Below are positions 1 to 41,590 of a stretch of 41,590 bases of DNA, piece after piece. The notes under the pieces are model-generated. The model worked only from the letters and a program-made list of their open reading frames with translations. It had not been told where the DNA came from and did not search any database. Where the stretch lies: positions 1 to 41,590 of the IMG/VR virus record IMGVR_UViG_3300030329_003866; one strand, written 5' to 3'. Every line of letters begins with the position of its first letter. The first letter of the stretch is position 1. The translations under genes were made by a program, and so were the position numbers. Source of the DNA: a virus.

Positions 1-294
1 AGCCATGACATTGAAGTCGGTGTTGCCGGTTCATATGGTGGCGTTGATTTATTTGTAGGTAGATTCGTTAGCGGCGATGCTGTTAAGGATGATACATACA
101 TTGAGCTTGGCTATGAGCTAGATGGTTATAACTTTCATGTAGGTGCCGGTGACGGTGGCTATACGGCTGAAGGTGATAGCTTCGCTCTTGTAAATGTTGG
201 TGTAAGTGTATCAACTGAGGGAGGCTATGGTGCTTCTTTCATTTACAACCCAGACTCGGAGACTCCGTACTTCATAGTATCCAAGTCTTGGTAA
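1..294 (+). CDS. C-terminal part of an outer-membrane beta-barrel (porin-like) protein, 5' end outside window
   Basis: Reading frame 1 is open from the first base to TAA at 292-294, giving the last 97 residues of a longer protein. The translation is rich in Gly, Tyr, Val and Asp with alternating polar and hydrophobic residues (for example YIELGYELDGYNFHVGAG), as in amphipathic beta strands. It ends in an aromatic residue (FIVSKSW), which is typical of the last strand of outer-membrane proteins recognised by the BAM machinery. The pattern recalls small TorF-like marine porins. Family assignment is by eye only; a secreted beta-rich virion protein is the alternative. A Gram-negative host is implied if the porin reading is right. 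Confidence 0.5.
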   Translation, partial: SHDIEVGVAGSYGGVDLFVGRFVSGDAVKDDTYIELGYELDGYNFHVGAGDGGYTAEGDSFALVNVGVSVSTEGGYGASFIYNPDSETPYFIVSKSW

Positions 295-302
295 AATAAC
301 AA

Positions 303-851
303 ATGACCGCAGCAGAACACGACTACTTGTTGGGACTCGACTTAAGCACGTTCTGCTGCGGTTTTTGTATTTGGAACCTTTCTGAAAATAAGCTTGAAAC
401 CGCAGGACACATCCCCCTAAAAAATTATAAAAATTGGCTTGACAAAGTTGATCAAGTTGTTTATATTATAGAAGAGATTAGAGATAATACTAATTCTATA
501 AAGCATGTAGTTATCGAAGACATCATCACAAAGTTTATTTCTGGTAAGTCAAACATAAAAACTATTATAAAGTTAGCAGGATTCAATCATGTTATACAGC
601 GGAAATGCTACGAGCTTTTTGGAATGGAACCTTGTTTGCTCAATGTCATTAGAGCAAGAAATCTTGCCGAATGTAAAGTTCCCAGAGGATCAAACTCCAA
701 AGAATACATTCTTCGGCGCGTTGTCGAGCTTCATCCAGAAGTTAAAACAATGTTGCCGCTAATGAAAACAAGAGATGAGTTTGCCAAAGAGGCATTTGAT
801 GTTGCTGATGCTATTGTAGTAGCAAGAGCAGGAGCCGCAGAAAGAGTTTAA
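303..851 (+). CDS. RuvC-like Holliday junction resolvase
   Basis: This 182-residue protein has the layout of the RuvC/RNase H-fold resolvases. An N-terminal GLDLST motif supplies the first acidic residue (Asp13), the VVIED strand supplies Glu72, and a C-terminal FDVADAIVVA helix supplies Asp166 and Asp169. Together these match the four metal-binding carboxylates of RuvC. Its expected role is cutting branched DNA during phage recombination or before packaging, in place of T4 endonuclease VII. It lies directly before the primase with no gap (TAA then ATG), in the same operon as the SbcCD-like gene. The exact substrate is not readable from sequence. Confidence 0.75.
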   Translation: MTAAEHDYLLGLDLSTFCCGFCIWNLSENKLETAGHIPLKNYKNWLDKVDQVVYIIEEIRDNTNSIKHVVIEDIITKFISGKSNIKTIIKLAGFNHVIQRKCYELFGMEPCLLNVIRARNLAECKVPRGSNSKEYILRRVVELHPEVKTMLPLMKTRDEFAKEAFDVADAIVVARAGAAERV

Positions 852-1805
852 ATGGCTGACAGTTTAAGTGTTTTGATTTCGGCGTTAGGAACACCACAGC
901 GCCCTAATAGTCCTGTAGATAAGAAGGGTAATGTTTATTTTCACTGCCCGTTTTGCAACCACAAGAATAAAAAACTTACTATCAATGTAGAAAAAGGTTT
1001 ATGGAATTGTTGGGTATGTGAAACTAGAGGAAGGTCTTTGTCTCGTCTTATGATAAAGACTGGCAACCACGCACAAGCTAAGTTGTTGGAGACATACAGA
1101 AAGCCGCAACTTGATATTGATAATCTGTTTGGACAAAATGATGTAAAAGAAGTAAGGCAAGTTGTAACCTTACCTAAAGGGTTTAATCCTATATTCAAAA
1201 ACATTAATAAGGTATTCTTTAAAGCAGCATTAGACTATCTGTATAAGAGAGGTTTTGAAAAAGAAGATACTCTTAAGTATGACATTCATTATAGTATTAC
1301 AGAGCAGAGGGTATTGTTCCCTAGTTATGATGATAATGAAACTCTGAACTATTATGTAAGCCGCTCTATTAGACCCGATGAAAAGATGAAGTATAAGAAT
1401 GCAACTATTCCTAAGAAGGATGTGATTTTCAATGAGCATCTAGTGGAGTGGGATAAAGAGTTGTTTTTAGTAGAGGGTGTATTTGATGCGATTATCTCTC
1501 GTAAAAATGCCATTCCTATTTTGGGATCTTCTATCAATGAAGAGTTTAAATTGTTCCGAAAAGTTATTAAGAATAAGACCGATGTTGTGATAGCATTAGA
1601 TGCTGATGCTAGAAAGAAATCATTGACATTGGCAAATAAGTTTATAAAGTTTGGCATCAATGTTAGGTTTATAGATTGGAAGGAAGATGAAAGTAGAGAC
1701 ATAGCTGACATGGGAAGTGAAGAGTTTATGAAAATAGCAGCAAGTGGTGCATTAAGAAACGTAGAGTTTAAGGATACTATTAAGGAGAGATTGTTTAGTT
1801 CATGA
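852..1805 (+). CDS. DNA primase (zinc finger plus TOPRIM)
   Basis: The 317-residue protein starts with a CHC2-like zinc-binding module: HCPFC at residues 31-35 and WNCWVC at 51-56, four cysteines in two CxxC pairs. It continues with a TOPRIM core, seen as LFLVEGVFDA (Glu208-Gly209) and VVIALDADA (Asp250 and Asp252), which binds the catalytic metals for primer synthesis. No helicase domain follows, so it is a stand-alone primase like T4 gp61 in role. It ends by overlapping the start of the next gene in a 4-base ATGA, which suggests translational coupling. Family-level confidence is high; host-like DnaG origin versus phage origin cannot be told apart here. Confidence 0.85.
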   Translation: MADSLSVLISALGTPQRPNSPVDKKGNVYFHCPFCNHKNKKLTINVEKGLWNCWVCETRGRSLSRLMIKTGNHAQAKLLETYRKPQLDIDNLFGQNDVKEVRQVVTLPKGFNPIFKNINKVFFKAALDYLYKRGFEKEDTLKYDIHYSITEQRVLFPSYDDNETLNYYVSRSIRPDEKMKYKNATIPKKDVIFNEHLVEWDKELFLVEGVFDAIISRKNAIPILGSSINEEFKLFRKVIKNKTDVVIALDADARKKSLTLANKFIKFGINVRFIDWKEDESRDIADMGSEEFMKIAASGALRNVEFKDTIKERLFSS

Positions 1806-4800
1806 TTATTGCTCACCTAAGTGACATACACATTCGCAAAACGCGTAGGCATACAGAGTATAAGAAAGTATTAGAAAATTTAATAGGTAGTATAGAATCT
1901 TTTAATGTAGATAGGATTGTTATAGCCGGGGACTTATTGCACAATAAAACAGACCTATCTCCCGAAGCTGTGGATTTAGCAAGCCTCTATCTTAACACCT
2001 TAAGTGATGTTGCTCCTGTAGATATTATATTGGGCAACCATGATTGTGTTATCAACCAACATAACCGTTTAGACAGCCTGAGTCCCATCATAAGGCTTTT
2101 GCAAGAGCAGGGTAAGCCAATACACTTTTATACAGAGAGTGGCTTATATGACGTTACAGAGGGTTTAGTGTATGGTATATTTGCTCAACAGGATACGGCA
2201 GAACAATGGCCTATTGAGTTTGATAGGGAAGACGGTAAGGCATATGTAGCCCTGTATCATGGAGCTATAGATGGAAGTAAGACTAGCGCTAGTCATCGTA
2301 TTGAAAGTGATACTGATAAGAGTGTGTTCCGTAACTATGATTTTGGAATGTTAGGTGATATTCATTCTCGTCAGCCTCTTATTTTAGATGAAAATGGTAA
2401 AGTAAAGGTTGCGTATTCGGGTTCGCTTATTCAGCAAAACTTTGGTGAAGAAGTAGAGAAAGGCTTTTTGATCTGGAGTTTAGAAGAAAGAAAATGTTCT
2501 TTTGTAGAAGTGGCAAATGAATGGGGTTTTAAAACTTTTAGGTTGGATAAACAAGCCATTGACTTTATAGACACTATTGAGTTTGACTTGCCCACTAAAC
2601 CTTACATTCGTATTCTAATGAACTCTGATGACTATAGTGTGACAAACGCTAAACATGTAGAGTCTGTATTAAGAAACAAGTATAAGCCTGAAGGTTTGTT
2701 TATTGAGGTAGATATAAATGATACGGTAGATGACCTTTCTTTGTCTGGGAAGGCTGATAATGTAACAGACTTAAAGGGTCAGCAAGATTTACTTAAGCAG
2801 TATTTTGCAAAACGCCCAACCGTATCAGAGCAAGAAGTAGAAGAAGTGTTGGCGATACACAAAGATTTTTATGATACTTCTGCGAGTGAAGAGTATGATA
2901 CTTATGGCGGAAGAACATGGAGAATAAATAAAATCATTTTTGATAATGTTTTTTCTTATGGGCCAAATAATGTTATCAACTTTGATAAGATAAAAGGATT
3001 GACTGGTATTTTTTCTCCTAATGCTTCTGGTAAGTCAAGCATACTTTACGCTATTCTTCAAGGTTTCTTTAATAGTAGTAATAGAACTGGTGGCAGAAAT
3101 GTTGCTGATGTTATTCATAAAAATAAGGATGAAGGATTTATTGAGATAGATTTTTCAATAGACAATACACAATACGTCATTGAAAGAAAGTTTAAAAGAA
3201 ATAAAAGAAACCCCAACAGAGCGAACAATAAGGTTGAGTTATTTCAAATCATCGCAGGTGAGAAGGTTAATATTAGTGGCAATGCAAATGTAAGAGAAAC
3301 AGAGAATACCATTCGCACATTGCTTGGCTCTTATGAAGAACATACTATGACTACCTTTAGTCAGCAGTTTGACATTACTCGTTTTATTGATCATGGTCAA
3401 ACTAACCGAAAAGATTTGCTAGCAAGGTTTCTTGGTCTTAATGTTATTGATGACTTGCAGAAAGCCATCAAGGATGAAACCGCATCTATCAAATCTATTT
3501 TGAAAGAGTATCAACAGAATGATTATCCTTCTATTCTAAATCGTTTTGAGGAAGAGCATACTGATGTAGTGGGGAAGATTAATGACCTAAAAGAAAGAAA
3601 GACTGCATTAGAGGGTAAGTTAGATGATGCTCAAAAACTAAAAGACGATTTGTTCAAGTCATTACACCCTGTTTATGAAGGGTTGCGTGGGTTGGGAGAT
3701 ATTGAATCAGATGTTAGTCAATCAACCACAAACATAAAGGAGTTAGGTAACCAAGAGAAAAAGAACCATGACCTAAAAAAGAAGTGGAAGGTAAGTCTAG
3801 CAGATACTGAAACTCAACTCAATGATTTAGACACAAAAGATGGTGGTTATGTTCATAGAAAAAAGACATACTATACGGCAAATGATAGACTAAAGGAGTT
3901 ACAATGGGAACTTAAATCTAAACAAGAAAAGATAAGTCATCACCAAGGACAGAGTGGCATTCTTGATAGACACGATTGGTTTGACACAAACGACACCTGT
4001 AAGAAATGTAGCTTTTTAACTGGAGCCTTTAAGAGCAGAAAGCTCGTTGAAGAAGAGAATGTTTTGCTGAAGTCTCTTGAAGAAGAGTTTGAAGATAAAC
4101 GTAAGGAACTAGAAAAATATAAAGATTTTCCTAAAGAGGAAAAGCTATATGAAAAATGTGAGAAGGAAGTGGGTGATTTAAAATCTAAACTACAAAACTT
4201 GGAAATGGTTTTTGAAAACATAACACTTCAGTTAGAGTTAGAAAAGAATAAGCTATCTTCTTACAAGGACGAGCGAAAGACATACAAGAAGAATGAAAGC
4301 TCTATTAAGCATAATGATAATGTTGGAAAAGAGCTTGCAAAGTTAGAGGGAAGTATTGCTACTTTGGAGTCAAACCTTAAGAGTAACAATGATGAGATTA
4401 CACAAGGGACTAGTTACTTGGGTCAGATAAGCCAGAAGATTATAGACTTGGGTGGCAACATTGAAGTGCTGAAAGAGATAGAAAAGAAATATGTGTTGCA
4501 TGAGTTGTTGATGGATGCGTTTGGAAATGATGGTATTCCTTTGATGATTCTCAATAAGGCTGTACCTCTTATCAATAATGAGATAAGAAAGATTTTAAGC
4601 AACATTACTAACTTTGAGGTTTTTCTTGAAGTGGATACGGAAGCTCACGACTTGAGTATCTTCATTGACGATGGCACTTCTCGGCGGCGTGTAGAGTTAG
4701 GGTCTGGTATGGAGAAGACATTGACAGCCCTTACCATCCGCTCTGCTCTATCTAACATTAGCTTGTTACCAACGTGTAACTTGTTTGTAATAGATGAAGG

Positions 4801-4978
4801 TTTTGGTACACTTGACTCTGAAAACATCAACCACATGAATATGCTTTTGGGTTACCTAAAGAGTAAGTTTGAGAATGTATTAATCATTTCTCACATTGAA
4901 AGTATGCAAGACATTACTAATAATGTTATCAACATCAATAAGAATGAAAAAGGTTATTCTAGCATAAAGATAATGTAA
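1802..4978 (+). CDS. Fused SbcD-SbcC (Mre11-Rad50-like) nuclease-ATPase, gp47/gp46 equivalent
   Basis: At 1058 residues this is one polypeptide doing the job of two T4 proteins. The N-terminal ~330 residues are a calcineurin-like phosphoesterase with HLSDIHI (5-11), AGDLLHN (42-48) and GNHD (78-81). After a linker comes a Rad50/SbcC ATPase. The P-loop (SPNASGKSS) is near residue 406. Long Lys/Glu-rich coiled coils follow, with a zinc hook CKKC near 729. The signature ELGSGMEKT is near 966 and the Walker B VIDEG near 997. It should process DNA ends and feed recombination-dependent replication. The single uninterrupted frame, with no stop or frameshift, shows the fusion is real in this sequence. 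Confidence 0.9.
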   Translation: MIIAHLSDIHIRKTRRHTEYKKVLENLIGSIESFNVDRIVIAGDLLHNKTDLSPEAVDLASLYLNTLSDVAPVDIILGNHDCVINQHNRLDSLSPIIRLLQEQGKPIHFYTESGLYDVTEGLVYGIFAQQDTAEQWPIEFDREDGKAYVALYHGAIDGSKTSASHRIESDTDKSVFRNYDFGMLGDIHSRQPLILDENGKVKVAYSGSLIQQNFGEEVEKGFLIWSLEERKCSFVEVANEWGFKTFRLDKQAIDFIDTIEFDLPTKPYIRILMNSDDYSVTNAKHVESVLRNKYKPEGLFIEVDINDTVDDLSLSGKADNVTDLKGQQDLLKQYFAKRPTVSEQEVEEVLAIHKDFYDTSASEEYDTYGGRTWRINKIIFDNVFSYGPNNVINFDKIKGLTGIFSPNASGKSSILYAILQGFFNSSNRTGGRNVADVIHKNKDEGFIEIDFSIDNTQYVIERKFKRNKRNPNRANNKVELFQIIAGEKVNISGNANVRETENTIRTLLGSYEEHTMTTFSQQFDITRFIDHGQTNRKDLLARFLGLNVIDDLQKAIKDETASIKSILKEYQQNDYPSILNRFEEEHTDVVGKINDLKERKTALEGKLDDAQKLKDDLFKSLHPVYEGLRGLGDIESDVSQSTTNIKELGNQEKKNHDLKKKWKVSLADTETQLNDLDTKDGGYVHRKKTYYTANDRLKELQWELKSKQEKISHHQGQSGILDRHDWFDTNDTCKKCSFLTGAFKSRKLVEEENVLLKSLEEEFEDKRKELEKYKDFPKEEKLYEKCEKEVGDLKSKLQNLEMVFENITLQLELEKNKLSSYKDERKTYKKNESSIKHNDNVGKELAKLEGSIATLESNLKSNNDEITQGTSYLGQISQKIIDLGGNIEVLKEIEKKYVLHELLMDAFGNDGIPLMILNKAVPLINNEIRKILSNITNFEVFLEVDTEAHDLSIFIDDGTSRRRVELGSGMEKTLTALTIRSALSNISLLPTCNLFVIDEGFGTLDSENINHMNMLLGYLKSKFENVLIISHIESMQDITNNVININKNEKGYSSIKIM

Positions 4979-4990
4979 CACTCTGTGATG

Positions 4991-4998
4991 ATATTTAT
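4991..4998 (+). promoter_or_regulatory. ATATTTAT element, candidate phage promoter
   Basis: The octamer lies in the 48-base gap after the SbcCD-like gene, 28 bases before the start codon at 5027. It is one of about ten copies placed in intergenic gaps on the coding strand. No good -35 box stands upstream, as expected for a T4-style late promoter. Confidence 0.4.
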
Positions 4999-5026
4999 AA
5001 GACACCTAAACGATGAGGAATAAAAA

Positions 5027-5476
5027 ATGATTAAAACATTAATTGGATTTGCAGGTATGATAGGTATGACGCTTTGGGCGATGGAGTTTAATGTAGCTAC
5101 CTTCGTGAATGTGCCATCAATTATGATTGTTTGGGGTTTAACATTTTTTGGGTTGTTGGCATCGGGTCGCAAGATGATTGGTGCCGGATCGGCACTGTTT
5201 GATAAGCACGCTGATGAAGAACAACTTTATGAAGCGAGTGATACTTTTATCTATGCGGGTCGGTTGAGCATGGCTAGCGGTTGGGTCGGAGTTTTGATTG
5301 GGTTAGTGTTGATGTTGGCTAATATGAGTGACCCTGCTGCTATTGGCCCTGCTATGGCTATTTGTTTATTGACCGCTTTGTATGGTACCATTCTTAAGTA
5401 TTTCGTTTTTAATCCTCTTTCTGATCAATTGACAGATAAGGGTACAGAGATCTTCCAAGCGAGGGCAAATAAATAA
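5027..5476 (+). CDS. MotA/TolQ/ExbB-like membrane protein, short form
   Basis: This 149-residue protein has four predicted membrane segments, at about residues 2-20, 28-46, 84-100 and 107-128. The third and fourth carry the best signal: GWVGVLIGLVLMLANMSDP followed by AIGPAMAICLLTALYGTIL and then FNPLSDQL. This matches the conserved core of the MotA/TolQ/ExbB proton-channel family (G-x-x-G-x-V-x-G-L ... IGPA-x-A-x-A-LLTT-x-YG). The family is usually 220-290 residues with a large cytoplasmic loop, which is much reduced here (about 35 residues). It overlaps the holin-like gene by one base (TAATG), so a role in lysis or in changing membrane energetics is plausible but is inference. Confidence 0.6.
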   Translation: MIKTLIGFAGMIGMTLWAMEFNVATFVNVPSIMIVWGLTFFGLLASGRKMIGAGSALFDKHADEEQLYEASDTFIYAGRLSMASGWVGVLIGLVLMLANMSDPAAIGPAMAICLLTALYGTILKYFVFNPLSDQLTDKGTEIFQARANK

Positions 5477-5868
5477 TGGCACTTAATTTAATAGGTGGAA
5501 TAGTAGGAAAGATTTTACCCGAAGCCGGTAAAATAATAGACAACTTACATACGAGCCAAGAAGAGAAGCTGGCTGCTAAACAGAGGTTAGAAGAGTTAGT
5601 AGTATCTGCGGAGCAGTCGGCACAGCAAGAAGTAAGTGCGAGATGGGAAGCAGACCTCAAGTCAGGTAACTGGCTTGCTGCCAACATTCGCCCTATGACT
5701 TTGATATTTCTAACCGCTGTGTTTTCGTTGCTTTCTGTAACAGATGGTAATATTGGAGAGTTTAGTATTGGTGAGGCTTACATTCCAGTATTCCAAACCT
5801 TGTTGCTTGCTGTGTATTCAAGCTACTTTGTGGGGCGGTCAATAGAAAAAGTAAAGAAAAGCGCTTGA
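5476..5868 (+). CDS. Holin-like protein of the GTA/3TM holin type
   Basis: The 130-residue product begins with an amphipathic stretch ending near a proline-containing helix. An Ala/Glu-rich coiled helix follows (residues 27-60). Then comes NWLAANIRPMTLIFLTAVF, the W..N.RP motif leading into the first strong membrane segment of 3TM holins. A second segment (about 99-118) is followed by a basic end. Known relatives make holes in the inner membrane that release endolysin. No obvious endolysin is adjacent in this window. The start overlaps the upstream stop (TAATG), giving coupled expression with the MotA-like gene. Confidence 0.6.
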   Translation: MALNLIGGIVGKILPEAGKIIDNLHTSQEEKLAAKQRLEELVVSAEQSAQQEVSARWEADLKSGNWLAANIRPMTLIFLTAVFSLLSVTDGNIGEFSIGEAYIPVFQTLLLAVYSSYFVGRSIEKVKKSA

Positions 5869-5875
5869 GGATACT

Positions 5876-6571
5876 ATGAAAAAAATAGCAATCATAGTCA
5901 TAGTTTTATTACTAACAACAGCCGCGGCACATTCAGACCACGACGAAATAAAGACGATCATCCCGGTGGCACACAAAGGATGGTCCTTACTCGGCTGGTC
6001 CTTACAACCTCATGTGACGAATGATTCTATTGTGAGCAGCGGTTACGAAGCGGTGATGTATGCGGCGTTAGACAACAGAGTTTTTTACTTTAGCGAGCAG
6101 AGTGGCTACACCATAGCTGATACTTTCATTATCGGTGAAGGATACTGGATGAAATCTAATGTGACCGCACCTTTGATACAACAAGGGAAAGCACCACAAA
6201 TAAGAACACACATCTTATCCGCCGGGTGGAACATCGTCGGCCCATTAGAAGAGGAAATACATCCTTTGTTATTGGTGTATTCGCATCCTACTATTGATAG
6301 TATTTGGGGGTGGGATTTTGCCAACTACCAGTATAAAGATATGTTGGCTTCACAAGAGCATTTAGTGCCAGGATATGGTTATTGGCTATATGTTGCACAC
6401 GATGATACTTTATTTTATGATGGATTTAGTAATCAAACACCACCTCAAGCGCCAACAAAAGTTATTGTGCCTGGTAGTCAAAGACAACCACCATCGGCGC
6501 CAGTGTATGTGGGTGTAAAAACATGGGGAGATTTAAAAAATGACATACATAATAGCACAACCATGCATTGA
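5876..6571 (+). CDS. Secreted protein with two GW...GYW repeats, unknown function
   Basis: The 231-residue protein begins with a classical signal peptide ([20 protein letters not shown]). The mature part contains two similar units of about 85 residues. Each opens with a GW-x-(L/I)-x-G strand (GWSLLGWSL near 36, GWNIVGPL near 118) and ends with G-x-GYW (GEGYWMK near 83, PGYGYWLYV near 166). Such GWN...GYW repeats occur in surface beta-rich domains of bacteria. The C terminus is Pro/Gln-rich. The last 32 bases overlap the ferredoxin gene in another frame. It is probably exported; its role is not known. Confidence 0.55.
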
Positions 6572-6788
6572 TGTAAAGGATAAAGCTTGTATAGATGTTT
6601 GCCCAGTAGATTGTATTCATCCTACTGATGGAGAGGATGTGAATCAGTTGTTCATTGACCCCGATGAATGCATTGATTGTGGAGCTTGTGAGCCGGAATG
6701 TCCGGTAGAAGCCATTTTTACCGAAGAAGATCTACCGGCAGAATGGGCACATTTTACCAAGATAAACGCAGATTACTTTTTAAAATAG
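6540..6788 (+). CDS. Ferredoxin, 7Fe type ([3Fe-4S][4Fe-4S])
   Basis: This 82-residue protein has C9-x7-C17-x3-C21-P and C44-x2-C47-x2-C50-x3-C54-P. By analogy with Azotobacter FdI, C9, C17 and C54 would hold a [3Fe-4S] cluster. C21, C44, C47 and C50 would hold a [4Fe-4S] cluster, and C25 would be the free cysteine. The phrase [21 protein letters not shown] is almost diagnostic. It should be a soluble low-potential electron carrier. A GGAG ribosome site sits about 12 bases upstream, inside the preceding gene. A glutaredoxin gene follows after 9 bases, making a redox pair. Confidence 0.9.
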
Positions 6789-6797
6789 GAGCCAACC

Positions 6798-7061
6798 ATG
6801 AACGTAGTAGCCTATTTGAAACCAACGTGTGGGTGGAGTGCGGGTGTAAGGGAAGTGTTATCTAGATATGATATTGAATACGAAGAAAAACTTATTAGCG
6901 ATCCCGACATCTATGCAGAAATGGTAATGAAGACTGGCCAACCTATGTCGCCATGCGTTGAGATTGACGGAGAAATGTTAGTTGATGTAGGTGGCGAAGA
7001 AGTAGAAGACCATCTGCTACGCTCCGATAATGATATTTGTGCGAGAATGGGTCAGCTTTAA
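6798..7061 (+). CDS. Monothiol glutaredoxin-like protein
   Basis: The 87-residue product is a compact thioredoxin-fold protein. The active site is C11-G-W-S, a monothiol CGxS motif. The cis-proline loop is seen in GQPMSPCVEIDGEML, and a VGG turn follows as in glutaredoxins. Monothiol glutaredoxins bind glutathione and can carry or transfer Fe-S clusters. That would suit the ferredoxin encoded just upstream and the IscA-like gene at 17081. A clear ribosome site (AGGAGCC) precedes the ATG. Direct Fe-S transfer here is inference. Confidence 0.8.
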   Translation: MNVVAYLKPTCGWSAGVREVLSRYDIEYEEKLISDPDIYAEMVMKTGQPMSPCVEIDGEMLVDVGGEEVEDHLLRSDNDICARMGQL

Positions 7062-7286
7062 TTGGATAAAGAAAAAGTAAATCATCCTGATCATTATAAT
7101 AGTGGACAGTATGAAGTAGTAGATGTTATTGATGACGCAGGGTTTGGCGAAGGTTTTTGTTTGGGTAATGCTTTGAAGTATATTTTGAGAGCGCGCCACA
7201 AAGAGAATTATTTAGAAGATTTAAAGAAAGCTAAATGGTATTTGGAATACTTAATAAAGAGAATTGAAGATGAAAAAAGGAAATAA
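7062..7286 (+). CDS. DUF3310 family protein
   Basis: The 74-residue protein carries the family pattern VNHPDHYNSG, then EVVDVID, FCLGNALKYILRARHK and EDLKKAKWYLEYLI. DUF3310 proteins are widespread in tailed phages, sometimes labelled as nucleotide kinase-like, but no activity is firmly established. The only in-frame start that keeps the conserved N terminus is TTG immediately after the glutaredoxin stop. Confidence 0.85.
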   Translation: MDKEKVNHPDHYNSGQYEVVDVIDDAGFGEGFCLGNALKYILRARHKENYLEDLKKAKWYLEYLIKRIEDEKRK

Positions 7287-7488
7287 ATATGTTGAAGCAG
7301 CTAAAGCTCATTTTGAAGCTCGTAAGTTAGAGGCTGAAGCAGTTTTAGAAACTTATTTTACTAACTCAGTTGGAATAGGCGAACATAGTGAACTTCCAGA
7401 AGAAGTGTATAAGTGGGTAGAAAAACTGGCATCAGCTAATGATGGACTTAATGCTTTGGAAGGTTTTTTGAATGAACATAGAAAGTAA
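7270..7488 (+). CDS. Small helical protein, unknown
   Basis: From ATG at 7270 the product is 72 residues, overlapping the end of the DUF3310 gene by 17 bases. A TTG six bases earlier is possible, but ATG is preferred. It has a charged, Ala/Glu-rich N-terminal helix (VEAAKAHFEARKLEAEAVLETYF), then a short acidic loop and a second helix. No family is recognised. Confidence 0.6.
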   Translation: MKKGNKYVEAAKAHFEARKLEAEAVLETYFTNSVGIGEHSELPEEVYKWVEKLASANDGLNALEGFLNEHRK

Positions 7489-7939
7489 GACAGGTTTTAT
7501 AGCAAGCACATTCGACATAATGCATCCCGGCTATGTCATGATGCTAAAGGAATGTAAGGATAACTGTAACTATTTAGTAGTAGGTTTACATGAGAATCCA
7601 ACGTGGGAAAGAGAGGACAAAAATAGTCCAATAATGAGTTTACATGAGCGGTTTCTTGTATTAAAATCTATCAGATACATAGACGAAATAGCTCCTTATA
7701 AGAATGAAGATGAGCTTTTAAACCTGTTGTATTTCTATAAGCCCGATGTTCGTTTCTTAGGTTCAGATTATGATACACCAGAGATGAAGAAGAAAATAAC
7801 AGGTAGGTTTTTGTGTGATCAACTTTATTACATAAGTAGGTTTCATAGTTATAGTAGTAGTGGAATAAGAAAAGACATTTATGAAGCAGAGAAGTATAAA
7901 GAAAACACTATGAAGAATATAAAAGAAGGGGTTGTATGA
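7472..7939 (+). CDS. Cytidylyltransferase-like nucleotidyltransferase (HxGH family)
   Basis: This 155-residue protein begins with TGFIASTFDIMHPGYVMML, matching the G-T-F-D-x-x-H-x-G-H nucleotide-binding motif. The last His of HxGH is replaced by Tyr21. Later RFLGSDYD and ISRFHSYSSSGIR match the second signature (R-x-x-x-I-S-S-S-x-I-R) of glycerol-3-phosphate cytidylyltransferase and phosphopantetheine adenylyltransferase relatives. It likely activates a small phosphate for glycan or lipid modification; the substrate is unknown. It overlaps both neighbours slightly, so it belongs to the same transcript. Confidence 0.75.
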   Translation: MNIESKTGFIASTFDIMHPGYVMMLKECKDNCNYLVVGLHENPTWEREDKNSPIMSLHERFLVLKSIRYIDEIAPYKNEDELLNLLYFYKPDVRFLGSDYDTPEMKKKITGRFLCDQLYYISRFHSYSSSGIRKDIYEAEKYKENTMKNIKEGVV

Positions 7940-8469
7940 ACAACTTTTTTAGTATAGGTAGAGACATTGATATTATGGGAGAGGATGAAAGGAGCTTAGA
8001 GGTGTTGCGATACAGCTCCGGTGATGATAGCACCCTCGGCATACTTTCTGAGGTAGGACCGGAGGGTCGTGAATTTCTTGCTTACACTTTGGAAGATGAG
8101 TTTAGAGAAAAGAAAGTTTCCGCTGAGACACGTATCCCAGAAGGCACTTATGAAGTTAGATTAAGAACTACTGGTGGTTTTCATGGTCGGTATCTGAAAA
8201 AGTTTGGTGATGATTTTCATAAGGGAATGTTGCATGTACAAGATGTACCTGGGTTTGAATACATCTTGATACATACAGGTAATACAGACGAGCATACAAT
8301 GGGTTGCTTGTTGGTGGCGGATACCTCACAACAGAATATTACTAAGGATGGTTTCATAGGTGCATCAACTGCGGCTTATAAAAGAATCTATCCATCATTG
8401 GCTCAATGGCTTTTAGATGGAAACATTTTGACTATTACTTATATAGATTATGACAATCCTCATAACTAA
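7936..8469 (+). CDS. DUF5675-like protein
   Basis: The 177-residue product contains LAYTLEDEFRE, IPEGTYEVRLRTTGGFH, MLHVQDVPGFEYILIHTGNTDEHTMGCLLVAD and a C-terminal AYKRIYP. This is the pattern of DUF5675, found in phages and often next to lysis or baseplate genes. The Y-x-L-I-H-x-G-N core with a later GC-L is the strongest hint. Function is unproven. A 4-base overlap couples it to the upstream nucleotidyltransferase. Confidence 0.7.
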   Translation: MNNFFSIGRDIDIMGEDERSLEVLRYSSGDDSTLGILSEVGPEGREFLAYTLEDEFREKKVSAETRIPEGTYEVRLRTTGGFHGRYLKKFGDDFHKGMLHVQDVPGFEYILIHTGNTDEHTMGCLLVADTSQQNITKDGFIGASTAAYKRIYPSLAQWLLDGNILTITYIDYDNPHN

Positions 8470-8472
8470 CCT

Positions 8473-8480
8473 ATATTTAT
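8473..8480 (+). promoter_or_regulatory. ATATTTAT element, candidate phage promoter
   Basis: The element sits in the 55-base gap before 8525, 44 bases ahead of the start codon. The local context is TATATTTATA. Confidence 0.4.
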
Positions 8481-8524
8481 AAAGTATTATGATGTTAAAA
8501 TATTAATGTAGATGGAGACATAAA

Positions 8525-9019
8525 ATGGCTTTGACCCCTTTTAGCAGTGCATTGCTGCAAAGGTTTTCTGGTTCAGGCACCGATGGTGGTGGCACTGATA
8601 ATACTAAAAGAACTCCAACCTTATTTGTAGGTGGCCATGAGTTTACTATAATCCTTAGAGATACCGATGGCTCTGGTGTTCAATCGAACTTTAAGGTACA
8701 GGCTAATAACTCTAACCCTGTAGATCCTAATAAGAAGGATCATTATATAGCTCCCATAGACTTGGCTATTGCAAGTAGAACGAGCGCACTTATAGATAGT
8801 GGCGCTTGGGGTGGCAATCTAGATCAGACTAAAGAATCTTCGGCTTCTGCCGCAGACTTTAACTCTAACTGGATAGACATCAAAAATGCTACTATTGATA
8901 CTACTGATCAGTATGTAGGTTCTGGTGCATGGAGATACATAAGACTTGTTAATACTGCGGATATCAATACTACTTTAAGTGCTTGGGTATATGCCAGAGA
9001 CTTTAGTACAAACTTTTAA
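8525..9019 (+). CDS. Probable virion protein, unknown
   Basis: The 164-residue protein has a Gly/Ser/Asp-rich linker (FSGSGTDGGGTDNTKR) after a short helix. A beta-rich body follows, with many Asn, Ser, Thr and Asp and few Lys, ending in AWVYARDFSTNF. A GGAG ribosome site and a candidate promoter precede it. Composition suggests an extracellular structural protein, but I recognise no family. Confidence 0.5.
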   Translation: MALTPFSSALLQRFSGSGTDGGGTDNTKRTPTLFVGGHEFTIILRDTDGSGVQSNFKVQANNSNPVDPNKKDHYIAPIDLAIASRTSALIDSGAWGGNLDQTKESSASAADFNSNWIDIKNATIDTTDQYVGSGAWRYIRLVNTADINTTLSAWVYARDFSTNF

Positions 9020-9034
9020 TAGAAGAAGGTTTTA

Positions 9035-9316
9035 ATGACGCAAGTACCTGACGATTTTCTTCCTACTCGTAAAACAAAACTTTGGAAGAAAAGTGTAAAG
9101 AAAGACGATGACTACAAACCATTGACTCCTAACTTTTGTCCATGCAAAGATCCAGAAACTGGAAAAAAGTGTGGCAAGTTTATGAGGCATTGGGATATTA
9201 TGTTTTATGATCAGTATGGAATGTGTGAGCAATGCTATTTGAAATATAACGATGGTGAAGGGGTCAAGGTAACTGACACTGATCCAGAGATGGAGACAAA
9301 AAATGATGATGATTAA
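9035..9316 (+). CDS. Small zinc-binding-like protein, unknown
   Basis: The 93-residue product contains CPC (residues 35-37), KKCGKF and MCEQC, arranged like a zinc ribbon, followed by a very acidic tail. The basic N-terminal third and acidic end suggest a nucleic-acid or protein contact. It overlaps the next gene by 14 bases. Confidence 0.6.
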   Translation: MTQVPDDFLPTRKTKLWKKSVKKDDDYKPLTPNFCPCKDPETGKKCGKFMRHWDIMFYDQYGMCEQCYLKYNDGEGVKVTDTDPEMETKNDDD

Positions 9317-9842
9317 CCCAGATGTCATTAAGGGTAACTTTGGCGCACCAAGGCCAGCCCCTTATACTTCTGATTATGCAGGTGGCGATAATGCTGTTGC
9401 ATCAAAAGTTGATGCAATGTCGGACATAGAAAGAGGTTGGACTGGTTGGCCTGGTGAGAATACTGATGGAGAGATTGATCAAACTCCAAAGTTGGCAGCT
9501 ATGTCGGTAATTGAAAGCTTTATTTCTAGAGTGCCGGGGATGGGTGTTAAGTTTGGTGGCTCTGCTGATGACGGTGAGAATGGTTTAACCGTTAACTTTA
9601 GAACGGAAGAGAGTGCTCCTTTAGCAAGTAATGAAATTTTGGTGGCGCAGTATCAAGCCGAGTTTGCTGGTTTGATTAAGAATCTTCAAGACCAACTAAG
9701 TCAACATAATTTGACAGGTATGAGGTTTGAGGAAATAGCTGTTCATGTAACTCCTGGCCAGTATAGGTCTGCAGGTCAAGGTGCTGCTATGAGACAAGCT
9801 ATGTTTACTATTGACGGTCAATATAAGTTATTTATTAATTAG
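9303..9842 (+). CDS. Unknown phage protein
   Basis: The 179-residue protein starts with three consecutive Met codons; GGAGA at 9291-9295 supports the first. It has a Gly/Asp-rich N-terminal half and a mixed alpha/beta C-terminal half with an amphipathic helix (AEFAGLIKNLQDQLSQHN), ending YRSAGQGAAMRQAMFTIDGQ. No domain is recognised. Position between probable virion genes makes a structural role possible. Confidence 0.5.
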   Translation: MMMINPDVIKGNFGAPRPAPYTSDYAGGDNAVASKVDAMSDIERGWTGWPGENTDGEIDQTPKLAAMSVIESFISRVPGMGVKFGGSADDGENGLTVNFRTEESAPLASNEILVAQYQAEFAGLIKNLQDQLSQHNLTGMRFEEIAVHVTPGQYRSAGQGAAMRQAMFTIDGQYKLFIN

Positions 9843-9850
9843 GGGGATTT

Positions 9851-11185
9851 ATGACCAAAGAAGAGTTGCAAGAGGTTATGCAGTATCAAGATGAAGTACA
9901 GCGTGATGCGATAAAACAGTATTTTACTCAACCAGAAAACTTGGACTTTAATAAAAAGACTATAGTTTTTTCCACCCCCTCCGAAACAGGCACTAGTTTC
10001 TTTAGAGTGTTTGAGCCCATGCGAGCATTGTGGAAAGCTTTCCCCGATGAAGCGAACTATATCTATACTGAAAACTTACAACCTAATCATGTGAAGCTTG
10101 CCGATGTGATCATTATGCATCGCTGCGGCAACCTTCACTCTCATTTTTTGTCGGTCACAAGGATGTGGCCTAAAACTGAAAAACGTCCTTATGTTATTCA
10201 CGATGCTGATGATAATGAGTTTAACTTGCCCGACACTCATCCTATGAAAACATTGTGGATAGAAAGTGGTAAAGATAAAATGTCTCTACAATCTATCAAG
10301 CATTCTGATTGTATTACTACCACTACTCCTAAACTTAAAAATACTTTTGAAAAGTTTAATGACAATGTAACTATCTTTCCTAATATGTTTGATTGGGATT
10401 TACCTCAATGGAACTTTGATAAGGTTGAGTCTCGTAAAGAAATGTTAGGGGATTGGTTTCCCACAGACGATAAGATTATTATTGGATGGGCTGGCTTAAC
10501 TTCTCACTTTGAAGATATTCGTAGAATGGCTCCTGTTATGAAAGCTATTCACGACAAGTATCCCAATACATATTTTATTATTGCAGGAATGGCATTGAAG
10601 GATACGCAGGTAGAGATCCATGAAGATGAAGATGGTAATAAAAGTTTTGAAGAAAAAGAAGTAGAGAATAAAGAAGATACTTATAAAGGTCGTATTGAAG
10701 CTTTGTATGAAGACCTAGATCCTAAGAGGTTTAAAATATTTGATGCACTGCCTTTGGAGAGCTATGCAAGGTTTTATTCTTTGTTTGATATAAACCTAGC
10801 GTATATTGAACATAATGCTTTTGCTTCATGTAAGTCTGAGATTAAGGTAGTCGAAGGTTTGCACTATAGGTCTATCCCTGTGTTTTCTAACTATGGTGGA
10901 TATAAGGCAATGTGTGAAAGGTTGCCTTCTGATATATCTACTAAGCATTTTGCTATTGATATGACTTCACCGACACCTTGGATAAATGCTATTTCTCATC
11001 ACATTGATAATTATGAAGAGGCTAAAAGACGAACTGAAGAGCTTGCTGATTGGACAGATAAGACTTATGACATCAATCTTCATGCCGAAGAGCGCTTAAG
11101 CTTCTATATGAATAAGACAGAAGAGTTCCAAGAGGATTGGTATAACAATAACATCGCTCAACATTTAGATTATGAGGGCGCTTAA
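9851..11185 (+). CDS. GT-B type glycosyltransferase
   Basis: At 444 residues the protein has two Rossmann-like halves. The first starts TIVFSTPSETGTSFFRVFEPMRAL and continues with VIIMHRCG and PYVIHDADDNEF. The second starts IIIGWAGLTSHFEDIRRM and includes YFIIAGMAL, RFKIFDALPLESYARFYSLFDINLAYIEHNAF, and SEIKVVEGLHYRSIPVFSNYGGY. The Glu in the E-G stretch is the usual GT4-like nucleotide-sugar ligand. It probably transfers a sugar to phage DNA, a virion protein or a host surface glycan. An acidic insert (near residues 257-275) is unusual. GGGGGA precedes the ATG. Confidence 0.75.
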   Translation: MTKEELQEVMQYQDEVQRDAIKQYFTQPENLDFNKKTIVFSTPSETGTSFFRVFEPMRALWKAFPDEANYIYTENLQPNHVKLADVIIMHRCGNLHSHFLSVTRMWPKTEKRPYVIHDADDNEFNLPDTHPMKTLWIESGKDKMSLQSIKHSDCITTTTPKLKNTFEKFNDNVTIFPNMFDWDLPQWNFDKVESRKEMLGDWFPTDDKIIIGWAGLTSHFEDIRRMAPVMKAIHDKYPNTYFIIAGMALKDTQVEIHEDEDGNKSFEEKEVENKEDTYKGRIEALYEDLDPKRFKIFDALPLESYARFYSLFDINLAYIEHNAFASCKSEIKVVEGLHYRSIPVFSNYGGYKAMCERLPSDISTKHFAIDMTSPTPWINAISHHIDNYEEAKRRTEELADWTDKTYDINLHAEERLSFYMNKTEEFQEDWYNNNIAQHLDYEGA

Positions 11186-11196
11186 AGAGAGAAATA

Positions 11197-11472
11197 ATGG
11201 CGGATATTATAATAGGACTAGATGAATACGAAATCTCCAGTGCTAATGGCAGATGGCGGTGTTGTGATTTAGATAATGGTTTTCTAGTATTAATATCTGA
11301 TGTAGTAAATAAAGATTATATTACAGAAGTGTTAGAAGAATCTGAGTTTGAATCACACGAATATAATACGGTCTTTAAAAATCAACCTAATAGAGCATGG
11401 TGTATTAGGTTTCATATTGATAAGAACAAAGAAGAAGCAGTTCAACTTATGTTAGAAAAGTTTAATGTATAA
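11197..11472 (+). CDS. Unknown acidic small protein
   Basis: The 91-residue product is acidic and mixed alpha/beta. It has a Trp-Arg-Cys-Cys segment (NGRWRCCDLDNGFL) and ends in an amphipathic helix (KEEAVQLMLEKFNV). It follows the glycosyltransferase after 11 bases with an AGAGA ribosome site. I recognise no family. Confidence 0.5.
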   Translation: MADIIIGLDEYEISSANGRWRCCDLDNGFLVLISDVVNKDYITEVLEESEFESHEYNTVFKNQPNRAWCIRFHIDKNKEEAVQLMLEKFNV

Positions 11473-11484
11473 AAAAATAATAGC

Positions 11485-11492
11485 ATATTTAT
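11485..11492 (+). promoter_or_regulatory. ATATTTAT element, candidate phage promoter
   Basis: The element lies 15 bases before the start at 11508 and directly abuts the ribosome site GGGAG. This is one of the tightest spacings of the set, so the transcript would have a very short leader. Confidence 0.35.
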
Positions 11493-11507
11493 TATGGGAG
11501 AAAACAA

Positions 11508-11891
11508 ATGGATAAGCTATTAAAAGAAACTATAGAACAAATTGTAAGAGAAGAGTTGGTCAAGATGACAACTGAGATTGGCCCTGCTGCTGCTGCAGTA
11601 GCTGGCGCAGTGGCCAGCAGAGTGTTAGATGATGATAAAGATTCTAATGAGAATGCACCTGCTGGTCCTCGCAAGAAGGTATTAAGAAAGAAGGGTGGCA
11701 AGACGCAAATCGTTAAGAAGAGAAAAAAGAAGTTGCCTCTTCATTTGCGTAAAGTAAAACCTACACAAGCAAAGAGAATAGCTCGTAAGTCTGCTCTTAA
11801 ACGTAAGGGTAAGCAAGCGAGAATATCTAAGAAAGCTGCGAAGACCACTAAGAAAGGTCGCGCTATGGGCCTTTATAAAAAAGGTAGGTAA
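11508..11891 (+). CDS. Highly basic DNA-binding-like protein, candidate internal head protein
   Basis: The 127-residue protein has an amphipathic N-terminal helix (MDKLLKETIEQIVREELVKM) and an Ala-rich hydrophobic stretch (AAAAVAGAVASRVL). A Lys/Arg-dense tail follows (residues 55-127; KKRKKKLPLHLRK, RKSALKRKGKQARISKK), like histone H1 tails. Such composition fits DNA compaction inside the capsid. The helix resembles the SELK-type leader helices of proteins near the protease gene, but here the possible cut VRE|E has a poor P1' residue. Confidence 0.55.
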   Translation: MDKLLKETIEQIVREELVKMTTEIGPAAAAVAGAVASRVLDDDKDSNENAPAGPRKKVLRKKGGKTQIVKKRKKKLPLHLRKVKPTQAKRIARKSALKRKGKQARISKKAAKTTKKGRAMGLYKKGR

Positions 11892-11893
11892 TC

Positions 11894-12073
11894 GTGTATA
11901 GAGATGGGTTAATGTGTGCCACTTGTCGTGGTGAAAAGGTTGTTAAGAATATCGTAGAAGGAGCAGGTAAGTATATCCTGTGTCCTAAGTGCGATGGTAC
12001 GGGTTATGTACCTAATAGCGAAAAGCTAAAAGAAGGTCAAGGAAATAAGAAACCAGTATTATTAAAAGGATAG
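11894..12073 (+). CDS. Small zinc-finger protein (DnaJ-like double CxxC)
   Basis: A 59-residue frame starts at GTG 11894 (an in-frame ATG lies at 11912) and ends at TAG 12071-12073. It contains CATCRGEK and, 24 residues later, CPKCDGTGY, the two half-sites of a DnaJ-type zinc module (CxxCxGxG). Similar tiny proteins accompany many phage head and tail genes; no function is known. It fills the gap between two larger genes and keeps the same strand and spacing, supporting its reality. Confidence 0.65.
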   Translation: MYRDGLMCATCRGEKVVKNIVEGAGKYILCPKCDGTGYVPNSEKLKEGQGNKKPVLLKG

Positions 12074-12082
12074 AGAGTAGAT

Positions 12083-12430
12083 GTGGCTATATCTTACGTA
12101 GGTGAATGCAGAAGTTTAACTAGATACACCGACAAAGTAAACGTAGAAGGCGGAAGCTTAACTGGGTATGTGAAAACCATTAATGCTTTTTATACGGCTA
12201 CTGAAAGTGGCACTAACTATGAAGCATCGGCTGTTATTAATATTCCTTTAGCTGACCCTTCAACAGTTGAACTTTCCGACTTAACTCCATATGATGATCT
12301 TACTAATTCATGGGCACAAACCAAGATTGATAACTATTTGCCCAATGTGAGAGAGTGGCTCAACAAAGAAATACAAAAACAACATCAACCCGCCGAAGAG
12401 AAGAGTGACCCACCCTGGCGTGGTGCATAA
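12083..12430 (+). CDS. Small conserved phage protein ending in a PPW motif, unknown
   Basis: The 115-residue product starts at GTG 12083. Its order is short beta strands, TPYDDLTNSWAQTKIDNYLPNVREWLNKEIQKQ, then a tail with DPPW. This is the general plan of a common small phage protein family (beta sandwich, 'L-x-PY-x-x-LT', helix, terminal PPW; it recalls DUF7936). Assignment is by pattern and uncertain. The tmRNA gene begins 16 bases after its stop, so they may be co-transcribed. Confidence 0.5.
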   Translation: MAISYVGECRSLTRYTDKVNVEGGSLTGYVKTINAFYTATESGTNYEASAVINIPLADPSTVELSDLTPYDDLTNSWAQTKIDNYLPNVREWLNKEIQKQHQPAEEKSDPPWRGA

Positions 12431-12445
12431 ATTAAAATGGACAAT

Positions 12446-12728
12446 GGGGTAGAAAGGTATCGACAGGTATAGAAATAAGAAATGGGCAAGCCGAAGAGTG
12501 ATAGGGACTTCGTAAAAAATTTATCAAACTTTTATCTGCCGAAGAAACGACAGAATACGCACTAGCCGCTTAGAGTTGGTGCCGAATAGATAGTAATAAC
12601 TTATTCTTTCATATCTATCTTATTCGTTATTTAGAAAGAAGCGTTGTCGGTTTAGAACATTCAAGCTTGTGTATCTCATTCTTTTTTTTGTAGGCTGGAC
12701 ATCGGTTCAATTCCGATCTACTCCACCA
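12446..12728 (+). ncRNA. ssrA: tmRNA (transfer-messenger RNA), one-piece form with encoded CCA
   Basis: The 5' end GGGGTAG (12446-12452) pairs over 7 bp with CTACTCC (12718-12724), followed by ACCA. The third pair is G:U, the alanine identity element. A T arm ATCGG-TTCAATT-CCGAT precedes the acceptor strand, and ATCGACAGG near the 5' end matches the D-like region of tmRNAs. A first pseudoknot stem is seen in GAAG...CTTC, followed by GTAAAAAA. The tag frame opens after a TA at -5/-4, like E. coli U85-A86. A later hairpin pairs GAATAGATAG with CTATCTTATTC. At 283 bases it is shorter than most bacterial tmRNAs. It should rescue stalled ribosomes with host SmpB. A run of eight T follows directly. 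Confidence 0.93.
12538..12573 (+). other. tmRNA tag-peptide reading frame (AEETTEYALAA)
   Basis: GCC at 12538 is the resume codon and TAG at 12571 is the stop, giving the 11-residue tag AEETTEYALAA. The ALAA end is the normal ClpXP/ClpAP degradation signal. The upstream bases TTTATCT place U and A at -5 and -4, the key pair that sets the frame in E. coli tmRNA. The N-terminal half differs from the usual proteobacterial ANDENYALAA. Confidence 0.88.
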
Positions 12729-12757
12729 TTTTTTTTGTAAAATAACTACATCTCCAC

Positions 12758-12789
12758 TTGACTTAACGCCATCTCCGCCTTATATTTAT
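12758..12789 (+). promoter_or_regulatory. Sigma70-like promoter combined with an ATATTTAT element
   Basis: TTGACT (12758-12763) and TATATT (12781-12786) are separated by exactly 17 bases, a good sigma70 arrangement. The ATATTTAT octamer (12782-12789) overlaps the -10 box. The start codon of the HNH gene at 12808 lies 18 bases beyond the octamer, with GGGAGAG as ribosome site between them. Confidence 0.55.
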
Positions 12790-12807
12790 AGTATAAGGGA
12801 GAGAGCA

Positions 12808-13314
12808 ATGAAGACAATAAGTTTGGAATGTAGCAGTTGTGGTAAAAGTTTTGAAAGAGCATTAAAAGAATATAGGCGCACCAATGTTAAAGGTGGCAGA
12901 AAGCCTTATTGTAGTTTAAAATGTTCTGGTAAAGCAGCCGCTAGTCATTTTGAAAAATGGCAATGGACTAGTGAAACTGCCCCAAGGGGTAGTAAAAAAG
13001 ATGAGTATTCACCTTACCGCGAATACATGCGAAGAATTAAAAGGCGACATAAAAAAACAGAGGTAGATGTTAAATACCTTAAAGAAGTTTTTGAGCAACA
13101 AAAAGGCATATGTATTTATAGTGGCGTAAAGTTAGCGCATCCAGAATTGGTAGGAAAGAGCCATCAATTGACTACTGCTTCTGTGGATAGAATAGATAGT
13201 AATAAAGGTTATATAAAAGGTAATGTCCAGTTCGTTAGTATTGCTTGTAACCATGCGAAAAATGGTATGAGCGACAAGCAAATGAGAGAGTGGATAGAGA
13301 TACTGAAAACTTAA
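12808..13314 (+). CDS. HNH endonuclease with N-terminal zinc module
   Basis: The 168-residue protein begins with CSSCGKSF and YCSLKCSGKA, a two-CxxC zinc module. It continues through a basic region (YREYMRRIKRRHKK). It ends in an HNH-type core: GICIYSGVKL, then SVDRIDSNKGYIKGNVQFVSIACNHAKNGMS. In this subfamily the Asp-Arg pair and the final Asn/His supply the beta-beta-alpha-metal active site. It is probably a free-standing homing endonuclease that spreads its own locus, here placed 79 bases after the tmRNA with its own promoter. It contains no frameshift and looks intact. Confidence 0.85.
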   Translation: MKTISLECSSCGKSFERALKEYRRTNVKGGRKPYCSLKCSGKAAASHFEKWQWTSETAPRGSKKDEYSPYREYMRRIKRRHKKTEVDVKYLKEVFEQQKGICIYSGVKLAHPELVGKSHQLTTASVDRIDSNKGYIKGNVQFVSIACNHAKNGMSDKQMREWIEILKT

Positions 13315-13335
13315 TTAGAAAGGAACATTATTACA

Positions 13336-13767
13336 ATGGCAAAGGCAAAAGTAAAAAAGGCAGCACCAAAGAAGACCGCTGCCAAGACCGCTCCCAAGAA
13401 GACCGCTCCCAAGACAGCTCCCAAAGAGGAACCTAAAGAAGAGAAGGTGGCAGTAGAGGAAGAAGTGGTCGAAGAGGTCGTTGAAGAAGTAGAGCAGATC
13501 GTAGAGGAAGTTGAAAAGGTCGTTGAAGAAGTAGTTGAGGAAAAGGTGGTAGAAGAAAAGGTGCCAGCTTCAGCAAAGAATTTAGAGCGGTCAGCTAATA
13601 CAATTCCTGGCGTTAGAACAGAAACATTTAGAGCACCATACGAGGGTGACTTGAATCTTCACATTGATCGTTTTGTATCGGAAAATGATATCGGTGCTTA
13701 TAAGGTAGTGGAAATATCACCACCCGATGATGTGGATGATTATTGGCAAAAAGTTATTGAATATTAG
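13336..13767 (+). CDS. Lys/Ala/Pro-rich and Glu/Val-repeat protein, unknown
   Basis: The 143-residue product falls into three zones. Residues 1-33 are an H1-like tract with repeated AAPKKTA units. Residues 34-77 are an acidic E-E-V-V repeat that would form a charged helix. Residues 78-143 are a more ordinary folded end (RSANTIPGVRTETFRAPYEG and ISPPDDVDDYW). The opposite charges of the first two zones suggest a linker or DNA/protein bridging. The DNA is repetitive (AAGAAGACCGCT and GAAGAAGTAG units), so length variation by slippage is likely. It is followed by a terminator. Confidence 0.6.
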   Translation: MAKAKVKKAAPKKTAAKTAPKKTAPKTAPKEEPKEEKVAVEEEVVEEVVEEVEQIVEEVEKVVEEVVEEKVVEEKVPASAKNLERSANTIPGVRTETFRAPYEGDLNLHIDRFVSENDIGAYKVVEISPPDDVDDYWQKVIEY

Positions 13768-13799
13768 TATCATTGTAAATGTTCCATATAAGAAGTAAT

Positions 13800-13830
13800 G
13801 AAAAGAGAGGGTTTTTTGCCCTCTTTTTTT
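13800..13830 (+). terminator. Intrinsic terminator
   Basis: GAGGG is followed by a TTTTTTG loop and CCCTC, with flanking A and T runs that extend the stem, then a run of T. It ends the transcript of the repeat protein at 13336-13767. Confidence 0.7.
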
Positions 13831-13838
13831 ATATTTAT
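13831..13838 (+). promoter_or_regulatory. ATATTTAT element, candidate phage promoter
   Basis: The octamer lies immediately after the T-run of the terminator and 14 bases before the GTG start at 13853. A promoter restarting transcription after a terminator is a logical position. Confidence 0.4.
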
Positions 13839-13852
13839 GATGGAGAAGTCTC

Positions 13853-14011
13853 GTGGAACATTGGCACTCTTTGGGGTCGGACGCAAGGTTAGTTATTGTT
13901 ATATGTGCTACGGCAGCTATAATGGTGTGGATTATACTCGCTAACATTATGCACTCAATAGAAAAAGATGATTACGAATTAGTCTATGAAGATATAGAAA
14001 TAGAAGAATAG
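13853..14011 (+). CDS. Small single-pass membrane protein
   Basis: GTG at 13853 is preceded by GGAGAAG six bases upstream, and the frame ends with TAG at 14009-14011 (52 residues). It has a hydrophilic start, one membrane helix (LVIVICATAAIMVWIILANI) and an acidic end (DYELVYEDIEIEE). It could be a lysis accessory or membrane anchor; no family is recognised. Confidence 0.6.
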   Translation: MEHWHSLGSDARLVIVICATAAIMVWIILANIMHSIEKDDYELVYEDIEIEE

Positions 14012-14020
14012 AGAGATAAT

Positions 14021-14257
14021 ATGAAATTAAAAGACGTAGTAGAAGCTAACTGGATTAAGAAGGCTATTAAGAAGCCCGGCGCACTTCGTAAGCAGTTGGG
14101 AGTTAAGAAGGGCGAGAAGATTCCTGTCGCTACTTTGAATAAAAAGATTGCCACTCTGCGTAAGAAGGGTGAAGGCGATAAGAAACTAACTAAGCCAGAG
14201 AGAACAGAGTTGAGAAGATTGCAGCTGGCTAAAACTCTTAGAGGTATGAAAAAATGA
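14021..14257 (+). CDS. Basic 78-residue protein with head-targeting-like N terminus
   Basis: It opens MKLKDVVEANW, giving a possible VVE|A cut. WIKKAIKKPGALRKQLGVKKGEKIP follows, a phrase shared with a small conserved phage protein type (I-x-KPGAL-x-x-x-LG-V-x-x-G-x-KIP). The end is Arg/Lys-rich (LAKTLRGMKK). The net charge is strongly positive, fitting a packaged DNA-associated protein. ATGA overlaps the next gene. Confidence 0.65.
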   Translation: MKLKDVVEANWIKKAIKKPGALRKQLGVKKGEKIPVATLNKKIATLRKKGEGDKKLTKPERTELRRLQLAKTLRGMKK

Positions 14258-14859
14258 GGCTAAAAAGCTTACTACCCGAAGCAAAGAAAGAAGACGATAT
14301 TCTTGAAGAAAGTACGCAACACTGGATGAGAGAGTTCGTTAAGAATTTTAAGAGATATGTTAAGGGTTATAGAAATGTTTCGGATCAAAAAATTATAGAT
14401 GCTGCGGGTGGCAAGCATAGAATGTTGCGCTTGTATAGGGCCGGAACAGAGCCTCGTAAAGCCGCTATGATTCTTGCTCGTGATAATAAGGCAACAGCTA
14501 GTCTGGGCGAAGCAAAAGATGGAGACATTCATAGAGAGTATGAAGCTGGTGAAGCATTTAAATCTGTCAGAGAAAAGGGTATGGTGTTTATCATTCTGTA
14601 TCCTTATACTGCAGCACAAGGTGTTAAGAAATGGACTGGCGTAGAGTTTCAGTTGAGTCCTAAATGGGGTGAGCCTTATTTGGGTTCAGCGCAAGTTACT
14701 ACTGCTGGCGATGACTTGGCTTTCAAGGGTTATAAGAAGATAAAACTTACTGCTAAGATGAAGAAACAGATTCAAAAGATTCTGAAAGACCCAGAAGAGC
14801 TTGATAGAATAGAGCGCTCAGACACAAAGGTTAGAGATATTGAGAGGGCTATACGATGA
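14254..14859 (+). CDS. Unknown protein with head-targeting-like N terminus
   Basis: The 201-residue product begins MRLKSLLPEAKKED, with a possible LPE|A cut after residue 9. The body is basic and mixed alpha/beta, with GMVFIILYPYTAAQGVKKWTG and a C-terminal helical Lys-rich stretch. No known fold is recognised. It overlaps both neighbours by four bases, so it is translated in the same run. Confidence 0.6.
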   Translation: MRLKSLLPEAKKEDDILEESTQHWMREFVKNFKRYVKGYRNVSDQKIIDAAGGKHRMLRLYRAGTEPRKAAMILARDNKATASLGEAKDGDIHREYEAGEAFKSVREKGMVFIILYPYTAAQGVKKWTGVEFQLSPKWGEPYLGSAQVTTAGDDLAFKGYKKIKLTAKMKKQIQKILKDPEELDRIERSDTKVRDIERAIR

Positions 14860-15122
14860 AGCTAGCAGATATTCTTACTGAAGCAGATTGGGCGGCGTTT
14901 AATAAACCCCAAAAGTTTGGCTCCTATCAACGTGATGCAAAAAAACGATTTGAAGTTCGCTACATGGGCTCAAAAGGAAAAAAGATAGAGGTTGCTGATT
15001 TTAATACACTTAGTGCATCCAAGAAGTTTCTTAAGCAGCTAAAAAAGACTGGAGCTAAGGGAATGATTTTTGTAAATGGAAAGCCCCTTGAAATACCACA
15101 ACAAATGGGTTTGGGTATATAG
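14856..15122 (+). CDS. Basic 88-residue protein with head-targeting-like N terminus
   Basis: The start MKLADILTEADWA predicts a LTE|A cut after residue 9. The remainder is small and Lys-rich, with beta-type segments (FEVRYMGSKGKKIEVADF, KGMIFVNGKPLEI). It could be a compact nucleic-acid-binding protein. No family is recognised. Confidence 0.6.
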   Translation: MKLADILTEADWAAFNKPQKFGSYQRDAKKRFEVRYMGSKGKKIEVADFNTLSASKKFLKQLKKTGAKGMIFVNGKPLEIPQQMGLGI

Positions 15123-15134
15123 GAGAAAAAACAG

Positions 15135-15554
15135 ATGAAGTTAAACGAAGCTTGGAGAGGCGGTCGTCAGTGGAAAGGCGCAAAAGCCACTGCTCCTGGT
15201 CGTCAAAGAATACATCAGCAATGGATGGCAGCCTTTGCCGATGAGATTGAAATACTTAATCCTAAGATGGTAGGCAGAATAGATTGGGATAGCGCTCAGA
15301 CATTGAAAGATAAGGGCGTGAAACCCAAAGACGCTGCCAAGAGATTGGCGAAGCGTCCTGTAAGAGAGTCTAAGATTACTCGTAAGGACATGAGTGATGT
15401 TGCTATTTTTGCTGATGATGCAATTCCTAATGATAAAGATAAGTGGAAGGTTTCTAAGCGCGCTGCCAAGAGAAAGTTTGGAGAAGCCTCTAGTCAGGCT
15501 AAAAAGCGTTACGCTCAAAAACATTATAGAGAGAGTGGCGGCACATTTAAATAA
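15135..15554 (+). CDS. Basic 139-residue protein with short head-targeting-like N terminus
   Basis: It begins MKLNEAWRGG, giving LNE|A after residue 5. The body is rich in Lys, Arg and Ala, and it ends with SKRAAKRKFGEASSQAKKRYAQKHYRESGG, a strongly basic helix. Probably DNA-associated; function unknown. A GGAGAAAAA ribosome site precedes it. Confidence 0.6.
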   Translation: MKLNEAWRGGRQWKGAKATAPGRQRIHQQWMAAFADEIEILNPKMVGRIDWDSAQTLKDKGVKPKDAAKRLAKRPVRESKITRKDMSDVAIFADDAIPNDKDKWKVSKRAAKRKFGEASSQAKKRYAQKHYRESGGTFK

Positions 15555-15607
15555 GTAAATAATATGTTTAAAGGTTCTTCTCGTATTATTATTATAGGAG
15601 AACTATT

Positions 15608-16030
15608 GTGGCAGTAAGATATCCTCCGTCAGAAAGAATAGCGTCACCAACTGAATTAAGAGAAAAATATGAGTCGGCTAGAAATGAGATAATAAACTAT
15701 AAGAAGTCGGCTCAGATTGCCAATGCCGCGTCAAAAGCATTAGCTAAAGATAAGCGGAAGTATCAATCAGAAGCCAAAGTAGCCAAAGGTCAAGTGGTTA
15801 GATTAAGTAAGAAACAAAAGGCAACTGAAGAAGCAAAGAAAGCAGGTTATTGGAGTGGAGCTGCAACGATAACTATTACTATTTTGTATGAAACTTGGAA
15901 GGTAGTAGGGTTTCCAGGCGGTAGAGAGTGGATGGCTTGGTGGGAGCACGAAGCTGTTTATGGCGTAATGGTTTGGACTTCTACTTGTATTTTAGGTTGG
16001 TTCTATAGAGCAAGTCATAAAGAAGGATAG
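15608..16030 (+). CDS. Coiled-coil membrane protein, unknown
   Basis: Translation starts at GTG 15608 with AGGAGAA eight bases upstream. The 140-residue product has a long charged helix (residues 15-80) followed by two membrane segments. These are GAATITITILYETWKVVGF and, after a Trp-rich loop (REWMAWWEHEAV), YGVMVWTSTCILGWFY. The layout resembles holin or spanin accessory proteins, but no family is recognised. It is the only clear membrane protein inside this cluster of basic proteins. Confidence 0.55.
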   Translation: MAVRYPPSERIASPTELREKYESARNEIINYKKSAQIANAASKALAKDKRKYQSEAKVAKGQVVRLSKKQKATEEAKKAGYWSGAATITITILYETWKVVGFPGGREWMAWWEHEAVYGVMVWTSTCILGWFYRASHKEG

Positions 16031-16041
16031 GGGAGTAAAAA

Positions 16042-16770
16042 GTGAAACTAATAGATATACTTTACGAAGGTGTTAATGACCCTGGCATTTTTAAGGCTGT
16101 TTTTTTAGCTGGCGGTCCTGGTAGTGGAAAGTCATTTGTTGCCGGCGAAGTTATGGGCATCCCTAAAAACCTCTCCTTCTCTGTGGACGGTTTAAAGGTA
16201 ATTAACTCTGATCCAGAATTTGAATACTTTCTGAAAAAGCAAGGTGTAGACCCTAGTTCTCTCGGTCAACTTAGCGATAAAGAGTTTGAGAAACTTACTG
16301 TAGGACCAGACTCTCCTAGAGAAAAAGCTAAGACCGTAAAGAAGGCTAAAGAAAAACTTTACATTCAAGGTCGTCTTGGTCTTTTGATTGATGGCACAGG
16401 TGATGACTATGCAAAGATAAAGAAGAAGAGGCAAGAGCTGATAAAGTATGGTTATGATACTTACATGGTTTTTATTAACACTACTCTAGAAGTTGCTCAA
16501 GAAAGAAATGCACAGAGAGATAGAGTCTTACCAGAGAAGATGGTCAAAAAGATCTGGACCGATGTGCAGAAAAACTTGGGTAGGTTTCAAGGCTTGTTCA
16601 AACAAAACTTTACCATTATAGATAACACTGAAGTAAGAGTAGCCAAGAGAGCGAATGATAATAGGTTATTTGAGAAACACATTTACATGGCTATCAAGCG
16701 TTTCATGCGTACTCCTATAAAGAGCGGCGTTGCGAAGACATGGATTAGGCAACAGGGGGGAAGGAAATGA
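16042..16770 (+). CDS. P-loop kinase (zeta-toxin/polynucleotide-kinase-like) with head-targeting-like N terminus
   Basis: GTG at 16042 follows the ribosome site GGGGAG. The 242-residue protein starts MKLIDILYEGVND, predicting LYE|G, and then goes straight into a kinase fold. AVFLAGGPGSGKS is the Walker A at residues 24-31. GLLIDGTGDDYAKI near 116-129 is a second acidic motif. VFINTTLEVAQERNAQRDR near 142-160 is the lid region. The fold fits zeta toxins and related small-molecule or nucleotide kinases. The leader lies outside the kinase core, which suggests an enzyme delivered in the virion, as T4 Alt is; this is inference. It overlaps the next gene by four bases. Confidence 0.7.
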   Translation: MKLIDILYEGVNDPGIFKAVFLAGGPGSGKSFVAGEVMGIPKNLSFSVDGLKVINSDPEFEYFLKKQGVDPSSLGQLSDKEFEKLTVGPDSPREKAKTVKKAKEKLYIQGRLGLLIDGTGDDYAKIKKKRQELIKYGYDTYMVFINTTLEVAQERNAQRDRVLPEKMVKKIWTDVQKNLGRFQGLFKQNFTIIDNTEVRVAKRANDNRLFEKHIYMAIKRFMRTPIKSGVAKTWIRQQGGRK

Positions 16771-17081
16771 AGTTAGCTGAAGCTGTAGGTAAAAACTTTT
16801 GGCTTAGTGAAGATGAGCTTCATGTGGCACTTTCTAATTTAGATGGGTGGGAGCTAGATGGTGACTATATTAAGAAGAAGTATCAGTTTGAAGACTGGAA
16901 GAAGATAACAAAGTTTTTAGAAATCATTGCTGCTTTGGTGAAGAAAGAAAACCATCATCCACAACTCAAGTTGGATAGTAAGAATAAGTGGGCAGAGGTA
17001 ATGCTGCGCTCTCATAACTCTAATAGCATAAGCAAGTACGACACTAATTTTGCTCAGAAGCTAGACAAGAAGGTAAAGTAA
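16767..17081 (+). CDS. Pterin-4a-carbinolamine dehydratase-like (DCoH/PhhB) protein
   Basis: The 104-residue product matches the small dehydratase fold. LDGWELDGDYIKKKYQFEDW precedes ITKFLEIIAALVKKENHHPQLKL and VMLRSHNSNSISKYDTNFAQKLD. The three family histidines are present as H63, H64 and H83. The enzyme recycles the tetrahydropterin cofactor of aromatic amino acid hydroxylases, and relatives can act in folate synthesis. The N terminus, MKLAEAVGKN, looks like the head-targeting motif (LAE|A). The next gene (IscA-like) starts at the A of its TAA stop, so the two are coupled. Confidence 0.8.
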   Translation: MKLAEAVGKNFWLSEDELHVALSNLDGWELDGDYIKKKYQFEDWKKITKFLEIIAALVKKENHHPQLKLDSKNKWAEVMLRSHNSNSISKYDTNFAQKLDKKVK

Positions 17082-17410
17082 TGACGATAACTGAATCGGC
17101 TCAAGCTAAGTGGTTAGACTTAGTAGAAAAACTAGAGCTTCCTCAAGATACCCATCTTCGTGTTGCTATTAAGGGTGGAGGTTGTTCGGGTTTTTCCAAG
17201 GAGTTAGACTATTGTTCTTCTGAAAGCATTACAGACATGGACGTAATAGCAGAGCATGGAGAAGTAAAGTCAGTTATTGATGCGAAGAGTATGCTGTTTC
17301 TACATGACGCAACCATTGACTATGTTGATGGTTTGATGGGTGCGGGTTTCACTATAACAATACCATCTGCAAAAAATACTTGTGGGTGTGGAGAAAGCTT
17401 TAGTGCATAA
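17081..17410 (+). CDS. A-type iron-sulfur carrier (IscA/ErpA/HesB-like)
   Basis: This 109-residue protein shows the complete family pattern. ITESA is at the start, LRVAIKGGGCSGFSKELDY carries Cys35, VIDAKSMLFLHDATIDYVDGL lies in the middle, and CGCGESF (Cys101, Cys103) is at the end. The three cysteines bind or transfer Fe-S clusters. Together with the ferredoxin and glutaredoxin at 6540-7061 it suggests support of Fe-S enzymes during infection. Its first 19 codons, plus 7 bases before the ATG, recur almost exactly inside the gene at 17918-18640. Confidence 0.92.
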   Translation: MTITESAQAKWLDLVEKLELPQDTHLRVAIKGGGCSGFSKELDYCSSESITDMDVIAEHGEVKSVIDAKSMLFLHDATIDYVDGLMGAGFTITIPSAKNTCGCGESFSA

Positions 17411-17580
17411 TGACACAACTTTCTAACCCTGCTGGCTTGACTTGTGATACGTGCCAAAAGGAAAATGATACATTGTATAGGGTAGTATTAGATAAGGGTT
17501 ATAACGCTCTTATAAAACGTCCTATGTGGAACTGTAAAGAATGTTATGAGAATAAGAATAAAGAAAGAGAAACTACTTAA
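17410..17580 (+). CDS. Small zinc-ribbon protein
   Basis: A 56-residue frame begins at ATG 17410, overlapping the IscA stop by one base (TAATG), and ends at TAA 17578-17580, itself overlapping the next ATG. It contains CDTCQKEND and, about 25 residues on, CKECYENK, two CxxC half-sites for a zinc ribbon, with a basic C terminus. The seamless overlaps on both sides support it as a real gene. Function unknown. Confidence 0.65.
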   Translation: MTQLSNPAGLTCDTCQKENDTLYRVVLDKGYNALIKRPMWNCKECYENKNKERETT

Positions 17581-17927
17581 TGAGTGAGAGTTATAATATA
17601 TTACTTGAGAATGGGTTTGCCCTTCTTGCAGAAAATGGGGACAACATAGTATTAGAGTCTGATGTTCCAGGCGATGGTTCAAGTTCAAGTGGTCAAGGTG
17701 GTCCTAGTAAGAAAAGAGAAAGAGATACAACAGAGTTGTGGGAAGTTGGTAGTCGCATGAGCAGAATAAATGGTAACATTTTATTGGGTGAGTTAAATAG
17801 AGTAAAATATTATACTATAGAAGAGAGCAGTCCAACTATTAGAATAAAAGAAGTAAAAGAAAACTTTTTAGAGCGTCCCCCAACTTTTCCAATACGTGTA
17901 AATATAAGGAATCTAAAATGGAAATAA
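17580..17927 (+). CDS. Unknown protein with repeat-like N terminus
   Basis: The 115-residue product starts YNILLENGFALLAENGDNIVLESD, a short beta repeat (N-x-LLENG / LLAENG-x-x-I-x-LE) common in phage tail or neck proteins. A Gly/Ser linker and a charged mixed region follow. Its end overlaps the next gene by 10 bases. A virion role is likely but unproven. Confidence 0.5.
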   Translation: MSESYNILLENGFALLAENGDNIVLESDVPGDGSSSSGQGGPSKKRERDTTELWEVGSRMSRINGNILLGELNRVKYYTIEESSPTIRIKEVKENFLERPPTFPIRVNIRNLKWK

Positions 17928-18640
17928 GTTTAGATAGAGAAAATGTTTTAGAATTTAATGTAGACATTCAAGGCTACGCTAATACTCCAACAAAAGCTAA
18001 ACCTAAAGTGCGAATGGTAATAGGAAATAATGCTTTATCTATTTGTTTGCCAGCGATACGAGAAGGTGAAGATTATAGAGTCACTATTCCAGAGATGAAA
18101 AATCTTTTAGAGGCAGGTAAATATGAAGCTTCTTTAGAAGTCATTTTAGGCAATAAGTTTTTTGTGCCGTGGGAATCAATTCTTACTTTTGATAATGAGG
18201 TTAAGGTTGAAGAGCAGGAGCCGGAAGAAGAGGTTGAGGTTAAGGTTGAAGCAGCGCCAGTTGTAAGGGACTCTAAACCACAAATGAAAGTAACTGCTAA
18301 ACCGGTTCTAAATAAAGTAATGACGATAACCGAATCGGCTCAAGCTCAGTGGTTAGACTTAGTAAAGAAACTAGAGATTCAGCTTCCTCAAGAGGAACAG
18401 AAACAGGAACAAAAAGATATTGTATCAGAAGCTGTTCAGCAGGCAGAGGCAATGAAAGAAACTACGGGTTTGAAGATTATAAACGATCTCCCCCGGGTAG
18501 AAGAGGAGCAGGAACAGGAACAGAAACAAAATGGCTTGAAGATTATAAATGATCTTCCTCGCGTAGACGAGCAAGAAGAGAAACAAACGCGTTTGAAGAT
18601 TATAAATGATCTCCCTCGGGCAAAAAAAGAAAGGAAATAA
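17918..18640 (+). CDS. Mosaic protein containing copies of the IscA-like and gp22-like N termini plus LKIINDLPR repeats
   Basis: The 240-residue protein has a beta-rich N-terminal domain (about 1-97) and a Glu/Val linker. Then comes MTITESAQAQWLDLVKKLE (from residue 135), nearly identical to the first residues of the IscA-like protein. After a Gln/Glu segment comes KDIVSEAVQQAEAMK, nearly identical to residues 4-17 of the gp22-like protein. Three LKIINDLPR repeats close the protein. The copied gp22 segment includes a potential protease site (VSE|A). I infer a head-core component built by recombination. The frame is intact and overlaps its upstream neighbour by 10 bases. Confidence 0.75.
   Translation: MEISLDRENVLEFNVDIQGYANTPTKAKPKVRMVIGNNALSICLPAIREGEDYRVTIPEMKNLLEAGKYEASLEVILGNKFFVPWESILTFDNEVKVEEQEPEEEVEVKVEAAPVVRDSKPQMKVTAKPVLNKVMTITESAQAQWLDLVKKLEIQLPQEEQKQEQKDIVSEAVQQAEAMKETTGLKIINDLPRVEEEQEQEQKQNGLKIINDLPRVDEQEEKQTRLKIINDLPRAKKERK
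18320..18376 (+). repeat. Copy of the start of the IscA-like gene (original at 17081-17137)
   Basis: Fifty-three of 57 bases match between the two copies. The match also extends 7 bases upstream of the IscA ATG (TAAAGTA), which in the IscA locus is the end of the previous gene. Copying from the IscA junction into this gene is therefore the simplest direction. After a 6-base insertion, CTTCCTCAAGA is also shared. Confidence 0.85.
18413..18457 (+). repeat. Copy of the start of the gp22-like gene (original at 35947-35991)
   Basis: About 41 of 45 bases match, in the same reading frame, encoding DIVSEAVQQAEAMK in both places. The two loci are 17.5 kb apart, so this is not a tandem duplication. 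Confidence 0.85.
18470..18619 (+). repeat. Three in-frame LKIINDLPR repeats
   Basis: The units begin at TTG codons at 18470, 18536 and 18593 (spacing 66 and 57 bases). TTGAAGATTATAAA is identical in all three. They are separated by Glu/Gln-rich spacers of differing length. Confidence 0.85.
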
Positions 18641-18649
18641 GAGGTTATA

Positions 18650-19291
18650 ATGGCTGATGTTAAGATAAGTGATCTTAGTGATGTTTCCGCAACCGGTGAC
18701 TTAGACGTTGCTGATATTCTTCCTATAGTAGATACAAGCGCAGGTGCTACAACATCTGTTACCCTTGATATACTCAAAGATTTTTTCCGAAACCATATTG
18801 ATAGAGCAGGGTGGGAGTATGTTTCTGATAAGGCTTTGGAGACAACTGCTATTACGGCTACTGAAGATACTTGGACAGTATTGACTAACGATGGTACATC
18901 TTCAGCTACGAGTAGAGAGTTTTTACCTTATGGTACTAGCTCTATTTTTGATACAAGTGACAATAAAATAAAGTGTAGTGGGCTTCAAACGAAAGATGTT
19001 ATTTGGTTTAGAGTATCAATAGCGGCAAAACCTACGACTAATAATACTCTAATGAAACTAAGAGTTAACTATTACAATAAGGATGCGGACGGCAATGTTT
19101 CGTTTAACTTTCAAAAAAACTTTGTTGATCAACAGTTAGAAGATGGTGCGGGGGTGAGTCATAAAAAAGAATTTACATTGCCTTTTTATGTAGGTAGCGA
19201 ATCTACTATTCGTGGATATGGTGAGTTAGAAGTTAATTGCAATACTGATACTATTGTAACAGATGTTGCTATGTTAAGTGTGGTAAACTAA
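18650..19291 (+). CDS. Fibre- or decoration-like virion protein
   Basis: The 213-residue protein starts VKISDLSDVSATGDLDVADILPIVDTSAGATTSVTLDILKDF, a linker pattern found at the N terminus of many phage fibre and tail-tip proteins. A beta-rich body with alternating hydrophobic residues follows, compatible with a jelly-roll domain. It lies before a larger beta-rich protein with a strong ribosome site. Surface display is inference. Confidence 0.6.
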   Translation: MADVKISDLSDVSATGDLDVADILPIVDTSAGATTSVTLDILKDFFRNHIDRAGWEYVSDKALETTAITATEDTWTVLTNDGTSSATSREFLPYGTSSIFDTSDNKIKCSGLQTKDVIWFRVSIAAKPTTNNTLMKLRVNYYNKDADGNVSFNFQKNFVDQQLEDGAGVSHKKEFTLPFYVGSESTIRGYGELEVNCNTDTIVTDVAMLSVVN

Positions 19292-19301
19292 GGAGGTAGT
19301 A

Positions 19302-20894
19302 ATGGCTGTAGTAAGAGGTAAAAGATATATGGTTAGGCGTTCTAAAGATGATAGGCAAATCATATGGGGTCGTAGAGCAAAGAGGTTGGGTAAACATCCT
19401 TTAGGAGAATTTACTGCAACTGCTAGTACCGAGAGTTTAACAGGAATAACAGTAATAGATGAACAGCTTACTTTGGCATCTGGCGGCAATGTTTATGCCC
19501 TAACAAACATACCTTTTGATAGGTTTTATACTCGCACCTGGGATGCTAATAGAACATTATCTGGCGAAGATGGTTTGATAGCTAATCATACTTCTAGGGA
19601 TGCGGTGATTGGAGAAATGAATAACATATTAGGGAACTCTTTATCTGCCGCAGCTCCTACAGAGCTATCGGATTATAAGCCTGACTTGGGTGATAATGAC
19701 GTAACTTATATGGCTGGTCAACGAATAGACCTTACTCCTACAGTAGCTACTGCTAGTAAAGCTGCTACTATGATTATTTGGGATAGACCCACTGGTGAAA
19801 CATGGCCTAACTGGCTAACACAAGAATCTGATATTACTGGAAGAGTAACAGGCACAGCGCCTGGATGGACCGGTAGTCCCGGTGATGGTTCAACTGATGA
19901 TTATGAGTTTTGTTTAAAGGCTGGTAATCCTTTTGGTCAAGCACCCACAGCAAAATGGATGCTTAAGGTAAGAGAAAATACCTTTACAACGCCATGGGAG
20001 TATGCTATTGAGCTTGATAGCTCGCGAGATCGCCTGACAGAAAGTCATTTCACCGCACTTTCTGCTGATACATTAGCTAACCCTATCGCTAGAAACAGTA
20101 ATGGTGATGGTAGAGCATGGACAGTAGGTATGGTATTTAAGGATGTGGGCGATGGTGGCTTTTTGTTTAGTTATCTTAATAGTTTTGGTCTTCAAGAGCT
20201 GAAGGGCATTGAAGTAAAAAGACCACAAGGTGGATATATTACTTTACAGTATGGAGGAGGTTCTGAAAATTATATTTTCTTAAGCACCACTACCGATGGA
20301 TTTACAATGCAAAGTGGCAATTGGTATGGGTTATGTTTTACTTTTGATGGCAACACTACTGGAGCTAATCTAGCAGATGTAGAAGATTATTATAGTAGGT
20401 TCAAATTTTATACAGTAGACTTAGATGAAAGCGCTAGTCATACAGTTACAGAAAGAGCCTGGTTAAGCAAAAGTCATGATAGTAATGGATATACTGGCCC
20501 TATTTCTGGTAGCGATTACCATCTTTCTATAGGATCTAGGTATGCTAACAGTAACTGTATAGCAGGATCTTATTCTTTCTTTGGTATATTGGATACTTGT
20601 TTGACAGCAACTTCTGACATTCAGAAATTTATTACTGATCCACTGGGATACAAAACAGACAAGACTCTATTAGATGGCGCGAATAATAAAATATGGCTAA
20701 TGGGTGATGGCGACGAAGATACATGGACATCTCAAGGCTCTATTGGGACTGGATATATTAGAAATCAAGTAGATATATCTGCAACGGCTGGAAATATGGC
20801 TGGAGCTAGAGATTATACACTCATTGGACGCTCTATGGCCACCGATGATCTAGTTACGGGCGACGACGCAACGATACCCAGTTTAGGGAACTAG
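19302..20894 (+). CDS. Large beta-rich virion protein with LamG/ConA-like C-terminal half
   Basis: The 530-residue product follows an optimal ribosome site (AAGGAGGT) and is probably made in quantity. The first ~230 residues hold a basic start and an Ig/cadherin-like segment (DLTPTVATASKAATMIIWDRPTG ... ITGRVTGTAP). The second half looks like a laminin-G/concanavalin-type sandwich: AWTVGMVFKDVGDGGFLFSY, WYGLCFTFDGNTTG, YHLSIGSRYANSNCIAGSYSFFGILD. Such domains bind glycans in fibres or capsid decorations. The frame ends cleanly just before the next candidate promoter. Confidence 0.6.
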   Translation: MAVVRGKRYMVRRSKDDRQIIWGRRAKRLGKHPLGEFTATASTESLTGITVIDEQLTLASGGNVYALTNIPFDRFYTRTWDANRTLSGEDGLIANHTSRDAVIGEMNNILGNSLSAAAPTELSDYKPDLGDNDVTYMAGQRIDLTPTVATASKAATMIIWDRPTGETWPNWLTQESDITGRVTGTAPGWTGSPGDGSTDDYEFCLKAGNPFGQAPTAKWMLKVRENTFTTPWEYAIELDSSRDRLTESHFTALSADTLANPIARNSNGDGRAWTVGMVFKDVGDGGFLFSYLNSFGLQELKGIEVKRPQGGYITLQYGGGSENYIFLSTTTDGFTMQSGNWYGLCFTFDGNTTGANLADVEDYYSRFKFYTVDLDESASHTVTERAWLSKSHDSNGYTGPISGSDYHLSIGSRYANSNCIAGSYSFFGILDTCLTATSDIQKFITDPLGYKTDKTLLDGANNKIWLMGDGDEDTWTSQGSIGTGYIRNQVDISATAGNMAGARDYTLIGRSMATDDLVTGDDATIPSLGN

Positions 20895-20898
20895 GGAC

Positions 20899-20906
20899 AT
20901 ATTTAT
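20899..20906 (+). promoter_or_regulatory. ATATTTAT element, candidate phage promoter
   Basis: The octamer lies 4 bases after the stop of the large virion gene. The following leader is longer than for the other copies (80 bases to 20987) and contains a tiny open frame at 20970-20990. Confidence 0.35.
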
Positions 20907-20969
20907 AAAACAGGGGCACCCAAATTCCGGGCGGAGCCAATTTTTTGCTTACGTGAAGGAAAATCCAAG

Positions 20970-20990
20970 ATGAAAGCAGGTAGAGTATGA
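20970..20990 (+). CDS. Possible leader minicistron (MKAGRV)
   Basis: ATG at 20970 is preceded by GAAGGA, and the frame codes MKAGRV then TGA at 20988-20990. The stop overlaps the ATG of the next gene as ATGA. This could couple translation of the membrane protein downstream. It is too short to judge by composition. Confidence 0.3.
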   Translation: MKAGRV

Positions 20991-21352
20991 AGTTTGGAAT
21001 AGACAGAGAACTTAGAAATATTTTAGCAGTGATGGCGATCATTTTTATTGGGGTAACCGCCATCTTTTATCCACCGTTTGCTGGCGCTCAAGATGGTGGC
21101 GATGGTGGAGGTCAAACTTACTACGGGCAAAGCAGTGGCTACATGGAAGTAGAAAGACTAGCCTCTCGTATGGAAAGGTTTATGAAGCTACACAAAGAAT
21201 CAATGCGAAATCAAATGTTAATACAATCCTTATTGGGTCAGTTGATTGAGTTGGAAATAAAGAATGCTAAGAATGGTCGTTTTGCTCACATAAGTGATAG
21301 CACCTATTTTGACACACGTACAGGTGAAATCTTTAAACGACCACAACCTTGA
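20987..21352 (+). CDS. Membrane-anchored or exported protein, unknown
   Basis: The 121-residue product has an N-terminal hydrophobic helix (ILAVMAIIFIGVTAIFYPPFAGA), a Gly/Asp-rich linker (QDGGDGGGQ) and a helical region (MEVERLASRMERFMKLHKESMRNQMLIQSLLGQLIELEI). It ends YFDTRTGEIFKRPQP. A periplasm-facing helix with an inner-membrane anchor is the plan of an i-spanin, but the evidence is weak. Starts in overlap with the minicistron. Confidence 0.5.
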   Translation: MKFGIDRELRNILAVMAIIFIGVTAIFYPPFAGAQDGGDGGGQTYYGQSSGYMEVERLASRMERFMKLHKESMRNQMLIQSLLGQLIELEIKNAKNGRFAHISDSTYFDTRTGEIFKRPQP

Positions 21353-21361
21353 GAAGAGATA

Positions 21362-21589
21362 ATGAAACTAAATGAATCGTGGGGTCAAAGAGACAGCAAA
21401 CCTATTGATGTAAATAAGACTCGCTCTATAGCTGGTAAGGTTATCAAAAACATTTGGGTTGAGTTAGATAAAATAGGGGCCAATAGCCCATCTGATAGAA
21501 GACGTTATTTAGATGCTATTCTTACTTCTTTAGAGCAGCGTGGTCATAAGATGATAGATAGGAAGCTGAAAAAGGCTCAACAACGATGA
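21362..21589 (+). CDS. Basic 75-residue protein with head-targeting-like N terminus
   Basis: It begins MKLNESWGQRDSK, with LNE|S after residue 5, almost the same start as the gene at 15135 (MKLNEAW). The rest is a helical Arg/Lys-rich domain ending RKLKKAQQR. It overlaps the next gene by four bases. Confidence 0.6.
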   Translation: MKLNESWGQRDSKPIDVNKTRSIAGKVIKNIWVELDKIGANSPSDRRRYLDAILTSLEQRGHKMIDRKLKKAQQR

Positions 21590-21957
21590 AGCTAAAAGAT
21601 TTATTGAAGGATAAAGTGATTAAGGCAAAACTTGCCAAGTTAGGCTTTGCGTTTACTGCGAATGTCAGTGCTCAACAGCTAAATACTTTATTGACAATTT
21701 TGCGTGGACTAGGAATAGTAGAAGCTCATAAGTATAGTAAAAAAGATGGTCGCGACTATGAGAAGGAAAGGAAGTTTAATGATACACCCAAGGCCCGTAA
21801 ATACAGAGCCAAACTCAACCGCTACAATAGAGATAAAGGCACGTACGGCAATGGCGACGGACGCGATGCTAGCCACAGCGGTGGGCGCATTGCAGGGTTT
21901 GAACCCTCATCTAAAAATAAGGGACGAAAGGAAAAATCAAGACTCAAAAAGAAATAG
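21586..21957 (+). CDS. Basic protein with HNH-like remnant C terminus
   Basis: The 123-residue product starts MKLKDLLKDKVIK, a head-targeting-like leader lacking the Glu at the expected cut. A helical domain follows. Then comes DTPKARKYRAKLNRYNRDKGTYGNGDGRDASHSGGRIAGFEPSSKNKGRKEKSR. This recalls the small phage HNH-like module with a GDG-x-x-x-x-H core and terminal N/R-rich segment. Key metal residues look eroded, so nuclease activity is doubtful. It probably binds DNA. Confidence 0.55.
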   Translation: MKLKDLLKDKVIKAKLAKLGFAFTANVSAQQLNTLLTILRGLGIVEAHKYSKKDGRDYEKERKFNDTPKARKYRAKLNRYNRDKGTYGNGDGRDASHSGGRIAGFEPSSKNKGRKEKSRLKKK

Positions 21958-21967
21958 GAGAGAAGAT

Positions 21968-22195
21968 GTGATCATTGGTCCTCCGAACACCACATTACAA
22001 AATGTTGGGGTAAGTAACTTAACAGGCATAGAAGGTTCTAATAAATTGAGAGCGGAATTGCAACATCATCAATCTATTGTGCGCCCTACTAAGAATAGTG
22101 TTTTAGGTGGTTTTTTTGATTATATAAAGCCCCAACATAGTGTGAGGAATATGATAGAGCATGTAATAGGCGCTAACATAGATTTTACAGCTTAA
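21968..22195 (+). CDS. Unknown 75-residue protein
   Basis: The frame is open upstream into the previous gene. However, a strong ribosome site, AGGAG at 21956-21960, lies seven bases before GTG 21968, which I take as the start. The product begins IIGPPNTTLQNVGVSNLTGIEG and contains VLGGFFDYIKPQHSVRNMIEHVIG. No family is recognised. The longer upstream frame is a shadow of the basic gene at 21586. Confidence 0.55.
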   Translation: MIIGPPNTTLQNVGVSNLTGIEGSNKLRAELQHHQSIVRPTKNSVLGGFFDYIKPQHSVRNMIEHVIGANIDFTA

Positions 22196-22196
22196 A

Positions 22197-22364
22197 ATGT
22201 CTGAAATCGCCACATTACCAAGAGTAGCCCTTGAGTTATTGGCTTATACTCTCTATGAAATAGAAGAAATGAATAAAACAGCCCCCGATAGTGATGGGGC
22301 AAAAGATAGATATGACACTTTAACATTAGATCCTAATGGGAAAGTATTTGATAGAGTCGTATAA
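22197..22364 (+). CDS. Unknown 55-residue acidic protein
   Basis: ATG at 22197 follows the upstream stop by one base, and the frame ends with TAA 22362-22364. It has a Leu-rich helix (LPRVALELLAYTLYEIEEM) and an acidic tail ending DRVV. Spacing and strand fit a real gene; nothing else can be said. Confidence 0.5.
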   Translation: MSEIATLPRVALELLAYTLYEIEEMNKTAPDSDGAKDRYDTLTLDPNGKVFDRVV

Positions 22365-22376
22365 GTTTTATAGTAG

Positions 22377-22384
22377 ATATTTAT
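22377..22384 (+). promoter_or_regulatory. ATATTTAT element, candidate phage promoter
   Basis: The octamer begins 12 bases after the previous stop and lies 60 bases before the start at 22445. It heads a monocistronic unit closed by the terminator at 22787. Confidence 0.4.
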
Positions 22385-22444
22385 TTTATGTAATTCTGCA
22401 GAACAGGTTAATGTAGAAACTAATACTCTACAAGGAGAACATGT

Positions 22445-22774
22445 ATGGAATTTGGACCCATTTTTGAAAACGTAGCCAGTGTATTCGCACTGTTGATTGC
22501 GCTTTCAGTTATTATTGAAAGAGGCTTGGCTACTGTTTTCGGTTGGAAGTATTATGAGAAATTGCTTGCGGGTAAGGGACTTAAGGTTCCTATTACCGTA
22601 GCGGTTTCATTTGTAATAGCCCAGCAGGTACCAGTTGATTTGGTTGCAATGTTGTTTGATGGTGATACGTCATTGTTAGGTCAAATATTAACGGCTGGCT
22701 TACTGAGCGGAGGCTCCAAGCGCATCGCAGAAACCTTCGGGGATTTGAAGAAGGCTGCTGAAGAGTTGAAATAA
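22445..22774 (+). CDS. Holin-like membrane protein
   Basis: The 109-residue product has an N-terminal membrane helix (VASVFALLIALSVIIERGLATVFGW). A second hydrophobic part (ITVAVSFVIAQQVPVDLVAML) and a third weaker one (LGQILTAGLLSGGSKRIAETF) follow, with a charged C terminus. The plan (small, three helices, charged tail) fits phage holins. The start is chosen at ATG 22445, with AAGGAGAA nine bases upstream. It stands alone between a promoter-like element and a strong terminator, so it may be regulated separately. Confidence 0.55.
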   Translation: MEFGPIFENVASVFALLIALSVIIERGLATVFGWKYYEKLLAGKGLKVPITVAVSFVIAQQVPVDLVAMLFDGDTSLLGQILTAGLLSGGSKRIAETFGDLKKAAEELK

Positions 22775-22786
22775 TACTCGTTAGAA

Positions 22787-22825
22787 TATGTAAGCCGTCT
22801 TTCTGGCGGCTTACATACTTTTTTT
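22787..22825 (+). terminator. Strong intrinsic terminator
   Basis: TATGTAAGCCG pairs perfectly with CGGCTTACATA over 11 bp around a nine-base loop, followed by a run of eight T. Confidence 0.9.
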
Positions 22826-22859
22826 AGTTTAGTAATAAAACTTTTTGGATTAAATTAAT

Positions 22860-23483
22860 ATGAAGCTAAAAACTATTATTAAAGAAGATGAAGGTAGCAT
22901 TAGAGACTTAATGGCTCGCTTTGCTATCGCTAACAATAAAGACAGTGAGCGCGCCCATGACAAGTGGGGTGGTATGATAGCTGCTCGTTTAATGGATTTA
23001 GGTTTTGTATGGAAAGTTCGCAGACAGATTTTAGCCGCCTTGGATGATGTTACGAGCCAAAAGCAACTGGATAAGATAATAGCTCAGTATAAACTATATG
23101 GTGACTATGCTGATACCTTCAAGCCCACAGAAGCTACTTTGGCTAATGCCTTGAGAGAGGCAGAAGCAGAGGGTATTAATTCTTCAGATGTACCTAATAC
23201 TGAAAAGAAGTTTAAGTTAGTGTTAGAAATTCCCTATACTACTTCAGATAATAAAGAACAAAAAATGAGGCGACTCAAGTATGACCTATCTCTGAATAAT
23301 ATTGAAGTAGAGGCAATAGATGGTATCAATGTCGCTGAGTTAGATAAAGGTGTTTTAGATTATCAAGCTGTTGTATACATAAAAACTACCATGACTCGCA
23401 CAGAGTTAAACACTATTCTTGAACCCGATTATAAAATAGCAAAGATGCAACGTCTAGACCAAGAGCCTGCCAAAGATGCCTGA
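22860..23483 (+). CDS. Unknown protein with head-targeting-like N terminus
   Basis: The 207-residue protein begins MKLKTIIKEDEGS (IKE|D, a weaker site because of Asp). An N-terminal helical half follows. The C-terminal domain has FKLVLEIPYTTSDNKEQKMRRLKYDLSLNNIEVEAIDGIN and a two-strand repeat of similar form. It overlaps the WYL-like gene by 8 bases. Function unknown. Confidence 0.55.
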   Translation: MKLKTIIKEDEGSIRDLMARFAIANNKDSERAHDKWGGMIAARLMDLGFVWKVRRQILAALDDVTSQKQLDKIIAQYKLYGDYADTFKPTEATLANALREAEAEGINSSDVPNTEKKFKLVLEIPYTTSDNKEQKMRRLKYDLSLNNIEVEAIDGINVAELDKGVLDYQAVVYIKTTMTRTELNTILEPDYKIAKMQRLDQEPAKDA

Positions 23484-23793
23484 TTTAAAAACAACTGATA
23501 GAGTTGCGAAAGTTTTGATTGAGGGTATAATGAATAATAAAGTTGTGCGTATTAGGTATGAAAAAAAAGATAAAGTTTATAAGCGACCAAAACCTGAAGG
23601 TCGTGTAGAAAAAGGCGATACAGTAACTAGAATGCTGGAACCTTATGAAATAAAGCATGAAGGTGAGAAAGAGTTTTTATGGGCGTATGACCCAAAAGCT
23701 CGACATATAAAGAAGTTTAACCTAGAAGGTATTACTAGCGCTCGCCTTATCAATAAAGTATTTCAACCTAATGAGGCTTGGATACAAGAATGA
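23476..23793 (+). CDS. WYL-like single-domain protein
   Basis: The 105-residue product reads like a small WYL domain. IMNNKVVRIRYEKKD is the first strand. VTRMLEPYEIKHEGEKEFLWAYDPKARHIKKFNLEGITSARLIN matches the pattern R-x-x-EPY-x-(I/L) ... L-x-AYD ... I-(R/K)-x-F-x-L-x-x-I. WYL domains sense nucleic acids or nucleotides and often regulate transcription or defence systems. Here there is no helix-turn-helix. It directly precedes and overlaps the terminase gene. Confidence 0.6.
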   Translation: MPDLKTTDRVAKVLIEGIMNNKVVRIRYEKKDKVYKRPKPEGRVEKGDTVTRMLEPYEIKHEGEKEFLWAYDPKARHIKKFNLEGITSARLINKVFQPNEAWIQE

Positions 23794-25445
23794 ACGAACA
23801 AGAACTAAAAGAGTATGTTAAGTGTCGTAAGGATCCTGTTTATTTTTTCAAAACATATGGAAGAGTAAGACATCCTCGCAAGGGTCTGATACCTTTTGAC
23901 TTATATGATTTTCAAGAAGATACTTTAACAAGTTTTTTAGATAGCTCTTACAATATTATTTTAAAAGCACGGCAGTTAGGTATCTCTACCTTATGCGCTG
24001 CTTATGCCGGTTGGTTGGCTAACTTTTTTAAGGATAAGGAAATCTTTATTCTTGCCACTAAAAGAGAAACAGCAACTAACTTGGTAGATAAAGTAAGAGT
24101 ATTCCTTGAAGAGATCCCCGACTTTTTAAAAAGCGATCTAATAGTTGATAACCGTCAAAGCATGGAGCTAGCTAATGGTAGTAAGATAAAAGCTGGCGCT
24201 ACAGGCACTACTTCTAAAGACGCAGCTCGTTCAGAAGCTTTGAGTCTTTTGATTGTTGATGAGGCAGCTTTCATTAAAGCTATGGATGACATTTGGATTG
24301 CCGCTCAACCTACTCTATCTACAGGTGGTGATTGTATCGTCCTGTCTTCGCCTAATGGTATTGGTAACTGGTTTCATAAAAGTTACATAGAAGCGGAGGC
24401 AGGGACTAGTGAAAAGGTGGGCGATAAACACATTTCTTTTAATCCTATAGTATTGCCGTGGAGCTTGCATCCCGATAGAGATGATGAATGGGCAAGAAAT
24501 GAAAAAAGGAAAATAGGTGATCAAGCTTTTGCACAAGAACATGATTGTGACTTTCTTCAATCGGGTAATAATGTAGTTAGTGTAAAGGCTCTTCAATGGT
24601 ATGAAGAACATCCTACCGAAGAAGAGCAAGCCGATGATGGCTATAGACCTTATGTTCGTGAACCCCAAGAAAAGACTTGGGTAGATAAAGGATTATGGAT
24701 CTGGAAATACCCCGACTATACAAAACAATATATGATAAGCGCTGATGTTGCAAGAGGTGACGGCAACGACTTCTCTGCGTTTCATGTTATTGATGTAGAA
24801 AACTATGAGCAAGTAGCAGAGTATAAAGGTAAAGTTAATACGGATGCTTATGCTCATCTCCTTCACAACACTGCAGTTCAATACAATAATGCATACATAG
24901 TAGTTGAAAATGCTTCAATGGGTCATCATGTGGTTATGAAAATCATAGAGATGGAATACAAAAATATGTATTGGACCATAAAAGACCTAACAAAGATACA
25001 TGAAAGTAACGCCAACCAGTTACACTATGATATTTATAATGTTCCGAAGAATGCTGTGCCTGGTTTTACTATGAGTATGAAAAGTAGACCAGCTTGTATA
25101 GCACGAATGGAAGAAGACTTAAGGACACATGATTTTACACTACATTCAAAGAGGACGGTTGCCGAGTTAGAAACCTTTGTGTTTCATAATGGCAAGCCAG
25201 AAGCATTAGCCACATATAATGATGACCTTGTTATGTCACTAGCTATGGGAATGTATGTTAGAACAACAACTCTTAAGTTCAATAGTCAAGAGGAAGAAAT
25301 GACAAAAGACTTATTGCAAGGGTTGAGTTTTAATAATACCCCTTATGAGTTCGGTGTTTGGAATGCGAAGTCACAAGAGCAAGAAAAACAGTGGACGTTT
25401 GATGCCGGTGGTGGGCAGAAGGAGGATATGAGATGGCTAGTGTAG
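23790..25445 (+). CDS. Terminase large subunit (T4 gp17-like)
   Basis: From ATG 23790, in ATGA overlap with the upstream stop, the protein has 551 residues; an earlier in-frame TTG at 23778 is less likely. The ATPase half shows KARQLGIST (59-67) at the Walker A position, LLIVDEA (153-159) as Walker B and LSSPNG (185-190) as the coupling motif. The usual Walker A lysine after Gly is Ile here. The nuclease half shows ISADVARGDGNDFSAF near 316, YIVVEN near 370 and YNDDLVMS near 478, the three acidic clusters of the RNase H-like fold. It packages DNA into the prohead through the portal encoded downstream. Confidence 0.93.
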   Translation: MNEQELKEYVKCRKDPVYFFKTYGRVRHPRKGLIPFDLYDFQEDTLTSFLDSSYNIILKARQLGISTLCAAYAGWLANFFKDKEIFILATKRETATNLVDKVRVFLEEIPDFLKSDLIVDNRQSMELANGSKIKAGATGTTSKDAARSEALSLLIVDEAAFIKAMDDIWIAAQPTLSTGGDCIVLSSPNGIGNWFHKSYIEAEAGTSEKVGDKHISFNPIVLPWSLHPDRDDEWARNEKRKIGDQAFAQEHDCDFLQSGNNVVSVKALQWYEEHPTEEEQADDGYRPYVREPQEKTWVDKGLWIWKYPDYTKQYMISADVARGDGNDFSAFHVIDVENYEQVAEYKGKVNTDAYAHLLHNTAVQYNNAYIVVENASMGHHVVMKIIEMEYKNMYWTIKDLTKIHESNANQLHYDIYNVPKNAVPGFTMSMKSRPACIARMEEDLRTHDFTLHSKRTVAELETFVFHNGKPEALATYNDDLVMSLAMGMYVRTTTLKFNSQEEEMTKDLLQGLSFNNTPYEFGVWNAKSQEQEKQWTFDAGGGQKEDMRWLV

Positions 25446-25660
25446 ATAGTAATGGGTGGAGTAAGTATGAAAAGTTAGTGATGGATAAGTTAGATGAGCA
25501 TGATGAACGGTTTGGTAATGTAGAAGAGAAGCTCACTCAAATACAGGTAGACATCGCAACTTTAAAAGTTAAAGCAGGTATATGGGGTGGAATAGGGGGT
25601 TTGATTCCGGTAGTGATTGCAATAGTTATGTTTATGGCTAGTAAGGGCTCAGCAGGTTAA
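25433..25660 (+). CDS. Small coiled-coil membrane protein (XhlA/holin-associated-like)
   Basis: The 75-residue product has an N-terminal cytoplasmic helix (YEKLVMDKLDEHDERFGNVEEKLTQIQVDIATLK) and one C-terminal membrane helix (GIWGGIGGLIPVVIAIVMFMA). This is the layout of XhlA-type holin partners. It overlaps the end of the terminase gene by 13 bases, an unusual place for a lysis protein. A head or membrane anchor role cannot be excluded. Confidence 0.55.
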   Translation: MASVDSNGWSKYEKLVMDKLDEHDERFGNVEEKLTQIQVDIATLKVKAGIWGGIGGLIPVVIAIVMFMASKGSAG

Positions 25661-25675
25661 ACAAAGGATAATAGA

Positions 25676-27412
25676 ATGGCGGATAGATTTGATTTACTAA
25701 AAAGATTGCTGAAAGGCGGGTCCGCAACTTACAAGACCCCCACAGAAAGACCCTCAAACATGAGCCAAAAGAGGGCCTTTGACTCATTTCATAAAGCAAC
25801 ACAAACGCTTTATGGTGAAGGACTGGTTGGAGGCGCAGAGCGTATTGAACGTGTGCGTGATTACGAAGAAATGGATCACTACCCAGAGATTACAAGAGCA
25901 TTAGACATTTACGCTGATGACTCTATGACCTATGCCGAAGATGGCAAAACTGTTCAGGTAGTAAGTGATGATGAAAAAATCGTTGGTGAGTTAGAAGAGC
26001 TTCTGTATCAAAGGTTAGACATTGACTTTCACCTTTGGACGTGGATTCGTAACATGTGTAAATACGGAGACCACTTCAACTTGCTAGACATTGTAAACAA
26101 AGAAGGTGTATTGGGTGCCATAGCGATGCCCGTTAGCGAAGTAGAGAGAGAAGAGGGGTACAATAACGATCCTAACAGCTTGAGGTTCAAGTGGACTTCA
26201 CAAGGGAATACCGTTTTTGAAAACTACCAGATATCTCACTTGCGCATTTTGGGCGATGATAGATTTTTGCCGTATGGTCGATCAGTATTGGACTCCTCAA
26301 GAAAAGTATGGAAGCAATTGTTGATGGCCGAAGACGCAATGTTAATCTACCGCATTAGTAGAGCACCAGAAAGGCGGGTATTTTATGTTGACGTTGGAAA
26401 CATTCCACCAAAAGATGTGGAAGGATACATGCAAAACGCGCGTGATAAACTTAAGCGCATACCAGTGGTGTCAGAGGCAAGCGGAAATGTTGACTTACGT
26501 TATAATCCCGAATCTATACTGGAAGATTTCTTTATTCCAGTTCGGGGTGATCGCGGCAGTAGGATTGAAACCCTTCCTGGCGGAGAAAATGCTGCTGCTA
26601 TTGAAGATATTCAGTATCTCCAAAATAAACTTTTTATATCCCTTGGCGTTCCTAAGTCTTATCTTACCGCGGAAGAAGACTTGTCGGGAAAATCAACACT
26701 AGCACAGGAGGATATTAAGTTTGCGAGAACTATTCAACGTATTCAAAAGATTGTTGTCAGTGAACTGGCGAAGATATCACTTATCCATCTCTATCTGCGT
26801 GGGTATGATGAGTCAGCTATTTATAACTTTGACTTGAAGCTAACTAACCCATCTACCATTACAGAGATGATGCATCTTGATTTGATGGATAAGAGATTTG
26901 GCACCGCGAGAGACATGGCAGACTCTGATATTATATCTTCATACTATGTGCAGAAGAATGTCCTCAAGTTATCTGATAATGAGATTGCTACTATTAAGAT
27001 TGACCAAGAGAAAGAAGCTGTTGCTAAGAGTATCATTGAGAAGTTAGAGCAGGGCGAGATGGAACAACCTGGTATGGGTGGTGGTGGAATGCCTGGCGCT
27101 GGTGGTGATGATGAAGAAGATGATAATGACAGTAATGAAGATAGAGAGAACTGGGCTAGCGACACAATGCCTTATGACCCAACAGGAACAAGAGAGCTTC
27201 CCGGATATCCTAAAGATTATAACTATAATGAAGCTGGCTTTGTGAGGCTCAATGGAAAAGGTAAAGAAAAGATAGATATGTTTGACAGAACTATCTCCGA
27301 TATTATGCAGTATAACTATGAATCAAAGGGTATGTTAGAAAACTTAATAAGAGACAAGAGCGATAATAAGTTAAATGACTCTTCACTAAAAAGTATCATT
27401 AGTGACATTTAG
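25676..27412 (+). CDS. Portal protein (T4 gp20-like)
   Basis: The 578-residue protein matches T4-type portals. RVRDYEEMDHYPEITRALDIYADDSMT is near 61-87, followed by FHLWTWIRNMCKYGDHFNLLDI. Later come YRISRAPERRVFYVDVGNIPP and LPGGENAAAIEDIQYLQNKLFISLGVPKSYL. The C-terminal part has a Gly/Met-rich and acidic linker (GMGGGGMPGAGGDDEEDD) before a final helical tail. Twelve copies are expected to form the DNA channel and start prohead assembly. Located just after the terminase, as in T4-like genomes, but the tail genes gp18 and gp19 do not lie between them. Confidence 0.93.
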   Translation: MADRFDLLKRLLKGGSATYKTPTERPSNMSQKRAFDSFHKATQTLYGEGLVGGAERIERVRDYEEMDHYPEITRALDIYADDSMTYAEDGKTVQVVSDDEKIVGELEELLYQRLDIDFHLWTWIRNMCKYGDHFNLLDIVNKEGVLGAIAMPVSEVEREEGYNNDPNSLRFKWTSQGNTVFENYQISHLRILGDDRFLPYGRSVLDSSRKVWKQLLMAEDAMLIYRISRAPERRVFYVDVGNIPPKDVEGYMQNARDKLKRIPVVSEASGNVDLRYNPESILEDFFIPVRGDRGSRIETLPGGENAAAIEDIQYLQNKLFISLGVPKSYLTAEEDLSGKSTLAQEDIKFARTIQRIQKIVVSELAKISLIHLYLRGYDESAIYNFDLKLTNPSTITEMMHLDLMDKRFGTARDMADSDIISSYYVQKNVLKLSDNEIATIKIDQEKEAVAKSIIEKLEQGEMEQPGMGGGGMPGAGGDDEEDDNDSNEDRENWASDTMPYDPTGTRELPGYPKDYNYNEAGFVRLNGKGKEKIDMFDRTISDIMQYNYESKGMLENLIRDKSDNKLNDSSLKSIISDI

Positions 27413-27424
27413 CAGCTCTTTATT

Positions 27425-27432
27425 ATATTTAT
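27425..27432 (+). promoter_or_regulatory. ATATTTAT element, candidate phage promoter
   Basis: The octamer lies 12 bases after the portal stop and 37 bases before the start at 27470, in the only real gap between the portal and protease genes. Confidence 0.4.
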
Positions 27433-27469
27433 TTTAGTCATCGTATATTAATTTGCCGCGGGGTGTCTA

Positions 27470-28336
27470 ATGAAGCATAATAAACAGAAAAATGTAGGTG
27501 TGTTATTTGAGGTGCTAAATCATGCCGTCTTGGATGAAGTAGCACAAAATAATATTCCTAAAGCTCAAAAGTTGTTTTCTCTTCTCCGAGAAAACTTTGT
27601 TAAAACTACTGAAATCTCTAAAGCCTATAAGGTGTATTCCCAGTTCCTATATAGCGAAGCACGCAATGTATATTTTGCGTCTAAGTTTGTAGAGAATCTT
27701 AAGAAGGAATATAAGAAGAGTGTTAGTCATAAGAAGCTACAGGTTGAACTCAGAACCTTAATGGAAAACATTGCCAATGTTACGGATAAGAAAAGGCTTT
27801 TAAAAACTTCTATTCCCAACTACAAAACACTGGCTAGTTTTCATGTAAAACTTCACGAACATGATCAGTATCTTACTTCTAAAGAAACTCTTGCCATAGA
27901 TCAGAATCTGTTTGATCATTTGATAGAGAACCAAGAGGCTAAACGAGTTAGAGATAGAAGAGGTCAGTTTGATAATATTTCTCGTAAGTCATTAGAGGAA
28001 GTTCAGACTGGTAAGTTAAGTTTGATTTTGGCTATTCAAAAGTTTGACGAAGCCTATAAGCATTTGCTAACGAAGGAGCAAAAAGATTACCTCGTCAAGT
28101 ATTACACATCTTCTGATAATGCCGAGTTTAAGAAATGGGTCTGCAAGAAGGTAGATACCTTGTTGGATGAAGTATCAGACAAGTCGATGACTATAGAAGA
28201 TAAAGATATTAAGAGAAAGATTGAGTTGGTAGTAGAAAAGCTCAATGGTATTGCAGAGCAACCTAGTGTAACCACAGGTAATCTGAGAGATATTCTTTTG
28301 TCTATTGAGATGAAAGATAAGTTGAAATTATTTTAG
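27470..28336 (+). CDS. Unknown helical head-region protein
   Basis: The 288-residue protein is almost wholly helical and Lys-rich. Segments include KNVGVLFEVLNHAVLDEVAQNNIPKAQKLFSLLRENF and a long C-terminal helix region (KRKIELVVEKLNGIAEQ). It sits between portal and protease, where T4 has small core proteins, so a prohead core or assembly role is a reasonable guess. No family is recognised. Confidence 0.55.
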   Translation: MKHNKQKNVGVLFEVLNHAVLDEVAQNNIPKAQKLFSLLRENFVKTTEISKAYKVYSQFLYSEARNVYFASKFVENLKKEYKKSVSHKKLQVELRTLMENIANVTDKKRLLKTSIPNYKTLASFHVKLHEHDQYLTSKETLAIDQNLFDHLIENQEAKRVRDRRGQFDNISRKSLEEVQTGKLSLILAIQKFDEAYKHLLTKEQKDYLVKYYTSSDNAEFKKWVCKKVDTLLDEVSDKSMTIEDKDIKRKIELVVEKLNGIAEQPSVTTGNLRDILLSIEMKDKLKLF

Positions 28337-28346
28337 GAGAATATAA

Positions 28347-28853
28347 GTGCCTACAACTATTTTACAACGATGGGAAAACTTATTTGGATCGGAAGCTGGC
28401 GGCAATAATAGTCCAGACTCTTTAGCTGCTAAATCAAATGGGACGGATGGAGATGGGCTATCAGGTACAGCAGCCATTTCTCATACCAATCCTCTAAATA
28501 AGGCATCGGCACTTGATGAAGGTTATGATTCTAGTAGACCCCTATCTCCTGGCTATCACGATGGTAATGTGAAAGGGTTGTGGGATTTGCTTGTTAGTCA
28601 AAGTGAAGATAAACCACAAGGTACTGATGTTACTCCCCCCGGCAAGAATCGTAGATCGGACTGGGTTGCTAAAGGAGAGGCTATTAAAAGGGCCGGCATT
28701 ACTCCTACTAAGTATGCTGCACAGTTGAAACAAAGTATTGCTTCTTCAAGTTCTTATCCACACATTAGAGGCAATCATAGATTAGTTGAAATTGATATAC
28801 AAGGCGATAACTCACTTGAAGCAGCTGCTTTTGATACCAGTAGAGGTGCATAA
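28347..28853 (+). CDS. Unknown head-region protein
   Basis: GTG start at 28347 with TAGGAGAA upstream; 168 residues. The N-terminal half is Gly/Ser/Asp/Asn-rich and probably disordered. A short helical domain (SDWVAKGEAIKRAGITPTKYAAQLKQSIASSS) is followed by a polar tail. No domain is recognised. One-base overlap with the next gene. Confidence 0.5.
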   Translation: MPTTILQRWENLFGSEAGGNNSPDSLAAKSNGTDGDGLSGTAAISHTNPLNKASALDEGYDSSRPLSPGYHDGNVKGLWDLLVSQSEDKPQGTDVTPPGKNRRSDWVAKGEAIKRAGITPTKYAAQLKQSIASSSSYPHIRGNHRLVEIDIQGDNSLEAAAFDTSRGA

Positions 28854-29122
28854 TGTTAAAATCAAAAACTCTTTTAGAATGTTGGGACGTATTACACAAT
28901 CCGCAGAAAATGAAAAACCTTGATGTCATTAGTGGTGGCAGTGGCATGGGCACCAGAATATATGAATATTTGACAGGCACTCAATGGAGTGCTGGTTCTG
29001 GTCGTGGGCAAACTGGTCATATCTTTGGGCAATCTGTTATTGATGAATGGACTGCTAAAAATAATAAGATTAGAAACGACTCCCCTATAGATACACAAAG
29101 TATTAGGGACTCATTGCAATAA
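28853..29122 (+). CDS. Unknown 89-residue protein
   Basis: The product has a helical start (KSKTLLECWDVLHNPQKMKN), a Gly-rich central loop (SGGSGMGTRIYEYLTG ... GSGRGQTGHIFGQ) and a polar end. One-base TAATG overlaps link it to both neighbours. No family is recognised. Confidence 0.5.
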   Translation: MLKSKTLLECWDVLHNPQKMKNLDVISGGSGMGTRIYEYLTGTQWSAGSGRGQTGHIFGQSVIDEWTAKNNKIRNDSPIDTQSIRDSLQ

Positions 29123-29616
29123 TGAAAAAGGTTAAGAAAGAAGTATCCACAACGGGTGGTGTAGCAGGGTATGATGGTGTTATTCCGGCAGTAGGGAATC
29201 CTACTGAAAAAGAAGTTAACCAATGGCAAAAGAAAAAGAAGAAATTTATGAAACGGCAAGGCAAGTCTAAAGACAAAACATATAAGAGCAAAAAGAACGT
29301 CACCGAAGCAGCAGACAACCTTATCAAAGAAACTATTCTGAATGTGTTGTTAGAGCAACCCGGTGACGAACGTATGCAATATATCATTCGTTTGTTTGAG
29401 GGCATTTCTAAAAACCTAAATGTAAGTTTGGGTTATGCGAGAATGTTTATTCTGGATGCCTTGAAGATGGACATTGCCACTGGTGCCGCTGAACTTAATG
29501 CCAAGAGAGCAACAGCAGAGCTGAATCATATTCGTAGAATGATTGACGATTTGGAAAGTTTGTTGGAAAAGATTGATGGCATCAACCATGAGAAGCAGCA
29601 ACAAGGGGGCGAGTAA
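29122..29616 (+). CDS. Unknown basic head-region protein
   Basis: The 164-residue protein starts with a Val/Gly-rich segment. A strong basic tract follows (QWQKKKKKFMKRQGKSKDK), then an amphipathic helical domain containing NLIKETILNVLLEQPG and a long C-terminal coiled coil (ELNHIRRMIDDLESLLEKID). It lies directly before the protease with a one-base overlap. A core or scaffold role is possible. Confidence 0.5.
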   Translation: MKKVKKEVSTTGGVAGYDGVIPAVGNPTEKEVNQWQKKKKKFMKRQGKSKDKTYKSKKNVTEAADNLIKETILNVLLEQPGDERMQYIIRLFEGISKNLNVSLGYARMFILDALKMDIATGAAELNAKRATAELNHIRRMIDDLESLLEKIDGINHEKQQQGGE

Positions 29617-30224
29617 TGTCTGAACTTAGAAATAACAATCCAGATTTACTTCATTCATTTCTATTGTTTGAATATGAAGATGTAAAACCATCCAAGTCTA
29701 GTGATGGTATTGTAACTATGAAGGGCATTATTCAAGCCGCTGGCAAACCTAATGCTAATAACCGCATTTATCCTAGACCTATTCTTGAAAGAGAAGATAA
29801 GAAGTATCAAGAACTTATTACAGAGCGCAGAGCTTTGGGTGAGCTTGATCATCCCGATAGCCCTATTGTTCAGTTGGAAAATGTTAGCCACCTAGTTACT
29901 GAAACAAGTTGGGATGGCGAGAATCTTGTTGGAGAGATTGAAGTATTGGATACTCCCAAAGGTCAGATTCTTGGCAAGCTCGTAGATAGAGATATTAAGT
30001 TGGGCATTTCTTCTAGAGGTTTGGGTAGCACAAGTAGAACCAACGAAGGTTACGATATGGTAGAGGATGACTTTAATCTTGTCTGCTATGATATGGTAAG
30101 CAACCCATCAACCAGTAATGCTTTTATGAACTTACAGGAAAGTGTAGCCTATCAGACTTTGATTAAGCAGAACAGAATGGTTCTGTTAGATGAAATCCTT
30201 AATGAAATATTGGAGATTGACTAA
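29616..30224 (+). CDS. Prohead core protease (T4 gp21-like)
   Basis: The 202-residue protein has the phage prohead protease layout. GELDHP carries the catalytic His79, GISSRGLGS the catalytic Ser near 132-133, and YDMVSNPSTSNAFM the conserved end of the fold, including Asp159. T4 gp21 cuts core and capsid proteins after Glu in (L/I)-x-E before small residues. Many small proteins around it start with exactly such a site (for example at 30224, 31141 and 31406). Overlap by one base places it in one translated run with its likely substrates. Confidence 0.92.
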   Translation: MSELRNNNPDLLHSFLLFEYEDVKPSKSSDGIVTMKGIIQAAGKPNANNRIYPRPILEREDKKYQELITERRALGELDHPDSPIVQLENVSHLVTETSWDGENLVGEIEVLDTPKGQILGKLVDRDIKLGISSRGLGSTSRTNEGYDMVEDDFNLVCYDMVSNPSTSNAFMNLQESVAYQTLIKQNRMVLLDEILNEILEID

Positions 30225-30586
30225 TGAAGATTAGAAAGTCGGAATTAAAAGAACTAGTCCAAGAAGTATTAGACGAAGCGGGCTTTGCCAAACTTAATGA
30301 AAAACAAAGAGTGCCTAATCACAGTGTGCCCGCATGGATGATTTCCGGTAAAGCAAATGTAGAGGTTGGATTTCATAATGGCCTTAAGGCTCTTCAAAAA
30401 GTAACTGCGCAGATGGAAAAAGAAGGCTTTGGTGATAAGAGATTACATAAAAAAATACAGCAAAAGTTTAAAGAGCTGAAAAAGTTGGGTGATCAAATTG
30501 GATATGTTGAAACAGGTAAAGAAGGGCCGCTCAAATTCGGAAAGCAACAAACTACAGCAGATAAACTTGGTGGTATGGGGAATTAG
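30224..30586 (+). CDS. Basic protein with SELK-type head-targeting leader
   Basis: The 120-residue product begins MKIRKSELKELVQEVLDEA, an amphipathic helix ending in LDE|A, and continues with GFAKLNEKQR. The rest is helical and Lys-rich (KKIQQKFKELKKLGDQIG). It starts at the last base of the protease stop, so enzyme and probable substrate are coupled. Confidence 0.65.
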   Translation: MKIRKSELKELVQEVLDEAGFAKLNEKQRVPNHSVPAWMISGKANVEVGFHNGLKALQKVTAQMEKEGFGDKRLHKKIQQKFKELKKLGDQIGYVETGKEGPLKFGKQQTTADKLGGMGN

Positions 30587-30589
30587 ATA

Positions 30590-30652
30590 ATGTGTGATAA
30601 CCCTAAATGTGAGTGCGAAGATTGCACCTGTAACCCATGTGAGTGTGAATAA
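30590..30652 (+). CDS. Tiny Cys-rich metallothionein-like peptide (20 residues)
   Basis: ATG 30590 to TAA 30650-30652 encodes 20 residues, seven of them cysteine. They are arranged as C2, C7-x-C9, C12-x-C14 and C17-x-C19, with Asp and Glu between. Three CxC pairs in so short a chain are a metal-thiolate signature, as in small metallothioneins. The start lies three bases after the upstream stop and the stop overlaps the next ATG, so the frame fits perfectly between two genes. Ribosome-site support is weak (TTAGAT). Metal binding and expression are inferred. Confidence 0.6.
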   Translation: MCDNPKCECEDCTCNPCECE

Positions 30653-30912
30653 TGAAAATCAAAAGATCTGAATTAAAATCATTGATTGAAGAAGTATTGG
30701 AAGAGGGGCCGGATGGGGCGGCAGAAAGAGAATATAAAAATTCAATGAAAAATATTAAGCGCAAAGTAAAACAAATAGAAATGGCTTTGAAGCAAAGAGA
30801 TACGAAAAGTCATAAAAATGGACACTATGACCAACAATTACAACTTGCTGATATTGAAGCTGCTTTAAGTAATGCGTTAGTTAATATTAAAAAACCGATT
30901 GACTTGGATTAA
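30652..30912 (+). CDS. Small helical protein with SELK-type head-targeting leader
   Basis: The 86-residue product begins MKIKRSELKSLIEEVLEEG, clearly a paralogue of the leader at 30224, with LEE|G as possible cut. The remaining ~65 residues are a charged helical domain. The leaders match more closely than the bodies, suggesting a reused targeting module. Confidence 0.65.
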   Translation: MKIKRSELKSLIEEVLEEGPDGAAEREYKNSMKNIKRKVKQIEMALKQRDTKSHKNGHYDQQLQLADIEAALSNALVNIKKPIDLD

Positions 30913-30924
30913 AGGGAAAATAAA

Positions 30925-31131
30925 ATGAAACTAACCGAAGCTATAGGTAGTGGCCGTAAAGGTGTTGGTTTTGATAAGGATACTGCCAGCACTAAAAAAT
31001 GGATGAAGATGGCAGACAAATACTATAAGAATATTCAAAGTAACATTAAGCGTTTTCCTCATAGCGCACACGCTTATAGCTTAGTTAAAGCATTAAAGGC
31101 TATTGATGTAGAAACCTCTAAAGATTTATAG
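30925..31131 (+). CDS. Small basic protein with head-targeting-like N terminus
   Basis: The 68-residue product starts MKLTEAIGSGRKG, with LTE|A after residue 5. Removal would leave a small basic helical protein (WMKMADKYYKNIQSNIKRF). GGGAAAATAAA precedes the ATG. Unknown otherwise. Confidence 0.6.
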   Translation: MKLTEAIGSGRKGVGFDKDTASTKKWMKMADKYYKNIQSNIKRFPHSAHAYSLVKALKAIDVETSKDL

Positions 31132-31140
31132 GGAATAGTA

Positions 31141-31404
31141 ATGAAACTAAAGCAAACAATTAATGAAGCAGAAGAAGTAGAGTTTGGCTCGCTTGATAGT
31201 AAGCAGCAGAATAAAATCAAGGCTGTCCATAAACACGTTGCTGGAAAACGCGGCTATATCTTTGATGGTATAAACGGGCTGATAGTACAGTTTATTACTG
31301 CCGGTGATGTGGGTCAAATCTCTGGAAAACAAATTAAGGGTCTAGCCAAAGAAAACATTCGCTGGATGAAGGTTGGTAAAAAAGATGTCGTAGTGGGGAT
31401 ATAA
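31141..31404 (+). CDS. Small protein with head-targeting-like N terminus
   Basis: The 87-residue product starts MKLKQTINEAEEVEF, predicting INE|A. A small basic mixed alpha/beta domain follows (NKIKAVHKHVAGKRGYIFDGINGLIVQFI ... VGKKDVVVGI), which looks folded rather than disordered. Function unknown. Confidence 0.6.
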   Translation: MKLKQTINEAEEVEFGSLDSKQQNKIKAVHKHVAGKRGYIFDGINGLIVQFITAGDVGQISGKQIKGLAKENIRWMKVGKKDVVVGI

Positions 31405-31405
31405 A

Positions 31406-31642
31406 GTGAAATTAAAAAATGCTTTGCTAAATGAAGCAATGTCTGATAAAGAAAAGAAACATGCGCTTTGGCTGGCTGATAAAGTTATTAGTGGTAAAGT
31501 AGATTTAGGAACTATAGAAAGATGGACTGCTACCGTAAATAAAGATATGTTAAAGTTGATAAAAAAGAAAATTAAAGCACACCGTGCAGATTTTACCAAA
31601 AACTTTGTTACGCATAAGGGCAACCCTGTTTTTCTTGACTAA
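31406..31642 (+). CDS. Small basic protein with head-targeting-like N terminus
   Basis: GTG at 31406, one base after the preceding stop, opens MKLKNALLNEAMSDK with LNE|A after residue 10. The remaining part is helical and basic (MLKLIKKKIKAHRADF). Its N terminus is close to that of the gene at 31647 (MKLKNVLSEL), suggesting a recent paralogue pair. Confidence 0.6.
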   Translation: MKLKNALLNEAMSDKEKKHALWLADKVISGKVDLGTIERWTATVNKDMLKLIKKKIKAHRADFTKNFVTHKGNPVFLD

Positions 31643-31646
31643 GACT

Positions 31647-32009
31647 ATGAAACTAAAGAATGTATTATCGGAACTATCGGGAAAAACTACAGCGTATGCT
31701 TCTAAGTATGTACCCGGTAATTCTAGTGTATCTTCATGGGGAATAAAAGGATATAGAACAACGCCAGGGAATAAGTTAGACGACCCTGTATCACAAACCT
31801 TGGATCCCTACATTGAAGAGCAGTTGATTGACCAAGTAATAGATGTAATGTATAGAGACTATCCGGAGATGGTCAAGGATAAGAAGGTTAAAAGACATCT
31901 AGTTCAAATGCTAGTTGGTAAAGTTATGGAAGGTGAAGTAAGAGACATTATTGATATTGATCGTTTTATTAAACGACTTAAAAAACGTATGAAGGTAGAG
32001 ACTATATAA
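31647..32009 (+). CDS. Unknown protein with head-targeting-like N terminus
   Basis: The frame is open further upstream, but ATG 31647 gives MKLKNVLSELSGK, matching the shared leader, and avoids overlap with the gene at 31406. The product has 120 residues. A Gly/Ser/Tyr-rich middle is followed by a helical, basic end (VRDIIDIDRFIKRLKKRMK). The possible cut LSE|L has a bulky residue after Glu, so it may not be processed. Confidence 0.6.
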   Translation: MKLKNVLSELSGKTTAYASKYVPGNSSVSSWGIKGYRTTPGNKLDDPVSQTLDPYIEEQLIDQVIDVMYRDYPEMVKDKKVKRHLVQMLVGKVMEGEVRDIIDIDRFIKRLKKRMKVETI

Positions 32010-33001
32010 TGCAAATAAAGAAATCAGAACTAAGAAAAGTGATTCAAGAAAGACTTCAGATGTTCTTTTCAGATAGCAAGCCTTTTGCTACTGTGGGGCG
32101 CGCACCTACCTTTGAAGCAGGTATTGAAGACCCCAACGGTGAACAGATTGAAGTTGATCAAGAAGCCTTAGATGCTGCTATTGCAGAAACTGTTAAGGGT
32201 TTGGAGAAAGGTGCCTCTATGAGAATGAGAGCAGAGGCTATAGGAGTTTCAAATACTCGCGATGCAATGCTAAAGAAAGCTATTGGTAAAATGATTAATG
32301 AAATCTCTGGTGTTGATTCTCTCAAGCCTAATGACCCACACACTCCGGAAGATGAGGCAGAGAAAGATGCTGCTGACGATGTGATGGAAACTAAGGAGAA
32401 GGGTGGCAGACCAAGAGGCGCACCTCATATTCAGAATGTAAGATTTTGGGATTTACCTGAGAGTAGTTTAAGATACATTATTAAAGATGCTAGCGATGCT
32501 GTTAAAAGATTGCCTATGGCAAAAAAAGCTGGTAAGTGGGCTGATGAAGTGAATGACGCTGTTACTGTTTTGCATTGGCGTAAGAAGAAAGGCATTACAG
32601 TAGAAGAAGGTAAAGATGAAAAGAAGGGCAAGATTCGCAAGCGTCCTTGGGTAAGTGGGTTAGATCCCGCCGGCGGTATCGGAGAAGGTAAAGACTCTGA
32701 TGAGTGTGACCGTAGAACTGGTGGCACTTGGGAAAGTAAAGATGTTGGTAGTCTAGCTCAAGGAAAGCGTAAAGAGATTGTTAAGAAAATGCACAAGTTG
32801 GTTAAGGATGGTTTGGGTTTGAAGTCTATCGAAGATGTGCAGCCAGTCTCAAGTGGAGAGCATGGTGGTGATGGTGTGGCTTTTATCTTTGGTGATGCGA
32901 AAGAAGGTAGAAAGTTTGCTAACTATTTGAAGAAGAAGAGGGCGTTGGGTAAGGTAGTCAAAATGAGAGGCGACCGTTTGATGGTTAGCCTTTATTACTA
33001 A
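32009..33001 (+). CDS. Unknown 330-residue protein with SELK-type leader
   Basis: It begins MQIKKSELRKVIQERLQMFF, a third SELK/SELR-type leader but without a clear L-x-E-A end. The centre is charged and partly disordered, with a KGGRPRGAPHIQN tract and a Lys-rich section. The last ~85 residues form a compact domain with GVAFIFGDAKEGRKFANYLKKKRALGKVVKMRGDRLMVSLYY. Two or three domains are likely. No family is recognised. It overlaps the previous stop by one base. Confidence 0.55.
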   Translation: MQIKKSELRKVIQERLQMFFSDSKPFATVGRAPTFEAGIEDPNGEQIEVDQEALDAAIAETVKGLEKGASMRMRAEAIGVSNTRDAMLKKAIGKMINEISGVDSLKPNDPHTPEDEAEKDAADDVMETKEKGGRPRGAPHIQNVRFWDLPESSLRYIIKDASDAVKRLPMAKKAGKWADEVNDAVTVLHWRKKKGITVEEGKDEKKGKIRKRPWVSGLDPAGGIGEGKDSDECDRRTGGTWESKDVGSLAQGKRKEIVKKMHKLVKDGLGLKSIEDVQPVSSGEHGGDGVAFIFGDAKEGRKFANYLKKKRALGKVVKMRGDRLMVSLYY

Positions 33002-33011
33002 GAGGAATAAC

Positions 33012-33320
33012 ATGAGTGATAGAACAACTGTATCCAGTTTGATGAGAGAATGGAATGAGCATCTTCTAAGTGAAGAGGTTTCTGCATTTACAGAAATGCC
33101 CGAGGCTATTCAAATTAAAAAATCTATGATGGGTGGCGCAGCTGATGCTACTTATGCATCTCATCGTAGTAGTATTGATGACTTGATGACAAAAGCTGGC
33201 GCTGCTTTGAAAGCATTAGATAAGCAACAGAAAAAGGACGCAGATAGTTGGGCGCATGTAAAGACAGCCAGTGAGATTCATAATCAACTTAGTAACATTA
33301 ATCAATTATTAAACATCTAA
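33012..33320 (+). CDS. Small helical protein, unknown
   Basis: The 102-residue product has an amphipathic start (TVSSLMREWNEHLLSEEVSAF) with LSE|E as a weak possible processing site. Two further helices are rich in Ala, Lys and Asp (DDLMTKAGAALKALDKQQKKDADSW). RBS AGAGGAA. It may belong to the same internal-protein set, but the leader is different. Confidence 0.5.
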   Translation: MSDRTTVSSLMREWNEHLLSEEVSAFTEMPEAIQIKKSMMGGAADATYASHRSSIDDLMTKAGAALKALDKQQKKDADSWAHVKTASEIHNQLSNINQLLNI

Positions 33321-33330
33321 GGAAAATAAA

Positions 33331-33525
33331 ATGAGATTAAAAGAAGCTATTGATAATAGTGATTTCAGAGGCCCGGTTTATAATGCAGGTGATGGAATAC
33401 AAGAGCTAATAAGTGTAGCTAAGGATTCCAAAGATAGAAAACTTATTGGTTTGGTGCAAAAAGTAGATAGCGCCATGACTAGTGTGCATAAGTATTTGGA
33501 TAAAAACTTTAAAGGATGGGACTAA
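33331..33525 (+). CDS. Small protein with head-targeting-like N terminus
   Basis: The 64-residue product starts MRLKEAIDNSDF, with LKE|A after residue 5. The body is a short helical bundle-like sequence (IQELISVAKDSKDRKLIGLVQKVDSAMTSVHKYL). AAGGAAAA precedes the ATG. Confidence 0.6.
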   Translation: MRLKEAIDNSDFRGPVYNAGDGIQELISVAKDSKDRKLIGLVQKVDSAMTSVHKYLDKNFKGWD

Positions 33526-33529
33526 CGGT

Positions 33530-33967
33530 ATGGCAGGTCTTAGAGCGTCAGATTTAACTGCAGCAATAGTTGAAGGGGTTTCCAAGTCCCTAGCAAAGAT
33601 TCTTTTACCTAAAGTTAGAAAAATGATTAGGGAAGAGATTAAGCGGGGTATGGATCAAATTATATCAGAAGGGACATTTAGCTCTGCTGCTCCGGCATCT
33701 ACTCAAGCCGCAAAAGAAACTATTGCTCAAAGACAGAGTAGAGCAAGGGAAAGAGCACGTGCTATAGTTGAAAGAGCAGGTAGGATAGATGATCCACTTC
33801 TTGATATGGTTATTAATGCTGAAGATCCACAAGAAGAAAAAGAACTAATGATGCAAGAGCAACTACAGCAACCAATGGTTGATTCTAAGGAGGTGCAGAG
33901 AGGTGATGTAGTATCTCCCGAAAATATTAACTTTAATGATAGGTTAGAAAAGTTGGGGATTGTTTAA
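33530..33967 (+). CDS. Unknown helical protein, possible head component
   Basis: ATG 33530 is chosen over an upstream in-frame TTG because it follows the previous stop by four bases and has GGATGGG upstream. The 145-residue product begins MAGLRASDLTAAIVEGVSK (IVE|G). An amphipathic basic helix (ILLPKVRKMIREEIKRGMDQI), a Ser/Ala linker and an Arg-rich helix (RQSRARERARAIVERAG) follow. A second candidate site, IISE|G, lies near 48. Function unknown. Confidence 0.55.
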   Translation: MAGLRASDLTAAIVEGVSKSLAKILLPKVRKMIREEIKRGMDQIISEGTFSSAAPASTQAAKETIAQRQSRARERARAIVERAGRIDDPLLDMVINAEDPQEEKELMMQEQLQQPMVDSKEVQRGDVVSPENINFNDRLEKLGIV

Positions 33968-35607
33968 TGTTTGATGACATTAAAAAACATTTGATAGATT
34001 CACTCAAAGAAAACCAAGCACTTTCTGCTGCAAGGATAAGAGGTAGAGTTTATCCAGAAGTATTAGTTACTGATATGGCTCCACCGGAACTACAAGCTGC
34101 AGCGGGACCAGATAGAATAGCCTATCTTATTGGAACAGAGCCTCTTCAAATACAGATACCTAACACTAAAGGTATCTTTGAAGTTAACCCTTGTGACATT
34201 ATTTTTGAAGCTGCTGGCTCATATGAAAAAGCATTTAGAGCAGCTATGAAAAAGTATGGTCTTCGCACTCTTAGTGACTTAGATACACCCGAAGAGAAAA
34301 AGGGATTCTATAACTTTGTAGATAGAGTATGGCATTCTAAAGAAGAAAAAGATAAGGGTGAGAAAAAAGGCACACACAAAGATGAGGACGCATGGGATGA
34401 TCCCCCAGAGCTTGGTGGTGAGCCTAGTTTGATTACACCAGTAGAAGGTGAGTTTACCGATGGATTAAAGGGCAAACATGATCGCATGAGAGAAAAGATG
34501 CGAGATGAAAAAGAGCGCGCCCGTGAGAAGGATGCTAAAGCTGCTGAGCAAGCCAAGCAGCAACGTAGTAGAGATACGGATGAAGCAATAACATATACAT
34601 TTAAGGGGGGTCTTCCTAAAGGAAGAACTTATGGTGTGGTAAAAGGTCACCCCAAACGTGAAGGCGGCGAAATCGTATTCAAGGGCAATGCTGATAAAGC
34701 CCGCTCTATTGTTAGGGCATTGAAGAAAAAAGGAACTTATGCTTATCTCGTCTTCTCTCCAAAGGGAGAAATAGGAAGCAAAGTTTCTCGCCAAAAAGGT
34801 CGTGGAATAAAGATTGAAGACCTACCTTTATATAGTGACCATCAGAAACAACACAAAGGTGAAGGCACTATAGAAGAAGACTTGCCGTTGTATAGTGATT
34901 ACGAAAAGCAGCATAGAGAAGGTGGTAAAAAAAAACTAGAGAGAGTTAGACCAAAGAAAGTATCACGGGGTGGTAGTAGAGGACCGGTTGGAATAAACTA
35001 TCATGGCAGACCTTTTCGCTTACTTCCTAAAAAGACATATGACCTTGTAGTGCTTGAGCCTAAGAAAGAAGGGGTTGAGCCTAAGCTTGGTCAAAACAAC
35101 ACAGCCAATATGATTGTGCTACAGCGCATTTATAACTTAGGTCCTAGTGAAGTAGCAACTGCTATGAAACTATCGGCTATCAAGTGGGGCGCGGGTATCT
35201 ATGTTGCTGTAGAAAATGAAGATGGCAGAAGAGTGGGTATTGGTTATTCTACTGATGATAATTCTACTCAATCATTAGATAAGAGAATACAACAAGATGA
35301 CCTAACTCTACACAGGTCTATTAGAGAGAAGTTGTTTAAACTTATTTTCGGTAAAGACTTAAAGAAAAAGAATGTTGACTTTGATGTCAATGAGGTTTCA
35401 CCACCTGCAAGAAGGCATCAAGCTAAAGGTATCAAAAAAGATATTGCGAAAGGAAAGATACCAAAGACGTATGTTGATAAGAAAACAGGTAAGAGAAAGA
35501 AAACCAATCCTTGGGCTATGGCATGGGCACAATATGATAAGTATGGAAAGCCAAGCTCTGGCCCAGATAAGGGTAGTAAAACTATGAAGAGAAAACCAAA
35601 GAAATAG
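33967..35607 (+). CDS. Large basic multidomain protein with NPWAMAWAQ motif, unknown
   Basis: The 546-residue protein has an N-terminal folded part (1-125), a charged helical linker (KHDRMREKMRDEKERAREKDAKAAEQ) and a basic middle. An imperfect tandem repeat follows near 281-318 (two EDLPLYSD-x-x-KQH units), then a mixed domain. The C terminus is GIKKDIAKGKIPKTYVDKKTGKRKKTNPWAMAWAQYDKYGK, a short motif found at the end or start of several large phage virion proteins. Just before that lies a Lys-rich stretch. The position before bS21-like and gp22-like genes points to a head function. Confidence 0.55.
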   Translation: MFDDIKKHLIDSLKENQALSAARIRGRVYPEVLVTDMAPPELQAAAGPDRIAYLIGTEPLQIQIPNTKGIFEVNPCDIIFEAAGSYEKAFRAAMKKYGLRTLSDLDTPEEKKGFYNFVDRVWHSKEEKDKGEKKGTHKDEDAWDDPPELGGEPSLITPVEGEFTDGLKGKHDRMREKMRDEKERAREKDAKAAEQAKQQRSRDTDEAITYTFKGGLPKGRTYGVVKGHPKREGGEIVFKGNADKARSIVRALKKKGTYAYLVFSPKGEIGSKVSRQKGRGIKIEDLPLYSDHQKQHKGEGTIEEDLPLYSDYEKQHREGGKKKLERVRPKKVSRGGSRGPVGINYHGRPFRLLPKKTYDLVVLEPKKEGVEPKLGQNNTANMIVLQRIYNLGPSEVATAMKLSAIKWGAGIYVAVENEDGRRVGIGYSTDDNSTQSLDKRIQQDDLTLHRSIREKLFKLIFGKDLKKKNVDFDVNEVSPPARRHQAKGIKKDIAKGKIPKTYVDKKTGKRKKTNPWAMAWAQYDKYGKPSSGPDKGSKTMKRKPKK

Positions 35608-35616
35608 AAACGAGTT

Positions 35617-35850
35617 ATGATGAATCAAATAAGGCGGCAGTTGAGCAACAAGAGGAAAGTTAGTGTCAATTTAAGAGATGGAAATGATGGCGCTTCATTA
35701 GAGCGAGCGCTACGAGAGTTAAAAAGGAAGCTAAAAAAAGATGGCTTCTATAAAGAGTTGCGAAGAAGAGAGTATTTTATTTCCCCATCTGAAGAGAAAA
35801 AACTTAAGAGAAGAAGGAAAAAATCTATTTCTGGTGAAGAGCTAACGTAG
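35617..35850 (+). CDS. Ribosomal protein bS21-like
   Basis: The 77-residue product contains VSVNLRDGNDGASLERALRELKRKLKKDGFYKELRRREYFISPSEEKKLKRRRKKS. This matches bS21 closely in plan: (V-x-V) strand, E-x-A/L-R-x-(F/L)-K-R, K-x-G, E-x-RRR-E-(F/Y), P-S/T-E-x-(R/K)-K and a basic end. bS21 sits on the 30S platform near the anti-Shine-Dalgarno sequence. Phage copies may alter which messages are translated. The extra ~14 basic residues at the N terminus are unlike E. coli bS21. It lies just upstream of the gp22/gp23 genes, which need very high translation. Confidence 0.8.
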   Translation: MMNQIRRQLSNKRKVSVNLRDGNDGASLERALRELKRKLKKDGFYKELRRREYFISPSEEKKLKRRRKKSISGEELT

Positions 35851-35868
35851 TTTTCACTTTTATGTTAC

Positions 35869-35876
35869 ATATTTAA
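35869..35876 (+). promoter_or_regulatory. Variant ATATTTAA element, candidate phage promoter
   Basis: One mismatch to the octamer. A second near-copy, ATATCTTTAT, follows at 35887-35896, in the 90-base gap before the gp22-like start at 35941. Two degenerate copies could give added control of the scaffold and capsid transcript. Confidence 0.3.
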
Positions 35877-35940
35877 TTAGACGGGCATATCTTTATGCTT
35901 GTCATAAATTTAATTTTAAGTGTTGAATGGAGACTTTAAC

Positions 35941-36894
35941 ATGGCAAGAGATATTGTATCAGAAGCCGTTCAGCAGGCAGAGGCTATGAAGTCGGCCGCT
36001 TATGAAAACGCCAAGAGTGTTTTGGTTGAAGCTATGAGCACCAACTTGAAGGCCGCTGTAACTGAGGCTATTGATGAACAGATCGAAGATGCCGATGTCG
36101 AAGCCGTTGCAGAGACAGACGCAATGGATGAGGCTAGCATTGACGAGCGACAGAAGTATGGTGGTAACAAGGGCGATGAGTCCCGTAGCCGCCGTGACTT
36201 TGAAGAGGGCGAGGATGTAACCGAACTTGAGTATACCGAGGACGAGGACGAAGAGGAAATCGCTGATGACGCATATGATGTAGATGACGATGCTGGCGAT
36301 GAAGAGGGCGAAGAGGACTTGGAAGAGTTGGACATCGAAGAAGTTATCGAAATCATCGAAGACGAAGAAGAAGATGATGATGAAGATATTGATGTTGACA
36401 TTGATGTTGATAAAGATGATGACGACGATGATGATGAAGATGAAGATGATGATGATATTGATGAGGACCAGAAGTATGGTGGCAATAAGGGTGACGAGTC
36501 TCGCAGTAAGAGAGATTTTGAGGCCGCTATTGCTGAGAATAAGTCTTTGAAGAAGCAGAATGCACGCTACGAGAAGGCTCTCACTTTCTTGAAGAAGAGA
36601 ATTGATGAGGTTAATCTTTTCAATGCTCGCTTGGCTGCAGCTAGTGATGTTATGAAGGCTGTTACATTGACCAAGGAAGAGAAAGAGCAGGTTGTTGATC
36701 ATTTCGACAGCTGCAAGAATGTTAATGAAGTTAAGAGGACTTTCAATGTTGTAGTCGAAGCTTACACAGCTAACGACAGAGTTACTAAGCAGCGTGTTGA
36801 TCGTCCAAATGTTCAGAGTGTTATTAGTGAAGAAACAAAGTCCCCAGGTGATGCTCAGTTTGACAGACTAGCTGAACTTGCTGGCTTAAAGTAA
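35941..36894 (+). CDS. Prohead core/scaffold protein (T4 gp22-like)
   Basis: ATG 35941, with GGAGA 9 bases before, gives 317 residues; an upstream in-frame TTG lacks support. The start MARDIVSEAVQQAEAMK includes VSE|A, a likely gp21 site. Residues ~70-180 are extremely acidic (runs of Asp and Glu). The C-terminal third is a helical Lys/Glu domain with KQNARYEKALTFLKKRID, typical of gp22. QKYGGNKGDESRS occurs twice, bracketing the acidic region. In T4 the core is degraded by gp21 during maturation. Synonymous codons are richer in C than in most neighbours, as in the capsid gene. Confidence 0.82.
   Translation: MARDIVSEAVQQAEAMKSAAYENAKSVLVEAMSTNLKAAVTEAIDEQIEDADVEAVAETDAMDEASIDERQKYGGNKGDESRSRRDFEEGEDVTELEYTEDEDEEEIADDAYDVDDDAGDEEGEEDLEELDIEEVIEIIEDEEEDDDEDIDVDIDVDKDDDDDDDEDEDDDDIDEDQKYGGNKGDESRSKRDFEAAIAENKSLKKQNARYEKALTFLKKRIDEVNLFNARLAAASDVMKAVTLTKEEKEQVVDHFDSCKNVNEVKRTFNVVVEAYTANDRVTKQRVDRPNVQSVISEETKSPGDAQFDRLAELAGLK
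36149..36535 (+). repeat. Acidic domain bracketed by two QKYGGNKGDESRS repeats
   Basis: The units start near 36149 and 36469 and encode QKYGGNKGDESRS-(R/K)-RDFE. Third-position differences show they are not a very recent copy. Between them lies the Asp/Glu-rich tract. Confidence 0.85.
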
Positions 36895-36917
36895 ATTCTA
36901 TTAGGGAGATGTAGAAT

Positions 36918-38675
36918 ATGTCTAATGTAATTATGGAAATGACCAAAGAGTATAGCCCTGTTAATCAGAATGCTAGACTCGGCGGTATCATGGATAAGTG
37001 GGATCGTACTGGCCTACTTAAGAACCTAAGCGAAGACAAGTCACAGGTCGTCGCTCAGCTTCTTGAGAACCAGGCAGTCGAACTCCGCAATCAGATGCTG
37101 AATGAGGAAAGCCAGACCGCAGCAGTTGCCGGTTATAATAAGATTGCTTTCCCTCTCGTTCGCAGAGTATTTGGTCAGCTATTGGCTTCAGAGCTAGTCG
37201 CTGTTCAGCCTATGTCACTACCCAGTGGCCTCCTTTTCTTCCTCGACTTCAAGTTCGATAGAAATCATGGTGGTGCTACTTCTGGTGGTAGTGTTTATGG
37301 TAATCTTGACAATGGTGGTCCCAACAACAACTCATTGTTGGATGGTGTTGGTGCCCAGTCCGCTTCAGGCGGTTTGTATAATTTCGCTACTGCTGGTTAC
37401 AGCCGTAGATCATTTATTCTTTCAACCGCAGCTCCTAGCTACTCAGGCGTAACAACCACTTCTGATGTATTGGGTGGTGCTACTGTTTCGGGTTATAACT
37501 TCCCACTGTCCTCTTCAGGCGCTACCGACATTGGTGTTCCTATTGAGTTCCGTGTAGCTACTTCTGGTGAGGCACGTGCTGACCAGTCATCAGCAGACGC
37601 TGAGACTTTCCGTGGTCTTCGTGCTGTTCCTAGCTTGACTGCTACACAGTGGTTTGGTCGTATGGACCCAACTCTTACAGTTGTTACTGGTGCCAACGTA
37701 CAGGTCTTTATGAATGTTTGTGGTAGTGAGGGTCCCGAAAATGCGTGGACTGCTAACAATACCACACTAACTGCTGCAGTTCTCGTTGGTCCCGCAATGA
37801 CTAACATGACTGGTGCTAGTAACGCTGGCGATGGCTCTAACCTACTTGGTGATTTTGAGTCAACATCAGCTATTCCCGAAATCAACATCGCAGTATCCAG
37901 TGTCCCAGTACAGGCCGTCACTCGTAAGTTGAAGGCTACTTGGACACCTGAGTTGGCACAGGACATCAACGCTTACCATGCTATTGACGCAGAGGTTGAG
38001 TTGACCACAATCCTGTCCGACATCATCGCTACTGAAGTTGATCGTGAAATCCTTTCTTCACTACTCTCCGGTGCTACCGTAAAGGCTGCATGGTCACGTA
38101 GTGTTGGTCGTTACGTAACTGCTGGCGCTAATGGCGACAGTATTTCAACAGTTAGCGATCCCGGTGGTTATTCCACCAACAAAGGCTTCACAGGTACACA
38201 GCAAGACTGGTATCAGACTCTAGCTGAAACCATTATCACTGTCTCTAATGAGATCCACAAGCGTAACTTGCGTAGTGGCGCTAACTGGCTCGTAACATCA
38301 CCTGATGTTGCTACCATTATTGAAGCTATTGCTTACTTCAAGCCCAACGCTACTTTCGATCCCACAGAGGTTCAGTATTCACTAGGTGTTGAAAAGATTG
38401 GTAGTCTTACCAACCGTTTCACCGTCTATAAGGATCCCTACTTCCCCGTAGACAAGATTCTTGTTGGCTATAAAGGCCCAGGCTTCTTGGATGCAGGTTA
38501 TGTATACGCACCATATGTACCACTGGTATTCACACCTACCATTTTTGAGCCCAACGACTTCACACCTCGTAAGGGCGCAATGACTAGGTATGCACACCAG
38601 ATGGTTCGTCCCGAATATTACGGGCGCATCCAGGTTGTTGACCTAGGTGTTATTGGCGCACCTGCTTCTGTCTAA
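36918..38675 (+). CDS. Major capsid protein (T4 gp23-like)
   Basis: The 585-residue protein fits gp23 by position, after protease and scaffold, and by motifs. RRVFGQLLASELVAVQPMSLPSGLLFFLDFKF is the conserved N-terminal arm region. ATWTPELAQDINAYHAIDAEVELTTILSDIIATEVDREIL is the central helix region. The C-terminal AGYVYAPYVPLVFTPTIFEPNDFTPRKGAMTRYAHQMVRPEYYGRI is highly typical. QMLNE|ES (about residue 63) is a possible prohead cleavage site. RBS GGGAGAT. Codons are more C-rich and uniform than in neighbouring genes, in line with very high expression. A strong terminator follows. Confidence 0.95.
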   Translation: MSNVIMEMTKEYSPVNQNARLGGIMDKWDRTGLLKNLSEDKSQVVAQLLENQAVELRNQMLNEESQTAAVAGYNKIAFPLVRRVFGQLLASELVAVQPMSLPSGLLFFLDFKFDRNHGGATSGGSVYGNLDNGGPNNNSLLDGVGAQSASGGLYNFATAGYSRRSFILSTAAPSYSGVTTTSDVLGGATVSGYNFPLSSSGATDIGVPIEFRVATSGEARADQSSADAETFRGLRAVPSLTATQWFGRMDPTLTVVTGANVQVFMNVCGSEGPENAWTANNTTLTAAVLVGPAMTNMTGASNAGDGSNLLGDFESTSAIPEINIAVSSVPVQAVTRKLKATWTPELAQDINAYHAIDAEVELTTILSDIIATEVDREILSSLLSGATVKAAWSRSVGRYVTAGANGDSISTVSDPGGYSTNKGFTGTQQDWYQTLAETIITVSNEIHKRNLRSGANWLVTSPDVATIIEAIAYFKPNATFDPTEVQYSLGVEKIGSLTNRFTVYKDPYFPVDKILVGYKGPGFLDAGYVYAPYVPLVFTPTIFEPNDFTPRKGAMTRYAHQMVRPEYYGRIQVVDLGVIGAPASV

Positions 38676-38718
38676 GGTAACTTAAACAGAGAGTAGTATA
38701 GTAAAGTAGAATGAAATA

Positions 38719-38753
38719 AGGTGGTTGCCTCTTCGGAGGTAGCCACCTTTTTC
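38719..38753 (+). terminator. Strong intrinsic terminator with TTCG loop
   Basis: AGGTGGTTGCCTC and GAGGTAGCCACCT form a 13-bp stem, with two G:U pairs, closed by a TTCG tetraloop and followed by TTTTTC. It ends the capsid transcript. Confidence 0.93.
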
Positions 38754-38780
38754 TTTTGATCAGAGTTTATAAAGACGCTG

Positions 38781-38788
38781 ATATTTAT
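38781..38788 (+). promoter_or_regulatory. ATATTTAT element, candidate phage promoter
   Basis: The octamer follows the capsid terminator and lies 26 bases before the start at 38815, the right place to restart transcription for the lyase-like gene. Confidence 0.45.
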
Positions 38789-38814
38789 TAAGATACTCTA
38801 CACAAGGAAAAACT

Positions 38815-40008
38815 ATGAGTTTATCTACACAACTATTCGGAGCATTATCCACTGGTGAAGCTGGCACATACTTTCATCAACTCACAAAGAAAGAAGTAAC
38901 TCCTACATATCTAATAAACCAATATGGTATTAAGGGAGCGTTGGCACCTCTGATACATTGGAATAGTATTTGGCACACTCGTATAGCAATAGAAATAGCA
39001 GCACAACTTAATGAAGATAAGAAGCATCTTATTCCCAGAGACAAGTTAGAAATCTATCGTAAGACATATCAAAGAGCGTGGAGCACAATGCCTCTCAAAA
39101 GCAATAAAAGTTTCTCCTACTTTGTTGGGGCTGTTGCTTTAGATGCTCTTACTAATACTTACACACAGAAAAACCTTGATACCTTATTGAGCATTACTGA
39201 AAAGTTAGTGGGTGATGGTTGCTTCATAGAAGGTAGTCATTACTCTTTGTATTGCTCTAGTGCTTACGATAGAGCTTTTCCAATGTTAGAAAGTTTTTAT
39301 GGGGAAGATGAAGATAGTGAGACATGGGCTAAGATAAAACAAAAGATGGAGATGCTTACTTTATGGCAGCAACTTATTAGTTCTGCTGATGGAGTTGTAG
39401 CATCTATTGGTGATAGTTGGTATGAGAAATCTACACGATGGGATTGGCTCACTGGAACCTTTCTATATAAAGACATGACCATTCAGAAAACAACAGATGG
39501 TTGGCTGACTATATTGAATCATAGAAAGACAGGGTTTGCTCTACACGAACATGCCCATGCTGATGAAGTATTAGTAGCCAAAGGAAACAAGTGGATCATA
39601 CAAGGATCTGGAATGCCAAGCTATAAGCAGGTAATGGCTAAACCTTTGAGATGGCGAAGACCTCGCAATCATTTCTTTTCTGAAAGTAAACTAGACTTTT
39701 ATAGTTTATGGAGATTTAGAAAGAATTCATTTAGCACTCGGACCGTAAATATTGTTAAGGATAGTGTGACCATTACTGATGTAGGTAAGAAAACTATTAG
39801 GCTGCCAGTAGATGACCATTGTAAGTGGAGCGCAGGCAATGGCACTCTATTTTTTGAGTATAATGGTTTTAGTTTTGTTGTTAGGGGAGACATAAAGAAC
39901 GTAAAGGAATGCCATTCGTGGCAGTCCGGCTCCTATAAAATAGAAAAGAAAATAAAGGTGTTGAGAATCAAGGGCACTAATTTGATAACAACCATAACAG
40001 AAAAGTAA
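38815..40008 (+). CDS. Heparinase II/III-like polysaccharide lyase
   Basis: The 397-residue protein has an alpha-helical first half. In it, LVGDGCFIEGSHYSLYCSSAYDRAF (near 131-156) resembles the DG-x-F-x-EGS-x-x-Y segment of alpha/alpha-toroid lyases. The second half is beta-rich and carries FALHEHAHADEVLVAKGNKWIIQGSGMPSYK (near 241-270), like the H-x-H-x-D-x-x-x-x-x-x-x-x-G-x-x-(L/I)-(L/I)-x-x-x-G core of heparinase II/III C-terminal domains. RPRNHFFSES follows in the place of the usual R...HN. It could cleave an acidic host or particle glycan. No signal peptide is visible, so virion attachment or release by lysis is needed. The role is inferred. Confidence 0.65.
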   Translation: MSLSTQLFGALSTGEAGTYFHQLTKKEVTPTYLINQYGIKGALAPLIHWNSIWHTRIAIEIAAQLNEDKKHLIPRDKLEIYRKTYQRAWSTMPLKSNKSFSYFVGAVALDALTNTYTQKNLDTLLSITEKLVGDGCFIEGSHYSLYCSSAYDRAFPMLESFYGEDEDSETWAKIKQKMEMLTLWQQLISSADGVVASIGDSWYEKSTRWDWLTGTFLYKDMTIQKTTDGWLTILNHRKTGFALHEHAHADEVLVAKGNKWIIQGSGMPSYKQVMAKPLRWRRPRNHFFSESKLDFYSLWRFRKNSFSTRTVNIVKDSVTITDVGKKTIRLPVDDHCKWSAGNGTLFFEYNGFSFVVRGDIKNVKECHSWQSGSYKIEKKIKVLRIKGTNLITTITEK

Positions 40009-40014
40009 ATAGGT

Positions 40015-40725
40015 ATGCTAGAAAAGAAATGTGGCAAGTGTGGAGTAGTAAAACCTTTGGATGAGTTTCATAAGCATAAGAAGCTAAAAGATGGACGCCA
40101 GTATAATTGTAAGGAGTGTAGGAAAGAACACAAAAAGCAACACTACCAAAATAATAAAGAAAGTATACTAGAGAAGCAAAGCCAATACTACTATGATAAT
40201 AGAGAAAGCATATTAGAGAAGCAAAAAGAATACAAAAAACAATACCGCCAAGATAATAAAGAAGAGATAAGAAAGCAGCAAGCACAATGGTATCAAGGTA
40301 ATAAAGAAGAGATAAGGAAGCAGCAAAAACAATACGCCCAAGATAATAAAGAAAAGAGAAATGAGCGGGACAGAAACAGAAGGGCTAATGATCCGGTGGC
40401 TGCTCTGCGGGAAAATGTAAGCGTCGCGATAAGGAAAGCGCTCAAAAGAAATGATGGTAGTAAGAAAGGTGAAAGCGTATTGCAATACTTGCCCTACACT
40501 ATTGAACAACTGCAAGAGCATTTAGAAAAGCAGTTTAAGCCTGGGATGTCTTGGGACAACCACAGCCTGGATGGCTGGCACATTGATCACATCTATCCGC
40601 ACAGTAAGTTGCCTTATGACTCTATGGACCATCCTAACTTTCTAAAATGTTGGGCACTTGATAATCTACAACCCCTATGGGCAGAAGAAAACATTAGCAA
40701 AGGAGCTAAAATAATAAATGATTAA
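40015..40725 (+). CDS. HNH endonuclease with zinc module and tandem repeats
   Basis: The 236-residue protein starts with a zinc module (CGKCGVVKPLDEF ... CKECRKEH). It then has five or so imperfect repeats of about 15 residues (Y-x-x-DNKE-x-I-x-x-KQ-x-x-Y), forming a charged helical spacer. It ends in an HNH core (LDGWHIDHIYPHSKLPYDSMDHPNFLKCWALDNLQPLW). The order zinc module, linker, HNH is common in mobile phage endonucleases. It is intact. Probably a homing element inserted after the lyase gene. Confidence 0.85.
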   Translation: MLEKKCGKCGVVKPLDEFHKHKKLKDGRQYNCKECRKEHKKQHYQNNKESILEKQSQYYYDNRESILEKQKEYKKQYRQDNKEEIRKQQAQWYQGNKEEIRKQQKQYAQDNKEKRNERDRNRRANDPVAALRENVSVAIRKALKRNDGSKKGESVLQYLPYTIEQLQEHLEKQFKPGMSWDNHSLDGWHIDHIYPHSKLPYDSMDHPNFLKCWALDNLQPLWAEENISKGAKIIND

Positions 40726-41299
40726 ACACGATCTCAAACCGGCCGAATACTTCATCGACCCTGTTAAGAGTGATCAAAAAGAAAATCTTATTCAGTTGAG
40801 AATAGGTATTGAATGGTATAAGCGCCAATGGGCCGCGGGTAAAAGAAATGATATTATTCAGATTGGGCCAGTTTTGGGCACTTATGGATATTGCGAAACC
40901 TCAACAATCGATATGGTAGAATCGCAAGCAACAATCGATAAAGAATACGCAGCAGGTTCTGGTCAAATAGATTTTGTAGATATGAATGAATTTGATTTTA
41001 CAGGCAAAAGCATTATCTCTCTGAATGCTTTCAACAAGACGCATTATACTCCTGCCATTTTAAGCAGAGTGGCAGAAATGTCTGACTCATATTTAGTTAC
41101 CTTTACTCCTGGCTCTAATCCAGAAATTGATGATCATGTAAAGCAAAATGAATATGACTGGCATGGGTGGCAGAGATTGAGCGCAGAAGAGTGGGATTAC
41201 ACCGCTCAAGATGAAAATGTATGGGAAAAAAGAGATAATTCCCCTTTCCTATCAGCAAATGGTATCATTTTACTTCAAAAAACGGGTGATGTCTCCTAG
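40718..41299 (+). CDS. Unknown protein, possibly a Rossmann-type methyltransferase-like fold
   Basis: The 193-residue product has NDIIQIGPVLGTYGYCETSTIDMVES, then IDFVDMNEFDFTGKSIISLNAFNKTHYTPAILSRVAEMSDSYLVTFTPG. The order of a Gly-containing loop, an acidic strand end and D-F-x-F-x-G-K-x-I-I-S-L recalls small SAM-dependent methyltransferases acting on glycans, but the nucleotide-binding glycine motif is poor. Eight-base overlap with the HNH gene. A complex inverted repeat follows the stop. Confidence 0.4.
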   Translation: MIKHDLKPAEYFIDPVKSDQKENLIQLRIGIEWYKRQWAAGKRNDIIQIGPVLGTYGYCETSTIDMVESQATIDKEYAAGSGQIDFVDMNEFDFTGKSIISLNAFNKTHYTPAILSRVAEMSDSYLVTFTPGSNPEIDDHVKQNEYDWHGWQRLSAEEWDYTAQDENVWEKRDNSPFLSANGIILLQKTGDVS

Positions 41300-41310
41300 C
41301 CCACCTAACT

Positions 41311-41365
41311 TCTCCCCTAAACCATTATCCCCCTTACAAGGGTTGAGGGTAGGGTTTAGGGGAGA
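41311..41365. repeat. Nested inverted repeat after 41299
   Basis: TCTCCCCTAAACC (41311-41323) pairs perfectly with GGTTTAGGGGAGA (41353-41365). The 29-base loop holds a smaller hairpin (CCCTT...AAGGG). There is no T-run directly after, so it is not a simple terminator. GGGG-AGAA-CCCC at the 3' arm can form a competing hairpin. Confidence 0.75.
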
Positions 41366-41374
41366 ACCCCCGTC

Positions 41375-41400
41375 ACAACCCATTTGAGAGGGTTGTTTTT
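41375..41400 (+). terminator. Intrinsic terminator
   Basis: ACAACCC and GGGTTGT form a 7-bp stem around an 8-base loop, followed by TTTT. It ends the accessory transcript before the methyltransferase promoter. Confidence 0.75.
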
Positions 41401-41428
41401 AGTATAAAAACATAAAAAAATAAAAGCC

Positions 41429-41457
41429 TTGACATATCCTTGAGTGATTGGTATATT
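41429..41457 (+). promoter_or_regulatory. Sigma70-type promoter
   Basis: Consensus TTGACA (41429-41434), 17-base spacer, TATATT (41452-41457). It lies 31 bases before the methyltransferase start and is the best sigma70 promoter in the window, suggesting early expression by host RNA polymerase. Confidence 0.8.
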
Positions 41458-41488
41458 ATAGTATAATAAATTTGAAAAGAGGATATTT

Positions 41489-41590
41489 TTGGAATTAAAT
41501 AAAATTTATGTAGGTGATAGTATAGAATTGTCAAAGAAGGTTCCCGATGACTATGTAGATTTGATAGTTACTTCACCACCGTATGCTGAT
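41489..41590 (+). CDS. DNA methyltransferase (N6-adenine/N4-cytosine, TSPPY type), 3' end outside window
   Basis: TTG at 41489 follows AAGAGGAT by six bases. The 34 visible residues read IYVGDSIELSKKVPDDYVDLIVTSPPYAD. GDS is the start of the acidic region. TSPPY (28-32) is catalytic motif IV of amino-methyltransferases, and its position near the N terminus indicates the beta-type motif order. It probably modifies phage DNA to avoid restriction. Only the first tenth or so of the gene is present. Confidence 0.88.
   Translation, partial: MELNKIYVGDSIELSKKVPDDYVDLIVTSPPYAD

Follow-up and report, generated by a model that had tools for sequence, protein, structure and literature searches.

Probable capsid-targeting leaders on a large set of unrelated proteins of a T4-type phage

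Many genes around the head module of a T4-type phage begin with nearly the same few codons, and continue into proteins that show no similarity to each other. What is the shared start for? The window, that is the whole stretch of 41,590 bases analysed here, is an IMG/VR virus record and an incomplete fragment. Its head module is of the T4 myovirus type, with genes for the large terminase, the portal, a gp21-type protease and a gp23-type capsid protein (Table 1). With the gp21 of Microcystis phage Mel-JY01 and that of Flavobacterium phage immuto, the window gp21 shares about 50% identity; the clade of the window therefore has no close isolate. We read the leaders, with a probability of about 0.85, as T4-type capsid-targeting sequences (CTS) marking a large set of packaged, gp21-processed proteins, some of which are two-part precursors. 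Genes are named by their first position, and arrows denote predicted cuts.

Table 1. Leader genes and head genes of the window
Feature	Position	Strand	Remarks
Leader MKLKDVVE↓A, basic 70-aa body	14021..14257	+	Leader-bearing homologue in L089
Leader MRLKSLLPE↓A, extra domain, internal SLGE↓AK, second body	14254..14859	+	Alignment
Leader MKLADILTE↓A, basic body	14856..15122	+	
Very short leader MKLNE↓A, body with basic C-terminal ITRKDM domain	15135..15554	+	
Leader MKLIDILYE↓G, zeta-toxin/AAA_33-like P-loop kinase	16042..16770	+	Pfam E=4e-8
Very short leader MKLAE↓A, pterin-4a-carbinolamine dehydratase	16767..17081	+	PF01329 E=1.4e-16
Very short leader MKLNE↓S, basic body	21362..21589	+	
MKLKDLLKD↓K, insert, internal GIVE↓AHKYSK, phrog_6437 body	21586..21957	+	phrog_6437 E=6e-13
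Leader MKLKTIIKE↓D, two-domain acidic body	22860..23483	+	
Large terminase	23778..25445	+	phrog_2
Portal protein (gp20)	25676..27412	+	phrog_213 E=2e-76
gp21-type prohead protease, proposed cutter	29616..30224	+	phrog_207 E=4e-49
Long leader MKIRKSELKELVQEVLDE↓	30224..30586	+	
Long leader MKIKRSELKSLIEEVLEE↓	30652..30912	+	
Very short leader MKLTE↓A, basic body	30925..31131	+	
Leader MKLKQTINE↓A	31141..31404	+	Relatives in L002, L083
Leader MKLKNALLNE↓A	31406..31642	+	GTG start
Leader MKLKNVLSE↓L	31647..32009	+	Poor Shine-Dalgarno
Weak long-form leader MQIKKSELRKVIQERL	32009..33001	+	No clear L-x-E end
Very short leader MRLKE↓A	33331..33525	+	
Doubtful leader MAGLRASDLTAAIVE↓G	33530..33967	+	I-V-E↓G at residues 13-15
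Probable scaffold, acidic, gp22 position	35941..36894	+	Between gp21 and capsid gene
gp23-type major capsid protein	36918..38675	+	phrog_138

An M(K/R)L start combined with (L/I/V)-x-E by residue 5-10 is found in 13 window genes. The start codons of all named genes were confirmed, and a Shine-Dalgarno-like site is detectable upstream of each except 31647; in the upstream sequence as printed, 22860 too has a weak site. The sequence-only reading had counted at least 15 genes with MKLK-like leaders, three with a longer MKI form, and about 18-20 tagged proteins in all. The set is indeed large, but good cases number about 14-17 in this 41.6-kb fragment. Thirteen of the MKLK-like leaders feature h-x-E; the fourteenth, 21586, has Asp, not Glu, at the cut position, and the start of 33530 is not MKLK-like. 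Genes 30224 and 30652 fit the long form; 32009 lacks the MKI start as well as a clear end. Two further points of the sequence-only reading, that the bodies are unrelated, mostly basic and in some cases enzymes, and that a gp21-like protease is encoded at 29616, agree with the data given below.

Leaders are also found on relatives of window genes. The 12 relatives of 31647 all begin with MKLxx(V/I/L/C)LxE↓, in which Glu is residue 9. A tblastn search with the 31647 body gave no match among isolated phages. Four relatives of 16767, in which the PF01329 domain begins at residue 13, feature M(K/R)LxE↓A. Relatives of 21362 start with MKLSE↓ANSKP or MKLNE↓SWGQ, and in homologues of 15135 the body follows a different leader or junction, for example DIIE↓G or GIVE↓G. 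Long forms resembling that of 30224 were found in gp21 loci and in phage immuto.

M(K/R)L starts mark 13 of the 65 called window genes; the background, taken at internal Met, is 1.2% (binomial p=7e-13). When the window is pooled with its relatives (92 loci, 814 non-redundant genes), 164 genes (20%) start in this way, against the same 1.2% (p=8e-145). An h-x-E site lies at residues 5-16 in 149 of these 164 genes (91%) and in 221 of the 650 others (34%); shuffles gave 68+-6. In the same set the site is located chiefly at residue 5, 8, 9 or 10, and is followed chiefly by A, V, G or D. Leaders in the window are confined to two late-region blocks, one at 14-24 kb and the other at 30-33.6 kb, and the 21 genes of the first 14 kb have none. 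A glycosyltransferase-like family in relatives (MKLENIGVVMLSHGRRDK) also begins with MKL, has no h-x-E, and is considered a mimic, not a member.

Bodies behind the leaders fall into 43 clusters in the 92 loci, 13 of which are represented in the window, with no mutual similarity at E 1e-3. Mature bodies have a median pI of 9.9, against 5.4 for the other window genes (p=8e-6). Pfam searches identified two enzymes in the window, the zeta-toxin/AAA_33-like kinase and the pterin-4a-carbinolamine dehydratase. Cargo in relatives and other contigs includes cytidylyltransferase-like and polynucleotide kinase-like proteins, another zeta/AAA_33 kinase and DUF6267, as well as weak matches to an Arr-like ADP-ribosyltransferase (below the curated cut-off) and to HD. 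Most leader bodies have no family match in Pfam or PHROGs, and in the same searches mature bodies showed no similarity to T4 IPI-III or Alt. The parallel with Ip1-3 and Alt of T4 invites the speculation that the cargo counters host defence or steers metabolism (PMC12373910, PMC9026906).

In alignments of body families the cut junction is kept while the sequence upstream is swapped, and among the data from sequence this argument is the strongest. Members of the AEYQGR family (phrog_7595) occur in 18 upstream contexts, ranging from the short leader MKLSDVLE↓ to long unrelated N-terminal parts. The junction is (V/L/M)-x-E↓A in 18 of 18 contexts, with Glu at P1, V, L or M at P3 and a variable P2; several contexts are mutually related, so that the 18 do not count as independent events. 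The kinase body behaves in the same way. In window relatives it follows leaders of varied length, each ending in (L/I)-x-E↓G; in Pelagibacter phage HTVC008M it follows MIPFILKE↓G, in Methylophilales phage Melnitz MKTFAELQE↓G, and in Agrobacterium jumbo phage Atu_ph07 SEVTE↓G, located deep within a 778-residue protein. The junction (L/I/V)-x-E↓G before this body is thus kept across four phage groups.

Similar junctions reside inside some window genes. In 14254 the internal SLGE↓AK (codons 84-86, 14503-14511) aligns with the leader ends LLNE↓AK and LIKE↓AK of shorter homologues (L160, L164, L124), and the structure model (pLDDT 72) has a low-confidence linker at residues 86-105. In 21586 GIVE↓AHKYSK (codons 44-46, 21715-21723) is found where relatives start with MKL(R/K)D(V/I)IE↓AHKYSK, as in MKLRDIIE↓AHKYSK. 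Both genes look, from these alignments, like two-part precursors with a second h-x-E site. A second internal site, ALRE↓A (residues 98-100, 23151-23159), is possible in 22860; it lies in a low-confidence linker (residues 82-113) of the model (pLDDT 67), and the linker LxE is kept in close relatives only. In a 16-sequence alignment close members of this family have the short leader, and distant ones a longer helical start, as MTTEQELKKIIKEE, which suggests that short and long forms may be interchangeable. Compared with the structures of BFVD and PDB, neither the model of 22860 nor that of 14254 had a usable match, and both served solely to judge disorder and domain boundaries. No support was found for 14254 as an ADP-ribosyltransferase like T4 Alt.

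The proposed cutter shares the conserved His and the SSRG motif with T4 gp21. The window capsid protein has a predicted cut at L61-N62-E63 (37098-37106), which aligns with the FLTE↓A site of T4 gp23, L-N-E replacing L-T-E; from this one aligned site we infer an L-x-E specificity for the window gp21. Gene 35941, which had no family match in a PHROGs profile search, is a probable scaffold gene on account of its position.

Leaders recorded in T4 are MKTYQEFIAE↓A in IPII and IPIII, MELITELFDE↓D in Alt and MAKINELLRE↓S in gp24, and the spacing h-x-x-h-h-x-E is common to these tags and the window leaders. In the IPIII CTS residues 4 and 7 serve targeting, residues 8 and 10 processing, and Asp at the cut position stops processing, not targeting (PMC9026906). 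In the window, where leaders begin with MKL, the pattern is shifted one residue earlier (3, 6, 7, 9). The two systems share a short N-terminal tag, an (L/I)-x-E cut motif, a gp21-type protease, and basic cargo with unrelated bodies. Three marks of a T4-type CTS are found: short tags precede unrelated bodies, spacing and (L/I)-x-E are kept, and a gp21-type protease is encoded by the same phage; the five-residue class, shorter than the characterised 10-residue T4 CTS, has only the L-x-E part. Indirectly, a need for the tag in packaging agrees with the tagged proteins in S-CREM2 virions (see below), and its removal in mature virions with the conserved junctions. Five-residue leaders, two-part forms, many different enzyme bodies and far more tagged genes set the present system apart from that of T4.

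Internal proteins of T4 are IPI-III, Alt, gp67 and gp68. The packaged set had been predicted to be far larger than in T4; this holds versus T4 itself, less so versus the T-even relatives, in which jointly at least 10 internal proteins have been reported (PMC12373910), or giant phage SPN3US, in whose head about 50 proteins occur (PMC7411985). The head propeptides of phiKZ and SPN3US offer a further parallel, with a gp21-related protease (gp175/gp245), cuts after a Glu motif and many ejected head proteins (PMC5694885, PMC10052503), but are mostly much longer (several >100 residues) than the 5-18 residues of the window leaders.

A degenerate DNA pattern for MKLK(D/E)hhxEA has matches in at least 120 IMG/VR stretches; those listed lie nearly all at ORF starts, and precede many bodies. 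When scrambled at equal information content, the pattern has 15 matches in the whole IMG/VR collection. T4-core genes were found nearby in 46 of the 120 leader matches listed, and in 1 of the 15 scrambled ones. Co-occurrence with gp21, the check proposed in the sequence-only reading, was assessed in tagged contigs >20 kb: among the matches listed, 10 of 31 carry gp21 and 12 of 31 gp23, while gp21 is found in 0 of 8 control contigs. By our own estimate about 9 of 31 are expected if contigs are random pieces of a 170-kb T4-like genome. As a fragment without gp21 proves nothing, these counts fit strict co-occurrence, and do not prove it.

Virion proteomes of cyanophages provide data of another type. 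From the S-CREM2 genome 217 of the CDS were translated and scanned with a T4-derived pattern allowing K/R/N/Q at residue 2, and compared with the 52 virion proteins in Table 3 of the published proteome (PMC10665884). Five of six tagged ORFs are in that list (Fisher p=0.003), five of seven with a looser pattern (p=0.009); the p-values are indicative, because these data had already been inspected once when the pattern received its exact form. The five are a SAM hydrolase (MKDFDSFLEE↓), a kinase (MKRFDAFLTE↓), a cytidylyltransferase (MKNFSSFLTE↓) and ORFs 13 and 136. In the S-SZBM1 virion data consulted a cytidylyltransferase with MRFRQFIIE↓A was detected, and the small tagged ORFs 191 and 192 were not (PMC9146016). 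Virion enzymes of these phages thus carry leaders of the same spacing, in a dialect, MKxFxxFLxE, unlike the MKL form of the window. The sections consulted of both papers make no mention of a targeting tag. In the immuto isolate two further leader dialects occur close to the genes for terminase and gp21. The open-access literature, to which the search was confined, yielded neither an Immutovirus proteome nor any paper in which such leaders are described from T4-like phages of the sea. That leaders are CTS cut by gp21 is, in its core, strongly supported by the comparative data and by the virion proteomes of other phages.

Leaders might alternatively be helices that dock components of the prohead core or scaffold and serve in assembly alone; many of the tagged proteins would then be degraded or expelled at maturation, as T4 gp67 and gp68, and not be injected. 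The long forms adjoin gp21 as core proteins do, and most bodies are small and of no known function. Tags reside, however, also on enzymes, as the kinase and the pterin dehydratase, and tagged enzymes remain in S-CREM2 and S-SZBM1 virions according to the proteome sections consulted, which makes this explanation unlikely.

The shared start could act at the nucleotide level (ATGAAACTA), in translation or in the regulation of late genes, rather than as a peptide signal. CTA encodes Leu3 in 51% of the leaders, while its share over codons 2-6 in other genes is 16%, positions immediately upstream of leader start codons are A-rich, and the RBS plus leader of 30925 make a 35-nt repeat shared with 33321. 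Yet codons 6, 7 and 9 show normal synonym usage, the h-x-E junction is kept also deep inside proteins, and other phages feature the same spacing with different residues; a purely nucleotide-level role is thus very improbable, and the CTA bias and the repeat suggest that leader cassettes were copied recently, or that a minor signal of this type exists. Slightly less credible still is descent from one ancestral protein, with the leader as the best-conserved part of a diverged paralogous family. It would explain a common N terminus on neighbouring small genes, but is at odds with the 43 dissimilar clusters and with single bodies found behind different leaders, and is contradicted because unrelated enzyme folds follow the same leader.

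If the leaders are capsid-targeting sequences, the short amphipathic leader would dock a new protein onto the prohead core, and the gp21-like protease would cut behind (L/I/V)-x-E after shell closure. The mature, mostly basic body would be freed inside the head, stay with the DNA, and could be ejected into the host. We infer docking, cleavage, packaging and injection for the window phage. The tag would be a module placed on bodies of many unrelated kinds (the clade has about 43 families), and some genes would encode two bodies per precursor, separated by a second h-x-E site. In a broader reading, for and against which we would give equal odds, marine T4-type phages have in common a general packaging code that can be read from sequence, as an N-terminal h-x-x-h-h-x-E tag or, in two-part precursors, as an internal h-x-E junction; it would be written in clade dialects (MKLxDILxE in the window, MKxFxxFLxE in cyanophages, FDLKKFLVE and MKKSQLRQIIKE in the flavophage), by which 10-20 proteins per virion, metabolic and signalling enzymes included, would be delivered with the genome.

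To our knowledge, the phage proteins that enter the cell with DNA are mostly unknown beyond a few models. Those injected by T4 are anti-restriction factors and an RNA polymerase modifier. The tagging device of T4 is already known; what the window shows is most plausibly an enlargement of it, in which the leader is specific to the clade and some precursors are two-part. The tag would account for enzymes seen in cyanophage virion proteomics. A leader readable from sequence would provide a ready test with existing isolates, and would yield lists of candidate injected proteins for many uncultured T4-like phages.

The ribosome-binding site and leader start at window 30915-30949 recur at 33321-33355 as a 35-nt repeat (83%), a pattern that resembles the duplication of a leader cassette. 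The product of window 11508-11891, a very basic protein of 127 aa with an amphipathic N-terminal start (MDKLLKETIEQIVREELVKM), is perhaps another protein tagged with the longer leader type. The leader is present on the pterin-4a-carbinolamine dehydratase gene, and absent from the neighbouring IscA/HesB-like gene.

Window gene 17918-18640 is a mosaic. One part of it duplicates the beginning of the IscA-like gene (17074-17141; 68 nt, 93%), another that of the probable scaffold gene (35946-35990; 45 nt, 93%), and three LKIINDLPR repeats follow. The phage tmRNA encodes the tag peptide AEETTEYALAA (ARAGORN).

Features in the window and leader variants in phage immuto
Feature	Position	Detail
tmRNA gene, complete, phage-borne	window 12446-12728	Rfam RF00023, 92 bits
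Pterin-4a-carbinolamine dehydratase and adjoining IscA/HesB-like gene (17081)	window 16767-17410	
Immuto dialect 1		FDLKKFLVE / FNLRSFLTE; 3 genes
Immuto dialect 2		MKKSQLRQIIKE-like; 4 genes

Two further leader dialects were found in Flavobacterium phage immuto (100-149 kb), close to terminase and the gp21 prohead protease. ORF12 of cyanophage S-CREM2, a Cas9-like protein detected in virions (PMC10665884), features an internal RFASFMAE/A motif (slash, predicted cut) about 25 residues from the annotated start, which could be a displaced tag.
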